A stretch of DNA of 58,392 bases, from NCBI RefSeq assembly GCF_008520305.1, contig NZ_ML703300.1, positions 1-58,392 on the forward strand, given 5' to 3'. The notes beneath the pieces are model-generated. The model had not been told where the DNA came from and ran no database searches. It was given only the letters and a program-made list of their open reading frames with translations. The position numbers and the translations under genes were made by a program. The stretch is from Mesorhizobium sp. SARCC-RB16n (GTDB lineage: Bacteria; Pseudomonadota; Alphaproteobacteria; Rhizobiales; Rhizobiaceae). Positions 1-58,392 of this stretch are shown here, piece after piece (position 1 is the first letter of the stretch; each line of letters starts with the position of its first letter).

Positions 1-1
1 G

Positions 2-586
2 GTGCGGGCGGGCGTGGCACGCGGCACGATCTCGCGCGACCAGGAAAAGCAGTTGGTGCACGATCTTTCCCAAGCACCGCGTTTGGCTACCCAGGTGCTA
101 GAGTTGGCAGAGCAGGTCGAAAGCGTCGCCAGCGCGCTTTCCCACTACAAGAATGTACTCTATCTCGGCCGCGACACCAATTTCCCGCTGGCCATGGAAG
201 GCGCGCTAAAACTCAAGGAAATCTCCTACATCCATGCCGAAGGCTATGCCGCGGGCGAGCTTAAGCATGGGCCGATCGCGCTGATCGACGAGAACATGCC
301 GGTCATCGTGATTGCGCCGCACGACCGCACCTTCGAGAAAACCGTGTCCAACATGCAGGAAGTGGCGGCGCGCGGCGGCAAGATCATCCTGATCACCGAT
401 GCCAAGGGCGCGGCACAGGCGAGCGTGAAGACGATGGAGACGATCGTGCTTCCGGATGTGCCGGAAATCATCTCGCCGATCATCTACGCGCTGCCGATCC
501 AGATGCTGGCCTATTTCGCTGCCGTGTTCATGGGCACCGACGTCGACCAGCCGCGCAATCTGGCGAAATCGGTGACGGTGGAATAG
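2..586 (+). CDS. glmS: GlmS, C-terminal part (glutamine-fructose-6-phosphate aminotransferase), cut by window edge
   Basis: This is the C-terminal 194 residues of glucosamine-6-phosphate synthase, the cytosolic enzyme that makes glucosamine-6-phosphate from fructose-6-phosphate and glutamine for peptidoglycan and lipopolysaccharide. Visible are the second SIS (sugar isomerase) domain with LGRDTNFPLAMEGALKLKEISY, the EGYAAGELKHGPIALID segment and the canonical C-terminus ending LAKSVTVE. The amidotransferase domain and first SIS domain lie upstream of base 1, so the first methionine in this frame is not the true start. It is the only clear core housekeeping gene in the window, so it marks the chromosomal edge of the accessory material. 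Identification is near certain. Confidence 0.95.
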   Translation: MRAGVARGTISRDQEKQLVHDLSQAPRLATQVLELAEQVESVASALSHYKNVLYLGRDTNFPLAMEGALKLKEISYIHAEGYAAGELKHGPIALIDENMPVIVIAPHDRTFEKTVSNMQEVAARGGKIILITDAKGAAQASVKTMETIVLPDVPEIISPIIYALPIQMLAYFAAVFMGTDVDQPRNLAKSVTVE

Positions 587-629
587 GCTGCAAGCTTGAG
601 CGAAAAGTCCCTTGGCCAGGGGGGCCGTC

Positions 630-2490
630 GGCGTCCAGAGCAAGTTGCGATGCGATTGAACCATTCTGTGGGAGCTGATTTGGGCCATGTCGAGGGATTC
701 GGCGAAGGTCAGGCCGGGCGCACAGCCGTGCCGAAGCCCGGCGGATCCGACCCAAATTCAGCCCGACCCTTCCGCGGTGTGGACACGAAATGGAGTGATT
801 TTTTAGGAGACGAAACCGTGACAGTCATGAATCCTAGTCGTCTCTGCCGCGTGAGATGGGCCAGTTGGTCATGACGTGGGCCGGATAAGTAAGAGTTTAG
901 CATTTCGACGGAACTTTTAGTTAGTACATTAGCATAAGCTTCCCTCCATGTGGAAAAACGCCAGAGCAATTTTCGATGGCAGCCTGGACTGTGAGCCGGC
1001 GCGGCTAACGCTAATTCAGTCGATTCTGGTGATTATTCTCGCAATCGCAATGGCAGCGGGCTTATATGTTGTCATTGGAGTTTACTACCCGACTATTTGG
1101 TACCAGATCTTTGCCGCACTATTTATTTCGGCCATATTGGCGCCGATTTTTCTCTATCCATCATATCGGACTTCATACAGGCTGCGCCTTGCCAATAGCG
1201 TCATCAGGCACCAAGCCTTCACCGACCACCTGACAAAACTGCCGAACTCGTTCGCACTTTCAGAAGAACTGCAGGCGCGCCTGACTCCGCATGGACAGCA
1301 GCGAGGCTTTGCCGTCCACTTTTTTGACATCGACAGGTTCAAACAGGTCAACGATTCCCTCGGTCACGACTTCGGCAACGCGGTGTTGAACGCGGTTGGG
1401 GCCAATCTCAGAAAGCTCATCGGTGCCAGCGACTTTGTTGCGCGATTCGGAGGGGACGAATTCGTCGTTGTGCAAGGTGAGGTCTCGGTGGAATCCGAAG
1501 CTCTCGATTTTGCGCTGCGGATCAGAAATGCAGTGTCCGGGTCTTACGATTTGGATAGCCGCCACGTTGTCGTCGACGTCACCGTGGGATCGGCGATAGC
1601 GCCGCTTCATGGAAGTGATGCCAGCCAGATCCTCAAGGCCGCGGACTTGGCTCTCTACAAAGCAAAAGCCAGAGGCACATTTGGTGAACTGTTTATCCCA
1701 CAGATGGCAATGATTGCGAGTCGGCGCAGAGACCTGGAAGGCGCGCTGGCGACTGTCATTTCAAACAAGCAATTGTCTCTTCTGTTTCAGCCGATCGTTC
1801 AACGAGAGCACCCAGAGCGAATTCAGTCCGTCGAGGCATTGCTCCGGTGGAGGTTGCCTGATGGCACGACGATTGCCCCGAGTGAATTCATCCCGGTTGC
1901 CGAACGCACGGGCACCATTGTGGAAATAGGAGAGTGGGCGCTCCAACAAGCATGCCTCGCATGCCGGGACTGGCCTGCCCATGTGCGCGTCGCCGTCAAT
2001 GTGTGTCCAGTTCAGTTCTTTCGCAGTGAGATCGAGTCCGTGGTCAAGCGGACCTTGGCTGAGACCCAATTGGATCCCCATAGGCTCGACCTCGAGATCA
2101 CGGAATCAGTCCTTATAAGTGATACGACCTTCATCAATCCGATCCTGAACGAATTGCGCCGGAGTGGCATCCGGATTGCGCTCGATGACTTCGGTTCCGG
2201 CTATTGCGGACTACATTACTTGCGCCGATTCACGATCGACAAGATCAAAGTAGACAAAACGATCATCGATGACGCGTGTTCTAATGAAAAGGCACTAAAC
2301 ATCCTTCGGGGGGTCTCTAAAATAGCTACTGAGATCGGTGTGACCGTTACTGTCGAAGGGGTAGATAGCCATGAGAAGGCCGCGCTATTGAACCAAGAGA
2401 AGTGTGCCGACGAAGTGCAGGGGTTCTTTTACAGCCGGCCGGTACCGGCCGACGTTGTCTCGTCAATGCTTCGGCGCGGGCAGCACAACT
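630..2490 (+). repeat. Left copy of a ~1.9-kb direct repeat (GGDEF-EAL gene plus leader)
   Basis: From about base 630 the sequence matches 42232-44100 in the same orientation, with scattered substitutions and a few short indels in the leader. The match covers about 300 bp of noncoding leader and nearly all of the GGDEF-EAL gene, and it stops in the last few codons, where the two proteins have different tails. The boundaries were judged by eye and may be off by about 20 bp. The upstream part is less well conserved than the 58 bp just before the gene. Confidence 0.9.
884..941 (+). promoter_or_regulatory. Perfectly conserved AT-rich leader/promoter segment, left copy
   Basis: These 58 bp, from GATAAGTAAG to AAGCTT, are identical to 42495-42552, although the flanking leader has diverged. 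The segment is far more AT-rich than its surroundings and ends 6 bp before the start codon of the GGDEF-EAL gene. It probably holds the promoter and untranslated leader. I could not assign exact -35 and -10 boxes. Conservation between the two copies is the main evidence. Confidence 0.5.
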
Positions 2491-2522
2491 CGAGACCGGT
2501 GCGCTCCAGCTCCTTGAGATGA
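948..2522 (+). CDS. Membrane-anchored GGDEF-EAL protein, copy 1
   Basis: A 524-residue cyclic-di-GMP turnover protein. Two hydrophobic segments (about residues 24-45 and 50-70) anchor it in the inner membrane, followed by a GGDEF domain (FGGDEF intact) and an EAL domain with VEALLRW, LEITES and ALDDFGSGY. The RxxD inhibitory site normally found before GGDEF is absent, because the residues before DFVARFGGDEF are GAS. This copy has Cys where copy 2 and most EAL proteins have Ser in NVSPVQ. It could make or degrade c-di-GMP; sequence alone does not show the net activity. It has its own leader and appears monocistronic. It is about 95% identical by eye to the protein at 42560-44149 and differs in its C-terminal tail. 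Confidence 0.92.
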   Translation: MWKNARAIFDGSLDCEPARLTLIQSILVIILAIAMAAGLYVVIGVYYPTIWYQIFAALFISAILAPIFLYPSYRTSYRLRLANSVIRHQAFTDHLTKLPNSFALSEELQARLTPHGQQRGFAVHFFDIDRFKQVNDSLGHDFGNAVLNAVGANLRKLIGASDFVARFGGDEFVVVQGEVSVESEALDFALRIRNAVSGSYDLDSRHVVVDVTVGSAIAPLHGSDASQILKAADLALYKAKARGTFGELFIPQMAMIASRRRDLEGALATVISNKQLSLLFQPIVQREHPERIQSVEALLRWRLPDGTTIAPSEFIPVAERTGTIVEIGEWALQQACLACRDWPAHVRVAVNVCPVQFFRSEIESVVKRTLAETQLDPHRLDLEITESVLISDTTFINPILNELRRSGIRIALDDFGSGYCGLHYLRRFTIDKIKVDKTIIDDACSNEKALNILRGVSKIATEIGVTVTVEGVDSHEKAALLNQEKCADEVQGFFYSRPVPADVVSSMLRRGQHNSRPVRSSSLR

Positions 2523-2627
2523 AAGCTGACATGGACGGCGAGACCTCGACCTGTGCGGCCAATGAACCGGGGGCGATGCCATCGGGTCTTCGCATTTTGC
2601 GGGATCTATCCTCAAACGATAGCAGCG

Positions 2628-3883
2628 CTAAATCCTCAAGAGAGAAAGCGCGGCATAGGGCGCCTGTGACAAGCCAAGCACGCTCGCCAGCGTCGGCGCG
2701 AACTGATTGGCATTCGCCTCCTCAATGATCTGCGGCGCGATGTTGCCACCGGAGAGAATGAACATGCGATCGTCCTGCCGGCTGCCTGGCCGAAAGCCAT
2801 GCGTGGAAATCGACCGCGGCTTGCCGAGAGCGGTCAATTCGCCTGTTGCATCCACTGGCCGCTCCTCAAAGGAATGCCCTGGCGGCGCAACGAACATGGC
2901 GATCGACCCGCGCAGAGGCTCCGGCAAGTGTAGATCATTCCAGCGTTCAACACCGAAATCCGACAATCGCTCGGTGGCCTTCTCCAAGTCGCCGGGGTTC
3001 GTCAGAGAGACGTAAAGACTTGCTCCCTCCGTCATCCAGAGCATGTCTGGAATGACCGCCTCGGGGAAGATCGCGGTATCGACCGCGCCATGCCCGTGGT
3101 CGCTGGCAATCGAAATCACATAATCGTCGCGCCGGTCCGTGCGATCAAGAGCCGCCAGCAGGTTGCCGATCAACATGTCAGCGAATTCGATGGACCAGAT
3201 CGCAGCAGGACTGTCGTAGCCGAGAGAGTGCTGAAACGCATCCGGCATCTCGATCTCTGTCAGGATCAGATCCGGCGGCTGATCGGAGCCAAGCAGGGCA
3301 ACCGCTGCGCGGTTTAGAAATTGATCGAGCGCCAAGCCCGCGATCAATTGCGGCGCGCCCTCATCGACCGGATTGAGGAATGCCTCCATGTCTGTCAGCC
3401 AGCCGCGGCAAGCCGACCCTTGGCATCATAAATGGCGCGGCAGGCGGCGAGAGTCTCCCGAGGTACCATCTTGCTGAAGCGGTGACCGGTCACGAAGCCG
3501 CGCAACCACCAGGGCGAGACATGGATCGATGTGTCGGCGGGATCAACCAGCGCCTGACCGATGGCCGCAACATCAAGGCCGGCTTTGTTGGCGTGTGTTG
3601 CAAGGGTTGGGGCCTGCAAATCCGCGGCGAGAGGTGCTACGAAAATGTCGCCCCGAAAAATGTGATTGCCGTAGATGCCATGCACTTCCGGGCCAACGCC
3701 AGTCAACATCGTCGCCCGGCCAGGCACGGAAGTGGCTGGAATCCCGGATTTCAGGCGGCGAACGCGCAGGCCGCTGTCGGCCAACCGTCTCATGTTCGGA
3801 AACCGGTGCGCATAGGTTTCGAATGTGTCAGCGCTGACGCCGTCGACGAGGACTGAGATGAGCTTCTTTTGCATCGGGAACAT
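2628..3883 (-). pseudogene. Alkaline-phosphatase-superfamily phosphodiesterase A, frameshifted
   Basis: Two adjacent minus-strand frames encode the two halves of one protein homologous to the intact 408-residue enzyme at 15962-17188. The N-terminal part (3395-3883) has the first metal-ligand Asp (VLVDG), the VPGRATMLTG nucleophile motif with Thr and the HGIYGN block. The C-terminal part (2628-about 3403) has PDAFQH, SDHGHG and STHGFRPG, which carry the other metal ligands. The first frame stops after KGRLAAAG, while the +2 frame reads on as GWLTDMEAF across that stop, so a single 1- or 2-base indel explains the break. All catalytic residues survive on either side, so the event is recent or the sequence has an error here. 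It is the last gene of importer operon A and starts 3 bp beyond the permease stop. Confidence 0.85.
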
Positions 3884-3886
3884 CCA

Positions 3887-4720
3887 TTAGCTGAGCGTCG
3901 GATCGAGTTTGTCGCGCAGGTAATCGCCAAGGACGCTGACCGCCACAGCCGTCGCCACGATGACGATGCTGGGGGCGAGCAACATCCAGGGAGCGCGTGT
4001 GATGTATTCGCGGCCGGTCCCAACCATAACGCCGAGGCTGGTCATCGGCGGCTGGACACCCAGACCGAGGAATGACAGGCCGCTTTCGACGAGAACGATT
4101 TCCGGAAAGGTCACGGTCGCCGCAACCAGGAGCGTGGCGGCGCTGTTTGGCAATATGTGTCGAAGGTAGATACGCATGGGATGAGCGCCGAGCTGACGTG
4201 TTGCGCCGGCGTAGCCTTGCGCGCCCGCAACCAATGCCAGTCCCCTCGCCAGGCGGGCATTGCGTTCCCAGCCGTAAAGCCCCATCAGGCCGACAAACAG
4301 CACCAGCGAATTGCCGAAAAAGGCCAGCATCGCAAGCGCGACGATGAGAAACGGCAGTGAAGCCTGAACGTCGATCAGCAGCAGCAGGAAATGCTCGATG
4401 AGCCCGCGGAAATATGCCGCGACAAACCCGATTGCCGTTCCAACGAAGACGCTGATTAGCGTTGCGCCGAAGGCGATCAACAAGCTCGTGCGGATTGAGA
4501 AGTACAAACGGGAAGCGACGTCACGGCCCAAATCGTCGGTGCCGAACAGGTGCGCGGCGGTGCCGCCGAAACCGACAGGCGGAGCCAGGCGGTGGCGGAG
4601 ATCCATTGCGGTGATGTCATGCGGCGCGATCAGCGGAGCGGCGATTGCAATCAGGAGCATGAGGCAAAGCCAGAGCGACGCAATCAGCGTCGGACGGTCA
4701 ATCTTTTGTTTCTTCCGCAT
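3887..4720 (-). CDS. ABC importer A permease, DppC/OppC type
   Basis: An inner-membrane permease of 277 residues in the dipeptide/oligopeptide (BPD_transp_1) family. There is an N-terminal hydrophobic helix, then LFGTDDLGRDVASRLYFSIRTSLLIAF, the usual DppC signature, several more membrane spans and an EAA-type loop around YAGATRQLGAHPMRIYLRHILPNS that contacts the ATPases. The C-terminus LGDYLRDKLDPTLS is also typical. It lies 9 bp downstream of the DppB-type gene and 3 bp before the phosphodiesterase. Family membership is clear. The substrate is not; the linked phosphodiesterase argues for a phosphodiester or phosphonate ester rather than a peptide. Confidence 0.9.
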   Translation of the reverse strand: MRKKQKIDRPTLIASLWLCLMLLIAIAAPLIAPHDITAMDLRHRLAPPVGFGGTAAHLFGTDDLGRDVASRLYFSIRTSLLIAFGATLISVFVGTAIGFVAAYFRGLIEHFLLLLIDVQASLPFLIVALAMLAFFGNSLVLFVGLMGLYGWERNARLARGLALVAGAQGYAGATRQLGAHPMRIYLRHILPNSAATLLVAATVTFPEIVLVESGLSFLGLGVQPPMTSLGVMVGTGREYITRAPWMLLAPSIVIVATAVAVSVLGDYLRDKLDPTLS

Positions 4721-4729
4721 GCGGCTTGC

Positions 4730-5671
4730 TCAGTGCGATGCGGAGCGATTGGTCCGCAGGCGCGGATCGATGACGCCATAGAGCAGATCCATCATCAAGT
4801 TGGCTGACGTCATCGTCAGCGCAACCAGGAAAAGGATCACCTGCACGACCGCGAGATCGCGGTTTCCAACCGAAACCACCAGGAGTTGGCCAATGCCTGG
4901 CCAGCCGAAGACGTTTTCGACCAGCACCGCGCCGGCCACTTGCCCACCAAGCATGAGGCCCAACAGGGTCAGCACGGGGATGAGCGCATTGGGAAAGGCG
5001 TGATAGTGGATGACCTGGCGCCAGGTGACCCCCTTGGCACTGGCAGCCACCACATAGAGCTGTGACAACACCTCGATCATCGCGCTGCGGGTAAAGCGGG
5101 CGATGACCGCTGCGCCGCCGATGCCAAGGGTGAGCACCGGCAGGACGGCACTTTGCCATTTGTCAGCGCCGCCCGATGGGAACTGGCCGAGCGTCACCGA
5201 GAAGATCAGGATGAAGATTAGCCCTAGCACAAAGCTCGGCACCGTGAAGCCGAGCACGGTCAGCATCATCACGGACCTGTCGATCCAGCTGTCACGATGC
5301 ATGGCGGCATAGGCGCCGATCGGGATGCCGATCAACACGTTGAGCGCGAGGGCCGGAAGCATCAGCGTCAACGTCAGAGGCATCCTCTCAAGCACCAGCT
5401 CTATTGCGCGCTTGCCGCCCAGCATCGAGTTTCCAAAGTCTCCATGCAGGGCTGCCCAGAGATAGCGGACATACTGGACGTAAAGAGGCTGATCCAATCC
5501 CCACCGCTGGCGGAATGCTTCGAGATCCGGAGCGCGAGCGCTCGGCCCCAGGATTTGCAGCGCGGGATCGCCTGAGGCACGCAGCACCAGGAATGTCAGC
5601 GTGACGACCACCACGATCGAGAGCGCGGCCCGAAGTATCTTGGGGCCAATGTAAAAAGCCAGGGATGTCAT
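4730..5671 (-). CDS. ABC importer A permease, DppB/OppB type
   Basis: A 313-residue inner-membrane permease that pairs with the DppC-type subunit. It shows the usual DppB features: an N-terminal helix followed by VLRASGDPALQI, then the long DLEAFRQRWGLDQPLYVQYVRYL segment, GDFGNSM, and an EAA loop at YVVAASAKGVTWRQVIHYHAFPNALIPVL. The C-terminus reads DLLYGVIDPRLR. I chose the ATG at 5671 because it overlaps the upstream ATPase stop by 4 bp (ATGA) and gives the standard length. An upstream in-frame ATG would add 38 residues inside the ATPase gene. Confidence 0.9.
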   Translation of the reverse strand: MTSLAFYIGPKILRAALSIVVVVTLTFLVLRASGDPALQILGPSARAPDLEAFRQRWGLDQPLYVQYVRYLWAALHGDFGNSMLGGKRAIELVLERMPLTLTLMLPALALNVLIGIPIGAYAAMHRDSWIDRSVMMLTVLGFTVPSFVLGLIFILIFSVTLGQFPSGGADKWQSAVLPVLTLGIGGAAVIARFTRSAMIEVLSQLYVVAASAKGVTWRQVIHYHAFPNALIPVLTLLGLMLGGQVAGAVLVENVFGWPGIGQLLVVSVGNRDLAVVQVILFLVALTMTSANLMMDLLYGVIDPRLRTNRSASH

Positions 5672-6630
5672 CCGTTTGCCACCAGATGGCACGCAACTCG
5701 TCGGTTGTGTCCCGTTGCTCGGACCGGTGGCTCGCTCTTTCGACATACATCTTGCGCCAGAGCACAGCGCGGATGGAAGGGACATCCCGCCGGCCGCTCG
5801 GCCGGACTTGGCGGCTCGCCGGCCAAGGGCACGTAGTGCGCAAAGCCGCCGGAAAGTCGTGGCATCGCCGAGACAAGGGCGCGGGTGTATGGATGAGCAG
5901 GCTGATCGATCACGACTTCAGCCTGTCCTTCCTCGACGACCCGACCCAAATACATGACGACGATGCGGTCGCTGACATGTCGAACGATCCTGAGATCGTG
6001 GCTGATGAACAAAATGCCCAGCCCGCGCTCGCGCTGAAGATCCATGAGCAGGTTGACGATCTGCGCCTGAACCGAAACATCGAGCGCCGACACCGGCTCA
6101 TCGCAAACCAGCAGCGAGGGGTTTGGCGCAAGCGCGCGCGCCAGCACCACGCGTTGGCGTTGTCCTCCGGAAAGCTGATGCGGATAAAGCGCTTGATGAT
6201 GCTGGGTCAGACCGACCGCTTGCAGAAGCCCGAGAACGCGCTCGGCACGATCTTCAGCTTGCCCAATCCGGTGAATGATCAAGGGCTCGGCAATCAAATC
6301 ACCGACATTCATGCGCCGGTCGAGCGCTGCCAGTGTATCCTGGAAGACAAGCTGCATGCGCTGCCGCTTTGCGCGCCATTCCTTTGTGTCAGCCGGCGGG
6401 AGTGGAATTCCCTCGAACAGGACCTGCCCGCTGTCGGCTTGCTCCAAACCGAGCGCAATGCGTCCAGTGGTGGATTTTCCGCAGCCAGATTCGCCGACGA
6501 CGCCAGTGGTCTCGCCTTTTCTGACCTCGAGCGACACCCCATCGACGGCCGTCAGCGACTTTTTCCGGCCGAAGACTTGTCTCCCGATCGGGTATCGGCG
6601 GCTAACCTCATTGAGATGCAACAATGTCAC
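5668..6630 (-). CDS. ABC importer A ATP-binding protein, OppF/DppF type
   Basis: A cytosolic ATPase of about 320 residues that powers importer A. It has Walker A GESGCGKSTT, Q-loop FQDTLAALDRRM, signature LSGGQRQRV, Walker B SLLVCDEPVSALD and the H-loop FISHD. The C-terminal oligopeptide-type extension carries the cysteine cluster CPFHPRCALAQDVC. I chose the GTG at 6630 (VTLLHLNEV) because it forms a GTGA overlap with the preceding ATPase stop; the upstream ATG would place 28 unrelated residues in front. The LTAVDGVSLEV segment before Walker A is typical of the F-type subunit. Confidence 0.88.
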   Translation of the reverse strand: MTLLHLNEVSRRYPIGRQVFGRKKSLTAVDGVSLEVRKGETTGVVGESGCGKSTTGRIALGLEQADSGQVLFEGIPLPPADTKEWRAKRQRMQLVFQDTLAALDRRMNVGDLIAEPLIIHRIGQAEDRAERVLGLLQAVGLTQHHQALYPHQLSGGQRQRVVLARALAPNPSLLVCDEPVSALDVSVQAQIVNLLMDLQRERGLGILFISHDLRIVRHVSDRIVVMYLGRVVEEGQAEVVIDQPAHPYTRALVSAMPRLSGGFAHYVPLAGEPPSPAERPAGCPFHPRCALAQDVCRKSEPPVRATGHNRRVACHLVANG

Positions 6631-7658
6631 TGGCGCGCCCCCGAAATGGCATGGACACAACGGACGACGTGCCGCGACGAAACGGTCGTAAGATCGGGTC
6701 CAATGGTGCTGCATCGGGGATCGGCATTTCGGCAGCGGGGCGCATAGGCGCAGCCCGAGGGCAAGACGCCGTAGGGTGGCACCCCTGGAATTGACGTGAG
6801 CCTGGTGCGTGGCCCGTCCGAGGGAGGGATCGCCCCGATGAGATCACGCGTGTAGGGATGTTGTGGATCTGTCAAAAGCGTTCGGGTTGGCGCTGCCTCG
6901 ACAATCCGCCCGGCATACATGACACTCACCCGGTCACAAACCGCTGCGACCGCAGCGAGATCGTGGCTGATCATGACCAGCGCCATGCCGGTATCGCGTT
7001 GGATCTGTTTGAGCAGCAGCAGGATCTGCGCTTGAACCGTGGCATCGAGCGCGGTCGTCGGCTCATCCGCGACAAGCAGCTCGGGTTGACCGGCAAGCGC
7101 AATGGCGATCATAACCCGCTGGTTCTGACCACCTGACAGTTCGTGCGGATAAGCATCTATCCTGCTTGCGGCGTCGGGAATGCCAACCTGGTCCAACAGC
7201 CGTTTCGCCTCAGTGCGTGCGGCGCCGCCGGTCAGCCCCCGATGCAGGCGCAGTGTCTCGGTGATCTGGGCACCAATGCGGTGGACCGGATTGAGGGCGC
7301 TCGCCGGATCCTGGAAGATCATCGCGATGCGACCGCCTCGCACCTTATCCAAAACCGGCTGCGGCGCACCGGCAAGGTTAATATCGTCCACCCAAGCTTC
7401 ACCGCTGATGGTTGCGGATTTTGGCAGCAGGCCGAGCACGGCCCGCCAGGTGACCGACTTGCCGCAACCGGACTCGCCGACTATGCCGACCGCCTCGCCC
7501 TTGTTGACGATCAGGTCGACGCCGTGCAGCACCGGCAAGCCGCCAAACGCCACCTCCAGGCCGGCGATTTTGATGGCAGGCCTGGGTAGAGGATGATCAG
7601 GGCGGAACAGCGCGGGTCCCGCGCTGTTCCTGGTCAATGTGGTGAGCATCGAGCTCAA
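6627..7658 (-). CDS. ABC importer A ATP-binding protein, OppD/DppD type
   Basis: A 343-residue ATPase that pairs with the OppF-type subunit to energise importer A at the inner membrane. Walker A is GESGCGKSVT, the Q-loop region is FQDPASALNPV, the signature is LSGGQNQRVMIA (Asn at a position usually Arg or Met), Walker B is [12 protein letters not shown] and the H-loop is MISHD. The C-terminal extension has CAYAPRCRNADPRC. The start overlaps the stop of the binding-protein gene by 4 bp (ATGA), so translation is probably coupled. A second Met at residue 4 is possible as the start. Confidence 0.9.
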   Translation of the reverse strand: MSSMLTTLTRNSAGPALFRPDHPLPRPAIKIAGLEVAFGGLPVLHGVDLIVNKGEAVGIVGESGCGKSVTWRAVLGLLPKSATISGEAWVDDINLAGAPQPVLDKVRGGRIAMIFQDPASALNPVHRIGAQITETLRLHRGLTGGAARTEAKRLLDQVGIPDAASRIDAYPHELSGGQNQRVMIAIALAGQPELLVADEPTTALDATVQAQILLLLKQIQRDTGMALVMISHDLAAVAAVCDRVSVMYAGRIVEAAPTRTLLTDPQHPYTRDLIGAIPPSDGPRTRLTSIPGVPPYGVLPSGCAYAPRCRNADPRCSTIGPDLTTVSSRHVVRCVHAISGARQ

Positions 7659-9214
7659 GCCACCGGCTCAGACGGCATTTTTGGACCGAGATACATTTGC
7701 GGTAGCGGATTTGGCTGCCAGACAACATCTTTCTTCTGGCCGTAGATGAACGGCATCGAGTGCAGCGGCGTGATACAGGGATCGTCGATCTCGACGATGT
7801 CCTGCATGCGCTTGAACGCGGCTTTGCGTTTGGCTAGATCGGTCGTCGTTTCGAGCTCGTGACCGAGTTTGTTGAACTCGTCGTTGGTCCAGGCGCCGGT
7901 CGATTGCAGGTCATTGGTCGGCCCGATGATCTGCCAAAGCATCGAAACGGGGTCGGCGTAGAAAGCTCCACCGGAGGTGTCATTGATGCCACCAATGTTG
8001 CCGACCTGATCCCAGTTCTCGCACATCATCAGCTTGACGTTGATGCCCGCGGCCTTCCACATCTCGACCAGCGCCTGATTATCGGCTAGCTGCATCGGGT
8101 AGTAGGTCCCGACAGTCGGGTAAGGGATCTCCTCGCCCTTGTAGGACGACTTGGCGAGCAGTTCCTTGACCATGGCCGGATCGAAGGACACGCCTTTGCG
8201 CTCGGGATCGTTGATCGCCCCGAAGATCGGCAACTGCCAGCCATTGAGCGCTTTGGCACGACCATTCCAAAGACCATCGGCCAACGCATCGCGATCGATG
8301 GCGAAGGCCAGTGCACGGCGCAGATTGACATCCTTCAGAACTGGCGTCTTGAGCGGAGCGAAGGTCAGGAAGCGAAACCACATGGCCTCGCCCCCCGTCA
8401 CGGCAAGGCCGCTGACGCCATCGATCTCGGAAATGTGGTCGGGCGTGACATCGGTCACGATGTCGTAGTCGCCGGCCTTGAGACCGGCGATGCGGGCTGC
8501 AATCTCGGGCAGGCGCTTGAACCGGATGGAGGCGAAAGGCGGCTGGCCGCCCCAATAGTCATCGTGGGCAACCAGCGTGATCTCGTCACCGGTCCGCACG
8601 TCTCCGATTTTATAGGGACCCGTGCCGATCGGCTTTGCTGCCCAGGCGTCATAGTTCTTGGCGGCGTTCCAGGCCTTGGCGCTGACAATCTGTGAGCCCC
8701 AGGCGCCGAGGCGATTGGCGAAAACGGGATCTTCCGTAGCGGTGACCAGGCGGATGGTTTGATCGTCCACTTTCTGGACATCGGCGATCGACGACAGGAA
8801 GTTGGCGAAGACAGCAGCACCTGGGGCCTTCTCGCCGCGCAGCCGCTCCGGGCTTAGCGAAAAGACGACGTCATCGGCCGTCATTGTCGAGCCGTCATGG
8901 AATTTGACGTTGTCGCGTAAGACGATTTCATGCGTCTGCGCATCGATCTGCCTCAGCGATTTGGCAAGTGCGTAGTTGAGGCGGAAATTGTCGTTATAGT
9001 CGGTCCGCAGCAGCTGATCGTAGATGCTGTACTGCACCCGCCAGGAAACATTGGCGATGGAGGATGCGTCCACCGGCTCCAGAATGGTACGCAGATCCTG
9101 TACCGCAATATTGAGGCTGGGGCGCTGGCCGGCAGCCAGGAGCGTGCGCGGCAAGGCCAATGCGCCGGCCGCCATCGCCGTCATGCCGAGAAATGTGCGA
9201 CGTGTCGTTTGCAT
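7655..9214 (-). CDS. ABC importer A periplasmic binding protein (SBP_bac_5 family)
   Basis: A 519-residue solute-binding protein of the oligopeptide-binding (DppA/OppA) family. It begins MQTTRRTFLG and a hydrophobic stretch, which is a twin-arginine (Tat) signal, so it is probably exported folded. The start at 9214 is preceded by a strong AGGAGAGG ribosome site; a longer in-frame start at 9286 lacks one. Family landmarks include FHDGSTMTADDVVFSL, GTGPYKI and RRALAFAIDRDALADGLWNG. It is the first gene of importer operon A and lies 221 bp downstream of the DeoR-type regulator, on the same strand. Its ligand cannot be read from sequence; the family also binds opines, heme, nickel complexes and sugar phosphodiesters. 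Confidence 0.9.
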   Translation of the reverse strand: MQTTRRTFLGMTAMAAGALALPRTLLAAGQRPSLNIAVQDLRTILEPVDASSIANVSWRVQYSIYDQLLRTDYNDNFRLNYALAKSLRQIDAQTHEIVLRDNVKFHDGSTMTADDVVFSLSPERLRGEKAPGAAVFANFLSSIADVQKVDDQTIRLVTATEDPVFANRLGAWGSQIVSAKAWNAAKNYDAWAAKPIGTGPYKIGDVRTGDEITLVAHDDYWGGQPPFASIRFKRLPEIAARIAGLKAGDYDIVTDVTPDHISEIDGVSGLAVTGGEAMWFRFLTFAPLKTPVLKDVNLRRALAFAIDRDALADGLWNGRAKALNGWQLPIFGAINDPERKGVSFDPAMVKELLAKSSYKGEEIPYPTVGTYYPMQLADNQALVEMWKAAGINVKLMMCENWDQVGNIGGINDTSGGAFYADPVSMLWQIIGPTNDLQSTGAWTNDEFNKLGHELETTTDLAKRKAAFKRMQDIVEIDDPCITPLHSMPFIYGQKKDVVWQPNPLPQMYLGPKMPSEPVA

Positions 9215-9359
9215 ATCAGTAGCCTCTCCTTTTGTCGGACGGCAAGCCGGCCGAACTCCGCTTCTTCCCGAGACGGGCAGAGACATAGCGCAGTTATGTG
9301 AAGGTTTTGTGTGGCTTTAAGACGGATTATGGCTGGTTTGTAATGGAGGCGCAAAGGCA

Positions 9360-9379
9360 TTTCACAAACTGTCGTGAAA
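9360..9379. promoter_or_regulatory. Inverted repeat TTTCAC-N8-GTGAAA upstream of importer operon A
   Basis: A perfect 6-bp inverted repeat with an 8-bp spacer lies 146 bp upstream of the binding-protein start and 57 bp after the DeoR-type gene. Its symmetry and place suit an operator for the neighbouring DeoR-type repressor. Short repeats of this size also occur by chance, so the assignment is tentative. Confidence 0.3.
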
Positions 9380-9435
9380 CGACCGCATTCCTGCGAGGAA
9401 CATGCCGCAGCAGGGTCAGGGTCATTTATGCCGGG

Positions 9436-10212
9436 TTACGACGGCTTTTGCTGCGGATATAGGACTTGGGCACCAGCGGCTTCGATCTGCTTCAGCACGT
9501 CCAGTGCCGGCTTCCGGTCGGTGATGATCGAGGAAATCGCTGAATGGGGCAGGATCCTGTAACGCACCGACAAGCCAAATTTGGTGTGATCGGCGAGAAC
9601 GACGATTTTCCGCGTCTGTTCGGAAAGTGTCGCGGCGAGGTCCTGCCCGACCTGTTCATGGTCGAAGACGCCTAATGCGGGATGCACGGCGTTGACCCCA
9701 ATGAAAGCAACATCGATCTGCTGTTCGCGAAGCGTGCGCAGACCAAGGAACCCTGTCACGGTCCGGAAGTCTGGATCGAATTCACCCCCCAGCATGACGA
9801 CGCGATGCCGACGGCCGTCGGCAGCTGCGATCGCTATATCGACCATGTTGGTGACGATGCGCATCTCCGGCAAGGCCGAGATGCGACGAGCCAGTGACAG
9901 CACCGTACTGCCGCCCCCCAAGAAGAGGTTCTGCCCGGGCTTGAGAAGACCGAGCGCTATCTCGGCAATAGCGTTCTTTTCCGCACGCTGAGAAATCGCG
10001 CGCGACGAGACGGCCAACAGCTTAGGCTGCTGCGTGGCGACGGCCCCACCATGGACGCGCACGATCAAGCCGTCCTGTTCGAGTTGTTTGATATCGCGGC
10101 GCGCGGTTTCTTCGGAGACATTGAAGTGCAGCATCAGGTCGCGGATGCGCACTTCGCCGTCCGCGTGGATCATCTCGATGAGTTTTTTCTGGCGGCTGTG
10201 ACTGAACGACAT
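9436..10212 (-). CDS. DeoR-family transcriptional regulator
   Basis: A 258-residue DNA-binding repressor. The N-terminal winged helix-turn-helix runs LIEMIHADGEVRIRDLMLHFNVSEETARRDIKQL, followed by the typical VRVHGGAV wing. The C-terminal DeoRC sensor domain has LFLGGGSTVLSLARRI and HTKFG. Members usually sense phosphorylated sugars. I chose the Met at 10212 (MSFSHSRQKK) because the family begins just before the helix-turn-helix; a Met 16 codons upstream is possible. It lies directly upstream of importer operon A on the same strand and diverges from importer operon B, so it may control both. The arrangement recalls accR before the agrocinopine (sugar phosphodiester) uptake genes of Agrobacterium, which is an inference from family knowledge. 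Confidence 0.9.
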   Translation of the reverse strand: MSFSHSRQKKLIEMIHADGEVRIRDLMLHFNVSEETARRDIKQLEQDGLIVRVHGGAVATQQPKLLAVSSRAISQRAEKNAIAEIALGLLKPGQNLFLGGGSTVLSLARRISALPEMRIVTNMVDIAIAAADGRRHRVVMLGGEFDPDFRTVTGFLGLRTLREQQIDVAFIGVNAVHPALGVFDHEQVGQDLAATLSEQTRKIVVLADHTKFGLSVRYRILPHSAISSIITDRKPALDVLKQIEAAGAQVLYPQQKPS

Positions 10213-10424
10213 GGTTCTCTCGATTTGGCCTTGGCGGAGACTAACCAAGTCAACGAGCAAATGTCACTGGGACAAGCGCTGGGGCCGAGCGTTGGCCAAA
10301 ATTGGCCCCGGCTTTGAGGCGAGAAACTCAATCGAATTTCCATCGACGCCGGAGCTTTGCTCGTGGCGACCGGCGCACCGGCTGGACGCGTCATGAAAGC
10401 GTTACAAGATGGACCTATGAAAGG

Positions 10425-10442
10425 TACCTAGACATCTGGTCA
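10425..10442 (+). promoter_or_regulatory. Candidate PhnF operator upstream of importer operon B
   Basis: The motif TACCTAGACATCTGGTC is almost identical (one mismatch) to 18079-18095 upstream of phnG. Its core, CTAGA-CA-TCTGG, is an imperfect copy of the perfect palindrome CTAGACATCTAG at the second site. It lies about 45 bp before the first permease gene. A GntR-type operator is the natural reading, and PhnF (17264-17965) is the only GntR-type regulator in the window. Confidence 0.6.
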
Positions 10443-10485
10443 TCACAGATGGCTTCAGGTCATTCGCTGCGACAGAGGAGGTCCG

Positions 10486-11397
10486 ATGTTTTTCCTGTCA
10501 AGAGCCTTGCGCAGCGCTTTGACCCTATGGGCGATTGTCAGCGTCGTGTTCGTCGCGACACGGCTCACCGGGGACCCGACATATTACCTTATGCCCGCCG
10601 AGATGCCCGAACAGCAGCGCGTGGAGCTTAGGGAAAAGCTTGGACTGAATGATGACATCGCGACGCAATATCTGCGGTATGGCAAAGCGCTTGTTCGAGC
10701 CGACTTCGGCCGCAGTTTCTTTTCCAACCGCCCGGTAGCCGACCTTTTCTTCGAGCGCGTCCCAAACACCCTGCTTTTGACCATCCCGGCGTTCTTGCTC
10801 TCCGTCGCCATGGGCTTGTGTGGCGGCATTTGGGCAGCGCTCCGCCACAACAGCCTCTTCGACCGCGCGCTTACGACCGCAACCGTCGTGATGCAGGCGC
10901 TGCCGAATTTCGCTGTCGGCATCGCCGCCATCCTGATCTTCAGCCTGTCGCTGCGGCTCCTGCCCAGTGGCGGCATGGGCACCTGGAAACATATGGTCTT
11001 GCCGGTGATCACGCTTGCGCTTGCAAGCTCAGCCAACATCGCCCACCTCGTTAGAAGCAGCATGCTTGAGGTCCTGGCACAGGATTACATGCGCTATGCC
11101 CGCAGCAAAGGCTTGAGCCCCGCAGTCGTCGTGCTGAAGCATGGACTGAGAAACGCGATCCTACCCGTCTTGACGATTCTGGGCCTCCAGTTCGGCGGCC
11201 TCGTGGCCGGCGCGGTCGTCACCGAGACGGTGTTCGCGTGGCCGGGCGTTGGCCGCCTGGTGATCGACGCCGTCATGAAGCGCGACTTTGCCGTGCTTCA
11301 ATTCGGAATCCTGATGTTCTCGACGGCGATCATCCTCGCCAATCTTGTTGTCGACCTCGCCTATGGGCTGCTTGATCCGCGCGTGCGGGGGAAATGA
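10486..11397 (+). CDS. ABC importer B permease, DppB/OppB type
   Basis: A 303-residue inner-membrane permease and first gene of importer operon B. It begins MFFLSRALRSALTLWAIVSVVFVATRLTGDPTYY, continues with VELREKLGLNDDIATQYLRYG and GRSFFSNRPV, has an EAA-type loop at YARSKGLSPAVVVLKHGLRNAILPVL and ends DLAYGLLDPRVRGK. A strong AGAGGAGG ribosome site lies 5 bp before the ATG. The preceding 270 bp form a divergent promoter region shared with the DeoR-type gene and include the PhnF-like site. It is clearly homologous to, but far diverged from, the importer A permease at 4730-5671. Confidence 0.92.
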   Translation: MFFLSRALRSALTLWAIVSVVFVATRLTGDPTYYLMPAEMPEQQRVELREKLGLNDDIATQYLRYGKALVRADFGRSFFSNRPVADLFFERVPNTLLLTIPAFLLSVAMGLCGGIWAALRHNSLFDRALTTATVVMQALPNFAVGIAAILIFSLSLRLLPSGGMGTWKHMVLPVITLALASSANIAHLVRSSMLEVLAQDYMRYARSKGLSPAVVVLKHGLRNAILPVLTILGLQFGGLVAGAVVTETVFAWPGVGRLVIDAVMKRDFAVLQFGILMFSTAIILANLVVDLAYGLLDPRVRGK

Positions 11398-12281
11398 TCA
11401 TGACCATCGCTGTGCACGCGTCGCCCGACGATCCACGTCTTCCGGCTCCAAGCCGCCACGGCATACCGGTGGTGACAACCGTCTCGATCCTCGTTCTCTG
11501 CGTCATCGTCTTATTGGCTGTCGCCGCTCCCGCGATCGCTCCTTACGACATTGCCACGCAAAGCTTGCTGAGCAGGCTGCGGCCGCCAGTGTTTGTCGGC
11601 GGGGGCGCCGATCATCTGTTGGGAACGGATCATCTCGGGCGCGATATGCTCGCACGTCTCCTGTTTGCGACGCGCACGACGTTGCTCATTGCCTGCGCTG
11701 GTGTCTTGGTCGGCGTGGTCGCCGGCACGCTCGGCGGCTTGATAGCGGGAACATCAGGAGGATGGATCGACCAGTGCCTCTCGGCTGTGGTCGACGCACA
11801 GGCCGCCGTGCCAACCACTCTGGTGGCTCTGACGGCAGTCGCCCTTGCCGGCACCAGTCCGCTTATCCTGGTGATGATCATCGGCTTTTCCGACTACTAT
11901 AAATATGCCCGCGTCGTCCGCGGGGAAGTTGCGGCGCTGCATGGACGCGCGTTTATCGAAGCAGCCCGCAGCTCGGGTGCCTCGCCCTGGCGCATTGCCA
12001 TGCGTCACGTCCTTCCCAATACGTTGTCGCCCGTCATCGTGCTTGCCAGCCTGAGCTTTGCCGAGATCGTCGTGCTGGAATCCTCGCTTTCGTTTCTTGG
12101 GGTCGGCATTCAACCGCCAAACGTTTCCCTCGGATCCCTCCTCGGCGAGGCGAGAAACTACCTGATCACCACACCATGGCTGGCGATAACCCCGTGCGTC
12201 GTAATCGTGATGATCACGGTTGCGGCAGCCATGATCGGCGATTGGTTGCGCGCCTCCCTCGATCCCCGCGGCCGCGCCTGA
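11394..12281 (+). CDS. ABC importer B permease, DppC/OppC type
   Basis: A 295-residue inner-membrane permease that pairs with the preceding DppB-type subunit, whose stop it overlaps by 4 bp (ATGA). Visible features are the first hydrophobic helix (VSILVLCVIVLLAVAAPAIA), LLGTDHLGRDMLARLLFATRTTLLIA, the EAA-type loop FIEAARSSGASPWRIAMRHVLPNTLSPVIV, and SSLSFLGVGIQPPNVSLGS near the C-terminus, which ends LGDWLRASLDPRGRA-like. All are standard for DppC-type subunits. The substrate is unknown; the operon includes an intact phosphodiesterase and leads into the phn genes. Confidence 0.92.
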   Translation: MIMTIAVHASPDDPRLPAPSRHGIPVVTTVSILVLCVIVLLAVAAPAIAPYDIATQSLLSRLRPPVFVGGGADHLLGTDHLGRDMLARLLFATRTTLLIACAGVLVGVVAGTLGGLIAGTSGGWIDQCLSAVVDAQAAVPTTLVALTAVALAGTSPLILVMIIGFSDYYKYARVVRGEVAALHGRAFIEAARSSGASPWRIAMRHVLPNTLSPVIVLASLSFAEIVVLESSLSFLGVGIQPPNVSLGSLLGEARNYLITTPWLAITPCVVIVMITVAAAMIGDWLRASLDPRGRA

Positions 12282-12349
12282 CAGGCGCAGCTCCGACCCG
12301 TTTCCTGCAGGAAAGACCAAACAACATTCCCTCACCAAGGAGACCCCTA

Positions 12350-13864
12350 ATGCGAAGACTACTCTTGGCTATGGCCATCATGCTGCCGACCTTCGCGGTC
12401 GCGCAGGAGGATACGCGGCCCCCTCTCACCGTCGGCGTCAACACGGTTCGCAGCAACTTCGATCCCGGAATGGCGCTCGGAAACGTTGACATCCCGATTA
12501 CCTACAACATGTTCGACACGTTAGTGGCCCGGGATTTTTCCAAAAGCAAGGACCGCACGTCCTATGAACTGGTTCCCGGCCTGGCGCAGAGCTGGAAACA
12601 GATCGACGATCGCACCACCGAGTTCTCGCTGCGACCTGGGGTGACCTTCCACAATGGTCAGCCGCTGACCAGCGCTGACGTCAAGTTCAGCCTGGACCGT
12701 ATTCTCGACCCGGCTTCCGACTATGTCGAAGCCAGAAACCTTCTCAAGGTCGTCGAGAAGGTCGACGCCGTCGATGATCTGACCGTGAGGATCACGACGA
12801 AGGCGCCAAGTCCGATCCTGCTGCAACTGTTGGCTTACCATAGCAGCGAGATTGTGCCGAAGGCATACTTCGAGTCCGTCGGGGAAAGTGGCTTCGGACA
12901 AAAGCCCGTGGGCACCGGTCCTTTTGCCTTCGTCAAGCTCCAGCCTGACGAGAGCATGGAGCTGAAGGCAAACGATACCTACTTCGGCGGGCGCCCGACA
13001 GTTTCCAAACTGACATTCAAGGCCATTCCCGAGGTTTCGGCTCGCATAACGGCACTTGCCAATGGCGAAGTCGATATCGTCAACAGCCTGCCGCCGGACC
13101 AACTGAAGGCCGTCGAAAGTCTCGGTTGCTGCGAAGTCCGCAGCACGCTCGCGAACCATCACTACATCAAATATAACACCTACAATCCAGTGATGGCCGA
13201 CAAGAAGCTGCGCCAGGCGCTCAATCTGGCAATCGATCGCCAGTTGCTCGTCGACGCCTTATGGGATGGCAAGGCCAAGATCCCGCATTCTGCGCAGTAC
13301 GAAGGATGGGAGCCCGGCCTTTACAATCCCAATCGCCCGACGCCGCCCTTCGACCAGGACAAGGCCCGACAGCTGCTCAAGGAGTCGTCCTACAAGGGAC
13401 AGCCGATCTACTACGTGACGCATCCGTCCTATTACACCAACGGCGTCCCTGTCGCCGAAGCCGTCGTTGAAATGTGGAAGGCGATCGGCGTCAATGCCAG
13501 TGTCCGCGTCGATGAAGGTTGGAGCAAGCTTGCAAAGGACAATCCGGTCGTCACCGTCAAGAACAGCTCGGACTGGGTCGTGCCCACGGATCCTGCGGTG
13601 ACCCTCTATATGACCTGGTCCAAGGACCTCTGGAAAGACGAGGCCCGGTTCGACGAGCTTGCCGAACAGGGCGAGACGACCCTCGATGTCAAGCGCCGCT
13701 ACGACATCTATCAGAAGATGATCGACATTTTCGAGGATGACGCCCCCGGCACCTACCTCTATCGCGCGCCGGATTTCTACGGGGTTCGATCCGGGATCGA
13801 GTGGCTGCCAAACACGGAATACACCATGGATTTCCGTGCCGCCAACATTCACTTCCAGAAGTGA
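12350..13864 (+). CDS. ABC importer B periplasmic binding protein (SBP_bac_5 family)
   Basis: A 504-residue solute-binding protein. Unlike its importer A counterpart it has an ordinary Sec signal, MRRLLLAMAIMLPTFAVAQ, probably cleaved after AVA. The ATG at 12350 follows an AAGGAGA ribosome site; the longer in-frame start upstream falls inside the permease gene. Family landmarks are FSLRPGVTFHNGQPLTSADVKFSLDRI, GTGPFAFVKL and RQALNLAIDRQLLVDALWDG. It sits after the two permease genes rather than before them, so the gene order differs from operon A. The ligand cannot be read from sequence. Two cysteines in LGCCEV are unusual for this otherwise cysteine-poor protein. Confidence 0.92.
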   Translation: MRRLLLAMAIMLPTFAVAQEDTRPPLTVGVNTVRSNFDPGMALGNVDIPITYNMFDTLVARDFSKSKDRTSYELVPGLAQSWKQIDDRTTEFSLRPGVTFHNGQPLTSADVKFSLDRILDPASDYVEARNLLKVVEKVDAVDDLTVRITTKAPSPILLQLLAYHSSEIVPKAYFESVGESGFGQKPVGTGPFAFVKLQPDESMELKANDTYFGGRPTVSKLTFKAIPEVSARITALANGEVDIVNSLPPDQLKAVESLGCCEVRSTLANHHYIKYNTYNPVMADKKLRQALNLAIDRQLLVDALWDGKAKIPHSAQYEGWEPGLYNPNRPTPPFDQDKARQLLKESSYKGQPIYYVTHPSYYTNGVPVAEAVVEMWKAIGVNASVRVDEGWSKLAKDNPVVTVKNSSDWVVPTDPAVTLYMTWSKDLWKDEARFDELAEQGETTLDVKRRYDIYQKMIDIFEDDAPGTYLYRAPDFYGVRSGIEWLPNTEYTMDFRAANIHFQK

Positions 13865-13895
13865 TCACCAGTCCTAACCAGGAGGGAAGGTCAGG

Positions 13896-14909
13896 ATGAA
13901 CCAGCGTGAACTTCTGCGCGTCGAAAACCTGCGCACCTATTTCTACTCGCAAGGCCGCACGGTCAAAGCAGTCGAGGACGTGTCATTTTCGGTCGAGCAG
14001 AGAAGCACTGTTTGCCTGGTCGGGGAATCCGGCTCAGGCAAGTCGGCAACCGCTTTTTCCATCCTGAACCTCATACCGAAGTCGCTAGGACGCATCGTAG
14101 CGGGGAAGGTCCTCTTTCAAGGAGAGGACCTTCTCCAGATTTCCCCAAAGCGGCACCGTGCCCTCCTTGGCAGCGATATCGCCATGATCTTTCAAGAACC
14201 CGCAACGGCGCTCAATCCCGTCTACACCGTTGGGGAACAGATCGCTGAGGTGCTTCGCGCCCATCGACGCTGCGATGCGCGTCAGGCACGGCGCCAGGCC
14301 AAGGCATTGCTTGACCGCGTCGGGATCCCTGACGCGGAGCGGCGGCTCGACGACTACCCGCATCAGCTTTCAGGCGGCATGCGCCAAAGAGCGATGATCG
14401 CGACCGCGATCGCTTGTCGTCCAAAACTGCTGATCGCGGATGAACCGACGACGGCGCTCGACGCGACCGTCCAGGCGCAAATTCTCTGCCTGCTCCACGA
14501 TTTGCAGCAAGAGACAGGGATGGCGTTGATGTTCATCACCCATGATCTCAGCGTGGTCGCCGAGATCGCGGATCGTGTTCTGGTCATGTATGCCGGCCGC
14601 GTCGTCGAAGAAGGCGCTGTCGGCCAAATTTTCGACGCCCCGCGCATGCCCTACACGCGCGGCCTTTTGGAAGCGCGGCCGAGCGTTCATGCCGGGGTAT
14701 CCTCGAGACGGCTCGCGGCCGTGTCCGGCAATCCGCCAGACCTCGCAAATCTACCTGATGGCTGCTCGTTTCGTCCACGCTGCGGCTACGCCGGCAATGG
14801 CTGCGACCAGAGCATGCCGGCACTCGAGACAATCAACGAACACAGCGTCCGCTGTTTCCATTGGCGTCAGATCGGAGCGTTTGCTCCAGTCCCGGAGGCA
14901 GCATTATGA
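13896..14909 (+). CDS. ABC importer B ATP-binding protein, OppD/DppD type
   Basis: A 337-residue cytosolic ATPase for importer B. It shows Walker [12 protein letters not shown]-loop region [12 protein letters not shown], signature [12 protein letters not shown], Walker [13 protein letters not shown] and H-loop FITHD, followed by the oligopeptide-type C-terminal extension with [15 protein letters not shown] good ribosome site (AGGAGGGAAGG) precedes the ATG by about 9 bp. It follows the binding-protein gene by 31 bp and overlaps the next ATPase by 4 bp. Confidence 0.92.
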
Positions 14910-15934
14910 ACGCCCACGCGCGCAGTCCTGACAAGGTCGAGAGGGCGGCAGCCGCTGCATCCCTAAGCAATGCTGCTTTGCTCGAGGTCGATGACCTTCG
15001 AGTGCATCTGCCGCTGCGCCGTCATTTTCCGTTCACTGCGAAACAGTCGATCAAGGCGGTTGACGGGATATCGCTGTCGATCGCTCGCGGTGAGATCGTC
15101 GGGCTGGTCGGCGAGTCTGGTTCAGGCAAAACGACGTTCGGTCGCGGCCTGTTGCGTCTTGTCGCTCCGAGCTCCGGGCGGATCCGGTTCAACGGGACCG
15201 ATCTGACGACCTTGTCCAGCGCGCAGATGCGGTCCTTCCGACGGTACATGCAGATGGTGTTCCAGGACCCCTATAGCAGCCTGAACCCGCGCATGACCGT
15301 CGGTGAAGCCGTGGCCGAACCGCTGTCGATCCACCATGCGGAGTTGACGAAGCGGGCGCGGGCCGAACGGGTGTTTGAGCTGCTGTCGCAAGTCGGGATC
15401 GCTCCAGAGTACGCCTCGCGTCACCCCCACGCCTTCAGCGGCGGGCAACGCCAGCGCATTGCGATTGCCCGAGCCCTTGCCACCGAACCGGACTTCATCG
15501 TCGCCGATGAGCCGGTATCGGCACTCGATGTCTCGGTCCAGGCTCAGATCGTCAATCTCCTTCTCGATTTGAGGGACAGGCTCGGCCTGACCATCCTGTT
15601 CATCTCCCATGACTTGGGTGTCATCAGCCACGTCGCCGATCGCGTCGTGGTCATGTATCTCGGCAAAGTCATGGAGATCGCGCCGCCGGCGCTATTTCGA
15701 AATGCGCCCGCGCATCCCTATACCCAAGCCCTGTTGTCCGCGCTTCCCGTCGAGCACCCAAAACTTCGGCATGCGCGGGTACCGTTGAAAGGCGAGATCC
15801 CGAGCGCTGTTCATCCTCCCACCGGCTGCGTCTTCAGAACCAGGTGTCCGAAAGCCAGTGCGGAATGCGCACAACTTGCGCCAGAGCTTCGGCAGGTCGC
15901 AGCCGCGCATTGGGTGGCATGCATCAAACATTGA
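14906..15934 (+). CDS. ABC importer B ATP-binding protein, OppF/DppF type
   Basis: A 342-residue cytosolic ATPase that pairs with the preceding OppD-type subunit. It has Walker A GESGSGKTTFG, Q-loop region FQDPYSSLNPRM, signature FSGGQRQRIAIARAL, Walker B FIVADEPVSALD and H-loop FISHD. The C-terminal cysteine cluster is CVFRTRCPKASAEC. I chose the ATG at 14906 because it gives an ATGA overlap with the upstream gene; a start 15 codons earlier also exists but lies within that gene. An Ala-rich stretch of about 30 residues precedes the ATPase fold. Confidence 0.92.
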   Translation: MNAHARSPDKVERAAAAASLSNAALLEVDDLRVHLPLRRHFPFTAKQSIKAVDGISLSIARGEIVGLVGESGSGKTTFGRGLLRLVAPSSGRIRFNGTDLTTLSSAQMRSFRRYMQMVFQDPYSSLNPRMTVGEAVAEPLSIHHAELTKRARAERVFELLSQVGIAPEYASRHPHAFSGGQRQRIAIARALATEPDFIVADEPVSALDVSVQAQIVNLLLDLRDRLGLTILFISHDLGVISHVADRVVVMYLGKVMEIAPPALFRNAPAHPYTQALLSALPVEHPKLRHARVPLKGEIPSAVHPPTGCVFRTRCPKASAECAQLAPELRQVAAAHWVACIKH

Positions 15935-15961
15935 TCTTTTTACTCCAGCAGGCAGATCCAC

Positions 15962-17188
15962 ATGACACGGCAGAAGCTTCTTCTCATCATGATCGACGGC
16001 GTCAGCGCCGATTATTTCGAAAATCACCGCCGCCGCTTGCCGAACCTCTCGTCACTGGCGGACGATGGATTTCTGGTCCGGCGCATGCGCTCTCCGGTCC
16101 CGGGCGTCTCGATGCCGGGTCGAGCGTCAATCCTGACGGGGGTTGGAGCTGACAAACACGGGATCTTCGGCAACCGGGTTCTGGACAACGGCGCTTTTGT
16201 CGGCGCCGAACCGGAACATGTCCGTGTACCCACGATCGCCACGCTTGCTTCGCGCGCGGGTCTGGATGTCGCCTGCATTGGCCATGCGCTCATCAAACCG
16301 GAAGACGCGTCGATCTATGTGCCACCCTGCTGGCTGCGCGGCCCAGGGTTCACCAAGATGCCGAGAGATGGGAGCATTTCGACGCTTTTGAGGGTGAAGG
16401 ATCCTCGCAACCGGTTGGCCGCTGTTCCCCTCCCCTCCTATACGAGGCGCGCCGATCAATCAGACGGGTCGTCGCCGACAACCGACACGCTGAGCGGCGA
16501 CCAGCTGACCATCGGCGCGGCTGCCAGGCTGCTACAGTCGAAGGAGGCGCCGGATTTCCTCATAACCGAGATCAATACGACCGATTATTTCCAGCATGAT
16601 TTTGGCTATGAAAGCGAGGAGGCTCACTTCGCCGTGGCTTTCGCGGACGCTCTCGTGGGCACCTGCCTGGAAAGCCTTCGCCGGGCGGACAGGCGCCAGG
16701 ACTATGCGATCGTCCTTGTCAGCGATCACGGCCATGGGAACATCGGGCGGTCTATCTTCCCTGGTCTGATCATTCCTGAAACCGTGTGGCAGTCGGAAGG
16801 CGCCACGCTGCACGTCCTGGTCAAAGACGAACAGGAACGCCAGCATGTGACGGAGAGGCTGTCGTCGCATGGTGCCCAGCCGTGGGGCAATGACCATGTA
16901 CCCGGTGATCTCGCGGACAAAATCGCCACATTCATGGCACCGGAAGGGTGTGACTTCGAGGAGATCCCGCACGATCATTCTTCCGGTGAGCCGCTCGGCC
17001 GCCCGAAGTACAAATCCACCCACGGTTTTCGGCCAGGCCTGCCTGCCGATGACCGTATGTGCATCTTCTCCGGTGCTGGGGTGCCCAAGGGTTTGGAAGA
17101 GATCGCCGATGCTACGCGCTTGACGCCCACGCTTGCGGCCATTCTTGGGCTTCCGCTTGACCTGTTCCCCGATCGCGCGCTTTTCTGA
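15962..17188 (+). CDS. Alkaline-phosphatase-superfamily phosphodiesterase B (intact)
   Basis: A 408-residue hydrolase of the alkaline-phosphatase superfamily, in the nucleotide pyrophosphatase/phosphonoacetate hydrolase branch. The full two-zinc site is visible: Asp12 (MIDGVSADYF), nucleophile Ser56 (MPGRASILTG), Asp208 and His212 (TDYFQH), Asp255-His256 (SDHGHG) and His354 (STHGFRPG). There is no signal peptide, so it acts in the cytosol on imported substrate. It is the last gene of importer operon B, 27 bp after the OppF-type ATPase, and precedes phnF. Likely reactions are hydrolysis of a phosphodiester, a phosphonate monoester or phosphonoacetate; sequence cannot choose among them. The frameshifted homologue at 2628-3883 has Thr in place of the Ser nucleophile. 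Confidence 0.88.
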   Translation: MTRQKLLLIMIDGVSADYFENHRRRLPNLSSLADDGFLVRRMRSPVPGVSMPGRASILTGVGADKHGIFGNRVLDNGAFVGAEPEHVRVPTIATLASRAGLDVACIGHALIKPEDASIYVPPCWLRGPGFTKMPRDGSISTLLRVKDPRNRLAAVPLPSYTRRADQSDGSSPTTDTLSGDQLTIGAAARLLQSKEAPDFLITEINTTDYFQHDFGYESEEAHFAVAFADALVGTCLESLRRADRRQDYAIVLVSDHGHGNIGRSIFPGLIIPETVWQSEGATLHVLVKDEQERQHVTERLSSHGAQPWGNDHVPGDLADKIATFMAPEGCDFEEIPHDHSSGEPLGRPKYKSTHGFRPGLPADDRMCIFSGAGVPKGLEEIADATRLTPTLAAILGLPLDLFPDRALF

Positions 17189-17199
17189 ATGGGATCGGT

Positions 17200-17234
17200 A
17201 TGATCTACCTTCCCTGCTGCGAGAGGTAGATCAT
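17200..17234. promoter_or_regulatory. Perfect 11-bp inverted repeat between the phosphodiesterase and phnF
   Basis: The arms ATGATCTACCT (17200-17210) and AGGTAGATCAT (17224-17234) are perfectly complementary, with a 13-nt spacer. No T-run follows, so it is a poor intrinsic terminator. The repeat ends 29 bp before the phnF start, where an autoregulatory operator would lie. Its sequence differs from the CTAGACATCTAG motif, so a second regulator or an RNA hairpin at the end of operon B is possible. Confidence 0.5.
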
Positions 17235-17263
17235 ATGAGAATCATCAAGGGCAATGGTGGGTC

Positions 17264-17965
17264 ATGAAGCGTTGGGAAATCGTTCGCGCGGGCCTTCTCA
17301 GCGATATCGACGCGGGTGCATTCGAAGATCGACGGTTACCAGGCGACTTCGTCTTGGCAGAGCGATTTGGTGTCAATCGCCATACCGTTCGAAATGCAAT
17401 CAAGGCGCTGGAAGCCGAAGGTGCTCTTCGGGTTCAACATGGTGTCGGCACTTTCGTTGCGGAGGATTTTGTGTCGCACAAATTGGACCGCGATCCGAGG
17501 TTCACCTACAAACTGCTTGGCCAGAACAAATCCGTTAAGCGCGAAATCCTGTCGATCGCCCAGGTCTCCGTCGGACCCGATATTGCAGATCATCTCAAGA
17601 TCGCCCCGTCGGCCCTCGTGACCGAAGTGAAATCCATCTCGTTCATCAATGAGTGGCCTCTGGCGACCGGATCGAGCTACCATCCCGTCGACAGGGTCCC
17701 TGGTCTCGCGGCCGCGTTCGAAGGGTTGAACTCCTTTACCGCGGCCTTGAAACGCTGCGGGATCGCCGAATACAAGCGCAAGTGGACCCGCATAACGGCG
17801 CGCCGGCCGACGCAGCAGGAAGCTCAGCTGCTGCGCATATCGTCGTCCAGTCCCGTCCTCTATGAGACCAATGTCGACGTCACGCCTGACGGCGCGCCGA
17901 TAAAATACGCGTTCAGCGCCATCCGCAGCGACAGATACGAATACCTGATCGAGGCCGACACCTGA
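17264..17965 (+). CDS. phnF: PhnF, GntR-family regulator of phosphonate genes
   Basis: A 233-residue transcription factor of the GntR/HutC type. The N-terminal winged helix-turn-helix includes LPGDFVLAERFGVNRHTVRNAIKALEAEGAL and the VGTFVAED wing. The C-terminal part is a UTRA ligand-binding domain with RISSSSPVLYETNVDVTPDGAPIKYAFSAIRSDR. PhnF proteins repress phosphonate uptake and C-P lyase genes. It sits between importer operon B and phnG on the same strand, and a GC-rich hairpin follows its stop. Copies of one palindrome before both flanking operons are the best candidates for its binding sites. Confidence 0.9.
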   Translation: MKRWEIVRAGLLSDIDAGAFEDRRLPGDFVLAERFGVNRHTVRNAIKALEAEGALRVQHGVGTFVAEDFVSHKLDRDPRFTYKLLGQNKSVKREILSIAQVSVGPDIADHLKIAPSALVTEVKSISFINEWPLATGSSYHPVDRVPGLAAAFEGLNSFTAALKRCGIAEYKRKWTRITARRPTQQEAQLLRISSSSPVLYETNVDVTPDGAPIKYAFSAIRSDRYEYLIEADT

Positions 17966-17967
17966 GA

Positions 17968-17992
17968 CGCGCCCTGACGCGGGGGGCGCGTT
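17968..17992 (+). terminator. GC-rich hairpin just after phnF
   Basis: Arms ACGCGCCC (17968-17975) and GGGCGCGT (17985-17992) pair perfectly around a 9-nt loop, 2 bp after the phnF stop codon. No T-tract follows, so it may attenuate transcription or protect the mRNA end rather than act as a classical terminator. It separates phnF from the promoter region of phnG. Confidence 0.45.
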
Positions 17993-18078
17993 GGCCGCAG
18001 CTGTGAAGCGAGCAGCTTGCCGTTTATTCACCGGGTAAATAGCCGCCCGTCATCAAACCGTCGCAACCGTCTCATAGA

Positions 18079-18095
18079 TACCTAGACATCTAGTC
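18079..18095 (+). promoter_or_regulatory. Candidate PhnF operator upstream of phnG
   Basis: TACCTAGACATCTAGTC contains the perfect palindrome CTAGA-CA-TCTAG and lies about 31 bp before the GTG start of phnG. The same 17-mer with one change occurs at 10425 upstream of importer operon B. Symmetry, position and repetition support a repressor site. Confidence 0.65.
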
Positions 18096-18126
18096 TTCGC
18101 GGTCTGCCCCGTGCAGAATATGCGGC

Positions 18127-18612
18127 GTGAAGTCTCTGACAAATGGTGATCGTCCAGTGCGAAACGAAGTTGAACGAAGGCAGCGATGGATGGCGGTCCT
18201 CGCGCGCGCCAGCCGCGACGAGCTCGAACAGGCATACCTGGATCTGCCAAATGCGCCCGCTTACATTTGGCTGCGGCCGCCAGAGAGCGGCCTTGTTCTT
18301 GTGCGTGGGCGGACCGGCGAAACCGAGGCCTCCTTCAATCTCGGCGAGGTTACGACAACACGCTGTGCCCTCAAGCTCATCGACGGCACGACGGGGTTTG
18401 CATTTACCCTCGGTCGCGATCAGCGCCAGGCGGAACTTGCGGCGCTATTTGATGCGCTGTTGCAACGAGGCGACGAGACTGCTTCGGCCAGCTTGAAAGT
18501 CGTCTCCGAATTCGAGCACGCGCAATCCCTGCGCCGTGATCTCAAAAGCCGCAAGGCGGCTTCGACGAAAGTCGACTTCTTCGCAATGTCCCAAGCCAGA
18601 GAGCCTGACTGA
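18127..18612 (+). CDS. phnG: PhnG, C-P lyase core complex subunit
   Basis: A 161-residue subunit of the PhnGHIJ core complex, which in the cytosol transfers phosphonate to ribose and prepares carbon-phosphorus bond cleavage. The recognisable core begins ERRQRWMAVLARASRDEL and continues through GEVTTTRCALKL and GFAFTLGRDQRQAELAALFDALLQ. The start is a GTG at 18127, giving a length slightly above the usual 150. The stop overlaps the phnH start by one base (TGATG), so the genes are translationally coupled. It opens the phnGHIJKML operon. Confidence 0.93.
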   Translation: MKSLTNGDRPVRNEVERRQRWMAVLARASRDELEQAYLDLPNAPAYIWLRPPESGLVLVRGRTGETEASFNLGEVTTTRCALKLIDGTTGFAFTLGRDQRQAELAALFDALLQRGDETASASLKVVSEFEHAQSLRRDLKSRKAASTKVDFFAMSQAREPD

Positions 18613-19211
18613 TGAGCGCCATGGAGACCGCGGGGATCGAGCCTGGCTTTAGAGATCCCGTCTTCGACAGCCAGCATACGTTTCGATGCATCCTGGATGC
18701 CTTTGGATATGTCGGACGGGCCCAAGTGCTTTCTCGCGCCAACACGCGGATCGGCCCTCTCGATCCCGCGACCATCGCGGTTTGCCTGACACTGACCGAC
18801 TTTGAGACGCCGATCTGGCTTGATCCGGTGGCAGATTCGAAGCCGGTCCGAGATTTTCTCGCGTTCCACTGCGGCGTGACGGTCACCAGTGCAGAAGCAT
18901 CCTCGTTTGCCATCGTTGGCAATCCCGCGAGCATGCCGCGCCTAGATCAGTTCGCACTCGGAACCGACCTGGAGCCGCAATGCTCGACAACGCTTGTCAT
19001 TCAGGTCCCGGCTTTTGACGGTGGCCCGCTGGTGCGGCTGCGCGGCCCAGGTATCCAAAGCGACATCTCGCTGGCTATCCCAAGTCTTCCCTCCTGGTTC
19101 TGGGAGGACTGGCAGGCCAACCACGAGCTCTATCCAATCGGCGTGGATGTTCTCTTTACCTGCGGCAGTTCGGTGCTCGCCCTTCCCCGCAGCGTTTCAG
19201 TGGAGGTTTAG
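18612..19211 (+). CDS. phnH: PhnH, C-P lyase core complex subunit
   Basis: A 199-residue subunit of the C-P lyase core complex, close to the family's usual length. PhnH is a catalytically silent relative of PLP enzymes that joins PhnG, PhnI and PhnJ. Family segments seen are FRCILDAFGYVGRA, CLTLTDFETPIWL, FHCGVTVTSAEASSFA and GPGIQSDISLAIPSLPSWFWEDWQANHELYPIGVD-type sequence, normally near the C-terminus. It directly abuts phnI, whose ATG follows the TAG stop with no gap. Confidence 0.93.
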   Translation: MSAMETAGIEPGFRDPVFDSQHTFRCILDAFGYVGRAQVLSRANTRIGPLDPATIAVCLTLTDFETPIWLDPVADSKPVRDFLAFHCGVTVTSAEASSFAIVGNPASMPRLDQFALGTDLEPQCSTTLVIQVPAFDGGPLVRLRGPGIQSDISLAIPSLPSWFWEDWQANHELYPIGVDVLFTCGSSVLALPRSVSVEV

Positions 19212-20318
19212 ATGGCTTATGTTGCCGTTAAAGGAGGCGAGCAGGCGATCCTGAACTCGCACCGCCTGATTGCGGAAGAACGCCGCGGAGACGCTGCTGT
19301 TCCCGAGCTGACGGTCCGTCAGGTTGCCGAGCAGATGGGCCTGGCCGTCGACCGGGTGATGTGCGAGGGCTCCGTCTATGACCGGGAACTTGCCGCACTC
19401 GCGCTGAAACAGGCGCAAGGCGATGCCGTCGAAGCAATTTTTCTGCTGCGCGCCTACCGCACGACCATGCCGCGCTTCGCCGTCTCAAACACGCTCGATA
19501 CGGCACAAATGGCCATCCAGCGACGCGTTTCGGCAACGTTCAAGGACATACCCGGTGGCCACGTGCTTGGTTCGACCTACGAATACACGCATCGGCTCCT
19601 TGACTTCGATCTTCTCGATCCTGCGCCTTGCGAGGACACAAAGGCCAACATCGCGGACAGGCCGCTTGAATCCGGCGTCGGTCGAGCTTTCGACAGCATT
19701 CGTGACGAAGGCCTGATCGAAGTCGAAACAGCGCCAGCCGGGCAGCAGGCCGTTTTCGATCTGACACGAGAGCCGCTCAGTCTTCCGGCGGGGCGCGATC
19801 AGCGGTTGCAGAATCTCGCTCGCGGCGATGAAGGGTTCGTGGTCGGCTTGGCGTATTCCGCGCTACGGGGCTATGGCGCTGCCCACCCCTATGTCGGGGA
19901 AACGCGCGTTGGAGATGTCGCCGTCGAGATTGTGCCGGAGGAACTCGGCTTTGCGGTTTCCATCGGAGACATCACGGTGACCGAGTGCCAGATGCTCGAT
20001 CTGTTTGGCGGTTCAGAACTTCAACCTGCTCAGTTTACCCGGGGATACGGCCTCTCCTTTGGAAAGAGCGAGCGCAAGGCCATGGGAATGGCGATCGTCG
20101 ATCGATCCTTGCGCTGCCGGGAGTTGGGCGAGGAAGCGCGCTATCCAGTCCAGGACGAGGAGTTCGTGCTGGCCCACACCGACAATCTGGAAGCGGCTGG
20201 CTTCGTCTCGCACCTTACTCTGCCGCACTACGTCGACTTCCAGGCCGACCTGCAGTTCATACGACAATTGCGGCGGGAAAAGAGTGGCGACCATCTGGAC
20301 AAGGAGGCTGCGGAATGA
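19212..20318 (+). CDS. phnI: PhnI, C-P lyase core complex subunit
   Basis: A 368-residue subunit that, with PhnG, PhnH and PhnL, displaces adenine from ATP by phosphonate to give ribose-1-phosphonate-5-triphosphate. Landmarks are MAYVAVKGGEQAILNSHRL, LTVRQVAEQMGLAVDRVMCEGS, FLLRAYRTTMPRF and GYGLSFGKSERKAMGMAIVDRSLR, the last in the conserved C-terminal region followed by EFVLAHTDNLEAAGFVSHLTLPHYVDFQ-type sequence. Length matches the family. Its stop overlaps the phnJ start by 4 bp (ATGA). Confidence 0.94.
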   Translation: MAYVAVKGGEQAILNSHRLIAEERRGDAAVPELTVRQVAEQMGLAVDRVMCEGSVYDRELAALALKQAQGDAVEAIFLLRAYRTTMPRFAVSNTLDTAQMAIQRRVSATFKDIPGGHVLGSTYEYTHRLLDFDLLDPAPCEDTKANIADRPLESGVGRAFDSIRDEGLIEVETAPAGQQAVFDLTREPLSLPAGRDQRLQNLARGDEGFVVGLAYSALRGYGAAHPYVGETRVGDVAVEIVPEELGFAVSIGDITVTECQMLDLFGGSELQPAQFTRGYGLSFGKSERKAMGMAIVDRSLRCRELGEEARYPVQDEEFVLAHTDNLEAAGFVSHLTLPHYVDFQADLQFIRQLRREKSGDHLDKEAAE

Positions 20319-21259
20319 CCGCCAATCAAGAAGGTGCAGCCCGCGGCGGCCGCCGCTCAGCATACAATTTTGCTTATCTCGATGAGCAGTCCAAGCGGAT
20401 GATCCGGCGGTGCATCCTGAAGGCGATGGCTGTCCCTGGTTTTCAGGTTCCGTTCGGCAGTCGCGAGATGCCGCTCGCCTATGGGTGGGGAACCGGCGGG
20501 ATCCAACTGACGGCCAGTATCATCGGTCCGGATGACAGGCTGAAGGTGATCGACCAGGGCGCCGACGATGCGACCAACGCAGTGTCCATTCGCCGCTTCT
20601 TCAAGAAGGTTACCGGCGTCGAAACTACGGAACAAACGAGTGCGGCCACCATCATCCAAACTCGCCACCGTGTGCCCGAAACGGCTCTCGAGGAACGGCA
20701 GATCCTCATCTATCAGGTACCGTCTCCAGAACCATTGAAGCGGCTGGAGCCGAGGGAAGCCGAGACGCGCAAGATGCATGCCTACGGGGAATACGGTCTG
20801 ATGAGCGTTCAGCTCTACGAAGACATCTCCCGTTTCGGCCATATCGCGACAACCAACAGCTATCCGGTCATGACGAATGAACGCTACCTGATGTCGCCGT
20901 CGCCGATCCCCAAGTTTGACAACCCGAAGCTCGGGAAGAATCCAGCCATCCAGCTTTTCGGCGCCGGCCGTGAAAAGCGAATCTACGCTGTCCCGCCGTA
21001 CACACAGGTGCGCAGTCTCGATTTTGATGACCATCCATTCAAAGTGCAGCGATGGACCCAAAGTTGCTCGCTTTGCGGAGCAACAGAAAGCTATCTCGAC
21101 GAGATCTTGATGGACGATAAAGGGCAGCGCATGTTCGTCTGCTCCGACACCGACTACTGCGCGACGCGAAAGGAAAGCCAGCAAGCCAGTTCGAATGACG
21201 GGACCTCTGGCTCGCCTGCTCATCCATCGAGGGAAGCCGAAAAAGGGCCGAACTCATGA
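20315..21259 (+). CDS. phnJ: PhnJ, radical-SAM carbon-phosphorus lyase
   Basis: The 314-residue catalytic subunit that breaks the C-P bond of ribose-1-phosphonate-5-phosphate by radical chemistry. Cys251, Cys254, Cys276 and Cys282 have the same spacing as the four key cysteines of E. coli PhnJ (241, 244, 266, 272), shifted by 10. Three bind the 4Fe-4S cluster; the last corresponds to the thiyl-radical cysteine. Gly42 in AVPGFQVPFGSREMP aligns with the glycyl-radical Gly32. All chemistry residues are therefore present. The start at 20315 overlaps phnI (ATGA). The C-terminus carries about 25 extra low-complexity residues, and an in-frame upstream extension lies inside phnI and is not real. Confidence 0.96.
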   Translation: MTANQEGAARGGRRSAYNFAYLDEQSKRMIRRCILKAMAVPGFQVPFGSREMPLAYGWGTGGIQLTASIIGPDDRLKVIDQGADDATNAVSIRRFFKKVTGVETTEQTSAATIIQTRHRVPETALEERQILIYQVPSPEPLKRLEPREAETRKMHAYGEYGLMSVQLYEDISRFGHIATTNSYPVMTNERYLMSPSPIPKFDNPKLGKNPAIQLFGAGREKRIYAVPPYTQVRSLDFDDHPFKVQRWTQSCSLCGATESYLDEILMDDKGQRMFVCSDTDYCATRKESQQASSNDGTSGSPAHPSREAEKGPNS

Positions 21260-22056
21260 ACGCGGTCTCAAGACAAATACGGCCAGGCCGCCGACAGCCG
21301 CTCTTGTCCGTCAGCCACCTGACGAAGGCCTATGGAAGGACGTTGGGCTGCGAGGATATCTCCTTCGACCTCTTTCCAGGCGAGATCATTGCGATCGTCG
21401 GGGAATCAGGATCGGGCAAGTCAACGCTGCTCAATTGTCTTTCAGGGCAGATGGTGCCTGACAAGGGCTCTGTCGTTTACGCCATGCAGGACAAAGGGCC
21501 GACGGACGTCCTCACCCTGAAGGAACCAGAGCGTCGCAGGCTGATGCGGACGGACTGGGGCCTCGTCCATCAAAACCCGCGGGACGGTCTCAGGATGGCG
21601 GTGAGTGCCGGCGGCAACATCGGCGAGCGGCCGATGGGCCTCGGCGCCAGGCACTATGGCGACATCCGAAACGAGGCTCAAGACTGGCTCACCCAAGTCG
21701 AGATCGATCTCTCACGAACCGATCATCATCCCAAGACATTCTCCGGGGGCATGCAGCAACGCTTGCAGATTGCCAGGATCCTCGTGACCAGGCCACGCCT
21801 CGTCTTCATGGACGAGCCCACCGGCGGCCTCGACGTTTCCGTTCAAGCGCGCTTGCTCGACCTCCTGCGAGGCCTGGTCATGAACATCGGCGTCGCCGTC
21901 GTGCTGGTGACGCACGACCTTTCCGTCGCCCGGCTTTTGGCCCACCGGATCATCGTCATGCGGCGAGGCAATATCGTGGAGACAGGTCTGACCGACCAGG
22001 TCCTGGATGACCCGCACCACCCCTATACCCAACTTCTCGTTTCCTCGGTGCTTTAG
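21256..22056 (+). CDS. phnK: PhnK, C-P lyase ATP-binding protein
   Basis: A 266-residue ABC-type ATPase that docks on the PhnGHIJ core rather than driving a membrane transporter. It has Walker [12 protein letters not shown]-loop region HQNPRDGLRM, signature FSGGMQQRLQIARIL, Walker B LVFMDEPTGGLDVSVQARLLDL and H-loop LVTHDLSVARLLAHR. The GGLDVSVQARLLDLLRGLV sequence is characteristic of PhnK. The start overlaps phnJ by 4 bp and phnM follows with no gap. The importer ATPases in the window are longer and end in a cysteine-bearing extension that PhnK lacks. Confidence 0.95.
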   Translation: MNAVSRQIRPGRRQPLLSVSHLTKAYGRTLGCEDISFDLFPGEIIAIVGESGSGKSTLLNCLSGQMVPDKGSVVYAMQDKGPTDVLTLKEPERRRLMRTDWGLVHQNPRDGLRMAVSAGGNIGERPMGLGARHYGDIRNEAQDWLTQVEIDLSRTDHHPKTFSGGMQQRLQIARILVTRPRLVFMDEPTGGLDVSVQARLLDLLRGLVMNIGVAVVLVTHDLSVARLLAHRIIVMRRGNIVETGLTDQVLDDPHHPYTQLLVSSVL

Positions 22057-23256
22057 ATGCTCTTCGAAAACAATGCTCCCTGGAGCAGCCAGGCTGCAAA
22101 ACGCCAAGCGAAAGAACTGACGCTGACAGGCGCCAGATTGGTTCTGCCCGACGAATCCTTTGAGGGAACTGTCCACATCAGGGACGGTCTGGTCCGCGAT
22201 GTGTCCGCTGGCCGGAGCTCTCTGCCAACGGCGATGAACCTCGAAGGCGGTTACCTGTCGCCAGGGCTGGTCGATCTTCATACGGACAATGTCGAAAAGC
22301 ACGCGTTGCCGCGCGTCGGGGTGATCTGGAACCCGCTTTCGGCTGTCGTGGCCCACGACGCAGTGGTTGCGGCAGCCGGCATCACAACGGTCTTCGATTC
22401 CTTGTCATTGGGCTCCATGACGCGCGATGACACAACAAAGAGCGATAGGACGCGGATCGTGCCTCTGATCGTCGAGGCTATCGGGACCGCTCAACAACTT
22501 GGCCTCCTACGCGCGGATCACTTCCTCCATCTGCGCTGTGAAATAACCGATGAAGGCGTGGTGTCGGCGTTCGAACGGCACGGCGACAATCCGCTGGTCA
22601 AGCTCGTATCCGTCATGGACCACGCGCCTGGTCATCGCCAGTCGCCTCAGTTAGAGCGCTTCCGGGCGATGCAGATCAGAGACTATGGCTGGTCGGAAGA
22701 AGACGCCGACCGCCGCGTGGCGGAATGGATCGAAGCGTCCCGTACGATTGGACCTCAGAATCAAGCGAGGATCATTGCACGTGCACGGCAATTGCCGATC
22801 GCGAGCCATGACGACGAGACGCCTCAGCATGTTCGGGAAGCGCACCGCGCCGGCGTGACAATCTCCGAGTTTCCAACGACCCGGACTGCTGCAGAAACCG
22901 CGCATTCTCTCGGCATCCACATTTTGATGGGAGCACCGAATGTCGTGCGCGGGGTCTCTCACTCGGGAAACATCAGCGCACGTGAGCTGGCGGCCGCTGG
23001 TCACCTCGATATTCTTGCATCCGACTATGTCCCAGCGAGCATGTTGCATGCGGCCCTCCAGCTCACGCGGGACCCGATTGGGATGAGCCTTCCCAAGGCG
23101 ATTGCCACAACTAGCTTGAACCCCGCCTTGGCCACAGGCTTTACCGATCGCGGCGCGATCAAGATCGGAGCAAGAGCCGATCTTTGCCACTTTGTTGAAA
23201 TCGGTGACGTGCCCCTGGTGCGCGGCGTGTGGAAGGAAGGCGCCCGGGTGTTCTAA
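22057..23256 (+). CDS. phnM: PhnM, ribose-1-methylphosphonate-5-triphosphate diphosphatase
   Basis: A 399-residue amidohydrolase-fold enzyme that removes pyrophosphate from the ribose-phosphonate triphosphate intermediate. Metal-ligand motifs are visible: [12 protein letters not shown] near residue 75, [10 protein letters not shown] and [13 protein letters not shown]. The N-terminus (about 20 residues before [13 protein letters not shown]) is longer than usual; an internal start cannot be excluded, but the ATG immediately after the phnK stop suits translational coupling. In E. coli phnM follows phnL; here it lies between phnK and phnL. Confidence 0.94.
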
Positions 23257-23300
23257 CGCCGGCTGAGCTCCTCCTCGTATGCCTTCGCAAAGGAAATTCA

Positions 23301-24065
23301 ATGGAACATGCACTTGAGCGTCAAGCGCTTCGCGCCGTCGGTCTTACCAAGGCCTTTACGCTCCACACGCAGGGTGGGATCATTCTGCCCGTATTCAAAG
23401 ACATCGAGTTGACCGTGCGAGCTGGTGAATGCGTCTGCCTGCATGGGCCGTCCGGCGCTGGAAAGTCGACGCTATTGCGTTCCCTCTATGCCAATTACAA
23501 GCCGGACGCCGGACAGATCCTGGTGGATCACCAAGGCGAAACCGTCGATCTACTGGCGGCTGAGCCATGGGAAGTCGTCGAAATCCGTCGCAGCACGATC
23601 GGTTATGTCAGTCAGTTCCTTCGTGTCATTCCGCGCGTCACGGCTCTCGCCGTTGTCTCCGAACCGGCCATCGCCAAGGGGATGCCGGCCGATGAGGTCA
23701 AGGCACGCGCCAAGAGCCTGCTCACGCGACTGCGCATCCCTGAGCGACTTTGGTCGCTCGCGCCCGCCACCTTCTCCGGCGGCGAACAGCAGCGTGTCAA
23801 CATCGCCCGCGGCTTCATCATCGACTATCCAATCTTGCTTCTTGATGAGCCGACTGCCTCTTTGGATGCTGCCAACCGCGAGACGGTGGTTGAATTGATC
23901 CGCGAGGCCAAATCACGCCGCACAGCCATCGTCGGTATTTTCCACGACGAAGAGGTGCGCAACGCCGTCGCCGACCGCTTGTTTGAGGTTGGAAGGTCGG
24001 CCGAACCCGCTGTGCCTTCGTCGAAGTTCGCCACAGGCACATCGGTCGGAGCGCTAGTAGTGTGA
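23301..24065 (+). CDS. phnL: PhnL, C-P lyase ATP-binding protein
   Basis: A 254-residue ABC-type ATPase needed with PhnGHI for phosphonate ribosylation. It has Walker [16 protein letters not shown], the family-specific [23 protein letters not shown] segment, signature [15 protein letters not shown], Walker [13 protein letters not shown] and H-loop FHDEE in place of the usual SHD. The ATG at 23301 follows AAAGGAAA at a good distance; a start 24 codons upstream would overlap phnM. It closes the phn operon. No phnN, phnO or phnP follows. Confidence 0.94.
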
Positions 24066-24564
24066 CCGGCCAAATCGGCGAGCATCATCCGCGGATCGAA
24101 CCGATATCGCCGTGACAGCCGAGCCTGTCCGCTACAGTTTCCATACCACCTGAAAGCGCCTTGGCGAAGGGCGCCGCAGATAGCGCGACATTGTCACAGC
24201 GCTAGCATTGCCAGCCTTCCGCGTCCGTGAGTCTACACAATCCTTTGCGGGGGCAAGCAGCCTTCATGGATTGCGCAGTGAGCAATTTGTGAGAGTGCGC
24301 CGAAGTGAGACTTGAACCTGAACAGAATGTCGAACCTGTTGAGCTGGTTTGGCATTGGAGAGGCTGGTCTAAAAGGCTTCGTTCAGAATGCCTGCGCTTT
24401 CGCAGAGACGTCATTGTGGAACCTATGCTTACACTATAGCGACACGATTTCATCCGCTTCCGCCCAGTTCGGTTTGAATCAGGTCCACATCTGGCCGACC
24501 GTATTAGTTGCATATCCCGAGATTGGAGGATATGAGCGTGTTGGTTTGAATTGAGGATCTCACG
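24066..24564. other. Intergenic stretch between phnL and mucR-like gene
   Basis: About 500 bp without a convincing gene. An open frame at 24312-24554 has no family resemblance and no good ribosome site. Short inverted repeats occur, for example TAGCGC and GCGCTA within 24181-24204, but none is followed by a T-run. The last 150 bp are more AT-rich and probably hold the mucR promoter and autoregulatory sites. Confidence 0.5.
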
Positions 24565-25005
24565 ATGTCAGAAGGCCCTACCAACAACCTTATCGAACTT
24601 ACTGCGGAGATCGTTTCCGCTTATGTCCAGAAGAACGCTGTGCCAGTGTCCGGACTGCCCGACTTGATCGCCAGCGTGAATTCGGCGCTGTCTAATATTG
24701 ACCAGCAGAGACCAACAGAGGCGCCCGCCCCCAGGCCAGCAGTTAATCCCAAGCGATCCGTATTCCCGGATTACATCATTAGCCTTGAAGACGGCCAGAA
24801 ATACAAGTCTCTCAAGCGTCATCTTGCAACCCGGCACGGGATGACGCCCGTTGAATATCGGGCAAAATGGGGGTTGGCGAAAGATTATCCGATGGTCGCG
24901 CCGAATTACTCGGCAACCCGATCGGCGCTGGCAAAATCGCTGGGTTTGGGAAGGAAGCCGACTGCGGTCAAGAAGCCTGCTGCGAAACGCAAGGCAAAGG
25001 CCTGA
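24565..25005 (+). CDS. Ros/MucR-family regulator lacking the canonical zinc cysteine
   Basis: A 146-residue transcriptional regulator of the Ros/MucR family, which controls exopolysaccharide, motility and symbiosis genes in rhizobia. The family start LIELTAEIVSAYVQKNAVPVSGLPDLIASV and the DNA-binding core KYKSLKRHLATRHGMTPVEYRAKWGL are unmistakable. In place of the usual CLEDG or CLECG it has SLEDG, so no zinc-binding Cys is present while both His residues (RHLATRH) remain. Mesorhizobium Ml proteins that lack these cysteines are known to fold and bind DNA without zinc. The C-terminus is Lys/Ala-rich. It appears monocistronic, with GAGGAT upstream of the ATG. Confidence 0.93.
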   Translation: MSEGPTNNLIELTAEIVSAYVQKNAVPVSGLPDLIASVNSALSNIDQQRPTEAPAPRPAVNPKRSVFPDYIISLEDGQKYKSLKRHLATRHGMTPVEYRAKWGLAKDYPMVAPNYSATRSALAKSLGLGRKPTAVKKPAAKRKAKA

Positions 25006-25781
25006 GGTGTCGTCGCGCTGCCGTTGTCCTACAGGTCAACAGAGGAGGTGACCTGCGATGGCCGCTACGAATAGGTCCATGAAGGCGAGCGAAAGTCCTG
25101 CTTTCGTCGACGAGGTGATTAAGCCGGAGTGCAGTATCTGCGGCTCTGCGACCGTGGCCATGTAATGGGCGGCAGCGAAGTGACCACGCATGAGGCAAGA
25201 CCTCCTGCGCATAACTCAAAAGCGCGGCAACAGAAATCTCTTTGTGCCGCCACCGTGGCTTAGCCGCGGTTGTTGTGCGCTACGAGACCCAAGGGTGGAA
25301 TGCGCCGAATTTGGAGGCCCGACTTGTTCTCTTCAAAGCCGGGACCGCGATAGAACTTCAACGTGGTAGCTGGTGACGCCGTGAGCAACCTGACCTTGGA
25401 GCATTCTGCCCGCCATATGCTCACTTCGCTCCGGAGAGCACTTCAGCCGTGCCCATCCTTCCTGGGCCCACTTCTTCGTCAGAGAGCTGCCGAAAGCGTT
25501 GCAACAGCAGCCGTGGAATATCCTCGTTGTGGGCAATTCGCGCTCTCATGAGGTTTCCGTAGCAGTTGGGCACGGCGCTGAAGCAATTCGTTCTCCGTCC
25601 ACTGCGGAGCTCGCCTTTCGGGCTGACGAAACCGTGGAGTGTGTGTCGGAGCGGCCCCGAGCGGGCCGGAGGCGCCTGCGCCTGGTCCCTAACGCCCAAT
25701 CTGGGGTTGTCTTGGCTGCAGGGGTAGTTGTACTGTTTTGCCAGAGCCATCACCCGCCCAGTAAGCTCGTGCGAGATCACC
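25006..25781. other. Intergenic stretch, probably decayed sequence
   Basis: About 780 bp without a gene I can support. Several frames on both strands stay open for 60-140 codons (for example 25333-25536 and 25421-25843 on the minus strand) but none shows a recognisable domain or a good ribosome site. The GC-rich codon bias of the surroundings makes such frames common. Confidence 0.4.
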
Positions 25782-26060
25782 ATGCTGAAGCCACTGCTCG
25801 ATCCCGATGTCGCCGACGAGGCGCCGACCTCTTCCGTCCTCACAGGCTACGATGAGGAGCGACTGCTCACCTACATTCGCCTTCTCGACGCCGCGGCCGA
25901 GGATGCTGACTGGCGCGAGGTGGCCAGGATCGTCTTGCATATTGATCCTCAGAAGGAGCCTGAGCGAGCATTCAGGGCATGGGAAACGCACCTCGCACGC
26001 GCTCGATGGATGACCGCGAATGGCTATCGCTACCTTCTTGCGGGCGGTGCACCGCACTGA
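25782..26060 (+). CDS. Small DUF2285-domain protein
   Basis: A 92-residue protein whose C-terminal 70 residues match DUF2285: LTGYDEERLLTYIRLLDAAAEDADWREVARIVLHIDPQ, then a Glu-Pro-Glu-Arg helix and HLARARWMTANGYRYLL. In Mesorhizobium ICEs, DUF2285 occurs in the antiactivator QseM and in the excision activator FseA, so a role in regulating a mobile element is likely by family. I chose the Met at 25782 because the longer in-frame start adds 18 unrelated residues. No qseC-like partner or other ICE gene is visible nearby. It may be a remnant of a lost element or of a longer protein. Confidence 0.8.
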   Translation: MLKPLLDPDVADEAPTSSVLTGYDEERLLTYIRLLDAAAEDADWREVARIVLHIDPQKEPERAFRAWETHLARARWMTANGYRYLLAGGAPH

Positions 26061-26718
26061 TCCTCAAGGCGACGAACGATTACGGAAACTTAAAATCGTT
26101 GGTCACTACGCGGAGGCCCGGCAACAAATCCTCACATGGTCGCGGCAGACGCGCCTCACCCCGCCCGGCCTTGCCTTCGATTGCATTGGGAGGGATCAGG
26201 ATTCAAACGCAAGGCTGCCAAGTCATTGCGGCTGCGCGTCCAGCCGCTCGGAAACCGCGACGCGGCTTGAACCGCGCCGACATCCCCGGCACGCAGCAAG
26301 GTGTGGCTAACAATCGAAAAGCTGCTTGAGTTACACTCCCGCCGTACTTGGAAGCAGCCGAGACCATGCCAACAGACAGTCAACATAGCCGTCGCGCCCG
26401 AACCTTGATCCACAATTTCACCAGGCTAAGGCGCGATCGAAAGGCTCCGCCATTCCGACCAGCAGCTGCGCATGTTCAGGTCTCGGTTCGATCCCGCCAT
26501 CGCAAGCTTAATGATCAGCCGGCGATCCCGGGGCGCGCAAAAATTTCGGCGAAGCGCTTCTTCGCTTGTGGCGGCGCATCGAAGTTGCGGAAGGCGTCGC
26601 TGGTCTATGGATTTTGGCCGACATTCCCTCTCTTTGACGAAAGACTTGCCGCTGCCTTCTGACCGCAACGGCAAATGAGCGACACGAAAAGCGTGCACTT
26701 CAGCAAGCCGTAAAGCAA
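26061..26718. other. Stretch without an intact gene; possible decayed coding sequence
   Basis: No intact gene is seen. A plus-strand frame to 26662 ends FPLFDERLAAAF, and the neighbouring frame continues LLTATANERHEKRALQQAVKQLL straight into the ORF at 26719. This suggests a single older gene broken by a frameshift near 26655-26662. I do not recognise the product. The first 300 bp hold nothing I can interpret. Confidence 0.35.
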
Positions 26719-26973
26719 TTGCTCGACGATAAAGACATTTTTGGTGTGTATGAGAAAGAGACCCTTGAAGGGGCTTCACACGAAGCGCTTTGTCTCAACC
26801 GCGACAAAATCTTCGATGATTTTCCCAACGCTCGGCTGGTTGATTTGGAGATAGTACGCGGTGGCGCAATCAACGACCGCACCGTTGGCGATCTGGCCAG
26901 CGCAGGAAACCCCTATGGGCCCATCTTGTCCATTATACATGCAGTAGAAAAATTCGTTCGATGGAATTTTTGA
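26719..26973 (+). CDS. Hypothetical protein, possibly the 3' part of a broken gene
   Basis: An 84-residue frame starting at TTG with no recognised family. It reads LLDDKDIFGVYEKETLEG and later NARLVDLEIVRGGAINDRTV, a normal soluble composition. The frame stays open upstream without an ATG through ANERHEKRALQQAVKQ, which looks like the same protein, so the TTG is probably not the original start. The stop lies 1 bp before the next gene (GTG at 26975), so the two may have been co-translated. Confidence 0.4.
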   Translation: MLDDKDIFGVYEKETLEGASHEALCLNRDKIFDDFPNARLVDLEIVRGGAINDRTVGDLASAGNPYGPILSIIHAVEKFVRWNF

Positions 26974-26974
26974 C

Positions 26975-27865
26975 GTGGTCGATTATCAACCAATAGTTAG
27001 CCGACTTCTGGCATCCGATACCTGCGCCATCGAGTTGGTGTCAGACGGTGTCAACAAGATTTTGCGGCTCTCAGTCCACGATGAGGACGTCTTCATGCGG
27101 CTGAGTCCGACGGAGTTGCACTCCAGGTCGGATCTTTGTCGCGAAACAGCGCTGGTGCAAGATCTTCACGCTTCAGACGTCCCATGCTGCGAGATTGTCG
27201 AAATCGGCGGTCGGCCGGTACTTGGTCCGGTTGATATCGATGGAATTGAATACCACGCGCTTCTGACGCGAACCATCACGGGCCGTCCGGCAGAGCCATG
27301 TACGGCCCACGCCGCCGCCTTTGGGAAATCGCTTGCTAAATTACACAGGGCCAATATCGCGACACCGGAAAAACGCTCTGGATCGAAAAGTGTGCGGTTG
27401 ATAAAGCCCATTTTCCAGCCAGTCATCGATGAGCTGTCGAAAGCCATCGATGGGATCGATTTGGGGACCCAAGATCCATCAACGGGCATATGTCACGGCG
27501 ACGCACGCATCGGCAATTCGATCATCCTCGATGGGACAGCCATCTTGTTCGATTTCGAGTTCGCCGGAATGAACGACCTGGCGTCCGATATAGCCACGTT
27601 TCTGTGGTGCCTTCTTGCTGAACCTAACGTTGATGCAGCGTCCACATACCGCTCCTTTGTTGGATCATACCGGAGCGAGTACAACATCGTTTTTACTCAG
27701 AATGAGCTGAAACGCGCTTATCTAAATAAGGAGATTAATAATCTGTATTTTCTAAGTGCGTTCATCCGCACAGATCGCGCAACAACGCTCGCCGCAATCA
27801 ACTACGCACGAGATACGATCAGCTTCGTCATGAGTGATCGATTTGACCGCTATGAGTGGGGCTGA
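26975..27865 (+). CDS. Aminoglycoside phosphotransferase (APH)-family kinase
   Basis: A 296-residue protein of the APH/choline-kinase fold. The catalytic loop is CHGDARIGN (His-Gly-Asp with Asn five residues after the Asp) and the metal-binding motif is ILFDFEFAGMND, both intact. The N-terminal lobe has DGVNKILRLSVHDEDVFMRLSP, the expected strand with a nucleotide-contacting region. Such enzymes phosphorylate small hydroxylated substrates, including homoserine, choline, sugars and antibiotics; the substrate cannot be read here. The start is a GTG just after the preceding stop. The last residues overlap the next gene by 14 bp, so these genes look like a small operon. Confidence 0.85.
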   Translation: MVDYQPIVSRLLASDTCAIELVSDGVNKILRLSVHDEDVFMRLSPTELHSRSDLCRETALVQDLHASDVPCCEIVEIGGRPVLGPVDIDGIEYHALLTRTITGRPAEPCTAHAAAFGKSLAKLHRANIATPEKRSGSKSVRLIKPIFQPVIDELSKAIDGIDLGTQDPSTGICHGDARIGNSIILDGTAILFDFEFAGMNDLASDIATFLWCLLAEPNVDAASTYRSFVGSYRSEYNIVFTQNELKRAYLNKEINNLYFLSAFIRTDRATTLAAINYARDTISFVMSDRFDRYEWG

Positions 27866-28343
27866 TCAACTCTCTGCTCCTGGTATATCCATTCGATCTC
27901 CACGGAACGGGGACAGACGTGGCCTTGAAAACGTATACCTATCGGACTCGTTCAGCGCATTTGCACCTACTTCCCCGGACAAGGCGACCGTCGCGGCGAC
28001 TGTCGATGCGAATTTGGGTGAACTACGGCAAAATTCGCGAAAATTCATTTTCCGAGTCGCGTCTGATGTGGACGCCGTAGTGGGCTTCGCGATCTGCTGC
28101 CAAAAAAGGAGCGGCAGGTGGGAGCTTCAAGTCGGCGTCCGTTCTGACGCCAGGGGTCGTGGGATTGGAACGGCGCTGCTCAGGGAAATGTTTTCCGAAC
28201 TGGGACGGCGCGGCCCCGGTTGCTGCGAAGCGGTCGTTCACTCCAGGAATCTCGTATCGCTTCGGCTACTTGCGCCATTTTTTCCCGAGCGCGGTGTGCA
28301 TAAAAGCATGGCGGGGTTCTTGATGTGTGTTTCACATTGGTGA
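27852..28343 (+). CDS. GNAT-family N-acetyltransferase
   Basis: A 163-residue acetyltransferase. The acetyl-CoA-binding motif is visible as VGVRSDARGRGIGTALLREMF, preceded by VVGFAICCQKRSGRWEL, the usual central strands. The C-terminal part AVVHSRNLVSLRLLAPFFPERGV corresponds to the last helix-strand unit. I chose the ATG at 27852, which overlaps the upstream kinase gene by 14 bp; a GTG at 27834 would add 6 residues. Pairing with a kinase-fold gene suggests a shared small-molecule substrate, but no pathway can be named. Confidence 0.82.
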   Translation: MSGADQLSAPGISIRSPRNGDRRGLENVYLSDSFSAFAPTSPDKATVAATVDANLGELRQNSRKFIFRVASDVDAVVGFAICCQKRSGRWELQVGVRSDARGRGIGTALLREMFSELGRRGPGCCEAVVHSRNLVSLRLLAPFFPERGVHKSMAGFLMCVSHW

Positions 28344-28464
28344 GCCATCAATTTCCGTCTGACCAAGCGGGCACAGTTCGCATTATCGCGTCGCCAATCA
28401 CACAAAAAGCTTATTTGAAGGAAGTTCCAGTCATCCGAGCAGCAGACGCGCACAACCCCGAAAC

Positions 28465-29847
28465 TCACGCAACCTCGGCGTCTCCGTCAACCTGACAGAA
28501 CAGTTCCACATTCAAACCGCCGCTGTCGGAATCGCGCAGGCTCAAGGGAAACTGGTGCAGCCGTGCTATCGCCGAGACCAGGCTCAGCCCCAGGCCGGTT
28601 CCGGGCGTCTGGCGGCTGGGGTCGAGGCGATAGAAGCGGCGAAGCACGTTGCCGCGCTCCTCAGCTGGAATTCCGGAGCCAGTATCCCAAACCCGCACGA
28701 TGGATCCTGTAGGCGCCGCAACCAGTTCTAGTCCGACCCGCCCGCCCGCCGGCGTAAATTTGACGGCGTTGTCGACCAGATTGGCCAAGGCCTCGAAAAG
28801 AAGGTCGCCATCCGCGTCAACCAGCGCGGCTGGTTGACAGGCGACGACGAAGTCGAGGCCGCGCTCTTCCGCAATCGGCTGGTAGAATTCGGCCAGGGCG
28901 GTAACGATCTCGCCAAGATCGACCTTGGAAAAATTCTCCCGACGGCGGCTCTGCTCGACCTCGGCAATGCGCATCAGGGCGGCGATGGTCGCGAGCAACT
29001 GGTCGATATCGCCCAGGGACTTCTGCATCGCCTCCTTGACAGGTCCGTCGTCCGAAATCGCACGCATGCTGCGCTCGAGGCGCGAGCGCAGGCGCGTCAG
29101 CGGGGTTCTGAGATCGTGGGCAATTGCGTCCCCTGCCCCTTTCACGTCGCCGACGAGCCGCTCGATCTCGTCGAGCATAGCGTTGACGATCACCGACAGT
29201 TTGTCGAACTCGTCCTGACGCTTGTGAACCGGCAATCGCCGGTCGAAATGGCCCTGCATGATGGAACTGCAGGCGCGGCGCACGGCTTCGACGCGCCGCA
29301 ACATTGCCTGGCTCATCACAACCCCGCCGATCAGCGATATGGCCAATGCCGGGAACACTGCGAGCAACAAGGCCCGCACGATGATCTCCCTTATCTCGTC
29401 GACCGATTCCGTCGCGTGGCCGAGGACGAGCAGGTTGCCGTTCTTGAGACTGGTTGAGACGATACGCACGTGCTCGGAAGTTGAGCCTTCCCCATCGTTG
29501 AGGGAAAGCGTCAAAGTTTGCGGATTGTCGAGGCCCGGCAATATTGGCGGCAACGCCGCCATATTGCCGGCCAGGCGTGTGCGATCGATGGCGAAGATCC
29601 CGAACGCCTTTTCCCGGCGCCGGTCGTCGGCCAATGCCTTCTGGATGCGGGCCGGAAGCGAGGCCGGATCGCTGTTGGCAAAGGAGCGGGCATCGGCGAT
29701 CAGGGCATCGTCGATCTGGCGTGTGAGGTAGCCGACGGTCTCCCGGTAGAGGAAGCCGGCCATCGACAAGAGCGCAACAGCCAGGATCGCCGCTGCCCCG
29801 ATGGTACGGCGGAAGCTTGCCGTCTCCAAAATCCTAATTTTGTGCAC
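28465..29847 (-). CDS. Sensor histidine kinase of the RND efflux operon
   Basis: A 460-residue inner-membrane sensor kinase. There are two membrane segments (about residues 14-33 and 158-178) around a periplasmic domain of some 125 residues, then HAMP, the dimerisation domain with His244 in AIAHDLRTPLTRLRS, and the ATPase domain with NLVDNAVKF, VWDTGSGIP and GTGLGLSLV. All catalytic motifs are intact. Its start overlaps the response-regulator stop by 14 bp, so the pair is co-translated. It is the last gene of the minus-strand operon that begins with the membrane-fusion protein, and it probably tunes pump expression to envelope stress or a pump substrate. Confidence 0.92.
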   Translation of the reverse strand: MHKIRILETASFRRTIGAAAILAVALLSMAGFLYRETVGYLTRQIDDALIADARSFANSDPASLPARIQKALADDRRREKAFGIFAIDRTRLAGNMAALPPILPGLDNPQTLTLSLNDGEGSTSEHVRIVSTSLKNGNLLVLGHATESVDEIREIIVRALLLAVFPALAISLIGGVVMSQAMLRRVEAVRRACSSIMQGHFDRRLPVHKRQDEFDKLSVIVNAMLDEIERLVGDVKGAGDAIAHDLRTPLTRLRSRLERSMRAISDDGPVKEAMQKSLGDIDQLLATIAALMRIAEVEQSRRRENFSKVDLGEIVTALAEFYQPIAEERGLDFVVACQPAALVDADGDLLFEALANLVDNAVKFTPAGGRVGLELVAAPTGSIVRVWDTGSGIPAEERGNVLRRFYRLDPSRQTPGTGLGLSLVSAIARLHQFPLSLRDSDSGGLNVELFCQVDGDAEVA

Positions 29848-30508
29848 GAAGGACGAATCCCCGGCCGCGGACCGTATGGATCAATGGCACTTCACCCGGC
29901 TGATCGATCTTGCGGCGCAGGCGACCGAGGTGAACGTCGACGAGGTTGGTTCCCGGGTCGAAGCGATAGTGCCAGACCTGCTCGAACAGCATGGCCCGGG
30001 TGACGACCTGGTTTGCATGACGAAGCATGTATTCAAGCAGCTTGATCTCGCGCGGCACGAGATCGACTTCGCGCGAGCCGCGTCGCACCGTGCGCGTCAG
30101 AAGGTCGAGTTCCAGATCGTGGAGTCGAAGGATCGTCAGGCGCGGATCGGGAGATCGGCGCGCCAGAACTTCGACGCGCGTCCGCAGTTCCGCCGGAGAG
30201 AATGGCTTCACGAGGTAGTCGTCTCCTCCTGCCCTCAATCCTCTGATGCGTTCATCGACACTGGACAGCGCGCTGAGGACAAGAACCGGCGTATCCACGC
30301 CGCCCCCGCGCAAGATTTCGAGCAGGCTCAGACCGTCAAGGCCGGGCAGGAGGCGATCGAGCGTAATGACGTCAAAGACCTGGGTTTGAGCCTTGGCCAA
30401 CCCATCGGGGCCGCTCGCCGCGCGCACAACGTCAAATCCAGCTGCACTGAACTCGTCGACGATCTCTTCTGCTGTCTCCGCATCGTCTTCGACGACAAGG
30501 ACCTTCAT
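29834..30508 (-). CDS. OmpR/PhoB-family response regulator
   Basis: A 224-residue regulator with a receiver domain (acidic pair in VVEDDAE, phosphoacceptor Asp51 in ITLDRLLPGLDG, Lys in DYLVKPF) and a C-terminal winged-helix DNA-binding domain (VPREIKLLEYMLRHANQVVTR, TNLVDVHLGRLRRKID, IHTVRGRGFVL). I chose the ATG at 30508, where the receiver begins; the open frame continues 118 codons upstream into the pump gene's 3' end and is not used. It lies 83 bp after the RND pump gene and is coupled to the sensor kinase. Confidence 0.94.
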   Translation of the reverse strand: MKVLVVEDDAETAEEIVDEFSAAGFDVVRAASGPDGLAKAQTQVFDVITLDRLLPGLDGLSLLEILRGGGVDTPVLVLSALSSVDERIRGLRAGGDDYLVKPFSPAELRTRVEVLARRSPDPRLTILRLHDLELDLLTRTVRRGSREVDLVPREIKLLEYMLRHANQVVTRAMLFEQVWHYRFDPGTNLVDVHLGRLRRKIDQPGEVPLIHTVRGRGFVLRAQN

Positions 30509-30591
30509 CACCGCAGCGGGTCCTCTTTCCTGGCTGGCGTCTGGCGCAGCCGCACTCGTTCGGGGCGGGAGCGAGCATGGCCGGCACACCG

Positions 30592-33500
30592 CTATTGCGC
30601 CAGCACAGGGGGATCGGCCGGCCGATGTCCGATCATCCGCTGTTTGACGGCTGTTATCAATCCGGCAAACTGTTGCATATAGAGATAGATGATAGGCGTG
30701 GTGTAGAGGGTCAGCATCTGGGAGACACAGAGTCCGCCGACAATGGCGATGCCGAGCGGGCGCCTCAGTTCCGAGCCAACGCCCGTGCCCAAGGCAAGCG
30801 GCAGAGCGCCGAGCAAGGCGCAGAGCGTGGTCATGGTGATCGGGCGGAACCGCAGGATGCAAGCCTCGATGATGGCTTCCTTCGGCGACAAACCTCTTTG
30901 ACGCTCGGCCGACACCGCGAAGTCGATCATCATGATCGCGTTCTTCTTGACGATGCCGATGAGAAGGATGATGCCAACGAGCCCCATGACGTCGAGCTGA
31001 CCTCCCAGGACCATGAGCGCGGCAAGCGCGCCGACACCTGCCGAGGGCAACGTCGACAGAATGGTGAGCGGGTGGATCACGCTCTCATAGAGCACGCCAA
31101 GGACGATGTAGACGGCAATCAATGCGGCCGCGATCAGCATTGGCTGCGTCCCCAGCGAAGCTTGGAACGCCTGCGCCGTACCCTGGAAGCCTGTCTGCAC
31201 CGTTGCCGGCATGCCAAGCCGCGCCTGCATGGCGTCGACGGCGGTCACGGCGTCCCCGAGGGCAACATTCGGCGCGAGATTGAAGCTCAGCGTAACCGAG
31301 GGGTACAAGCCCTGGTGATTGATCGCCAGAGGCGCCACGGAAGCACCCACCTTGGCAAAGGTGCTGAGCGGGATTTGCTTTGCCACATTGTTGCCGACAT
31401 AGAGAGCATCCAGCGCACCGGCATCGACCCGGTATTGGGGATCGACTTCCATGATGATCTTGTGCTGGTCGAGTTGGGTGAAGATGGTCGCGATCTGACG
31501 CTGACCGAACGCATCATAAAGCGTGTCGTCTATGGCCTGAGGGGTGACGCCGAGGCGGGACGCCGTATCGCGGTCGATGACGATGTCGGCGTGCGGCGCC
31601 GCTGATTGCAGATCGTTGGCAACGTCACGGACCTGAGGCAGCTTGCGCAGCTCGGCGGTCATTGTGTCCGCCCATTTGTACAGCTCAGGCAGATTGGGGT
31701 CCTGCAGGGTGTACTGGAACTGCGTCTGGGAACTGCGTCCGCCGACGTTGATGCCCTGCACCGCCTGCATCGCCACGCTGATGCCGGACACCCCCGCCGT
31801 TTCCTTGCGAAGGCGCGAGATCACCTGATCGGCAGAGAGCGACCGTTGGGAAAACGGCTTGAGGGCGATCTGCAGGTTGCCGGAGTTCATGCGCCCCGAC
31901 CCGCCGAGGGTCGACCGGACAGTCTCGATGGCGGGATCCTTCAGGATAAGATCGACCACCTGCTGCTGCTTGGCTGCCATGGCCTGAAAGGAGATGTCCT
32001 GCGCGGCCTGTGTCGATCCGGAAATCAATCCGAGATCCTGCTGCGGGAAGAACCCCTTCGGAATTGCGAGGAACAGTTGCGCCGTCAGGGCCAAGGTCGC
32101 CAAGAAGCAGAGCAGGACAAGTCTTGGATGTCCGACCGCGACGTGCAGCGAACGGCTATAACCCTGCTGAATAACGTCGAAGCCGCGCTCTAGCAGCCGG
32201 GACAGCCGGTTGGGTCTGGCCTCCTTTTCGTGGCCCTTGATCATCAAGGCGCACATCATCGGTGTCAGGGTAAGCGAAACGACAGCCGAGATGATCAGCG
32301 CCACGGCGACCGTGACCGAGAACTCACGGAACAGCCGGCCGACCATGCCGCTCATCAGCAGCAGCGGGATGAAGACCGCGATCAGCGAGACCGTCATGGA
32401 AACGACCGTGAAGCCGATCTCGCTCGCCCCCTTCAAGGTGGCCTGCAATGGCGATAGGCCATTCTCGACATGCCGGACGATGTTCTCGATCACGACGATA
32501 GCGTCGTCGACGACGAAGCCGACGGCGATGGTCAGTCCCATCAGCGAGATGTTGTCGAGCGTATAGCCCAGCATGTACATCACGCCGAAGGTGCCGATCA
32601 GGGACACAGGAATGGTGACGGCCGGAATCACGGTCGCGCTGAAACTCTTCAAAAAGACGAAAATGGTGAGAACGACCAGCCCGATCGTGATCATGAGCGT
32701 GAATTGAACGTCGGCAACGGCGGTACGAACGGCGACCGTGGAATCACCCACCGTGGCGATACTGACCGAAGGCGGCAGCCGCGATCGCAGTCCGGGCAGC
32801 GCGTCCCTCACACCCTTGACGACATCGACGGCGTTGGCGCCTGCTTGCAGATGCACGTCGATCAGCACGGCCTTCTGGTTGTTGTACCAGGCGCCCAGCG
32901 TTGTGTTTTCAACGCTGTTTATTGCGCTGCCGATGTCGCTGATGCGTAGGGGAGATCCATTGCGGTACGCGATGATTGCCGAATTGACGTTGCCGGCCGT
33001 CAGGAGCTGGTCGTTGGCGTCCAGGGTTACTGAGCGTTGCGCGCCGTCAAGCGTGCCCTTCGGGCCGTTGGTAGTAGCCAGCGTCAGCGCTGAGCGAACA
33101 TCTTCGAGACTCATGCCGAGAGCCGCGAGCTTGGTCGGATCGACCTGGATTCGCATGGCGGATTTCGAGGAGCCAGGCATGTCGACAAAGCCGGCGCCCG
33201 GGATTTGCGACAAGGTCTGGGCGACCGTATTGGCCGCGGCGTCCATGACCAACGGCAGCGGAATCGTGTCCGACTGCATCACGATGGAGATGACGGTGAA
33301 CAGCGCCGGATTGATCTTGTGGTAGGTGGGCGGACTCTGCATGGTTTTGGGCAGCGAGCCGCTGGCCGCCGTGATCGCCGTCTGAACATCCTGAGCCGCG
33401 CTGTCGATATTGCGGCTGAGATCGAACTGCAGCGTCAGGTTCGAGTTGCCCAGGGTGCTCGTGGAGGTCATCTGGGCCATGCCGGGGATGGTCGAGAATT

Positions 33501-33708
33501 GCTGCTCGAGCGGGCTCGCGACCGTGCTCGCCATGGTTTCGGCATTGGCACCGGGCAACGTGGCCTGCACTGAGACGGTGGGGAAGTCGACCTGCGGCAG
33601 CGAGGAGATGGGTAGCAGCATGTAGGCGACCAGGCCGACGAGCACGATGCCAAGGGTCAGCAATCCGGTTGCCACGGGTCGCTGGACGAAGATGCTGGAG
33701 ATGTTCAA
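30592..33708 (-). CDS. RND efflux transporter, MdtB/MdtC-like
   Basis: A 1038-residue inner-membrane drug-proton antiporter of the hydrophobe/amphiphile efflux (HAE1) group. The start region NISSIFVQRPVATGLLTLGIVLVGLVAY is typical, and the proton-relay Asp pair is present in GFVVDDAIVVIENIVRHVENG. The two large periplasmic loops and the repeated twelve-helix layout are complete. The start is a TTG at 33708 with AAGGA just upstream; an ATG 19 codons earlier gives an atypical N-terminus. Only one RND gene is present, whereas E. coli MdtB and MdtC work as a heteromultimer. It pairs with the upstream membrane-fusion protein; no outer-membrane channel gene is in the window. Confidence 0.93.
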   Translation of the reverse strand: MNISSIFVQRPVATGLLTLGIVLVGLVAYMLLPISSLPQVDFPTVSVQATLPGANAETMASTVASPLEQQFSTIPGMAQMTSTSTLGNSNLTLQFDLSRNIDSAAQDVQTAITAASGSLPKTMQSPPTYHKINPALFTVISIVMQSDTIPLPLVMDAAANTVAQTLSQIPGAGFVDMPGSSKSAMRIQVDPTKLAALGMSLEDVRSALTLATTNGPKGTLDGAQRSVTLDANDQLLTAGNVNSAIIAYRNGSPLRISDIGSAINSVENTTLGAWYNNQKAVLIDVHLQAGANAVDVVKGVRDALPGLRSRLPPSVSIATVGDSTVAVRTAVADVQFTLMITIGLVVLTIFVFLKSFSATVIPAVTIPVSLIGTFGVMYMLGYTLDNISLMGLTIAVGFVVDDAIVVIENIVRHVENGLSPLQATLKGASEIGFTVVSMTVSLIAVFIPLLLMSGMVGRLFREFSVTVAVALIISAVVSLTLTPMMCALMIKGHEKEARPNRLSRLLERGFDVIQQGYSRSLHVAVGHPRLVLLCFLATLALTAQLFLAIPKGFFPQQDLGLISGSTQAAQDISFQAMAAKQQQVVDLILKDPAIETVRSTLGGSGRMNSGNLQIALKPFSQRSLSADQVISRLRKETAGVSGISVAMQAVQGINVGGRSSQTQFQYTLQDPNLPELYKWADTMTAELRKLPQVRDVANDLQSAAPHADIVIDRDTASRLGVTPQAIDDTLYDAFGQRQIATIFTQLDQHKIIMEVDPQYRVDAGALDALYVGNNVAKQIPLSTFAKVGASVAPLAINHQGLYPSVTLSFNLAPNVALGDAVTAVDAMQARLGMPATVQTGFQGTAQAFQASLGTQPMLIAAALIAVYIVLGVLYESVIHPLTILSTLPSAGVGALAALMVLGGQLDVMGLVGIILLIGIVKKNAIMMIDFAVSAERQRGLSPKEAIIEACILRFRPITMTTLCALLGALPLALGTGVGSELRRPLGIAIVGGLCVSQMLTLYTTPIIYLYMQQFAGLITAVKQRMIGHRPADPPVLAQ

Positions 33709-33808
33709 CTTGCGGTCCTTCGCTCGATAAGCGCATTGATCGGCCTGGATCCAGGCGCCGCCCAACCGGCTGCAGTAGGATTGCGCGCAGCGGATTGGCC
33801 GTGCTGCT

Positions 33809-35068
33809 TCATGGGGTCTGGCTGGTCGCCACGATCGCGGGCGGAGCCGCGGCGTTTTGCGATACGGCGCTGTCGGACAGCGCCGACACCTTCATCCCTG
33901 GCTTCAGGCTGTATTGCCCGTCGGTCACCACCGTATCGCCGGCGCTCAAGCCCGATGCGATGACGGTGACGTCACCAGCTACTCGCTTGACCTTCACCGG
34001 CTGCTGAACCAGCGTCGAGTCTCCAGGCTTGATCAGATAAACATAGGTGCCATTGGTCGATTGTTGAACGGCGGTAGAGGGAACGGAGGTCGCCTGGGAC
34101 AGGAGCGCGCTCTGAAACAGAGCCTTGACGAATTGGCCCGGCTTCAACTGATGATCCTTGTTCGGGAAAGTCGCCTTCAATCTGATGGTCGCCGTTGCCG
34201 GATCGATGTGATTGTCTACGAGGCTCAACGTTCCCGAGCCGAGCGGTCTGTCATCGTTTGCCGCCAAGGCGGTGATGGCGACCGCGGAGGCCGGCGCTCC
34301 GACCGGCCAGTCGCCAATGGCTTCTGACGGAACCGTAAAGACGACCGAGATCGGCTCGAGCTGGTTGATGGTGACGATCCCGGGATCGCTCGGGGTGATC
34401 ATGTTGCCCTCATCGATCATCCGGATACCGGCCACGCCATCGATCGGTGAGGAGATCGTGGCATAATCGAGCTGGGTCTGCGCGCTTTCGATGGCGGCCT
34501 TGTCCACCAGGATCATGGCCTCGGTCTGGGCGATCTGCGCCTTCTGCGTCTCGAGGGTCTGGCTGGACGCGAAGCCCTTCTGTGCCAGTTGCGAAATGCG
34601 TTGCAGATCGGCCTGGGTATTGGCGAGCAGAGCCTGATCCTTGGCCAGATTGGCCTCGGCCTGATGCAGGGGGCCGACTAGGGCGCTCGGGTCCAGATGC
34701 GCAAGCACGTCGTTGGCATGCACCGTCTGGCCTTCCGTGAACACGATGTCTTTGATCTGCCCGCTGACACGAGGCTTGACCGTCACGCTGTTGAAGGGCT
34801 GGACCGTTCCGAGCCCGGTGACCCGGATTGGAACGTTTCCCAACTGTGCCTGAGCCGCGTTGACCGGTGTGGGGGGCGTCGGTGCCGCAGGGGGGACTGC
34901 CGCCGCCGAAGGACGCGCGCCGACATAGGTATAGGCAGCGTAAGCGCCACCGCTACATAGGGCGATGGCCAGCAACAGGCGGAAGAAACGCGAGCGGCGA
35001 GGCCGCGCCGCAGGAACGGGCTCCGGCTCCATCGGCTCCTGCTGCTTGTCTGAAAGCTGTTCGCTCAT
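33809..35068 (-). CDS. Efflux membrane-fusion (periplasmic adaptor) protein, MdtA-like
   Basis: A 419-residue adaptor that links the RND pump to an outer-membrane channel. It has a short cytosolic N-terminus, one membrane helix (FFRLLLAIALCSGGAYAAYTYV), a Pro/Ala-rich linker, the lipoyl-type half-motif VKPRVSGQIKDIVFTEGQTVHANDVLAHLDP, a long alpha-hairpin (LHQAEANLAKDQALLANTQADL and onward), the second lipoyl half DYATISSPIDGVAGI, and the barrel and membrane-proximal domains (RLKATFPNKDHQLKPGQFVKA). It is the first gene of the efflux operon, 100 bp before the pump gene. Confidence 0.93.
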   Translation of the reverse strand: MSEQLSDKQQEPMEPEPVPAARPRRSRFFRLLLAIALCSGGAYAAYTYVGARPSAAAVPPAAPTPPTPVNAAQAQLGNVPIRVTGLGTVQPFNSVTVKPRVSGQIKDIVFTEGQTVHANDVLAHLDPSALVGPLHQAEANLAKDQALLANTQADLQRISQLAQKGFASSQTLETQKAQIAQTEAMILVDKAAIESAQTQLDYATISSPIDGVAGIRMIDEGNMITPSDPGIVTINQLEPISVVFTVPSEAIGDWPVGAPASAVAITALAANDDRPLGSGTLSLVDNHIDPATATIRLKATFPNKDHQLKPGQFVKALFQSALLSQATSVPSTAVQQSTNGTYVYLIKPGDSTLVQQPVKVKRVAGDVTVIASGLSAGDTVVTDGQYSLKPGMKVSALSDSAVSQNAAAPPAIVATSQTP

Positions 35069-35425
35069 TGAGCTCTCCTGGTCGAAACCGCGTTGGCACT
35101 GTCTTGTTGCACTGCAGCATTACGCCGAAGAGCCGGCTCCGCTATTAAAATCCCTGTTAAGAATGGGGGGCGGTGCGGCCAGGTGCGTTCGACGCGAATG
35201 TAGACTGGCGACAGGGTTGGAAGCCCAACGTCTGCCCTCGCGGAACCTGCGGATGTGGCGGGGGCTCTCGCTGAATTCTCCGACGCCTTGCAGCACCGGT
35301 AGCGCATCGCCGCAGGGTCGCCTCAGGCTGAAGGATCTACGCAAGAGTCGGTCGCCGATACCAGCAATGCGCAAAAAGCAAGAGCGGCGGGCCAAGCCCG
35401 CCACTCTATGTACTGCGAGGTTAGA

Positions 35426-35674
35426 TTAACGACCCCAGATTCCCTGGCCGGACTGGGCCGGCGCATTGATCGTGAGGTCACTACGCTGAGCTGCATCCCT
35501 CCCCGCATCCGACGCCCTATCCGACTTCTGGATGGAGCCCGTAAACGTGTTGTCGACATTGCCAATCGGGGCAGTCGGCTGGTTGGCGTTGTTGGAGCCG
35601 TAGTGGTCTGAGCCGGCAAACGCGGTGCCCGTGGCAATGAGGATGGCGGCCGCGGTGAGTGCGATCTTTTTCAT
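35426..35674 (-). CDS. DUF680-family small exported protein
   Basis: An 82-residue protein with a clear Sec signal, MKKIALTAAAILIATGTAFAG, followed by SDHYGSNNANQPTAP and a polar, Asn/Asp-rich mature part of about 60 residues. This pattern is typical of DUF680, a family mostly found in multiple copies in Mesorhizobium, and is one of the best taxonomic hints in the window. The function is unknown; the mature protein is probably periplasmic. It lies alone between the efflux operon and a gene-poor stretch. Confidence 0.88.
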   Translation of the reverse strand: MKKIALTAAAILIATGTAFAGSDHYGSNNANQPTAPIGNVDNTFTGSIQKSDRASDAGRDAAQRSDLTINAPAQSGQGIWGR

Positions 35675-36769
35675 TTCAATTACTCCGGTACTTCATGGTT
35701 TCGTCCGTCAAGTGGCGTACCCTTGGGAGGAGTTTGCGTCGCTCGGACCACCCCGAAGTGGTTTTACCTAGCGGCTGCTTCCAATCACAAAGATGTTCAG
35801 TCCGCGCCACGAGTCCGGCCCTTGAAATTTCGCACTGGACTGCGAGGGCGACAACTTTCCTGAATGTTATCAGGAGATTAGACGACTGTTCTTGTGCCGG
35901 AGCCAAGCCGGCATTCACCCAGTCCTGTTAGAACGCGTTACCTTATACAATTATTTATAGTTCAAAAGATCGAAGTTCGGTTGTGTCCCGACCACTCCAG
36001 GTCCTGTTCCATCAGGTGGTGTGGCTCGGCGGTTTATGAAGCCGCTCGCAACGCCCACCCGAAGGACTGGCGGCACTTTTGCCGCTGGTGCCGGCACCAG
36101 GGTCTCGAGCCTCTCCCCGGATCCCAAGATCATCCGGCTCTAGATCAGCGCCTTCGCCGCCGGCGAGCCGAGGCAATAGGAGGGGTCAAATCGTCACTTC
36201 GCTTGATAGCCAAACGATCCATTAGAGCAGTTATTCAGATTGGCACTTCGGTTGCCGCTCTGGACCAGCATCACGTTGGCAGCCGCCGCGCTGACCACGT
36301 GACCGAGGCATGAACCCGGGGAGACCTCAATTGAAAGGCCGCGAAACATCGGCCGCTCGATGATCGGTGCGAAGACACCAAAAAACGAAAGAGACCCTAG
36401 AAGTGCCGCCAGCCAATGGGGCCCAGCCGCGAGCCACCATATTTCACGCACCAGACGTTGACGTCAGTCTGTCGTCAGGAAGGTCTCCTAATCAGTTTCT
36501 GCCGCCGCTGTGCTGTAGCCCGATCCAACCGGGCCATGGGCGGCACGCCCTGCCCGCTACTTCCTCCCTGCGGGCAGGGCGCCATTCAAGAGATGGGCGA
36601 AAAGGCAGCGCTGACAAATGAAGGACTGGAGAAAAGTGGTTTCACTGAGAATGATTGCGTCGCCGCTTGGCGACCTGGCATTTGCAGTTGAGGCGCTTGG
36701 AGAGTTTGACGACTTCTCAAAGGACTACCGGGATCCTGTCGATCGACCGGAGTTTGGCTGCCGGCTGCA
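35675..36769. other. Gene-poor 1.1-kb stretch
   Basis: I see no supported gene. The longest candidates (36194-36451 minus, 36416-36691 plus) have no domain, no good ribosome site and compositions expected of chance frames. The first 250 bp are likely the promoter region of the DUF680 gene. Confidence 0.4.
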
Positions 36770-37348
36770 ATGACGCGCGTAGCAGCTGTGTATTCGGTTG
36801 GCGGCGGTTCCATCTTCTTCGTCATAGCAATGTTGGTCAGCGCGACGACTGCGAGCGGGCAGGAGACCAGCCTTGTCGGCATCCATCAGGGTTCAGAGCT
36901 CACCGAAGCCGTCCGGCGCCTAGGCCAGGGCGGTTACCAGCTGTCGGACGGCACCTGGGTGCCCTTCGATAAGTGGTTCCATAGCAGCTGGATCGACATG
37001 CGATTTGAAATGTTGACGCAGTTGTCGGACGATTTCGGTCTGCTGTGGGGCGCGAGCACGGGTCAGCGTGCCGAAAAGGTCCGCATCGCCCCAAGTGTGG
37101 AACTCGGCTTTGTTGTGCGAAAGCGGCCGAGACCGTCCACGACGCTTTCTCTCACCGTCAGATCCATCTTGGGCGGGAACCTGACGGAACAACCTTGCAC
37201 GGCTGACTATGGCGCGATTGGCGGCGTCCAAGCGGTGAATTGCCGCCTTGCGGCTTCACAACTCCAGCCTGCGCGCACATTGAAACTTCTATCAAACCTC
37301 CACCCAAGCCGACTGAACCTCGAACTCCGGTTCATGCAACAGTTCTGA
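36770..37348 (+). CDS. Hypothetical exported protein upstream of the S8 peptidase
   Basis: A 192-residue protein with an N-terminal signal sequence (hydrophobic SIFFVIAMLVSATTASG, probable cleavage before QETS). The mature part begins GIHQGSELTEAVRRLGQGGYQLSDGTWVPFDKWF and then shows alternating polar and hydrophobic stretches such as VELGFVVRKRPRPSTTLSLTV, ending in RLNLELRFMQQF. A terminal Phe after alternating residues is a common outer-membrane beta-strand signal, so a small outer-membrane protein is possible, though it is short for a full barrel. It has two Cys that could form a disulphide. The S8 peptidase gene follows after 65 bp on the same strand. I recognise no family. Confidence 0.6.
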   Translation: MTRVAAVYSVGGGSIFFVIAMLVSATTASGQETSLVGIHQGSELTEAVRRLGQGGYQLSDGTWVPFDKWFHSSWIDMRFEMLTQLSDDFGLLWGASTGQRAEKVRIAPSVELGFVVRKRPRPSTTLSLTVRSILGGNLTEQPCTADYGAIGGVQAVNCRLAASQLQPARTLKLLSNLHPSRLNLELRFMQQF

Positions 37349-37413
37349 TGATGGTGAACGGCATGGGCGGGACATTTTGCCAATGAACAACAAATCCAGA
37401 CAGGAAGATTGAT

Positions 37414-38364
37414 ATGCGCAAGATACAATCGTTGCCGGTAGCGCTCGTTGCCGGACTGGGGCTCTTCCTCTGCCTGACGGCACAAAGTGGTTTTGCAGGT
37501 GACCTCAGCGATGGGGGCACCGCCGCAGAGCTTGCGGGGGGCAGTAGCTCGGGCTGCCCACAAAACGCCGACGGCACCTTTTGTTGGATGAGCCCGGATA
37601 TTGGCCAGGCTTGGGCATCAGGCTACACCGGTTCCGGTGTGTCGGTGACAATCGTAGATGACTTCACCTCCAATGACGAAATGGAAGCGGATCTCGGCCT
37701 TGGCCGAAAGAGCCAGTTACACGGGAATTGGATGGCCGACACGGCCCGCATGGTGGCCCCTGGGGCAAAGATGTTCGAGCATGACTATGAGAACGATATC
37801 CCGGTCAACCTGCAGAATGGCCTGAATGTTCTCAATTTGAGCTACGGCGGTATGCATCCAGTAAATTCGGATCCGGTTGATCGGTCGATTGTCGACGTGG
37901 CCCGGGAGGGTACTGCCTTCATCGCGAAAGCTGCCGACAACGACGGCATCCCGATCGGGACCCCGAAGGGGGAAGAAATGGACTTCCTAGCTCTCGAGCT
38001 GGTGGGGATGCCAACAACAGTTTTTGTAGGTGCGCTCGACCACAATGGCACTCCCGGGAACAAGGCTAAGCTGGCCTCCTATTCGAATTACCCCGGTTCC
38101 AATCCGGACCTGCAGAGCCAGTTCCTGACTGTCGGTGTCGAAGATGATAAAACCAGCCTACGAGGAACATCTTTCGGGACGGCGGTGATTTCGGGCTATG
38201 CCGCCATCCTTGGCAGCAAATTCACAACAGCGACACCGACCCAGATCACAAATCTGTTGCTGGACACAGCCAGGACTGACACGCTCGTCAACTATAAGCC
38301 GGAGACTTACGGCCGCGGCGAGGCCAGCCTCTCGAGGGCGCTGGCGCCGATTTCGATCAGATAA
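37414..38364 (+). CDS. Exported subtilisin-like (S8) serine peptidase
   Basis: A 316-residue secreted protease. A Sec signal occupies about residues 1-28 (ending SGFAG), followed directly by a short Gly/Ser-rich segment rather than a large propeptide. The catalytic triad is visible: Asp82 in VTIVDDF, His103 in LHGNWMAD and Ser253 in GTSFGTAVISG; the oxyanion Asn176 is in KAADNDG. The protein is smaller than many subtilases. The ribosome site (AGGAAG) is close to the ATG. It follows the exported protein at 36770 and may process it or a surface partner, which is inference. No autotransporter barrel is attached. Confidence 0.88.
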   Translation: MRKIQSLPVALVAGLGLFLCLTAQSGFAGDLSDGGTAAELAGGSSSGCPQNADGTFCWMSPDIGQAWASGYTGSGVSVTIVDDFTSNDEMEADLGLGRKSQLHGNWMADTARMVAPGAKMFEHDYENDIPVNLQNGLNVLNLSYGGMHPVNSDPVDRSIVDVAREGTAFIAKAADNDGIPIGTPKGEEMDFLALELVGMPTTVFVGALDHNGTPGNKAKLASYSNYPGSNPDLQSQFLTVGVEDDKTSLRGTSFGTAVISGYAAILGSKFTTATPTQITNLLLDTARTDTLVNYKPETYGRGEASLSRALAPISIR

Positions 38365-38912
38365 AAGAGTGGGTGGATCGCCGACCTGAAATTGCTACGA
38401 GGCGTTGCGCGCCGCAAGAAATCGCCTCGTAGCATTCGCAGCCAAGGGCTGGCTTCGACTTCATCGCGGACGGCTTCCGGGCGGAACCCGATGCGTACCA
38501 CCGACTTCATCGAAAGGAGTATTGGGATGGTCGAACAAGAACGCGACGACTGCGACGCTCTGTCCATTTACGCCGATAGCTGGCAACAGAGCGGCAATGG
38601 CAACCCCAACCATTTTCGCCTCTAGCGTACGATTGCGCTCTTCTTTTTTCTGAGCCTAAATGAGCCCCCACGCCCGGAAATTTCCCCGGCCCGTCATCTC
38701 GCGCTGGCTGACCGCGCCGACCAGATCGAGCGCGCCCTGTCCCGACACTTTCAGCGCCTACTGGACCGTGCCGGTCGACACCAGTGGTCATGACAGCGCA
38801 ACCTTCTCGAAGGCAATCATGTTGCGGCCGATGACCCCGATCTTCGCCTGCCGCAGAACTCGTGGCCATACTTGGCGGCTGTGGTTGAGGGGTGCAATGC
38901 GGCAACGACCAT
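38365..38912. other. Intergenic stretch after the S8 peptidase
   Basis: About 550 bp with no supported gene. Short open frames (for example 38392-38625) have no domain. The end of the stretch runs into the decayed scpB-like sequence on the opposite strand, so part of it may be further decayed material. Confidence 0.4.
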
Positions 38913-39365
38913 TCAGGACAGTGGGTCCTCAATCACATCGTCCTCTGCCTCTTTCTCGCAATTGCCCTCCCCGCCCGCCAGCCCGGTTGGGATATCGCCT
39001 GCCAGCAGCTTCTCCTTCGACAGCAGCCCGGCGCGTCCTCAAGCGCCTCGAAATCCGGCAGCTGACGCAGCGTGTCGAGCCCGAACTGCGACAAGAAGGT
39101 TTTGGTCGTCACATAGGTGTAGGGCGCGCCCGGCTGCGGACTGCGTGGCCCCGAGGCGATCAGCTGCTCAGCGCGCAGCACACCGATCAGGTCGCGCGAC
39201 ACCTCCTTGCCGAAAAAGGAAGACAGCTCACCACGGGTGATCGGCTGGAAATAGGTGATGCACATCAGCACGAGAGCCTCCGCCTGCGACAGCTCTTTCG
39301 TCCCCTGCCCCGCGGCCGTGCCTTTGACGTGCGCGCCGACGATGATCAGGCCAGTGCGAGAGGTC
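38913..39365 (-). pseudogene. scpB-like remnant (chromosome segregation/condensin accessory protein)
   Basis: Minus-strand sequence encodes the C-terminal half of an ScpB-type winged-helix protein: ELSQAEALVLMCITYFQP, ITRGELSSFFGKEVSRDLIG, SGPRSPQPGAPYTYVTT and TLRQLPDFEALEDA. After EALEDA the frame breaks. A neighbouring frame then continues GLLSKEKLLAGDIPTGLAGG to a stop at 38913, so one indel near 39040 has shifted it. The N-terminal half of the gene is absent. ScpB normally binds ScpA and SMC; this variant is the accessory type seen beside mobile elements and plasmids in Rhizobiales. It is not functional as seen. Confidence 0.8.
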
Positions 39366-39612
39366 GACGAGCAGGCAGTCGAAACAACCGTCTCTACGAG
39401 GCACTCGATGTAACAGGATCATGACGCTTCATTTAGTCGAATGTTAAGGGTCCTCGCCATAGGTTCCGCGACGAGTTGGGGCACGGGCTCGCCTAGAATG
39501 CGGGTGCTCCGGCCGATCCGGAGCTGCGCTACCCTCAGACTGCTTGCTAGCCGGCGGAGGTTCTTCCCCTTCGACCCGATTGGACCCGCAGCAGAACAGG
39601 CGAGACGCGACC

Positions 39613-42207
39613 ATGATTGCAGCTCCCAGAAACGTTTCCCTGCAGAAGGTGGCTGCCGACTCGATGGACGGGCTGGATCATACGAACCTCGGCACGGTCG
39701 ACGTTGCAGGGGAGAGCGTAGCGGCCCAAACGGAGTTCGACGACGTGAGGCTCATCCTGCGCCGCTGGCAATCCGCCTGCGGCGCAGCCGCGCTGCCGCC
39801 CTATGAAGAGATCGCGTTGGGCGGCGTCGGCCGCTTCTCGGATGAGATCGCAGTGGTCCGTCGTTTGGGCACCGAGCCAACTTCCCTGTTGCGTTGCGGC
39901 CAGCGCTTCCGCGCGATCGTGGGCATTGCAGAGTCCGCGCGCAGCCTTGAGCAACTGCCATATGCCTTCAATCTCGCGACCGGCTCCGCCATCGACAAGG
40001 CCTGCTCAGCAGGCGAGCCGCGGCTCTCGGTTTGCCACTGGGTCGTCGACGGCAAGGTTTCCACGATCGAGATCGTCGCACTGCCGTTGTCGTGCCGCTG
40101 GCCGGGCGAATACTTCCTTCTATTCCTTCGCCCGCGCGCGAGCCAGGTCGACCTTGCCAGTCTGCTCATCAACTCCACTCAGGAAGGCATCATCGGGCTG
40201 AGCCCGATCGAACATGGGCATGGCGCAACGTCTGACTTCTACATCCTGAGCATCAACGAGGCTGCGGCGGGCTTCCTCGGATCGACCATCGACGGCCTCC
40301 AGTTCACCCGGTTCTCGGACGCGCTGGCCAAGGTCGGCATAAGCGAGATACCACAGGAGCTGCTGCGCGCGGGTTCCGGGGGGCGCATATCGAGCTTCGA
40401 GCTCGCCTACCGGCTGGGAGAGCAGAAGGTCGCTCTGCAGGTCGGCGTCGACATCGCCGGCGGCGTGCTGGCGGTCACACTGACCGACATTCGCGACCTG
40501 AAGGCGCGCGAGACCCTGTTCCGCTCTCTTTTCGACGACAATCCGGTGCCGATGTTCGTGCGCAGCCAGTCGACCGGCATCTTTCTCAACGTCAACGAAG
40601 CGGCGTTGCGCCTCTACGGCTACAGTCGCGGCGGCTTCCTGGATCGCAGCCTTGCCGAAATCCGCGTGGGTGGCACCACCAACAGCGAGAGGGACGGTCG
40701 CGAGCTGGTGCTCCGGCACCGCACCGCCGACGGCCGCGAGCTCGATGTGATCGAGTACACAAGCGAGACCCTCGTAGACCACCAGGTGGCGATACTATCG
40801 ACAATCGTCGACATCACTGAGCGCAAGCGCGCCGAAGCCCATATCACTTACCTCGCTCACCATGATCCGCTGACGGGAGTGGCCAATCGAACAGTTTTCA
40901 CGCGCGAGCTGGAGCGGGCGGCCGACAACCTCGAGCAGAACGGACGGCGGTTCGGCGTGGTGCTGATCGACCTCGACAATTTCAAGACGGTCAACGACAC
41001 TCTCGGACACGCGGCAGGCGACGCACTCCTCGTAGAGGTGAGCGCCCGGCTGAGAGAACTGGTGCGCAAGACCGACTTGGTGGCCAGGCTCGGTGGCGAC
41101 GAATTCGCGATCCTGATGCCGGCGGTCGAATGCCGCTCCGATGTCGAGAAGCTCGGCCAGCGCATCATCCGCGATCTCACCGCTATACGGAAGGTCGACG
41201 GCGCCGAGATAGCGATTGGTGCGAGTATCGGCGCAGCGCTAGTCCCGGACGACGCCGCCGACACCGATAGCCTACTGAAATGCGCCGATCTTGCCCTTTA
41301 TCGAGCGAAGCAATCGGACAAGGGTACCTTCCGCTGGTTCGAAGCCGGGATGGACATGCGCCAGCGCGAGCGGCGTTCCCTGGAGACAGAGCTGCGCGGC
41401 GCCGAAATCGACCGTGAGTTCGAGTTGCATTACCAGCCCATCATCCGGACGCAAACCGGAAAGCTGCGCGGGTTCGAGGCCCTGCTGCGCTGGCACAATC
41501 CGCGCCGGGGCATGGTATCGCCCGCGGATTTCATCCCGATCGCGGAAGAAACCGGCATACTCGACGAGCTCGGCCGCTGGGTGCTTGCGGTGGCATGCCG
41601 GGAGGCGGCAACCTGGCCGCCCGAGCTGGTGCTGTCCGTCAACGTCTCGCCCGTGCAGTTCCGCAAAGGGGACCTCGTCGGAACGGTCGGACTGGCCCTG
41701 GCCGGCAGTGGGCTGCAGCCGCACCAGCTGGAGATCGAGATCACCGAATCGGTGCTGCTGTCGGCCAGCAGCAACAACCTAGCCATTCTCAAGCAGCTTC
41801 GCTCGCTCGGCGTGCGCATCGCACTCGACGATTTTGGCACCGGCTACTCCAGCCTGAGCTACCTCAGGCAGTTTCCGTTCAACCGCCTCAAGATCGACCG
41901 GTCGTTCGTCCGCGAGATCAGCCGGTGTCCAGAGTCGCTTGCCATTGTCCGTGCTGTCATCGGCCTCGGCGCCAGCCTGGGCATCGATACCACGGCCGAA
42001 GGGGTGGAAACGGTCGCGCAGCTGGAGGCATTGCGCGCCGAAAAATGCGGCGAGTTGCAGGGCTTCCTGTTCAGCCCGCCGGTTGCCAGCGAGAGTGTCG
42101 CCGCCATCATCGGCGCGTATTTCGAAGAGACGGCGCGCGGCGCGCGACGGGATTGCCGACCTGCGCTGAAGGCACAGGGTCCAGTTTCTCGACTGAACCG
42201 GCCGTGA
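39613..42207 (+). CDS. PAS-GGDEF-EAL cyclic-di-GMP protein
   Basis: An 864-residue cytosolic protein. Residues about 60-300 contain PAS-like sensory segments, followed by a clear PAS domain (RSLFDDNPVPMFVRSQSTGIFLNVNEAALRLYGYS), then a GGDEF domain (ARLGGDEFAIL) and an EAL domain (FEALLRW, NVSPVQF, EITESVLL, LDDFGTGYSSLSYLRQFPF, EGVET). The product-inhibition site RxxD is present (RKTD, five residues before the GGDEF segment), unlike in the two smaller paralogues. Both active sites look intact. No membrane segment is seen. I chose the ATG at 39613, since the 23 residues before it are unrelated. It ends 25 bp before the right repeat, so it may be cotranscribed with copy 2. Confidence 0.9.
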   Translation: MIAAPRNVSLQKVAADSMDGLDHTNLGTVDVAGESVAAQTEFDDVRLILRRWQSACGAAALPPYEEIALGGVGRFSDEIAVVRRLGTEPTSLLRCGQRFRAIVGIAESARSLEQLPYAFNLATGSAIDKACSAGEPRLSVCHWVVDGKVSTIEIVALPLSCRWPGEYFLLFLRPRASQVDLASLLINSTQEGIIGLSPIEHGHGATSDFYILSINEAAAGFLGSTIDGLQFTRFSDALAKVGISEIPQELLRAGSGGRISSFELAYRLGEQKVALQVGVDIAGGVLAVTLTDIRDLKARETLFRSLFDDNPVPMFVRSQSTGIFLNVNEAALRLYGYSRGGFLDRSLAEIRVGGTTNSERDGRELVLRHRTADGRELDVIEYTSETLVDHQVAILSTIVDITERKRAEAHITYLAHHDPLTGVANRTVFTRELERAADNLEQNGRRFGVVLIDLDNFKTVNDTLGHAAGDALLVEVSARLRELVRKTDLVARLGGDEFAILMPAVECRSDVEKLGQRIIRDLTAIRKVDGAEIAIGASIGAALVPDDAADTDSLLKCADLALYRAKQSDKGTFRWFEAGMDMRQRERRSLETELRGAEIDREFELHYQPIIRTQTGKLRGFEALLRWHNPRRGMVSPADFIPIAEETGILDELGRWVLAVACREAATWPPELVLSVNVSPVQFRKGDLVGTVGLALAGSGLQPHQLEIEITESVLLSASSNNLAILKQLRSLGVRIALDDFGTGYSSLSYLRQFPFNRLKIDRSFVREISRCPESLAIVRAVIGLGASLGIDTTAEGVETVAQLEALRAEKCGELQGFLFSPPVASESVAAIIGAYFEETARGARRDCRPALKAQGPVSRLNRP

Positions 42208-42231
42208 CCGGAAACGGCAGGGAGCGCCGGC

Positions 42232-44100
42232 GTCCAGAGCAAGTTGCGATGCGATTGAACCATTCTGCGGGAGCTGATTTGGGCCACGTCGAGGGATTTC
42301 GGCGAAGGTCCCGCCGGGCGCACAGCCGTGCTGAAGCCCGGCGGATTCGACCCAAATTCAACCCGGCCCTTCGCGTTTCCGAGCGGCGGTATGGACAAGG
42401 AATGAAGTGTTTTTTAAGAGATGAAACCGTGACCGTCCTGAATCCTAGTTGTCTCTGCCCGCGCGAGATGGGCCAGTTGGTCATGACGGCAGCCGATAAG
42501 TAAGAGTTTAGCATTTCGACGGAACTTTTAGTTAGTACATTAGCATAAGCTTTTCCTCCATGTGGAAAAACGCCAGAGCAATTTTCGATGGCAGCCTGGA
42601 CTGTGAGCCGGCGCGGCTAACGCTAATTCAGTCGATTCTGGTGATTATTCTCGCAACCGCAATGGCAGCCGGCTTATACGTTGTCATTGGAGTTTACTAC
42701 CCGACTATTTGGTACCAGATCTTTGCGGCACTATTCATTTCGGCCATATTGGCGCCGATTTTTCTCTATCCATCATATCGGACTTCATACAGACTGCGCC
42801 TTGCCAATAGCGTCATCAGGCGCCAAGCCCTCACCGACCACCTGACAAAACTGCCGAACTCGTTCGCACTTTCAGAAGAACTGCAGGCGCGTCTGACTCC
42901 GCATGGACAGCAGCGAGGCTTTGCCGTCCACTTTTTTGACATCGACCGGTTCAAACAGGTCAACGATTCCCTTGGTCACGACTTCGGCAACGCGGTGTTG
43001 AACGCGGTTGGCGCCAATCTCCGAAAGCTCATCGGTGCCAGCGACTTTGTTGCGCGGTTCGGAGGCGACGAATTCGTCGTTGTGCAAAGCGAGGTCTCGG
43101 TGGAATCCGAGGCCGTTGATTTTGCGCTGCGGATCAGAAATGCAGTGTCCAAGCCTTACGAGTTGGATGGCCAGCACGTTGTCGTCGACGTCACTGTGGG
43201 ATCGGCGATAGCGCCGCTTCACGGAAGTGACGGCAGCCAAATCCTCAAGGCCGCGGACTTGGCTCTCTACAAGGCAAAAGCCAGAGGCACATTTGGTGAA
43301 CTGTTTGTCCCGCAGATGGCAATGATTGCGAGCCGGCGCAGAGACCTGGAAGTCGCGCTGTCGACTGCCATTTCAGACAGGCAATTGTCTCTTCTGTTTC
43401 AGCCGATCGTTCAAAGAGCGCACCCAGAGCGAATTCAGTCCGTCGAGGCATTGCTCCGGTGGACGTTGCCTGATGGCACGACGATTACCCCTAGCGAATT
43501 CATCCCTGTTGCCGAACGCACGGGCACCATTGTGGAAATAGGAGAGTGGGTGCTCCAACAGGCATGCCTCGCATGCCGGGACTGGCCTGCCCATGTGCGC
43601 GTCGCCGTCAATGTATCTCCAGTTCAGTTCTTTCGCAGTGAGATCGAGTCCGTGGTCAAGCGGACCTTGGCTGACACCCAATTGGATCCCCATAGGCTCG
43701 ACCTCGAGATCACGGAATCAGTCCTTATAAGTGATACGACCTTCATCAATCCGATCCTGAACGAACTACGCCGGAGTGGCATCCGGATTGCCCTCGACGA
43801 CTTCGGTTCTGGTTATTGCGGACTACATTACTTGCGCCAGTTCACGATCGACAAGATCAAAGTAGACAAAACGATCATCGATGACGCGTGTTCCAATGAA
43901 AAGGCACTAAACATCCTTCGGGGCGTCTCTAAAATAGCTACTGAGATCGGTGTGACCGTTACTGTCGAAGGGGTAGATAGCCATGAGAAGGCCGTGCTAT
44001 TGAACCAAGAGAGGTGTGCCGACGAAGTGCAGGGGTTCTTTTACAGCCGGCCGGTACCTGCAGACGTTGTCTCATCAATGCTTCGACGCGGGCAGCAGAA
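42232..44100 (+). repeat. Right copy of the ~1.9-kb direct repeat
   Basis: Same orientation as 630-2490. Similarity begins at GCGTCCAGAGCAAGTTGCGA, just after the PAS-GGDEF-EAL stop, and ends in the last codons of the second GGDEF-EAL gene. The 58-bp promoter-like part is identical; the rest differs by scattered substitutions, so the duplication is not brand new or is kept similar by gene conversion. Confidence 0.9.
42495..42552 (+). promoter_or_regulatory. Perfectly conserved AT-rich leader/promoter segment, right copy
   Basis: Identical to 884-941 over 58 bp and ends 7 bp before the start codon of the second GGDEF-EAL gene. Full identity against a diverged background suggests selection on a promoter or leader. 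Confidence 0.5.
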
Positions 44101-44149
44101 GAACAATTCGGGCGTAGGGACGGTGCTCGCGCTGAAGCGGTCGCAATAG
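42560..44149 (+). CDS. Membrane-anchored GGDEF-EAL protein, copy 2
   Basis: A 529-residue paralogue of the protein at 948-2522, with the same two N-terminal membrane segments, GGDEF domain (FGGDEF) and EAL domain (VEALLRW, NVSPVQFF, LEITES, ALDDFGSGYCGLHYLRQF). It has the usual Ser in NVSPVQ, where copy 1 has Cys. It lacks the RxxD inhibition site. The segment after FALRIRNAVS is the most diverged between copies (KPYELDGQH against GSYDLDSRH), and the C-termini are unrelated. It follows the larger PAS-GGDEF-EAL gene by about 350 bp. Confidence 0.92.
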   Translation: MWKNARAIFDGSLDCEPARLTLIQSILVIILATAMAAGLYVVIGVYYPTIWYQIFAALFISAILAPIFLYPSYRTSYRLRLANSVIRRQALTDHLTKLPNSFALSEELQARLTPHGQQRGFAVHFFDIDRFKQVNDSLGHDFGNAVLNAVGANLRKLIGASDFVARFGGDEFVVVQSEVSVESEAVDFALRIRNAVSKPYELDGQHVVVDVTVGSAIAPLHGSDGSQILKAADLALYKAKARGTFGELFVPQMAMIASRRRDLEVALSTAISDRQLSLLFQPIVQRAHPERIQSVEALLRWTLPDGTTITPSEFIPVAERTGTIVEIGEWVLQQACLACRDWPAHVRVAVNVSPVQFFRSEIESVVKRTLADTQLDPHRLDLEITESVLISDTTFINPILNELRRSGIRIALDDFGSGYCGLHYLRQFTIDKIKVDKTIIDDACSNEKALNILRGVSKIATEIGVTVTVEGVDSHEKAVLLNQERCADEVQGFFYSRPVPADVVSSMLRRGQQKNNSGVGTVLALKRSQ

Positions 44150-44353
44150 GGCCCCTGTGTGGATGTTCTCCGCATCGAACTGCAGCGACTTCTCGCCTGG
44201 CTGCGAAGATGGAGAATCCAGCCTGCCGGGCGTTAGCTTGAGTGGCCTTAAAGAATTCTGTTTGGGTCTCGCCACCGGAGTTGCCCACGGATCGCGATAG
44301 ATTATGGTGACACCCTGTCTTTGATCCGGTGCTTCTGGGAGGAACGATCGGCC

Positions 44354-44530
44354 ATGAAATATGTTCTGCTGATCATACCCTGCGTTCTGAGCGTTTGGGT
44401 TCCGCTCTACAACAGCATCGAGCCGACCCTTGCCGGCATTCCCTTCTTTTTCTGGTTTCTGCTGGTCTTGATTCCGGTCTCGTCGATCTTCATGTGGGCT
44501 GCATCGAGGATCGGAGGGGACGACGCGTGA
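44354..44530 (+). CDS. DUF3311 small membrane protein
   Basis: A 58-residue protein with two hydrophobic helices (MKYVLLIIPCVLSVWVPLYN and IPFFFWFLLVLIPVSSIFMWAA) and a short polar end. DUF3311 proteins are commonly encoded just before a sodium:solute symporter and are thought to be accessory subunits. I chose the ATG at 44354, since the longer in-frame version adds an unrelated 11-residue front. Its stop overlaps the next gene's start (GTGA). Confidence 0.85.
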   Translation: MKYVLLIIPCVLSVWVPLYNSIEPTLAGIPFFFWFLLVLIPVSSIFMWAASRIGGDDA

Positions 44531-46041
44531 TCGATCATCTCAATTGGACCGCGACGGTCGTCTTTGTCTTCTTCTTTGCGATAGTAACGGTCATTGGCTT
44601 CGTCGCTGCCCGCTGGAAATCCGGCAATCTCGACGAGCTGCACGAATGGGGCCTTGGTGGCCGGCGGTTTGGCGCGTGGATCACCTGGTTCCTGCTCGGC
44701 GGCGACCTCTACACGGCCTATACCGTCATCGCGGTGCCTGCGGTCGTATATGCGATCGGTTCTTACGGCTTCTTTGCCGTGCCCTATACGATCCTGATCT
44801 ATCCTTTCGTCTTCCTGACAATGCCGCGCTTGTGGAACGTGGCGCGCGAGAAGGGTTACATCACCGGGGCCGATTTCATCTTCGGGCGTTACCGCAACAA
44901 GGGGCTGGAACTCGCGGTCGCCTTCACCGGCATCCTCGCCACCATGCCCTATATCGCGCTGCAGCTCGTCGGCATGGAGAAGGTCATCCAGGCGCTGGGT
45001 TTTCAGGGCCAGGGGATGATGTCGCATCTGCCGTTGACCATCGCGTTCGTCATCCTGGCGCTCTACACATACAGGAGCGGCCTGCGCGCGCCTGCCATGA
45101 TCGCCTTCGTCAAGGACATCATGATCTACATCTTCGTCATCGCCGCGGTGGTGATCATTCCGGCCAAGCTCGGTGGTTATGGCGCGGTCTTCGATGTGGC
45201 TGCCAAGGCATATGCCGGCAAAGCCAACCAGGGTCTAACCCTCTCGCCGGCGCAGATCGGGCCATTCATCACGCTCGCCATCGGATCGGCAATGGCATTG
45301 TTTATGTACCCGCATTCGCTGACCGGCGTGCTGTCGGCATCAGGGCCCAAGGCGATCCGGCGCAATGCCATGACACTGCCGGCCTATTCGCTGCTGCTTG
45401 GGCTTATCGCGCTGATGGGCTTGATGGCCCATGCAGCGGGCATCGAAGTCGCCAACCCGCAGGACGCGATCCCTCAATTGCTGCTGAAAATGTTCCCGGA
45501 CTGGTTCGCGGGCTTCTGCTTTGCCGCAATCGCCATCGGCGCCTTGGTGCCGGCCGCGGTGATGTCGATCGGCGCGGCGAACACCTTCACGCGCAATGTC
45601 TGGCGGCCTTTCGTCAATCCGGCCATCTCGCCGCTGCAGGAATCGCAGCTCGCCAAGCTGATGTCGCTGATCGTGAAGGTCGGTGCCCTGGCGGTCATCA
45701 TCCTCATGCCGACAAAGTTCGCGCTCGACCTGCAATTGCTCGGCGGCGTCTGGATGATCCAGATATTCCCGGCCGTGATCTTTGGCCTTTACACGCGCTG
45801 GTACAGTGGCGAGGCGCTGCTGGCAGGCTGGGTCGTCGGCTTCGGCCTGGGGTCCTATCTGGCCTGGGGGGCCACGGCTTGGGTGCCGACATCGACCATT
45901 CTCGGATACGGCGCCTATAATGGCGTCATCGCCGTGATCGCCAACATTGTTGTCGCGACCGCACTCTCGTTCGTGTTTCGCACGAAGGTTGAAGGCGACA
46001 TCGCCAACGCTGATTTCCTGGATGCTCGCAGCACAGCCTGA
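44527..46041 (+). CDS. mctP: MctP-like monocarboxylate/solute:sodium symporter
   Basis: A 504-residue inner-membrane transporter of the sodium:solute symporter family, with about 13 hydrophobic segments. The motif DELHEWGLGGRRFGAWITWFLLGGDLYTAYT near residue 38 and GFCFAAIAIGALVPAAVMSIGAANTFTRN near residue 340 are typical of the rhizobial MctP group, which takes up lactate, pyruvate, propionate, butyrate and alanine. The GTG start at 44527 overlaps the DUF3311 stop by 4 bp. The MctS/MctR two-component pair that flanks mctP in Rhizobium is absent here. Confidence 0.88.
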   Translation: MIDHLNWTATVVFVFFFAIVTVIGFVAARWKSGNLDELHEWGLGGRRFGAWITWFLLGGDLYTAYTVIAVPAVVYAIGSYGFFAVPYTILIYPFVFLTMPRLWNVAREKGYITGADFIFGRYRNKGLELAVAFTGILATMPYIALQLVGMEKVIQALGFQGQGMMSHLPLTIAFVILALYTYRSGLRAPAMIAFVKDIMIYIFVIAAVVIIPAKLGGYGAVFDVAAKAYAGKANQGLTLSPAQIGPFITLAIGSAMALFMYPHSLTGVLSASGPKAIRRNAMTLPAYSLLLGLIALMGLMAHAAGIEVANPQDAIPQLLLKMFPDWFAGFCFAAIAIGALVPAAVMSIGAANTFTRNVWRPFVNPAISPLQESQLAKLMSLIVKVGALAVIILMPTKFALDLQLLGGVWMIQIFPAVIFGLYTRWYSGEALLAGWVVGFGLGSYLAWGATAWVPTSTILGYGAYNGVIAVIANIVVATALSFVFRTKVEGDIANADFLDARSTA

Positions 46042-46147
46042 CGTCGAAAGGCCGGCTGTCGAACCATATCCAATAATCAATCCGAAATCGGTCGGCAAAT
46101 TCCAGTTTGACCGGGCGTGGGTCGGCTGCCAGCGCCTTCGCTCAGGA

Positions 46148-46882
46148 TCAATTCACCGCGTTGCGGTTGTGGCCGGATCCAAAAGCTGCATCGCCTCGTA
46201 GGTTGATCGATACCCAGATGTTGGGATTCTGCTGCGACTGGCGCTTGACAAAATAATACCCAGTGGCATCCCAGGAGCGAATGCTGTTGACGAGGTTGTC
46301 GAGGATGAAATCGCCCTTGTTGGTCTTCACCGTGAGGATGGCATGGCCTTCGCCATGCAGATCGTAAACAACCGTCATCAGCAAAGCCTGCCGTGGGAAT
46401 CCGGCGTCCAGCAATAGTTTGCGCTTGAACAGCGCGTAGATCTTGCAATCGCCCTTGCCGTCGACCGGATAGTCCCAATGATCCAGCTTCGTGCCCCAAT
46501 GCTCAAGATTGCTCTCCGGTACGATGTAGCCGTTCACCTCCCGATTGACTCGGTCAAGGGTACTCCAGGTCCCTGGCGTGAGCTTGAGGTTCACCGCCGG
46601 TAGGGCCGGGACCTCGCATTGCTCCGGACGCCGACCGCAGAAATCCACCCAGCCGTACGGAATGCTCGTCTTTCCCCCGACGGCGGCAAAGGTCGCGGAA
46701 CCCATGGGCGTGCTGCGAGGCTGTGTCGCGTCAAAGGCAATCGCGTAACTGCTGAACGACGAAGGGTAGGGTTGCGTGGCCATTTGTGGCCCGACGGATC
46801 CAGCATTCGCCAACGAAGCCAAACCAAGAAATATCGAAAACATCCCAACGACAGGCCATCGCCTCATCATCGTCACCACCAC
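46148..46882 (-). CDS. BTLCP-family periplasmic cysteine peptidase (LapG-like fold)
   Basis: A 244-residue exported protein of the bacterial transglutaminase-like cysteine peptidase family. A signal sequence covers about residues 1-27 (ending LASLANAG). The catalytic triad is visible: Cys in GKGDCKIYALFKR, His in HGEGHAILTV and Asp in FILDNL. The family includes LapG, which releases surface adhesins when c-di-GMP is low, so the location beside GGDEF-EAL genes is suggestive. No LapA-like adhesin or LapD with a degenerate GGDEF-EAL plus periplasmic domain is in the window. The start may be either of two Met at residues 5-6. Confidence 0.88.
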   Translation of the reverse strand: MVVTMMRRWPVVGMFSIFLGLASLANAGSVGPQMATQPYPSSFSSYAIAFDATQPRSTPMGSATFAAVGGKTSIPYGWVDFCGRRPEQCEVPALPAVNLKLTPGTWSTLDRVNREVNGYIVPESNLEHWGTKLDHWDYPVDGKGDCKIYALFKRKLLLDAGFPRQALLMTVVYDLHGEGHAILTVKTNKGDFILDNLVNSIRSWDATGYYFVKRQSQQNPNIWVSINLRGDAAFGSGHNRNAVN

Positions 46883-47388
46883 GCCGCAACGCCCATATTG
46901 GCCAATGAGCTAATCCCAAAACGGCGGCCGAGGTCAATTAAATGTTTAATAAAAGGTTAACGTTGGGCCACTTCAATCCCTAGAATTGCAGATAATTGCA
47001 TGAAGCGGCCGTTACTCCGGTTCACTGGACCAGTGTGGTTGGTATGCGCGTGGATGCCACAACACGGCCAGAGAGTGGCGAATAGCGTGGAACGACCGCC
47101 GCTGCTGCCCGCCGCCTATAGCAACACCTTCACCGCGAACGCAGCGATAGCGGCGACTGGCATAGCCAAATGATTAGGTCTCTGGCGCCAGGAAAGCGGG
47201 GCATTGTCGACGGCCGCCCACACCGCCAACTGGGAAAGCCTGGCATTGGTACATGCTATCTATCCGCTCGGATAGGAGCAGTATCTGCTTTCCAGGCCTC
47301 GTTGCGATCGGCTGGAAGAGGTTGCGCAGCTCGACGCGGTCCTGGAACCGCTAATAGGTAACCTCTCCAAATCTGAATGAGAGCCCCC
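46883..47388. other. Intergenic stretch upstream of a decayed lysR gene
   Basis: About 500 bp without a supported gene. The first 100 bp are AT-rich and probably carry the promoter of the BTLCP gene. Nothing recognisable is encoded in the rest. Confidence 0.4.
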
Positions 47389-47972
47389 GTGGACGACGTG
47401 GATGATATGATCCTCGTGGCCGAGATTGCTGATACCGACAGCTTTACGCAACCAGCAGCGGGCAGGTGTATCTTGATTGTCGGCGAGTTCGCGCCGAAAT
47501 CGCCGCGGCGAAAATTGCAGTGATCAATCTCAAGGAACAGCCCGTTGGGACGTTGAAGATCACCTGCCCTGAGGTGACTGCTTCCTATTTCATGCCCGTA
47601 TTTCTCGGCGGCTTCGCGAGGAAGTTTCCGCGCGTATCGATCGAGCTGCTGGCCACTAACCGCCATCTCGACCTCATTCGCGAGCGGGTTGACTTCGCTT
47701 TTCGGGTTGGCGCCGTTTCCAACCAGGATTTCATTGTCCGCAAACTGTCCACCATCCAGCGTGTCTTGGTGGCCTGCGGCGGCCAGGAGCGACTCCCTGG
47801 CTTTCTGTTCCAGTCAAGTCTGGGAGGGCACGGAGTGGCCCTGCTGCCCGCGTATGTGTGCCAGCCGGCCCTCACCGCTGGCCGCCTGATCAGGGTGCTG
47901 CCCGGTTGGGATCTTGCGCCTTACGATATGGCGCTGATCTTTCGCCCCATCGAGAATGGGGAGAAGTCATAG
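47389..47972 (+). pseudogene. LysR-family regulator, decayed
   Basis: The GTG frame at 47389 begins DDMILVAEIADTDSFTQPAA, the normal LysR opening, but lacks the remaining helix-turn-helix. It passes into GRCILIVG, after which the gene continues in another frame (from 47466: YLDCRRVRAEI, then GTLKITCPEVTASYFMPVFLGGFARKFPRVSIELLATNRHLDL). A second deletion joins VLVACGGQERL to GHGVALLPAYVC, so most of the second half of the effector domain is missing. About 190 of the usual 300 residues remain. It cannot bind DNA as seen. Confidence 0.8.
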
Positions 47973-48125
47973 CCTTCTCATTTGGACGGACGGCTTGCGA
48001 GGTATGCGATACGTCGATACATTGCGATTATATCGACATGACTTGACGATCTGTCGATGCCGACGACATATTCGCCCGACAGCAGCGGCGTTTTTGCGCT
48101 ACCTGCCGATTGCCCGAAACGACCC

Positions 48126-50072
48126 CTACCTCCCGATGATCTCGACACCTAGCGGACTTCGAACGGCCTCTAAGTCTGGAATGGCAAGCAGTACTTCGCC
48201 CGCATCAAACCAGCGGCTGCTTAAGACGTGCGCCCTCACCGCGGCTGGGTTTTCTGTGTAGGCGACCAAAGCCAAACTCCTCTTAGTGCGGCTGCATGTT
48301 ACGTAAAAAAGGCGTCGCGTTCGCTCGATGGAATTGTCTTTGCCCTCCTGCTGGCTCTTAAGGTCGCTGGGCGTGGGAGCCTTGGCACCGAGCAGTTTTT
48401 CGTAGCCAAACATGAAGCCTCGAGCTTCGCTGTCGTCCATTAGGACCATGACGCGATCAAATTCGAGCCCCTTCACGCCTTGGTGCGTGTCGTAAGGTGC
48501 CTTATGGGCAACATAGGCGGCGTACGGTTCGATCATTGAGAATGGGCACTCAAGGAACTCCAGCAGCGCCGCCATATCCTCACTTGGCGGGTCGGCCCTC
48601 TCGTCTTCGGCCTTCACATTCTTCGACGAGGTCAGTCGCACCGCGAGAACTGCCTTGAGCCTTTCGGGTATGTCGAAAAGTTTTGTCGCGGCTATGCTCT
48701 CCAGCACTTGGCCGCAGGATGGCTCGCCGGCCTCCCATAACCCCATAAGGTGGTTGATTGCTGACTGAGCTGCAGCCAACTGGTCCGCCGGTTTTTGCGA
48801 AGCCTTCAGGCTCTCCTTGCTGAGCAACGGCGACAGCTCCCGTAAGACTCTGGCGGCTGCAAACTTGTCTCTCTTTTTTTGAGCAGTGACCAACGGCAGC
48901 ACGCAGTGTGTGTAGAGGCGGGTGGGACCGAAAGTGCCGTCCAGGAAACTGGTGCGAAATTCGTCTACGGATGCCAAGGCCTCAAACATCCGTTCGAAAC
49001 CCATCCGGCGTGCTGCCATATGGTGTTCGAGCGTCAAGATTTTGCAATTATCAATTCTTTTCCAAAGCGGATCGCTGGTGATCTCCGCCATGTATTCCCG
49101 GATTTTCTGCTCCAGAGCGGGTTTATTGTCGGTGCCTGTGGGGAATACGAAGAGACGAGCCCACCCCTCGATCGCGTCGTCCCGTGGCTCTTGGGTATGT
49201 ATGTCCGCTGACGAACGGATCTGGTTGATCAAGCGAACGACACGTTTTGGACTGCGATGATTGAGTTTTTTTGTTGGAACTGCCCAGCCCGCGGGTATTT
49301 CATCCTCGATCCGGTCTTTTCCGTCAGCGTAGATGCGCTGCATCGTGTCCCCAATCAAACCAAGGCTAAAACGGTCTTTGTGTGCCTTCTGAACGCAGAG
49401 TAATGCATCCACGAGGGCGCCGTGGGTGTCTTGGCTTTCATCGATGAAAAGGAACGGGAACTTTTCGACAAGAAGCCTTTGCATCAGGGGCTTGGTCTGC
49501 AGGAACGACGAGAAAATCTTGATCACTTCGCTGTGGTTCAGCGCATTTCGTTCTCGATTGTCACCGTTGGGATTGTAGGTGAATGTTTTGATCTGATCCA
49601 AACGATCAAGACGATGCCCCTTGGATTCGATCTGCGCCAGGCGGGATATGGACGCTTTTGTGCCAGGCCGGCCTTTGATCTCCTCTTCCCGAAGTTCAAG
49701 GATTTGGCGCTGGAGCGCGTCGCGCAGCCATGTTCGTATGTCGGTGTTAAGCCCTTGGATTTGCTGCCAGGCAAAACTGTGGATGGTCCGGACAACGAGG
49801 ATAGGGTCATATTCCGTTCGCCGGATGATCTCATCACAGGCAGCGTTCGTGTATGTGATGACCGCGACCTGGCGGCCACGCAGGTGAAGCTTCTCGCGAA
49901 ATTTTTCGCGAATGTGTTGGAGCGCGTTCACCAGCGTCCGGGTTTTGCCGGAACCAGCCCCGGCGAACAGGAAAAAGCTCTTGGGGTGGTCCAGCCGAAG
50001 GGCATCGGCTATCGTTCCATCAACATGATCGTCCATGTTCATGTTGGAGTTGGATTGGATCAGCTCTGTCAT
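48126..50072 (-). CDS. UvrD/PcrA-like helicase (GajB-like) of an OLD-helicase defence pair
   Basis: A 648-residue superfamily 1A helicase. Motifs in order: Walker A GAGSGKT (38-44), motif Ia VITYTNAACDEI, Walker B FLFIDESQD (207-215), motif III LGLIGDTMQRIYA, motif IV LNHRSPKRVVRLI, then LEHHMAARRMGF, motif V THQGVKGLEFDRVMV (529-543) and motif VI ERTRRLFYVTCSRTKRSL (583-600). All ATPase residues are intact. It overlaps the upstream OLD nuclease gene by 4 bp (ATGA), so the two are co-translated. This pair is the architecture of Gabija, a phage-defence system in which GajA is an ATP-inhibited nuclease and GajB a helicase. Typical GajB is near 500 residues, so this protein is longer, mainly between motifs IV and V. 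A variant or distinct class is possible. Confidence 0.88.
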   Translation of the reverse strand: MTELIQSNSNMNMDDHVDGTIADALRLDHPKSFFLFAGAGSGKTRTLVNALQHIREKFREKLHLRGRQVAVITYTNAACDEIIRRTEYDPILVVRTIHSFAWQQIQGLNTDIRTWLRDALQRQILELREEEIKGRPGTKASISRLAQIESKGHRLDRLDQIKTFTYNPNGDNRERNALNHSEVIKIFSSFLQTKPLMQRLLVEKFPFLFIDESQDTHGALVDALLCVQKAHKDRFSLGLIGDTMQRIYADGKDRIEDEIPAGWAVPTKKLNHRSPKRVVRLINQIRSSADIHTQEPRDDAIEGWARLFVFPTGTDNKPALEQKIREYMAEITSDPLWKRIDNCKILTLEHHMAARRMGFERMFEALASVDEFRTSFLDGTFGPTRLYTHCVLPLVTAQKKRDKFAAARVLRELSPLLSKESLKASQKPADQLAAAQSAINHLMGLWEAGEPSCGQVLESIAATKLFDIPERLKAVLAVRLTSSKNVKAEDERADPPSEDMAALLEFLECPFSMIEPYAAYVAHKAPYDTHQGVKGLEFDRVMVLMDDSEARGFMFGYEKLLGAKAPTPSDLKSQQEGKDNSIERTRRLFYVTCSRTKRSLALVAYTENPAAVRAHVLSSRWFDAGEVLLAIPDLEAVRSPLGVEIIGR

Positions 50073-52390
50073 GCCGCCACTCCGGCCATTTCATGTACCG
50101 CTGCTGGAAGGGGATTTTCGATCACTTTCACGATGCCGAGTTCAAGCTGCTTGTGTTCAAGCTGTTCGGCCAGCCATAGAAGCCCAACACGGATGTAAGG
50201 TGGTGGAACGAGTGCGATCGGGTTCTCAATCTCAAGCAGGTCCAACGCAAACTCCGCCTTGTTCCCTTCCTTCAAATGCTCTTTCAGCTCTACCGCCAAT
50301 GCAGCACTATCTGCGCTGTCCGTGATGGCTTTGCGGAACTTTGCAATAAGACCTGTGCCATCGAGACCAGCGAAGAGTGGCAAATTCGCATAGACGATCG
50401 CATCTTCAAGCGTATAGGCCAGCGCCTCTGTCGCTGTGCCTTTGAAGGTGATTTGCGCTGGACTCTGATAAGCCACGCAAACGGCGAAGCGCTCATTGGT
50501 GTAGGTCAAAATCTTGTCCACGTCAGGCTTGTCCAAAAGCTCATCGAGCAGAGTGGCAGCCGGACACCAGGTTCGAAGGGTCTGGTTGCGGGAGGTATAG
50601 TTCTGGCCCCTGACTGGGACCGCGACCTTTCCGTCAGCATCGCAAGAGTCGAGGTCGGTGATTATAAGGGTTGTGAGACCAATTCGCTCGACCAGTGATC
50701 TCATGCGGTGGGCGTGGCTTCCGCCGATTTCGAGCCAGGTGATGTAGCTCTCGGACAGCTTGGCGAATTCAGCATGCTCGTTCACAAAATGAGGAACGAG
50801 AATGCGTTCGGCTGGCCCCTCAATGAAAATGGCCGCATCGGCAAAGAGGAGATCGCAGTGCGTCACCTTAAGATAGCGGGTGACGAAACGTTTTGTCTCA
50901 GGATCGCCACCGAATGCGTCGTTGAGGTTCAGGACACAGGAGGTCGGAATACTCGTTGCATCTCCTGGTAGACGCCGGAAATACCTGAGCGAGTCGAACT
51001 CGCATTCATGCGCGATGTGGCTCGAATGTGTGCTTACTACCATCTGGGTGCGGAAAGGTTCTTTGGCCCCAAGCTCGTCGTGATTGCGGAGGATCTTGTA
51101 TGCTTGGCGGATGAAGACCTGCTGGACCTGCGTATGGAGGTGCACCTCGGGTTCTTCGATAAGGACCAAGTGCAGGGGCGCGATGACCGTTTCATCCCCC
51201 GCCTTTGCCTTCGCTTTGCCGACTTTCATCCAGCTGTCGCGAAACGCCATCAAGCGAAAAACCATCGATATGAGATTTTGATATCCGAGACCGTTTGATT
51301 CTTCCGGTAGATGGAGATTAACGTGTTTCTCTCCATCATGGACCGCGATCTCGAAACGCACTGCGGCCTCATGATTGAGCCCCTCCACCGGGCGCAGTCG
51401 TGTGGAGATATTCAATCTTGGATCAGTGACACCCGGATATCCTAGTGTATGCATTTCCTTGAGTGGACGTTCAAACCCGTCAGTTAGGCGACCGTCAAAA
51501 GCTTGCTGGGCCTGCTCGATCGCCCTTAGTGCGTGCAGGTCTTTCGCGTCCGGTTTCTCATACGGATCAAGGTGGTGGACGTAGTACTGCCGCAGCTGGG
51601 TGGACAGCTTCCGAGAACCGGAAGCCGTAGCAGCCTTGTCATCCTCAAAACCGTTTTCACCGTTTCCGAATCCCCTCTGGGCACTGATCTCGTCGATGCG
51701 AATGAGCCCCTTGAAGGGATCACCTTCGATTGGCTCGTTGCCGTCAAGCTGCTGAGGCTTGGCTACCCCGTGCACCGGATCTGCTATGGCCTCCGGATCC
51801 AATACGTAATATCTATGGGTAAAATAGCTTGTAAGCCGCCGCTGGAGAAAATCGACCAGGTTTTCGGGCCACAGCTTGACCTCGAACGCAGGCGCGGCCG
51901 CCCCCTTGGCGAGCGCCGCTGCGTCCTTTTGGAGCGATAGCACGTCCCCGCGAGCCGACACGTAATCCATCTGCAGCTGCTTGGCATCGCTCGGCTCATA
52001 CCGGACACGAACGCCCAAACGGCCAGCGGCCCATTCGAGCGTGGGCAGGAGCGGTTGCACGTAGTGCAGTTCGGTCTCGGGGACATCAAGCCAGATATCC
52101 ACCGATGGCAGCACCGCACTCCAATCTGGGTTAGGCATCGGATCTTGTGCCGCCAGCGCCTGCTCCCAAGCCAGGCCCATGGTATTGATGGTGGGCCAAT
52201 GGCTCAGAGTGAAATCGTTGAAAGCGAAACTATTCTTTTCTCGCTGCACTAGAAAGTACCGAAGCGCCGTGATTGCCGACGTTTTTCCGCTATTATTGGC
52301 CCCAACAAAGACTGTTGTTTTCTTTGAAAGACCAACTCGCGTTGAAATCAGCTTCCGGAAATTTGAAATCTCGACAAACTCGATGTGCAT
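50069..52390 (-). CDS. OLD-family ATP-dependent nuclease (GajA-like)
   Basis: A 773-residue ATPase-nuclease. It starts MHIEFVEISNFRKL with Walker A GANNSGKT (30-37), an ABC-type signature SNGLGYQNLI (365-374), Walker B LVLIEEPEVHLH (408-419) and the switch STHSSH (453-458). A C-terminal Toprim nuclease domain follows, with Glu524 (IFIEGPAERIL), Asp579 and Asp581 (IITDLDS) and Lys711 (NKAEFALDLL), all intact. It forms an operon with the helicase gene. Canonical GajA is about 580 residues; the extra 190 lie largely between residues 70 and 340, inside the ATPase module, where the sequence is least familiar to me. Antiphage nicking or cleavage is the expected role by family. Confidence 0.9.
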   Translation of the reverse strand: MHIEFVEISNFRKLISTRVGLSKKTTVFVGANNSGKTSAITALRYFLVQREKNSFAFNDFTLSHWPTINTMGLAWEQALAAQDPMPNPDWSAVLPSVDIWLDVPETELHYVQPLLPTLEWAAGRLGVRVRYEPSDAKQLQMDYVSARGDVLSLQKDAAALAKGAAAPAFEVKLWPENLVDFLQRRLTSYFTHRYYVLDPEAIADPVHGVAKPQQLDGNEPIEGDPFKGLIRIDEISAQRGFGNGENGFEDDKAATASGSRKLSTQLRQYYVHHLDPYEKPDAKDLHALRAIEQAQQAFDGRLTDGFERPLKEMHTLGYPGVTDPRLNISTRLRPVEGLNHEAAVRFEIAVHDGEKHVNLHLPEESNGLGYQNLISMVFRLMAFRDSWMKVGKAKAKAGDETVIAPLHLVLIEEPEVHLHTQVQQVFIRQAYKILRNHDELGAKEPFRTQMVVSTHSSHIAHECEFDSLRYFRRLPGDATSIPTSCVLNLNDAFGGDPETKRFVTRYLKVTHCDLLFADAAIFIEGPAERILVPHFVNEHAEFAKLSESYITWLEIGGSHAHRMRSLVERIGLTTLIITDLDSCDADGKVAVPVRGQNYTSRNQTLRTWCPAATLLDELLDKPDVDKILTYTNERFAVCVAYQSPAQITFKGTATEALAYTLEDAIVYANLPLFAGLDGTGLIAKFRKAITDSADSAALAVELKEHLKEGNKAEFALDLLEIENPIALVPPPYIRVGLLWLAEQLEHKQLELGIVKVIENPLPAAVHEMAGVAA

Positions 52391-52582
52391 GGCTGTCTCC
52401 CTCCAGCCTTTATATAGCTAGTTACACGCAGAGCGGAACCTCTTCTTCAATGTTCCCACCGATTTGTACCGTAGCATGAATAATATTTTCAGGTATCAAT
52501 ATGATCGCGACCTGCCCTAGAATTCGAGGCTGCCAGCCACCAATCAGCGCATTCGCCCAGTGCAGGCTGCGCTGAGCATCAA

Positions 52583-53253
52583 TCAACCGATGGGAGGCCC
52601 TTCCCAATGCCAATCTGGTAGCTGCCAGCTAGGATATCCGTGCAGCATGCCGGCGATGGCTTCCGTCAGCGCCATCCACTTTATGTGCTGGCCCCTACCG
52701 AATCTGATCAATGGCAAAACATCGGGGTAAGTGTCCTTTCCTGCTAGTTCGATCGCAAATAGCACTAACTCTTCGCAATCGCATAAGTACTCCCCGGTCT
52801 CACGGTGGTACTGGCTGTTTTTATAAATGAGCGTCTTTGTCAGCCGCCAAGCTACTGGCCTCTCGGACATGATCCAACAACACCGGACACCAGAGCGCTG
52901 ATAGCGTTGCGTCCTGGCTAGAAAATGGTCCAAGTGCTGGCTTGAGAGTTGAACCTCGACTGCGACCTGTCTGCCGTCAGTCAGAAAAACCAGCACGTCT
53001 GCTATCCATTCTGCGCCTGCTCCGTCTGTCCCCCAAACCTCAAGCTCGGCCCGAAAGCCCATAGCCCGCGCGCCGCCTTGACCACATCAATCTTCAGGCG
53101 AGTGTGCGCGTAGCTCTCTGGGCCGGGAAGCTGACCTGTAAGTCCAGGGGCGTGCGCGAAGAAGCATAGCCCTCGGATCGACGATTTAGGCACGGCTGGC
53201 CAGGCTGTGCGCGGCATTAGCCATGTTCCGAGTGGCGCATTGCAGATACTCAA
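52583..53253 (-). pseudogene. CoiA-like nuclease-domain protein, frameshifted
   Basis: Two minus-strand frames carry consecutive parts of one protein. The upstream frame (53253 down to about 53065) ends with LCFFAHAPG, ESYAHTRLKIDVVKAAR, the zinc-finger-like and helical start of CoiA-type proteins. The downstream frame (53062-52583) resumes MGFRAELEVWG and has GAEWIADVLVF and VAVEVQLSSQHLDHFLARTQRY, the restriction-endonuclease-like core with Asp and Glu-x-Gln. The break lies in the GC-rich run around 53060-53080, consistent with a one-base indel. CoiA-type nucleases occur in competence and in defence loci. Here it adjoins the OLD-helicase pair and the DUF3800 gene. A sequencing error is possible. 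Confidence 0.7.
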
Positions 53254-53316
53254 CGGTTGGGTAAGCTACACAATCATGGTAGTTGTTTTCGGGAGCCAGA
53301 TTCCGTGAGGGCCGCT

Positions 53317-54114
53317 ATGTCGCAATTCCACCACGCATTCGGGGATGAAAGCTGCGGCACTACACATGTGACGTATGCCGTGCTCTCGATGCCTGAAGGC
53401 CGCCAGGCGCAAGTAGAAGGACAAATTGCGGAGACTAAGCGCAGCAAGGGAGGTACTGAGGCGGATCGCCTCCATTGCAGGGAGATATTCCATCCCGGCG
53501 CCCGACAAAAGACCGCATGGGCAGCCCTGGACAACGACGATGTGTTCGCGCTCTACGGAGCTATCGCAGATTCGATCGCTGCGGGGCCAGTTCGGCGCAT
53601 CGTGGCCATAGCTAATAAGGCCGACTTCCCGAAGGACTTTCTTGTAGGACCTTTACAGAGTTCTGGGGGACTTCCACCTATTCCTGGAATGAAGAACTAT
53701 CTTATGCGGGACAAGGAGTTTGCGGCGCAATGCGCCCAAGGTGCGCTGTTGCCTCTCTCAAAGAATCCCGGCTTTCGCAACGTTCGCTTCTGGGCTGACC
53801 ACGACAAGACCAAGATTGAGTGGATTGTCGGAGCTCATCAGGCTTCGCGAGCAGCAAGCCTCTTCGTAAGTGTGGGCAAAGACGGAGAGGCTGATCGGGT
53901 CAATTTGATGACCGGTGAAGGCGATAAGCCCCCGCTTTTGGAGGTCGCGGATCTAATCGCCTACGTAGCACAGCGGGCCGCTTCGAGGGGCTCCAGCCCT
54001 AACGATAGGCGTTTCGCCGATCTTCATAGTAAGATTGCCCCCGAAGTGATCCACCTAGGGCTGTCCCCGGACGGCGGGCTAGGATTCAACGTACCCGACT
54101 CTTCCATGCGCTAG
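53317..54114 (+). CDS. DUF3800-like protein
   Basis: A 265-residue protein that begins MSQFHHAFGDESCG and ends its core with LLEVADLIAYVAQRAAS, the two most typical DUF3800 blocks; FWADHDKTKIEW in the middle supplies a further acidic motif. The acidic residues suggest an RNase H-like metal site, so a nuclease role is likely by fold. DUF3800 genes are frequent in defence islands. I chose the ATG at 53317; a longer in-frame start at 53257 adds 20 unrelated residues. It is transcribed away from the CoiA-like gene on the opposite strand. Confidence 0.7.
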   Translation: MSQFHHAFGDESCGTTHVTYAVLSMPEGRQAQVEGQIAETKRSKGGTEADRLHCREIFHPGARQKTAWAALDNDDVFALYGAIADSIAAGPVRRIVAIANKADFPKDFLVGPLQSSGGLPPIPGMKNYLMRDKEFAAQCAQGALLPLSKNPGFRNVRFWADHDKTKIEWIVGAHQASRAASLFVSVGKDGEADRVNLMTGEGDKPPLLEVADLIAYVAQRAASRGSSPNDRRFADLHSKIAPEVIHLGLSPDGGLGFNVPDSSMR

Positions 54115-54141
54115 TGGTGCAGCATTTTGTCGTGACGGCTC

Positions 54142-54405
54142 CTACTGCATGTCCGGCACCTCGCCACCCACAAAAGGTGTCGTGGGTTCACCGTATTCGC
54201 CAAGCGATGGGTTGGCCTCACGCGACCACGCGATGACGCCGGCGTGCTTCGTTGCAAGGCCCCTCGCGGTCCTTATCGCCCGCTCCTCGCTCTGCTGCTC
54301 GGCAGATCCAAAGACAGGCTGAAGGTCGCCGGTCTCATCGCGATCAAAGGCGGTGACGACGATTAGCTTGGGCACCTTGTGCTGGGGCAGCAAGTTATCT
54401 GACAT
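54142..54405 (-). CDS. Small hypothetical protein (rhizobial, unknown)
   Basis: An 87-residue soluble protein starting MSDNLLPQHKVPKLIVVTAFDRDETGDLQPVF and continuing through SEERAIRTARGLATKHAGVIAWSREANP. I recall similar small proteins in rhizobial genomes, always without a function. It overlaps the preceding gene by 11 bp, so the two are coupled. It is last in a run of three small minus-strand genes. Confidence 0.65.
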   Translation of the reverse strand: MSDNLLPQHKVPKLIVVTAFDRDETGDLQPVFGSAEQQSEERAIRTARGLATKHAGVIAWSREANPSLGEYGEPTTPFVGGEVPDMQ

Positions 54406-54715
54406 CGGGGCTCTCTTTCGGTTGGGCCAAGAGCCGGCTGAAGTCGAGCGGCGCAGGCGGCAGCACTTCAGTCATCTGAAATAGCGGCACCAGTGGACCC
54501 CCTTGCTCTGGCACTATCTGTCTGGTCTTAAGGCCTGTAATCTCCTCGTCGCCTCTGGCAATTCGGCTCTCCAGATTGGCGATGCGCTCGGTCAAGAAAT
54601 ACCACCCGACAGCAAACCCACCGCTTCCAAACAGCACGGCAAACGTGGCGAATGCCACAGGGTTGGCGGTTACAAGCGCTGCGTTACTGCCAATGAAGGC
54701 GATAAGGTCGAGCAT
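54395..54715 (-). CDS. Small single-membrane-pass protein with coiled coil
   Basis: A 106-residue protein. Two hydrophobic stretches (residues 1-16 and 19-43) suggest one or two membrane passes near the N-terminus, followed by a short predicted coiled coil ERIANLESRIARGDEEI and a Pro-rich tail (LPPAPLDFSRLL). It resembles phage-type small membrane proteins but I cannot name a family. It overlaps the genes on both sides and its ribosome site is weak. Confidence 0.55.
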   Translation of the reverse strand: MLDLIAFIGSNAALVTANPVAFATFAVLFGSGGFAVGWYFLTERIANLESRIARGDEEITGLKTRQIVPEQGGPLVPLFQMTEVLPPAPLDFSRLLAQPKESPDVR

Positions 54716-54938
54716 CGAGCGCCGGCCCTGTCACGCCAGCACAGGGGCGTCGGGTCGAAGCTGACAGCCACAAGTTCCGGATGCCTACGGGCAGGGCGAG
54801 GATTTGCGTCTCAAGCCCGCAGTTGTAGGCCATCAGCGCCTTGAGGGTCTCAAGAGGGCTCTCGTAGCGGGCTATTAGCTTCGCGGCTTCCGCGTGCAGT
54901 TCGGCCTTGGATTCGGCGTCTAGATGCATCGTGGCCAT
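54684..54938 (-). CDS. Small hypothetical protein, first of a three-gene run
   Basis: An 84-residue frame starting MATMHLDAESKAELHAEAAKLIARYESPLETLKALMAYNCGL. A strong AGGAGG ribosome site lies 7 bp before the ATG, which supports the start at 54938 over the longer in-frame version. The first 50 residues look like genuine helical protein. The last 40 (RRPCAGVTGPALDARPY) look like read-through, so an older shorter protein is possible. The following membrane-protein gene starts inside its end. Confidence 0.5.
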   Translation of the reverse strand: MATMHLDAESKAELHAEAAKLIARYESPLETLKALMAYNCGLETQILALPVGIRNLWLSASTRRPCAGVTGPALDARPYRLHWQ

Positions 54939-55067
54939 TGCGGTTCCTCCTAACGTGTCGCGCGGCATGGTGCGGTGAGCGTGTCAATGCGGTGAGGCGG
55001 CTTGTCGGGGGTCCGTATGGTGCGGGGGTGATCTGGAAGGATGAGTGAACGCGCGGGACCACTGAGC

Positions 55068-55871
55068 CTAAACGCCTGCTCCCATACCGTGGTACGTCTC
55101 GTCTCCCTCGGAATGAACCTTAAGGAGACTATCCGGGGCAAGATCGTGTTGGATATTAAAATCCAACCTCTTGCGAGAGCGATCGTAGCCAAGTCTGGAA
55201 GCAAATACTTCGAACGCGATGGTCGCCGAGCCCGCCCCCACGTCACCGAACTTAACAGCCGAAAGAGGAACGGCAATTTCAATGATCCTTCCGCATCCGA
55301 TGCTCTTCAAGAGCTCAAGCATTTCAGGTTCTTCTGCCCCGAACGCCCAGTAGGCACCCTCGCCGCCCCAATGATCCACCAGAGATTTCGCCGCATTATC
55401 GCCTGGACTGACCGGAGCAGCGACTGTCCAAAAGCCACTCCTGTTGTCTAGCTCGCCCTGACGCCCAAGCGCACTTTTCGAAACAATCCTCTGCCCCTGT
55501 TCCGGCGTCAGCTTGCCGGCGGCGACTTGCTGAGCCACGCGCTCCTTAAGAAAACCCAAAGAGGTCGTCACGATGCCAGTTGACCAAAGCGCTGCCACCT
55601 CATCGTCGGTCATTCGCGTGTAGTGAAAGGCTCGAAACGTCTTGGTGCTCATGATCGGGCCAAGACCTTCTACCGCTGCCCTATATGCCTCGTAGTAGCG
55701 GTTGGTTGGAACCAGGAAATGCACGCGCTCCCTCGGATCGACCGGTGGAACGATTTCGTCTAACCGCTTCTCCTCGTCCAGATAGCTAGCGAAAACCCGC
55801 GTGCACCCATCCAAATATTCACAAATCTCACCATCGTAGGTGTCGAAGTCCCAGAGGTCGATCATGCCCAT
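55068..55871 (-). CDS. Hypothetical protein, possibly ADP-ribosyltransferase-like
   Basis: A 267-residue soluble protein. It begins MIDLWDFDTYDGEICEYLDGCTRVF, then KTFRAFHYTRMTDDEVAALWSTGIVTTSLGFL, and later DHWGGEGAYWAFG and RIIEIAVPLSAVKFGDV. The FHYTR segment followed by a TSL element and GGEGAYW is reminiscent of the ADP-ribosyltransferase fold, in which a His-Tyr/Thr-Glu pattern binds NAD; this is inference from pattern only. It lies beside the SRAP remnant and defence genes, on the same strand. The start could be either Met 1 or Met 3. Confidence 0.55.
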   Translation of the reverse strand: MGMIDLWDFDTYDGEICEYLDGCTRVFASYLDEEKRLDEIVPPVDPRERVHFLVPTNRYYEAYRAAVEGLGPIMSTKTFRAFHYTRMTDDEVAALWSTGIVTTSLGFLKERVAQQVAAGKLTPEQGQRIVSKSALGRQGELDNRSGFWTVAAPVSPGDNAAKSLVDHWGGEGAYWAFGAEEPEMLELLKSIGCGRIIEIAVPLSAVKFGDVGAGSATIAFEVFASRLGYDRSRKRLDFNIQHDLAPDSLLKVHSEGDETYHGMGAGV

Positions 55872-55889
55872 TGGCTACTATAGAGCAAA

Positions 55890-56440
55890 GGAGTTGGCCA
55901 TCCGCATCTGCGGCCCTCTGCGGAAACTTGATCTGTGTGGCCGGCTTCTCGACTATCACCAAGGCATCGTCTGGGGCTCGCCGCTGCATGTGCCGCGCTT
56001 CGGACCACGGGGCTGTGAGCCAGGTTTCCACCTCCTGCCGCGTGGTGAGGATCACCGTGGATTGGCGCCATCAGGGCGTTGGGCTCGGTTGTAAGAAATC
56101 CGTAGACCTCATGGTCAGCCGGATCATCCTTCGCTTTGCGCATGCCGTGCCATCGTGTCCAGAGTCCGGCAAAAAAGAACAGCGGACGGTCCTCGCTGAG
56201 GGCAAACCAATAGTTCTTCTTGATGCCCGTCTCGGGGTCTTCACGTCAACCGGGCTGGGCTCCGCGAAGCTAGTCACCGGCACAACGCAACGGTGCTCGA
56301 CCCCGAGATACTGCTGCCAATGGAAGTAGTTGGTCTTGCGAACGTTGGTGCTCCCGTAGTCGGCCTTGCCCTTCACCCGTTCAGGAGGTGACGGCATTCC
56401 CCATAGGAGGTTTGCAAGCTCCTGACCTTGCCCCCCGTTT
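55890..56440 (-). pseudogene. SRAP (YedK/HMCES)-family peptidase, decayed
   Basis: Minus-strand fragments in three frames give one SRAP protein in order: ELANLLWGMPSPPERVKGK and RCVVPVTSFAEPSPV, then a shifted frame with YWFALSEDRPLFFFAGLWTRWHG, then RKAKDDPADHEVYGFLTTEPNALMAPIH. After a deletion comes VILTTRQEVETWLTAPWSEA, ending ATQIKFPQ. SRAP proteins crosslink to abasic sites in single-stranded DNA through Cys2. The N-terminus with Cys2 is missing; the sequence starts at an IS3 remnant near 56440. At least two frame breaks show it is inactive. Confidence 0.85.
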
Positions 56441-56731
56441 CTATCCAGTTTTGAGTTCGTTTCCGGCGTTGGGTGTGCCCTGCTGGGCGAGTGGAGCGAC
56501 GGGCGCTGGCGCGGAGCCGTTGGCGTAGCGCAGCGCGAGCGAACGTCGCGGGGTGAAGGTGCTGGCGAACTCGTCCGGTGTCTGCCAAGCGATCTGCGAG
56601 TGCGGCCTCGCGGTGTTGTAGTCGGAGCGCCACAGGGCGGTCGCCACGCGCGCCTGGGCCAGCGAGGTGAACAGCGTCTCGTTCAAGAGCTCATCGCGCA
56701 GGCGGCCGTCGAAGCTTTCGACGAAGCCGTT
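56441..56731 (-). pseudogene. IS3-family transposase (orfB), downstream fragment
   Basis: The minus strand encodes the end of an IS3-family orfB integrase: NGFVESFDGRLRDELLNETLFTSLAQARVATALWRSDYN, then ARPHSQIAWQTPDEFA and a tail to a stop at 56441. In intact relatives this follows YIAPGKPMQ, which is found 1.5 kb away at 58229-58260. The catalytic Glu (VESF) is in this fragment. The gene was split by the IS110-family element. Confidence 0.85.
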
Positions 56732-56790
56732 ATCCGGCATGTTGTTCTCGGTGCCATCGTTTGTTCGGTCGTCAGGTTTCGTTAAGCTTG

Positions 56791-56906
56791 GCGCATCCGG
56801 GCCACGGGGCACCGGGAGCACGCAAGTGCGGGCAGGCCGTCGTATGCAGATGAACTGCGAGTTCGAGCACGTTATCTGGCCGCCCCTACGACTCGCCCGG
56901 ATGCGC
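56791..56906 (+). ncRNA. Candidate bridge RNA in the IS110 left end
   Basis: The noncoding left end contains a perfect 12-bp inverted repeat, GCGCATCCGGGC (56791-56802) and GCCCGGATGCGC (56895-56906), enclosing 92 nt with further small hairpins. In the IS110 group a structured bridge RNA that pairs with donor and target DNA is encoded in the left end. Length, place and structure fit. Inside lie GCCGT (56836-56840) and ATGCAG (56844-56849). The first is identical to the left target flank and the second is the complement of the right flank CTGCAT (58229-58234); such short matches may be chance. Confidence 0.5.
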
Positions 56907-56964
56907 TGCGAGCGCGGATCCGTATTTGTCGTGTTGCCCGCTGGCTCCCTGTTCGTGACCAACG

Positions 56965-58200
56965 ATGGAGGGAACCGTGCGTATTATCGGCATGGACATA
57001 CACCGCGTAGCCGCCGAAGTCGTGTCGTTGCTTGATGGCAAGATCGTCAAGCTCGGCCGCGTTCAAATGCTGCGCAATAAGCTCGAGGAGTTCGCCAGGA
57101 GGGAACTCACCCACGATGATCATGTGGTGATCGAGGCGACCGGCAATGCCACGGCCGTCGCTGAAGTGCTGTCACCCTACGTGGATCGGATCGTGATCGC
57201 CAATCCCAAGCAGGTGCACATGATCGCGCACGCGAAGGTGAAGACTGACACGATCGACGCCACTGTCCTTGCGAAGCTCTATGCCTCGGGCTTTCTGCCG
57301 GAGGTCTGGGTTCCGGATCCGGGGACCCTTGCCCTCCGAAGACAGGTCACCAGGCGGACACAGCTGGTTCGCCAGCGTTCGCGGCTGAAGAACCTGATCC
57401 AGTCAATCCTCCACGCCCACCTGATCCCGCCGTGTCCGCATGGGAACCTGGTCGGAATCAGCGGGCGCAAATGGTTGACGAAGCAAATATTGCCTGCGGA
57501 TGAGCGCACTGCCATCCAGCGCCACCTCGGCTTGATTAACCAGATCAACGAGGCTTTGACGGTAGTCGAGGCGGATATCGCGGTGCATGCGCTCCAGGAT
57601 CCGACAATCCGCCGCTTGATGACGTTGCCCGGCCTCGACGTCACGGTGGCTGCAAGCGTTGCCGCGGCAATCGGCGACATACGGCGCTTCAGCGATCCAC
57701 AGAAGCTCGTCGCCTATCTTGGCCTCAATCCGAGCGTGCGGCAGTCCGGTGAGGGGCCAGCCTATCACGGCCGCATCACGAAGCAGGGCCGCGGCCATGC
57801 ACGGGGGATGCTGGTCGAGGCGGCATGGGCGGCCGTGCGATCGCCAGGACCTCTACGCGCCTTCTACAAGCGGATTGCCTCGCGCCGCGGGAAGCACATC
57901 GCGGCCGTCGCCACCGCGCGCAAGCTTGCAATGATCATCTGGCATATGCTGAGCAAGGATACCGACTACATCTGGGCCCGGCCGGCCTTGCTCGCCCGCA
58001 AGTTCAGATCGGTCGAGCTGCGTGCCGGCCTCCCGACCAGCCATGCCAGGCGCGGCACCGCCTTCGACTACAACATCCCGACCAAGCGCGCCGAAGAACG
58101 ATCCCGAATAGAGAAGGCGGAAGCTGCCTATGCAGCAGCGACTTCCCGATGGCGAACGAGGCCGGAAAGGCCGAAGGCTGTGGAAAAAGCTGCCGAATGA
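56965..58200 (+). CDS. IS110-family transposase (DEDD recombinase)
   Basis: A 411-residue transposase. The N-terminal RuvC-like DEDD domain shows Asp in IIGMDIHR, Glu in VVIEATGNA and two Asp in KVKTDTIDATVLAKLY. The C-terminal Tnp20 domain has MTLPGLDVTVAASVAAAIGDIRRF and YLGLNPSVRQSGEGPAYHGRITKQGRGHARGMLVEAAW, with the conserved Ser in RQSGE. Both active-site halves look intact, so the element could still be mobile. An ATG at 56965 and a GTG at 56977 (RIIGMD) are both possible starts. The C-terminal tail is charged and Ala-rich. Confidence 0.93.
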   Translation: MEGTVRIIGMDIHRVAAEVVSLLDGKIVKLGRVQMLRNKLEEFARRELTHDDHVVIEATGNATAVAEVLSPYVDRIVIANPKQVHMIAHAKVKTDTIDATVLAKLYASGFLPEVWVPDPGTLALRRQVTRRTQLVRQRSRLKNLIQSILHAHLIPPCPHGNLVGISGRKWLTKQILPADERTAIQRHLGLINQINEALTVVEADIAVHALQDPTIRRLMTLPGLDVTVAASVAAAIGDIRRFSDPQKLVAYLGLNPSVRQSGEGPAYHGRITKQGRGHARGMLVEAAWAAVRSPGPLRAFYKRIASRRGKHIAAVATARKLAMIIWHMLSKDTDYIWARPALLARKFRSVELRAGLPTSHARRGTAFDYNIPTKRAEERSRIEKAEAAYAAATSRWRTRPERPKAVEKAAE

Positions 58201-58228
58201 GAAGAAGGGGCTATTCTACAACATCCGT

Positions 58229-58392
58229 CTGCATCGGCTTGCCCGGAGCGATGTAGTGCCACTCGACACGGTTCTGATCCGCCCAGGCGAGGATGGCCTT
58301 CGAGGTGAACTCGCTGCCATAGCACCTGCGGAATGAAGGAGCGGCGGCGGCCGAGACCGCGGTGCGCGCAGCTTTTCGCTGCAGGCGCGCAC
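58229..58392 (-). pseudogene. IS3-family transposase (orfB), upstream fragment at window edge
   Basis: Minus-strand sequence reads CYGSEFTSKAILAWADQNRVEWHYIAPGKPMQ and stops matching exactly at the IS110 boundary. It is the integrase-core part of the same orfB whose end is at 56441-56731. It continues beyond the window. The normal DNGSEF is replaced by CYGSEF, so this copy may already carry substitutions or an indel just upstream. Confidence 0.8.

Follow-up and report, generated by a model that had tools for sequence, protein, structure and literature searches.

The window (the whole stretch of 58,392 nucleotides analysed) carries two importer modules and a set of C-P lyase genes. Module B and the phn genes that follow it probably form a pathway dedicated to a phosphonate diester or, possibly, a diester of phosphate. 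In the order of steps that we infer, with its substrate and cleavage chemistry, an AccA-like receptor would catch a small polyol or sugar-like molecule via its phospho or phosphonyl group and the ABC importer would move it into the cell. A cytosolic NPP-type hydrolase would cleave the ester to free phosphonate and alcohol, and C-P lyase (PhnGHIJKLM) would take off the phosphorus. PhnF would repress both transcription units via a common operator, the repression being lifted by an inducer or by a need for phosphorus. The same genes often lie beside apparent phosphonate-ester makers in nitrogen-fixing relatives, hinting at a nodule-made food reserved for kin.

Gene content of the window

Two opposed importer modules, a DeoR gene and phnF-phnGHIJKML had been described in an earlier note and are borne out, including the phn gene order (Table 1). 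The module A hydrolase had been taken as intact and is frameshifted. Module A (minus strand) comprises two permeases, two oligo_HPY ATPases and an SBP_bac_5 receptor. Module B (plus strand) comprises two permeases, a receptor, two ATPases and a PF01663 hydrolase, after which phnF, G, H, I, J, K, M and L follow. PhnF, PhnK, PhnM and PhnL were judged by NCBIfam cut-offs, PhnG, PhnH and PhnI by those of Pfam. The remaining frame is assigned as phnJ because its protein matches the annotated phnJ of related loci.

Table 1. Features of the two importer modules and the phn genes.
Feature	Position	Strand	Remarks
Module A hydrolase (PF01663), frame-disrupted	2628..3883	-	N-terminal part 3395-3883, C-terminal part 2628-3389 in another frame
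Module A permease (OppC_N + BPD_transp_1)	3887..4720	-	dN/dS 0.064 vs S. garamanticum
Module A permease	4730..5671	-	start by inspection 5671; longest ORF from 5785
Module A ATPase with oligo_HPY	5668..6630	-	likely GTG start 6630 (inspection); longest ORF from 6714
Module A ATPase with oligo_HPY	6627..7658	-	
Module A receptor SBP_A, AccA family	7655..9214	-	Tat-like leader MQTTRRTF (inspection); longest ORF from 9286
DeoR/GlpR-family regulator of module A	9436..10212	-	longest ORF from 10260
Putative operator copy 1, 9-2-9 palindrome	10424..10443	+	4 mismatches to consensus; ~43 bp 5' of importer operon
Module B permease	10486..11397	+	
Module B permease	11394..12281	+	
Module B receptor SBP_B, AccA family	12350..13864	+	Sec-like leader MRRLLLAM (inspection); longest ORF from 12176
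Module B ATPase with oligo_HPY	13896..14909	+	
Module B ATPase with oligo_HPY	14906..15934	+	longest ORF from 14861
Module B hydrolase, NPP-type, alkaline phosphatase superfamily	15962..17188	+	predicted cytosolic phosphodiesterase / phosphonate-ester hydrolase
phnF (GntR/UTRA regulator)	17264..17965	+	TIGR02325 183.4 bits, cut-off 156.8
Putative operator copy 2	18078..18097	+	3 mismatches to consensus; ~30 bp 5' of phnG
phnG	18127..18612	+	above Pfam cut-off
phnH	18612..19211	+	above Pfam cut-off
phnI	19212..20318	+	above Pfam cut-off
phnJ	20315..21259	+	start by inspection; assigned by tblastn
phnK	21256..22056	+	TIGR02323 387.8 bits, cut-off 302.85
phnM	22057..23256	+	TIGR02318 474 bits, cut-off 390.55
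phnL	23301..24065	+	TIGR02324 358.5 bits, cut-off 256.3; start by inspection; longest ORF from 23229

As in other C-P lyase operons, phnF and phnGHIJKLM are complete, whereas an AccA-type importer and a hydrolase lie upstream. A Pfam scan of 40 window ORFs showed no phnCDE-type family, and phnN and DUF1045 gave no tblastn match in the window at E 1e-3; both follow phnL in the related loci L003-L005, L007 or L008. For the tested genes of module B and for phnI and phnJ, dN/dS is 0.05-0.13, which indicates purifying selection. The longer plasmid DNA matches of the window (75-87% identity) belong to Sinorhizobium, Mesorhizobium and Microvirga.

Module A, beside the DeoR gene, represents a diverged second set of importer and hydrolase genes, of which the hydrolase is damaged here. 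Four A-type hydrolase homologues each align to the window as two pieces, which meet at 3398-3410 for three of them; the pair of L009 leaves a gap from 3398 to 3347. Both pieces still have dN/dS near 0.1, so the break is either recent or a sequencing error. The DeoR protein is 76-81% identical in the A-type relatives L005, L006, L009, L011, L022-L028, L031 and L035. Import of related substrates by both modules is plausible; because of the damage to module A, only module B looks complete.

Receptors related to AccA

AccA is the closest solved relative of SBP_A and SBP_B alike. It is the best PDB match of SBP_B with an E-value of 7.8e-93 (best non-AccA chain 1.1e-37) and of SBP_A with 9.2e-81 (6.8e-29). 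According to PMC4526662, AccA contacts the phosphate with Asn54, Tyr375, Tyr376 and Ser419, and its ligands include one phosphate diester and one phosphoramidate. All four contacts are kept in 34/34 receptor rows of types A and B and together in none of eight other rows; these counts leave out a duplicate L005 row (12685-14208) and a duplicate L014 control row, and the L018 and L038 rows are incomplete. L005 12685-14208 had been considered as a control receptor and was rejected, being a second A-type receptor.

The sugar contacts of AccA vary by receptor type. Glu510, the OH1 anchor of the pyranose, is Pro in 17/17 A rows and Tyr in 17/17 B rows; the pyranose contact Asn284 is kept in B rows and is Trp in A rows. 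The 'Glu504' of PMC4526662 was left aside, as that position is a Trp when the chain is numbered consistently with the other residues. Owing to the changes at Glu510 and Glu434, and at Asn284 in type A, the ligand is unlikely to be agrocinopine itself. A small polyol or sugar-like molecule, bound through a phospho or phosphonyl group, is proposed.

The module B hydrolase

The hydrolase scores 139.2 bits against PF01663 (cut-off 23); PF01663 and Sulfatase are its only Pfam matches. The active-site residues D12, S50, N71, D208, H212, D255, H256 and H354 are invariant in 14/14 and 20/20 rows of two overlapping alignments. The folds nearest to its AlphaFold model (pLDDT 89.9) are those of Xac NPP and, ranked fifth, of the glycerophosphodiesterase ENPP6, with TM about 0.7. 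The fold, the aligned two-metal ligand set and the phosphate-contact Asn are those of the NPP family. The enzyme differs by an invariant S-x-P-G-R in place of the T-F-P-N-H of Xac NPP, and no leader was seen on inspection. It is predicted to be a cytosolic phosphodiesterase or phosphonate-ester hydrolase.

Two other assignments were rejected. Phosphonoacetate hydrolase PhnA shares the superfamily and N-terminal similarity, but the score of 35.3 bits is far under the TIGR02335 cut-off (407.55), and PhnA is absent from the best 50 folds listed for the model. The phosphoric/sulfuric ester hydrolase PehA (NF045661) was matched with 25.2 bits against a cut-off of 900.

A palindrome shared by two promoters

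A 20-bp palindrome of 9-2-9 architecture (consensus ATACCTAGA-CA-TCTAGGTAT) lies 5' of phnG in 10/10 B-type loci. In all nine B-type loci that cover both promoters it is found 5' of the importer-hydrolase-phnF unit and again 5' of phnG. Ten loci from nine strains, counting the window, retain both the operon and the operator. Among the A-type loci, the palindrome was sought and found solely in L006, which also has a B module. A 16-mer search of the window with up to 3 mismatches gave three sites against 0.37 expected by chance, an expectation that is partly circular, since the 16-mer was derived from both window sites; the relatives are the real test. As the palindrome is shared by the importer and phnG promoters, the importer, the hydrolase and C-P lyase appear to make up a single regulon. 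PhnF, judged by position only, would bind the palindrome, and repression is the direction of regulation that we infer for it.

The proposal of agrocinopine-like import, cytosolic cleavage and C-P lyase action was already part of the earlier note. The kinship with AccA, the phosphate contacts and the shared operator support it; the gene neighbourhood in relatives gives a mixed picture.

Linkage to phosphonate genes in relatives

It had been considered that the hydrolase module might usually lie apart from phn genes. PhnJ lies at most 10 kb from the hydrolase in 8/26 hydrolase-bearing whole genomes and in the same stretch in 8/14 plasmid records. No PhnJ is near the hydrolase in the other 18 genomes, which include Trueperaceae and Anaerolineae MAGs. 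These genomes were found by an alignment-based scan; a scan with the single hydrolase gave no matches. Part of the hydrolase loci without phn have phosphonate biosynthesis genes instead and a minority have neither. L018, L019 and L020 combine hydrolase and phn with no AccA-type receptor in the stretch, and in L014 the hydrolase and aepX genes are paired with a non-AccA receptor. An importer of the AccA type is thus not strictly required. The A-type copies in L005, L022, L028 and L031 are joined to phn, as is module B of the window.

A link to phosphonate biosynthesis and symbiosis was absent from the earlier note and shifts the likely meaning of the module. Among the open-access matches listed, it is described in no title or abstract start, save for pepM nodule expression in PMC3538637. 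A gene for PEP mutase (aepX, >60% identical) shares the hydrolase stretch in 8/14 plasmid records and lies within 17 kb on one contig in 9/26 hydrolase-bearing genomes. Strong nodA matches occur in 17 of these 26 genomes; five Mesorhizobium/Aminobacter islands (G009, G010, G011, G013 and G020) are near-duplicates. L003, L004, L008 and L014 adjoin rpoN/nifQ, and L009 lies between nifHDKENX and rpoN/nifQ. Among 394 family genomes, four of the five with the hydrolase have aepX (hypergeometric 1.6e-6; 4.7e-5 without the search centre) and four have nodA (4.3e-5; 5.9e-4). Seven of the 11 aepX-positive family genomes have no hydrolase. A-type modules with DeoR and biosynthesis genes, and no phn in the stretch, are found in L009, L011, L023-L027 and L035.

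A -24/-12 box and, upstream of it, a NifA-type element precede the CDP-alcohol phosphotransferase gene in the sister plasmids L004 and L008, and aepX in L009. In 5/9 loci with biosynthesis genes, no NifA-type site was found 5' of them. The window contains five -24/-12-like sites, which lack the upstream element and were regarded as background, and no phosphonate biosynthesis gene above threshold. The CDP-alcohol phosphotransferase scores under all family cut-offs; the strict signature is present in 0/11 proteins and a relaxed one in 9/10. The cytidylyltransferase of the producer loci matches LicC and 6pd1 among 46 chains.

PMC3538637 reports nodule lacZ values for M. loti R7A (wild type/nifA2 mutant) of 827/7.7 for pepM, 2456/16 for aatA and 862/22 for asnB; in broth, the same fusions stay under 20. 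The mutants are fully effective, i.e. the genes are dispensable for fixation. The same source finds these genes devoid of NifA promoters and considers their direct activation to be highly unlikely. These genes were equated with the locus genes by names and neighbours, from the literature only.

Discussion

Rhizobia are believed to favour their kin with nutrients made in the nodule, and the known rhizopines are inositol derivatives supplying carbon and nitrogen. The pathway proposed for module B may be extended accordingly: a phosphonate diester made in the nodule would be eaten by free-living kin via this operon. The putative makers, encoded on symbiotic plasmids or symbiosis islands, are aepX, an aminotransferase, a cytidylyltransferase, a CDP-alcohol phosphotransferase, a methyltransferase, asnB and a CobD-like enzyme. 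This extension does not exclude the simpler reading and is tentative. It agrees with the position of aepX beside the hydrolase, the nif neighbourhoods, the enrichment of aepX and nodA, the NifA-type elements in three loci and the NifA2-dependent, dispensable expression in M. loti. Against it, no such compound was found in the parts of the open-access literature searched, and PMC3538637 denies NifA promoters for the M. loti genes. Furthermore, NifA-type sites are missing from most biosynthesis loci and two of the three positive loci are sisters, most aepX-positive family genomes lack the hydrolase, five islands are near-duplicates, the CDP-alcohol phosphotransferase is under its cut-offs and the window has no biosynthesis gene.

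The mos/moc rhizopine systems have nodule-expressed synthesis genes that are dispensable for fixation and linked to catabolic genes on symbiosis DNA (in part PMC3538637); the M. loti R7A genes, equated with the locus genes by names and neighbours, would resemble them. The present loci would differ in their phosphonate chemistry and enzymes; catabolic and synthesis genes are linked in relatives, with no such linkage within the window. A full economy of this kind, somewhat doubtful as a whole, would run from PEP to a phosphonate diester in the nodule (PEP mutase, aminotransferase, CTP activation, CDP-alcohol phosphotransferase, methylation, amidation), with a matched importer, esterase and C-P lyase as a private phosphorus source. 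Synthesis and uptake genes would occur together or be traded against each other in several rhizobial genera, and the window would represent a consumer strain.

Turnover of phosphonolipids or surface phosphonates, in which head groups decorate lipids or glycans and the importer recovers glycero- or glycosyl-phosphonodiesters, is unlikely. ENPP6 among the nearest folds of the model would suit it, as would the resemblance of the producer genes to head-group activation (the LicC/6pd1-like cytidylyltransferase and the relaxed CDP-alcohol motif) and the statement, in the abstract of PMC6697681, that most bacterial phosphonate capacity serves cell surfaces. It accounts poorly for nodule-specific, dispensable production in M. 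loti, the opine-type receptor and the nodA association.

More unlikely still is a role in sensing or self-protection, with the cleavage product as effector of DeoR and catabolism secondary. The A-type modules on phn-less producer islands may be read in this way, by analogy with AccR, whose effector is arabinose-2-phosphate (PMC4526662). However, module B and four A-type copies are joined to phn.

Scavenging of an agrocinopine-like sugar phosphodiester, with C-P lyase nearby for common use in phosphorus starvation, is improbable. The known AccA ligands (PMC4526662) and the cleavage of phosphate diesters by NPP enzymes would fit, whereas the operator common to phnG and the linkage to PEP mutase clusters are left unexplained. 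A generic peptide or nickel importer beside phn by chance, as the PF00496/oligo_HPY family and the default annotation 'oligopeptide' would have it, is very improbable, given that AccA is nearer than other solved relatives by >50 orders of magnitude in E-value and that ten loci retain both the operon and the operator.

The proposed phosphonate diester pathway has a close counterpart in the acc system of Agrobacterium. Common to both are an AccA-family receptor, an Opp-type ABC importer and a predicted cytosolic phosphodiesterase. Module A also has a gene of the DeoR family, to which AccR belongs. AccF is a GDPD-type phosphodiesterase, whereas the window hydrolase is NPP-type (PF01663); moreover, sugar-contact residues are replaced and C-P lyase genes follow.

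If true, a phosphonate rhizopine would supply phosphorus, often limiting in soil, by a chemistry that few microbes undo. It would give a function to the nodule-expressed, fixation-dispensable genes of M. loti that the 2013 study (PMC3538637) left unexplained, and a natural substrate to rhizobial C-P lyase. The AccA receptor family, known from the opines of crown gall, would then extend to mutualist symbionts. The more cautious reading, too, would provide receptors presently annotated as oligopeptide-binding with a class of ligands that can be tested.

Gene organization

The window has two Opp-type ABC importers that point in opposite directions, with a DeoR-family gene between them. This arrangement, and the phnF-phnGHIJKML genes (C-P lyase, phn) that follow, had been described in an earlier note and are borne out by the gene content. 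That note also had each importer ending in a hydrolase, which holds for module B (plus strand, receptor SBP_B) but not for module A (minus strand, receptor SBP_A), whose hydrolase is split over two frames. Four homologues from loci resembling module A (A-type) each align to it as two pieces, with the junction at 3398-3410 in three of the four pairs. Because the pieces keep a dN/dS near 0.1, the frame break may be a recent event or a sequencing error. The tested module B and phn genes have dN/dS values of 0.05-0.13 with S. fredii as reference.

No phnN or DUF1045 was found by tblastn across the window. Likewise, the seven biosynthesis genes (aepX for PEP mutase, aminotransferase, cytidylyltransferase, CDP-alcohol phosphotransferase, methyltransferase, asnB and a CobD-like gene) gave no match above threshold in the window. 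A Microvirga plasmid (L006/L031) shares the back-to-back layout of A and B modules and carries a separate phn set for each of them; the A-linked set is absent from the window.

Features of the window and NifA-type sites in loci of relatives
Feature	Position	Strand	Remarks
glmS, plasmid-type, C-terminal part	2-586		86.9% identity to the copy on a Mesorhizobium nodule-isolate plasmid
GGDEF-EAL protein	948-2522		size and domain layout nearly identical to 42560-44149
Module A	3887-9214	minus	two permeases, two ATPases, SBP_bac_5 receptor
Module B	10486-15934	plus	two permeases, receptor, two ATPases
Module B hydrolase	15962-17188	plus	408 residues, PF01663; directly after the module B importer
phnF, then phnG-H-I-J-K-M-L	ends 24065	plus	after the hydrolase
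Palindrome copy 1	about 43 bp upstream of importer operon		4 mismatches
Palindrome copy 2	about 30 bp upstream of phnG		3 mismatches
Two-component system and RND efflux pump	28465-35068	minus	28.5-33.7 kb: 80% identity to a plasmid of Mesorhizobium sp. 131-3-5, which also carries L009
GGDEF-EAL protein	39544-42207
GGDEF-EAL protein	42560-44149
GajA/GajB pair	48126-52390	minus	Gabija-type anti-phage system
Gabija gene	48126-50072	minus	best PADLOC hit, 826.2 bits
Gabija gene	50069-52390	minus	best PADLOC hit, 925.8 bits
Transposase, IS110-type	56965-58200		at the window edge
NifA-type site, L004 and L008 (sister plasmids)	before CDP-alcohol phosphotransferase
NifA-type site, L009	before aepX		first base off consensus
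NifA-type site, L014	0.7 kb from methyltransferase gene

The hydrolase of module B

The hydrolase scores 139.2 bits against PF01663. An identity as PhnA or PehA was rejected, as all six NCBIfam matches, these two included, lie far under the curated cut-offs. Residues D12, S50, N71, D208, H212, D255, H256 and H354 are invariant in two alignments of 14 and 20 rows, to which the window and Microvirga proteins are common. S50 and N71, D208 and H212, and D255 and H256 align to residues of Xac NPP, the functional roles of which we presume. The putative nucleophile is the Ser of an invariant S-x-P-G-R motif. This differs from the T-F-P-N-H of NPP and is, as we take it, closer to the sulfatase/phosphonate monoester hydrolase motif. 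With the confident AlphaFold model (pLDDT 89.9, pTM 0.91), Foldseek placed Xac NPP first and the glycerophosphodiesterase ENPP6 fifth, with TM about 0.7. No leader peptide was seen on the hydrolase, so it should be cytosolic.

The receptors

Among all PDB chain sequences, both receptors match AccA, the agrocinopine receptor of Agrobacterium, far ahead of any other chain (SBP_B 7.8e-93, best non-AccA chain 1.1e-37; SBP_A 9.2e-81, best non-AccA chain 6.8e-29). AccA is reported to contact the phosphate through Asn54, Ser419, Tyr375 and Tyr376, and Asn284 and Glu510 to anchor the pyranose OH1 together with Asn54 and Ser419 (PMC4526662).

The four phosphate contacts are retained in all 34 rows of A- and B-type receptors (17 each, counting the duplicate records of a Microvirga plasmid, two M. 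mediterraneum records and the second A-type receptor of pMLa). None of eight other rows has all four (L014, L018, L020, L036-L038 and two receptors of L010; L018 and L038 are incomplete). Glu510 is replaced by Pro in the A rows and by Tyr in the B rows, and Glu434 by Ile and by Thr or Ser, respectively. Asn284 is Trp in the A rows and retained in the B rows. The alignments thus suggest a conserved phosphate clamp and a divergent sugar end. Because phosphate contacts are kept and sugar contacts changed, the ligand would be a phospho- or phosphono-ester and is probably not agrocinopine.

Plasmid pMLa (L005) has a second A-type receptor in the same gene row as the first (10657-12219 and 12685-14208); its incomplete annotation table lists no phnK between phnJ and phnL.

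A shared palindrome

A 20-bp palindrome, ATACCTAGA-CA-TCTAGGTAT, has two copies in the window. A 16-mer from both sites matches the window three times at up to three mismatches (twice exactly) against 0.37 expected, a partly circular test because the pattern was derived from these sites; the relatives are the real test. The palindrome lies upstream of phnG in 10 of 10 B-type loci (the window, L001, L002, L003, L004, L006 with its duplicate L016, L007, L008, L015 and L017) and upstream of the importer in all nine that include this promoter, L007 being cut before it. For L001 the permease start was set by homology, since the annotated start lies upstream of the palindrome. The other fetched loci contain a single match at up to five mismatches, in L040; the palindromes of L058 and L060 repeat the same sites in copies of genomes already counted. 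As phnF sits between both units, PhnF is the obvious candidate binder. Importer, hydrolase and phn genes thus seem to form one regulon.

Neighborhoods in relatives

Searching plasmids by tblastn yielded 23 records, of which 14 are rhizobial (39-85% identity, 13 strains). Each of these 14 was examined across as much as 20 kb to either side, with aepX counted at over 60% identity. A legume source is given for 13 of them, and the pMLa record gives none. PhnJ and aepX are each present in 8/14 stretches, both in five and neither in three (L010, L012 and L013); L012 and L013 have CDP-alcohol phosphotransferase genes.

An alignment-based genome scan gave 43 loci, the closer ones being L015-L041 except the distant L040. 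Whole genomes with the hydrolase number 26 (24 from the scan, plus G350 and G395 from the family set described below). PhnJ occurs anywhere in 23 of these. The proposed conserved hydrolase-phn neighborhood is seen in part: PhnJ shares the stretch in the eight plasmids, and in 8/26 genomes it is no more than 10 kb away from the hydrolase. A close aepX is found on the same contig within 17 kb of the hydrolase in nine genomes, five of which (G009, G010, G011, G013 and G020) have near-identical Mesorhizobium or Aminobacter islands. Either gene is nearby in 14/26 genomes and both in three. The linkage claim is limited, since the remaining 12 include MAGs from unrelated phyla. A strong nodA match is present in 17/26; an eighteenth (G024) is weak.

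Some stretches have the hydrolase family without an AccA-type receptor, either with phn (L018-L020) or with aepX genes (L014). In L010, L012, L029, L032 and L039 a class III aminotransferase follows the hydrolase and the stretch has no phnG-L; a B-like receptor is present in all except L039, which had none scored. The L010 aminotransferase is weakly PbfA-like (184.2 bits vs 525). This pair may be an alternative route for the released phosphonate.

In 394 genomes drawn from the family, scoring covered the best 4 to 8 candidates of each genome, which makes absences uncertain. The hydrolase (E up to 1e-40) was found in at least 5, aepX (E up to 1e-80) in at least 11 and nodA in at least 23, two of them weak. 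Four of the five hydrolase genomes have aepX (hypergeometric 1.6e-6; 4.7e-5 minus the search centre) and four have nodA (4.3e-5; 5.9e-4), while 5 of 11 aepX genomes have nodA (1.6e-4), all values ignoring kinship. Against linkage, seven of the 11 genomes with aepX lack the hydrolase among these candidates.

Biosynthesis genes and nodule expression

The annotated order in L009 is nifXNEKDH region, importer, DeoR, CobD-like protein, hydrolase, asnB, methyltransferase, CDP-alcohol phosphotransferase, cytidylyltransferase, aminotransferase and aepX, followed by oxidoreductase, ferredoxin and P450 genes, prxS, rpoN and nifQ. Its aepX exceeds the TIGR02320 cut-off (353.5 vs 319.55 bits), and the 568-residue CobD-like protein is under its own (170.6 vs 290.55 bits). 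The cytidylyltransferase matched 46 solved chains, with LicC second and, lower, the nucleotidyltransferase/aminotransferase fusion 6pd1, which we take to be PntC-AEPT. The L009 CDP-alcohol phosphotransferase matches nothing in Pfam, and its NCBIfam matches all fall below threshold. The strict CDP-alcohol signature is present in 0/11 proteins and a relaxed one in 9/10, the exception being a 96-residue copy in L002. The annotation of the loci examined lists no phosphonopyruvate decarboxylase; our guess is a route through phosphonoalanine, decarboxylated at a later step.

Nine loci with biosynthesis genes were scanned for a -24/-12 box with TGT-N10-ACA. Twelve such NifA-type sites occur in 363,019 bases; 20 first-order simulations gave 0.15 on average. 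Three precede prxS, three a P450 gene and two hypothetical genes; four are near phosphonate genes. The same scan found none before the phosphonate genes of L001, L002, L003, L011 and L013.

In M. loti R7A nodules, lacZ activities (wild type/nifA2 mutant) were 827/7.7 for pepM, 2456/16 for aatA and 862/22 for asnB, all were below 20 in broth, and mutants in the three genes were fully effective (PMC3538637). The authors describe these genes as being without a NifA promoter and direct activation as highly unlikely; the site before the L009 aepX is an observation of the present analysis in a strain other than R7A. The word "phosphonate" is absent from the main text of that report. Judged by names and neighbors, the R7A genes would be the same as those of L009.

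Interpretation

The safest reading of the window locus is an uptake and C-P lyase regulon for a phosphonate-diester (or phosphodiester). A bold reading, based on the relatives and one published strain and not on the window, is a phosphonate rhizopine, a nodule-made nutrient for kin. The window strain may be a consumer only; parallels are pMLa and one plasmid of S. chiapasense (L007), which have catabolic genes but no aepX in the stretch. The rhizopine reading would cover five facts: the opine-type receptor, the matched esterase and C-P lyase, the linked synthesis genes, the symbiosis location and the nodule-only, dispensable expression.
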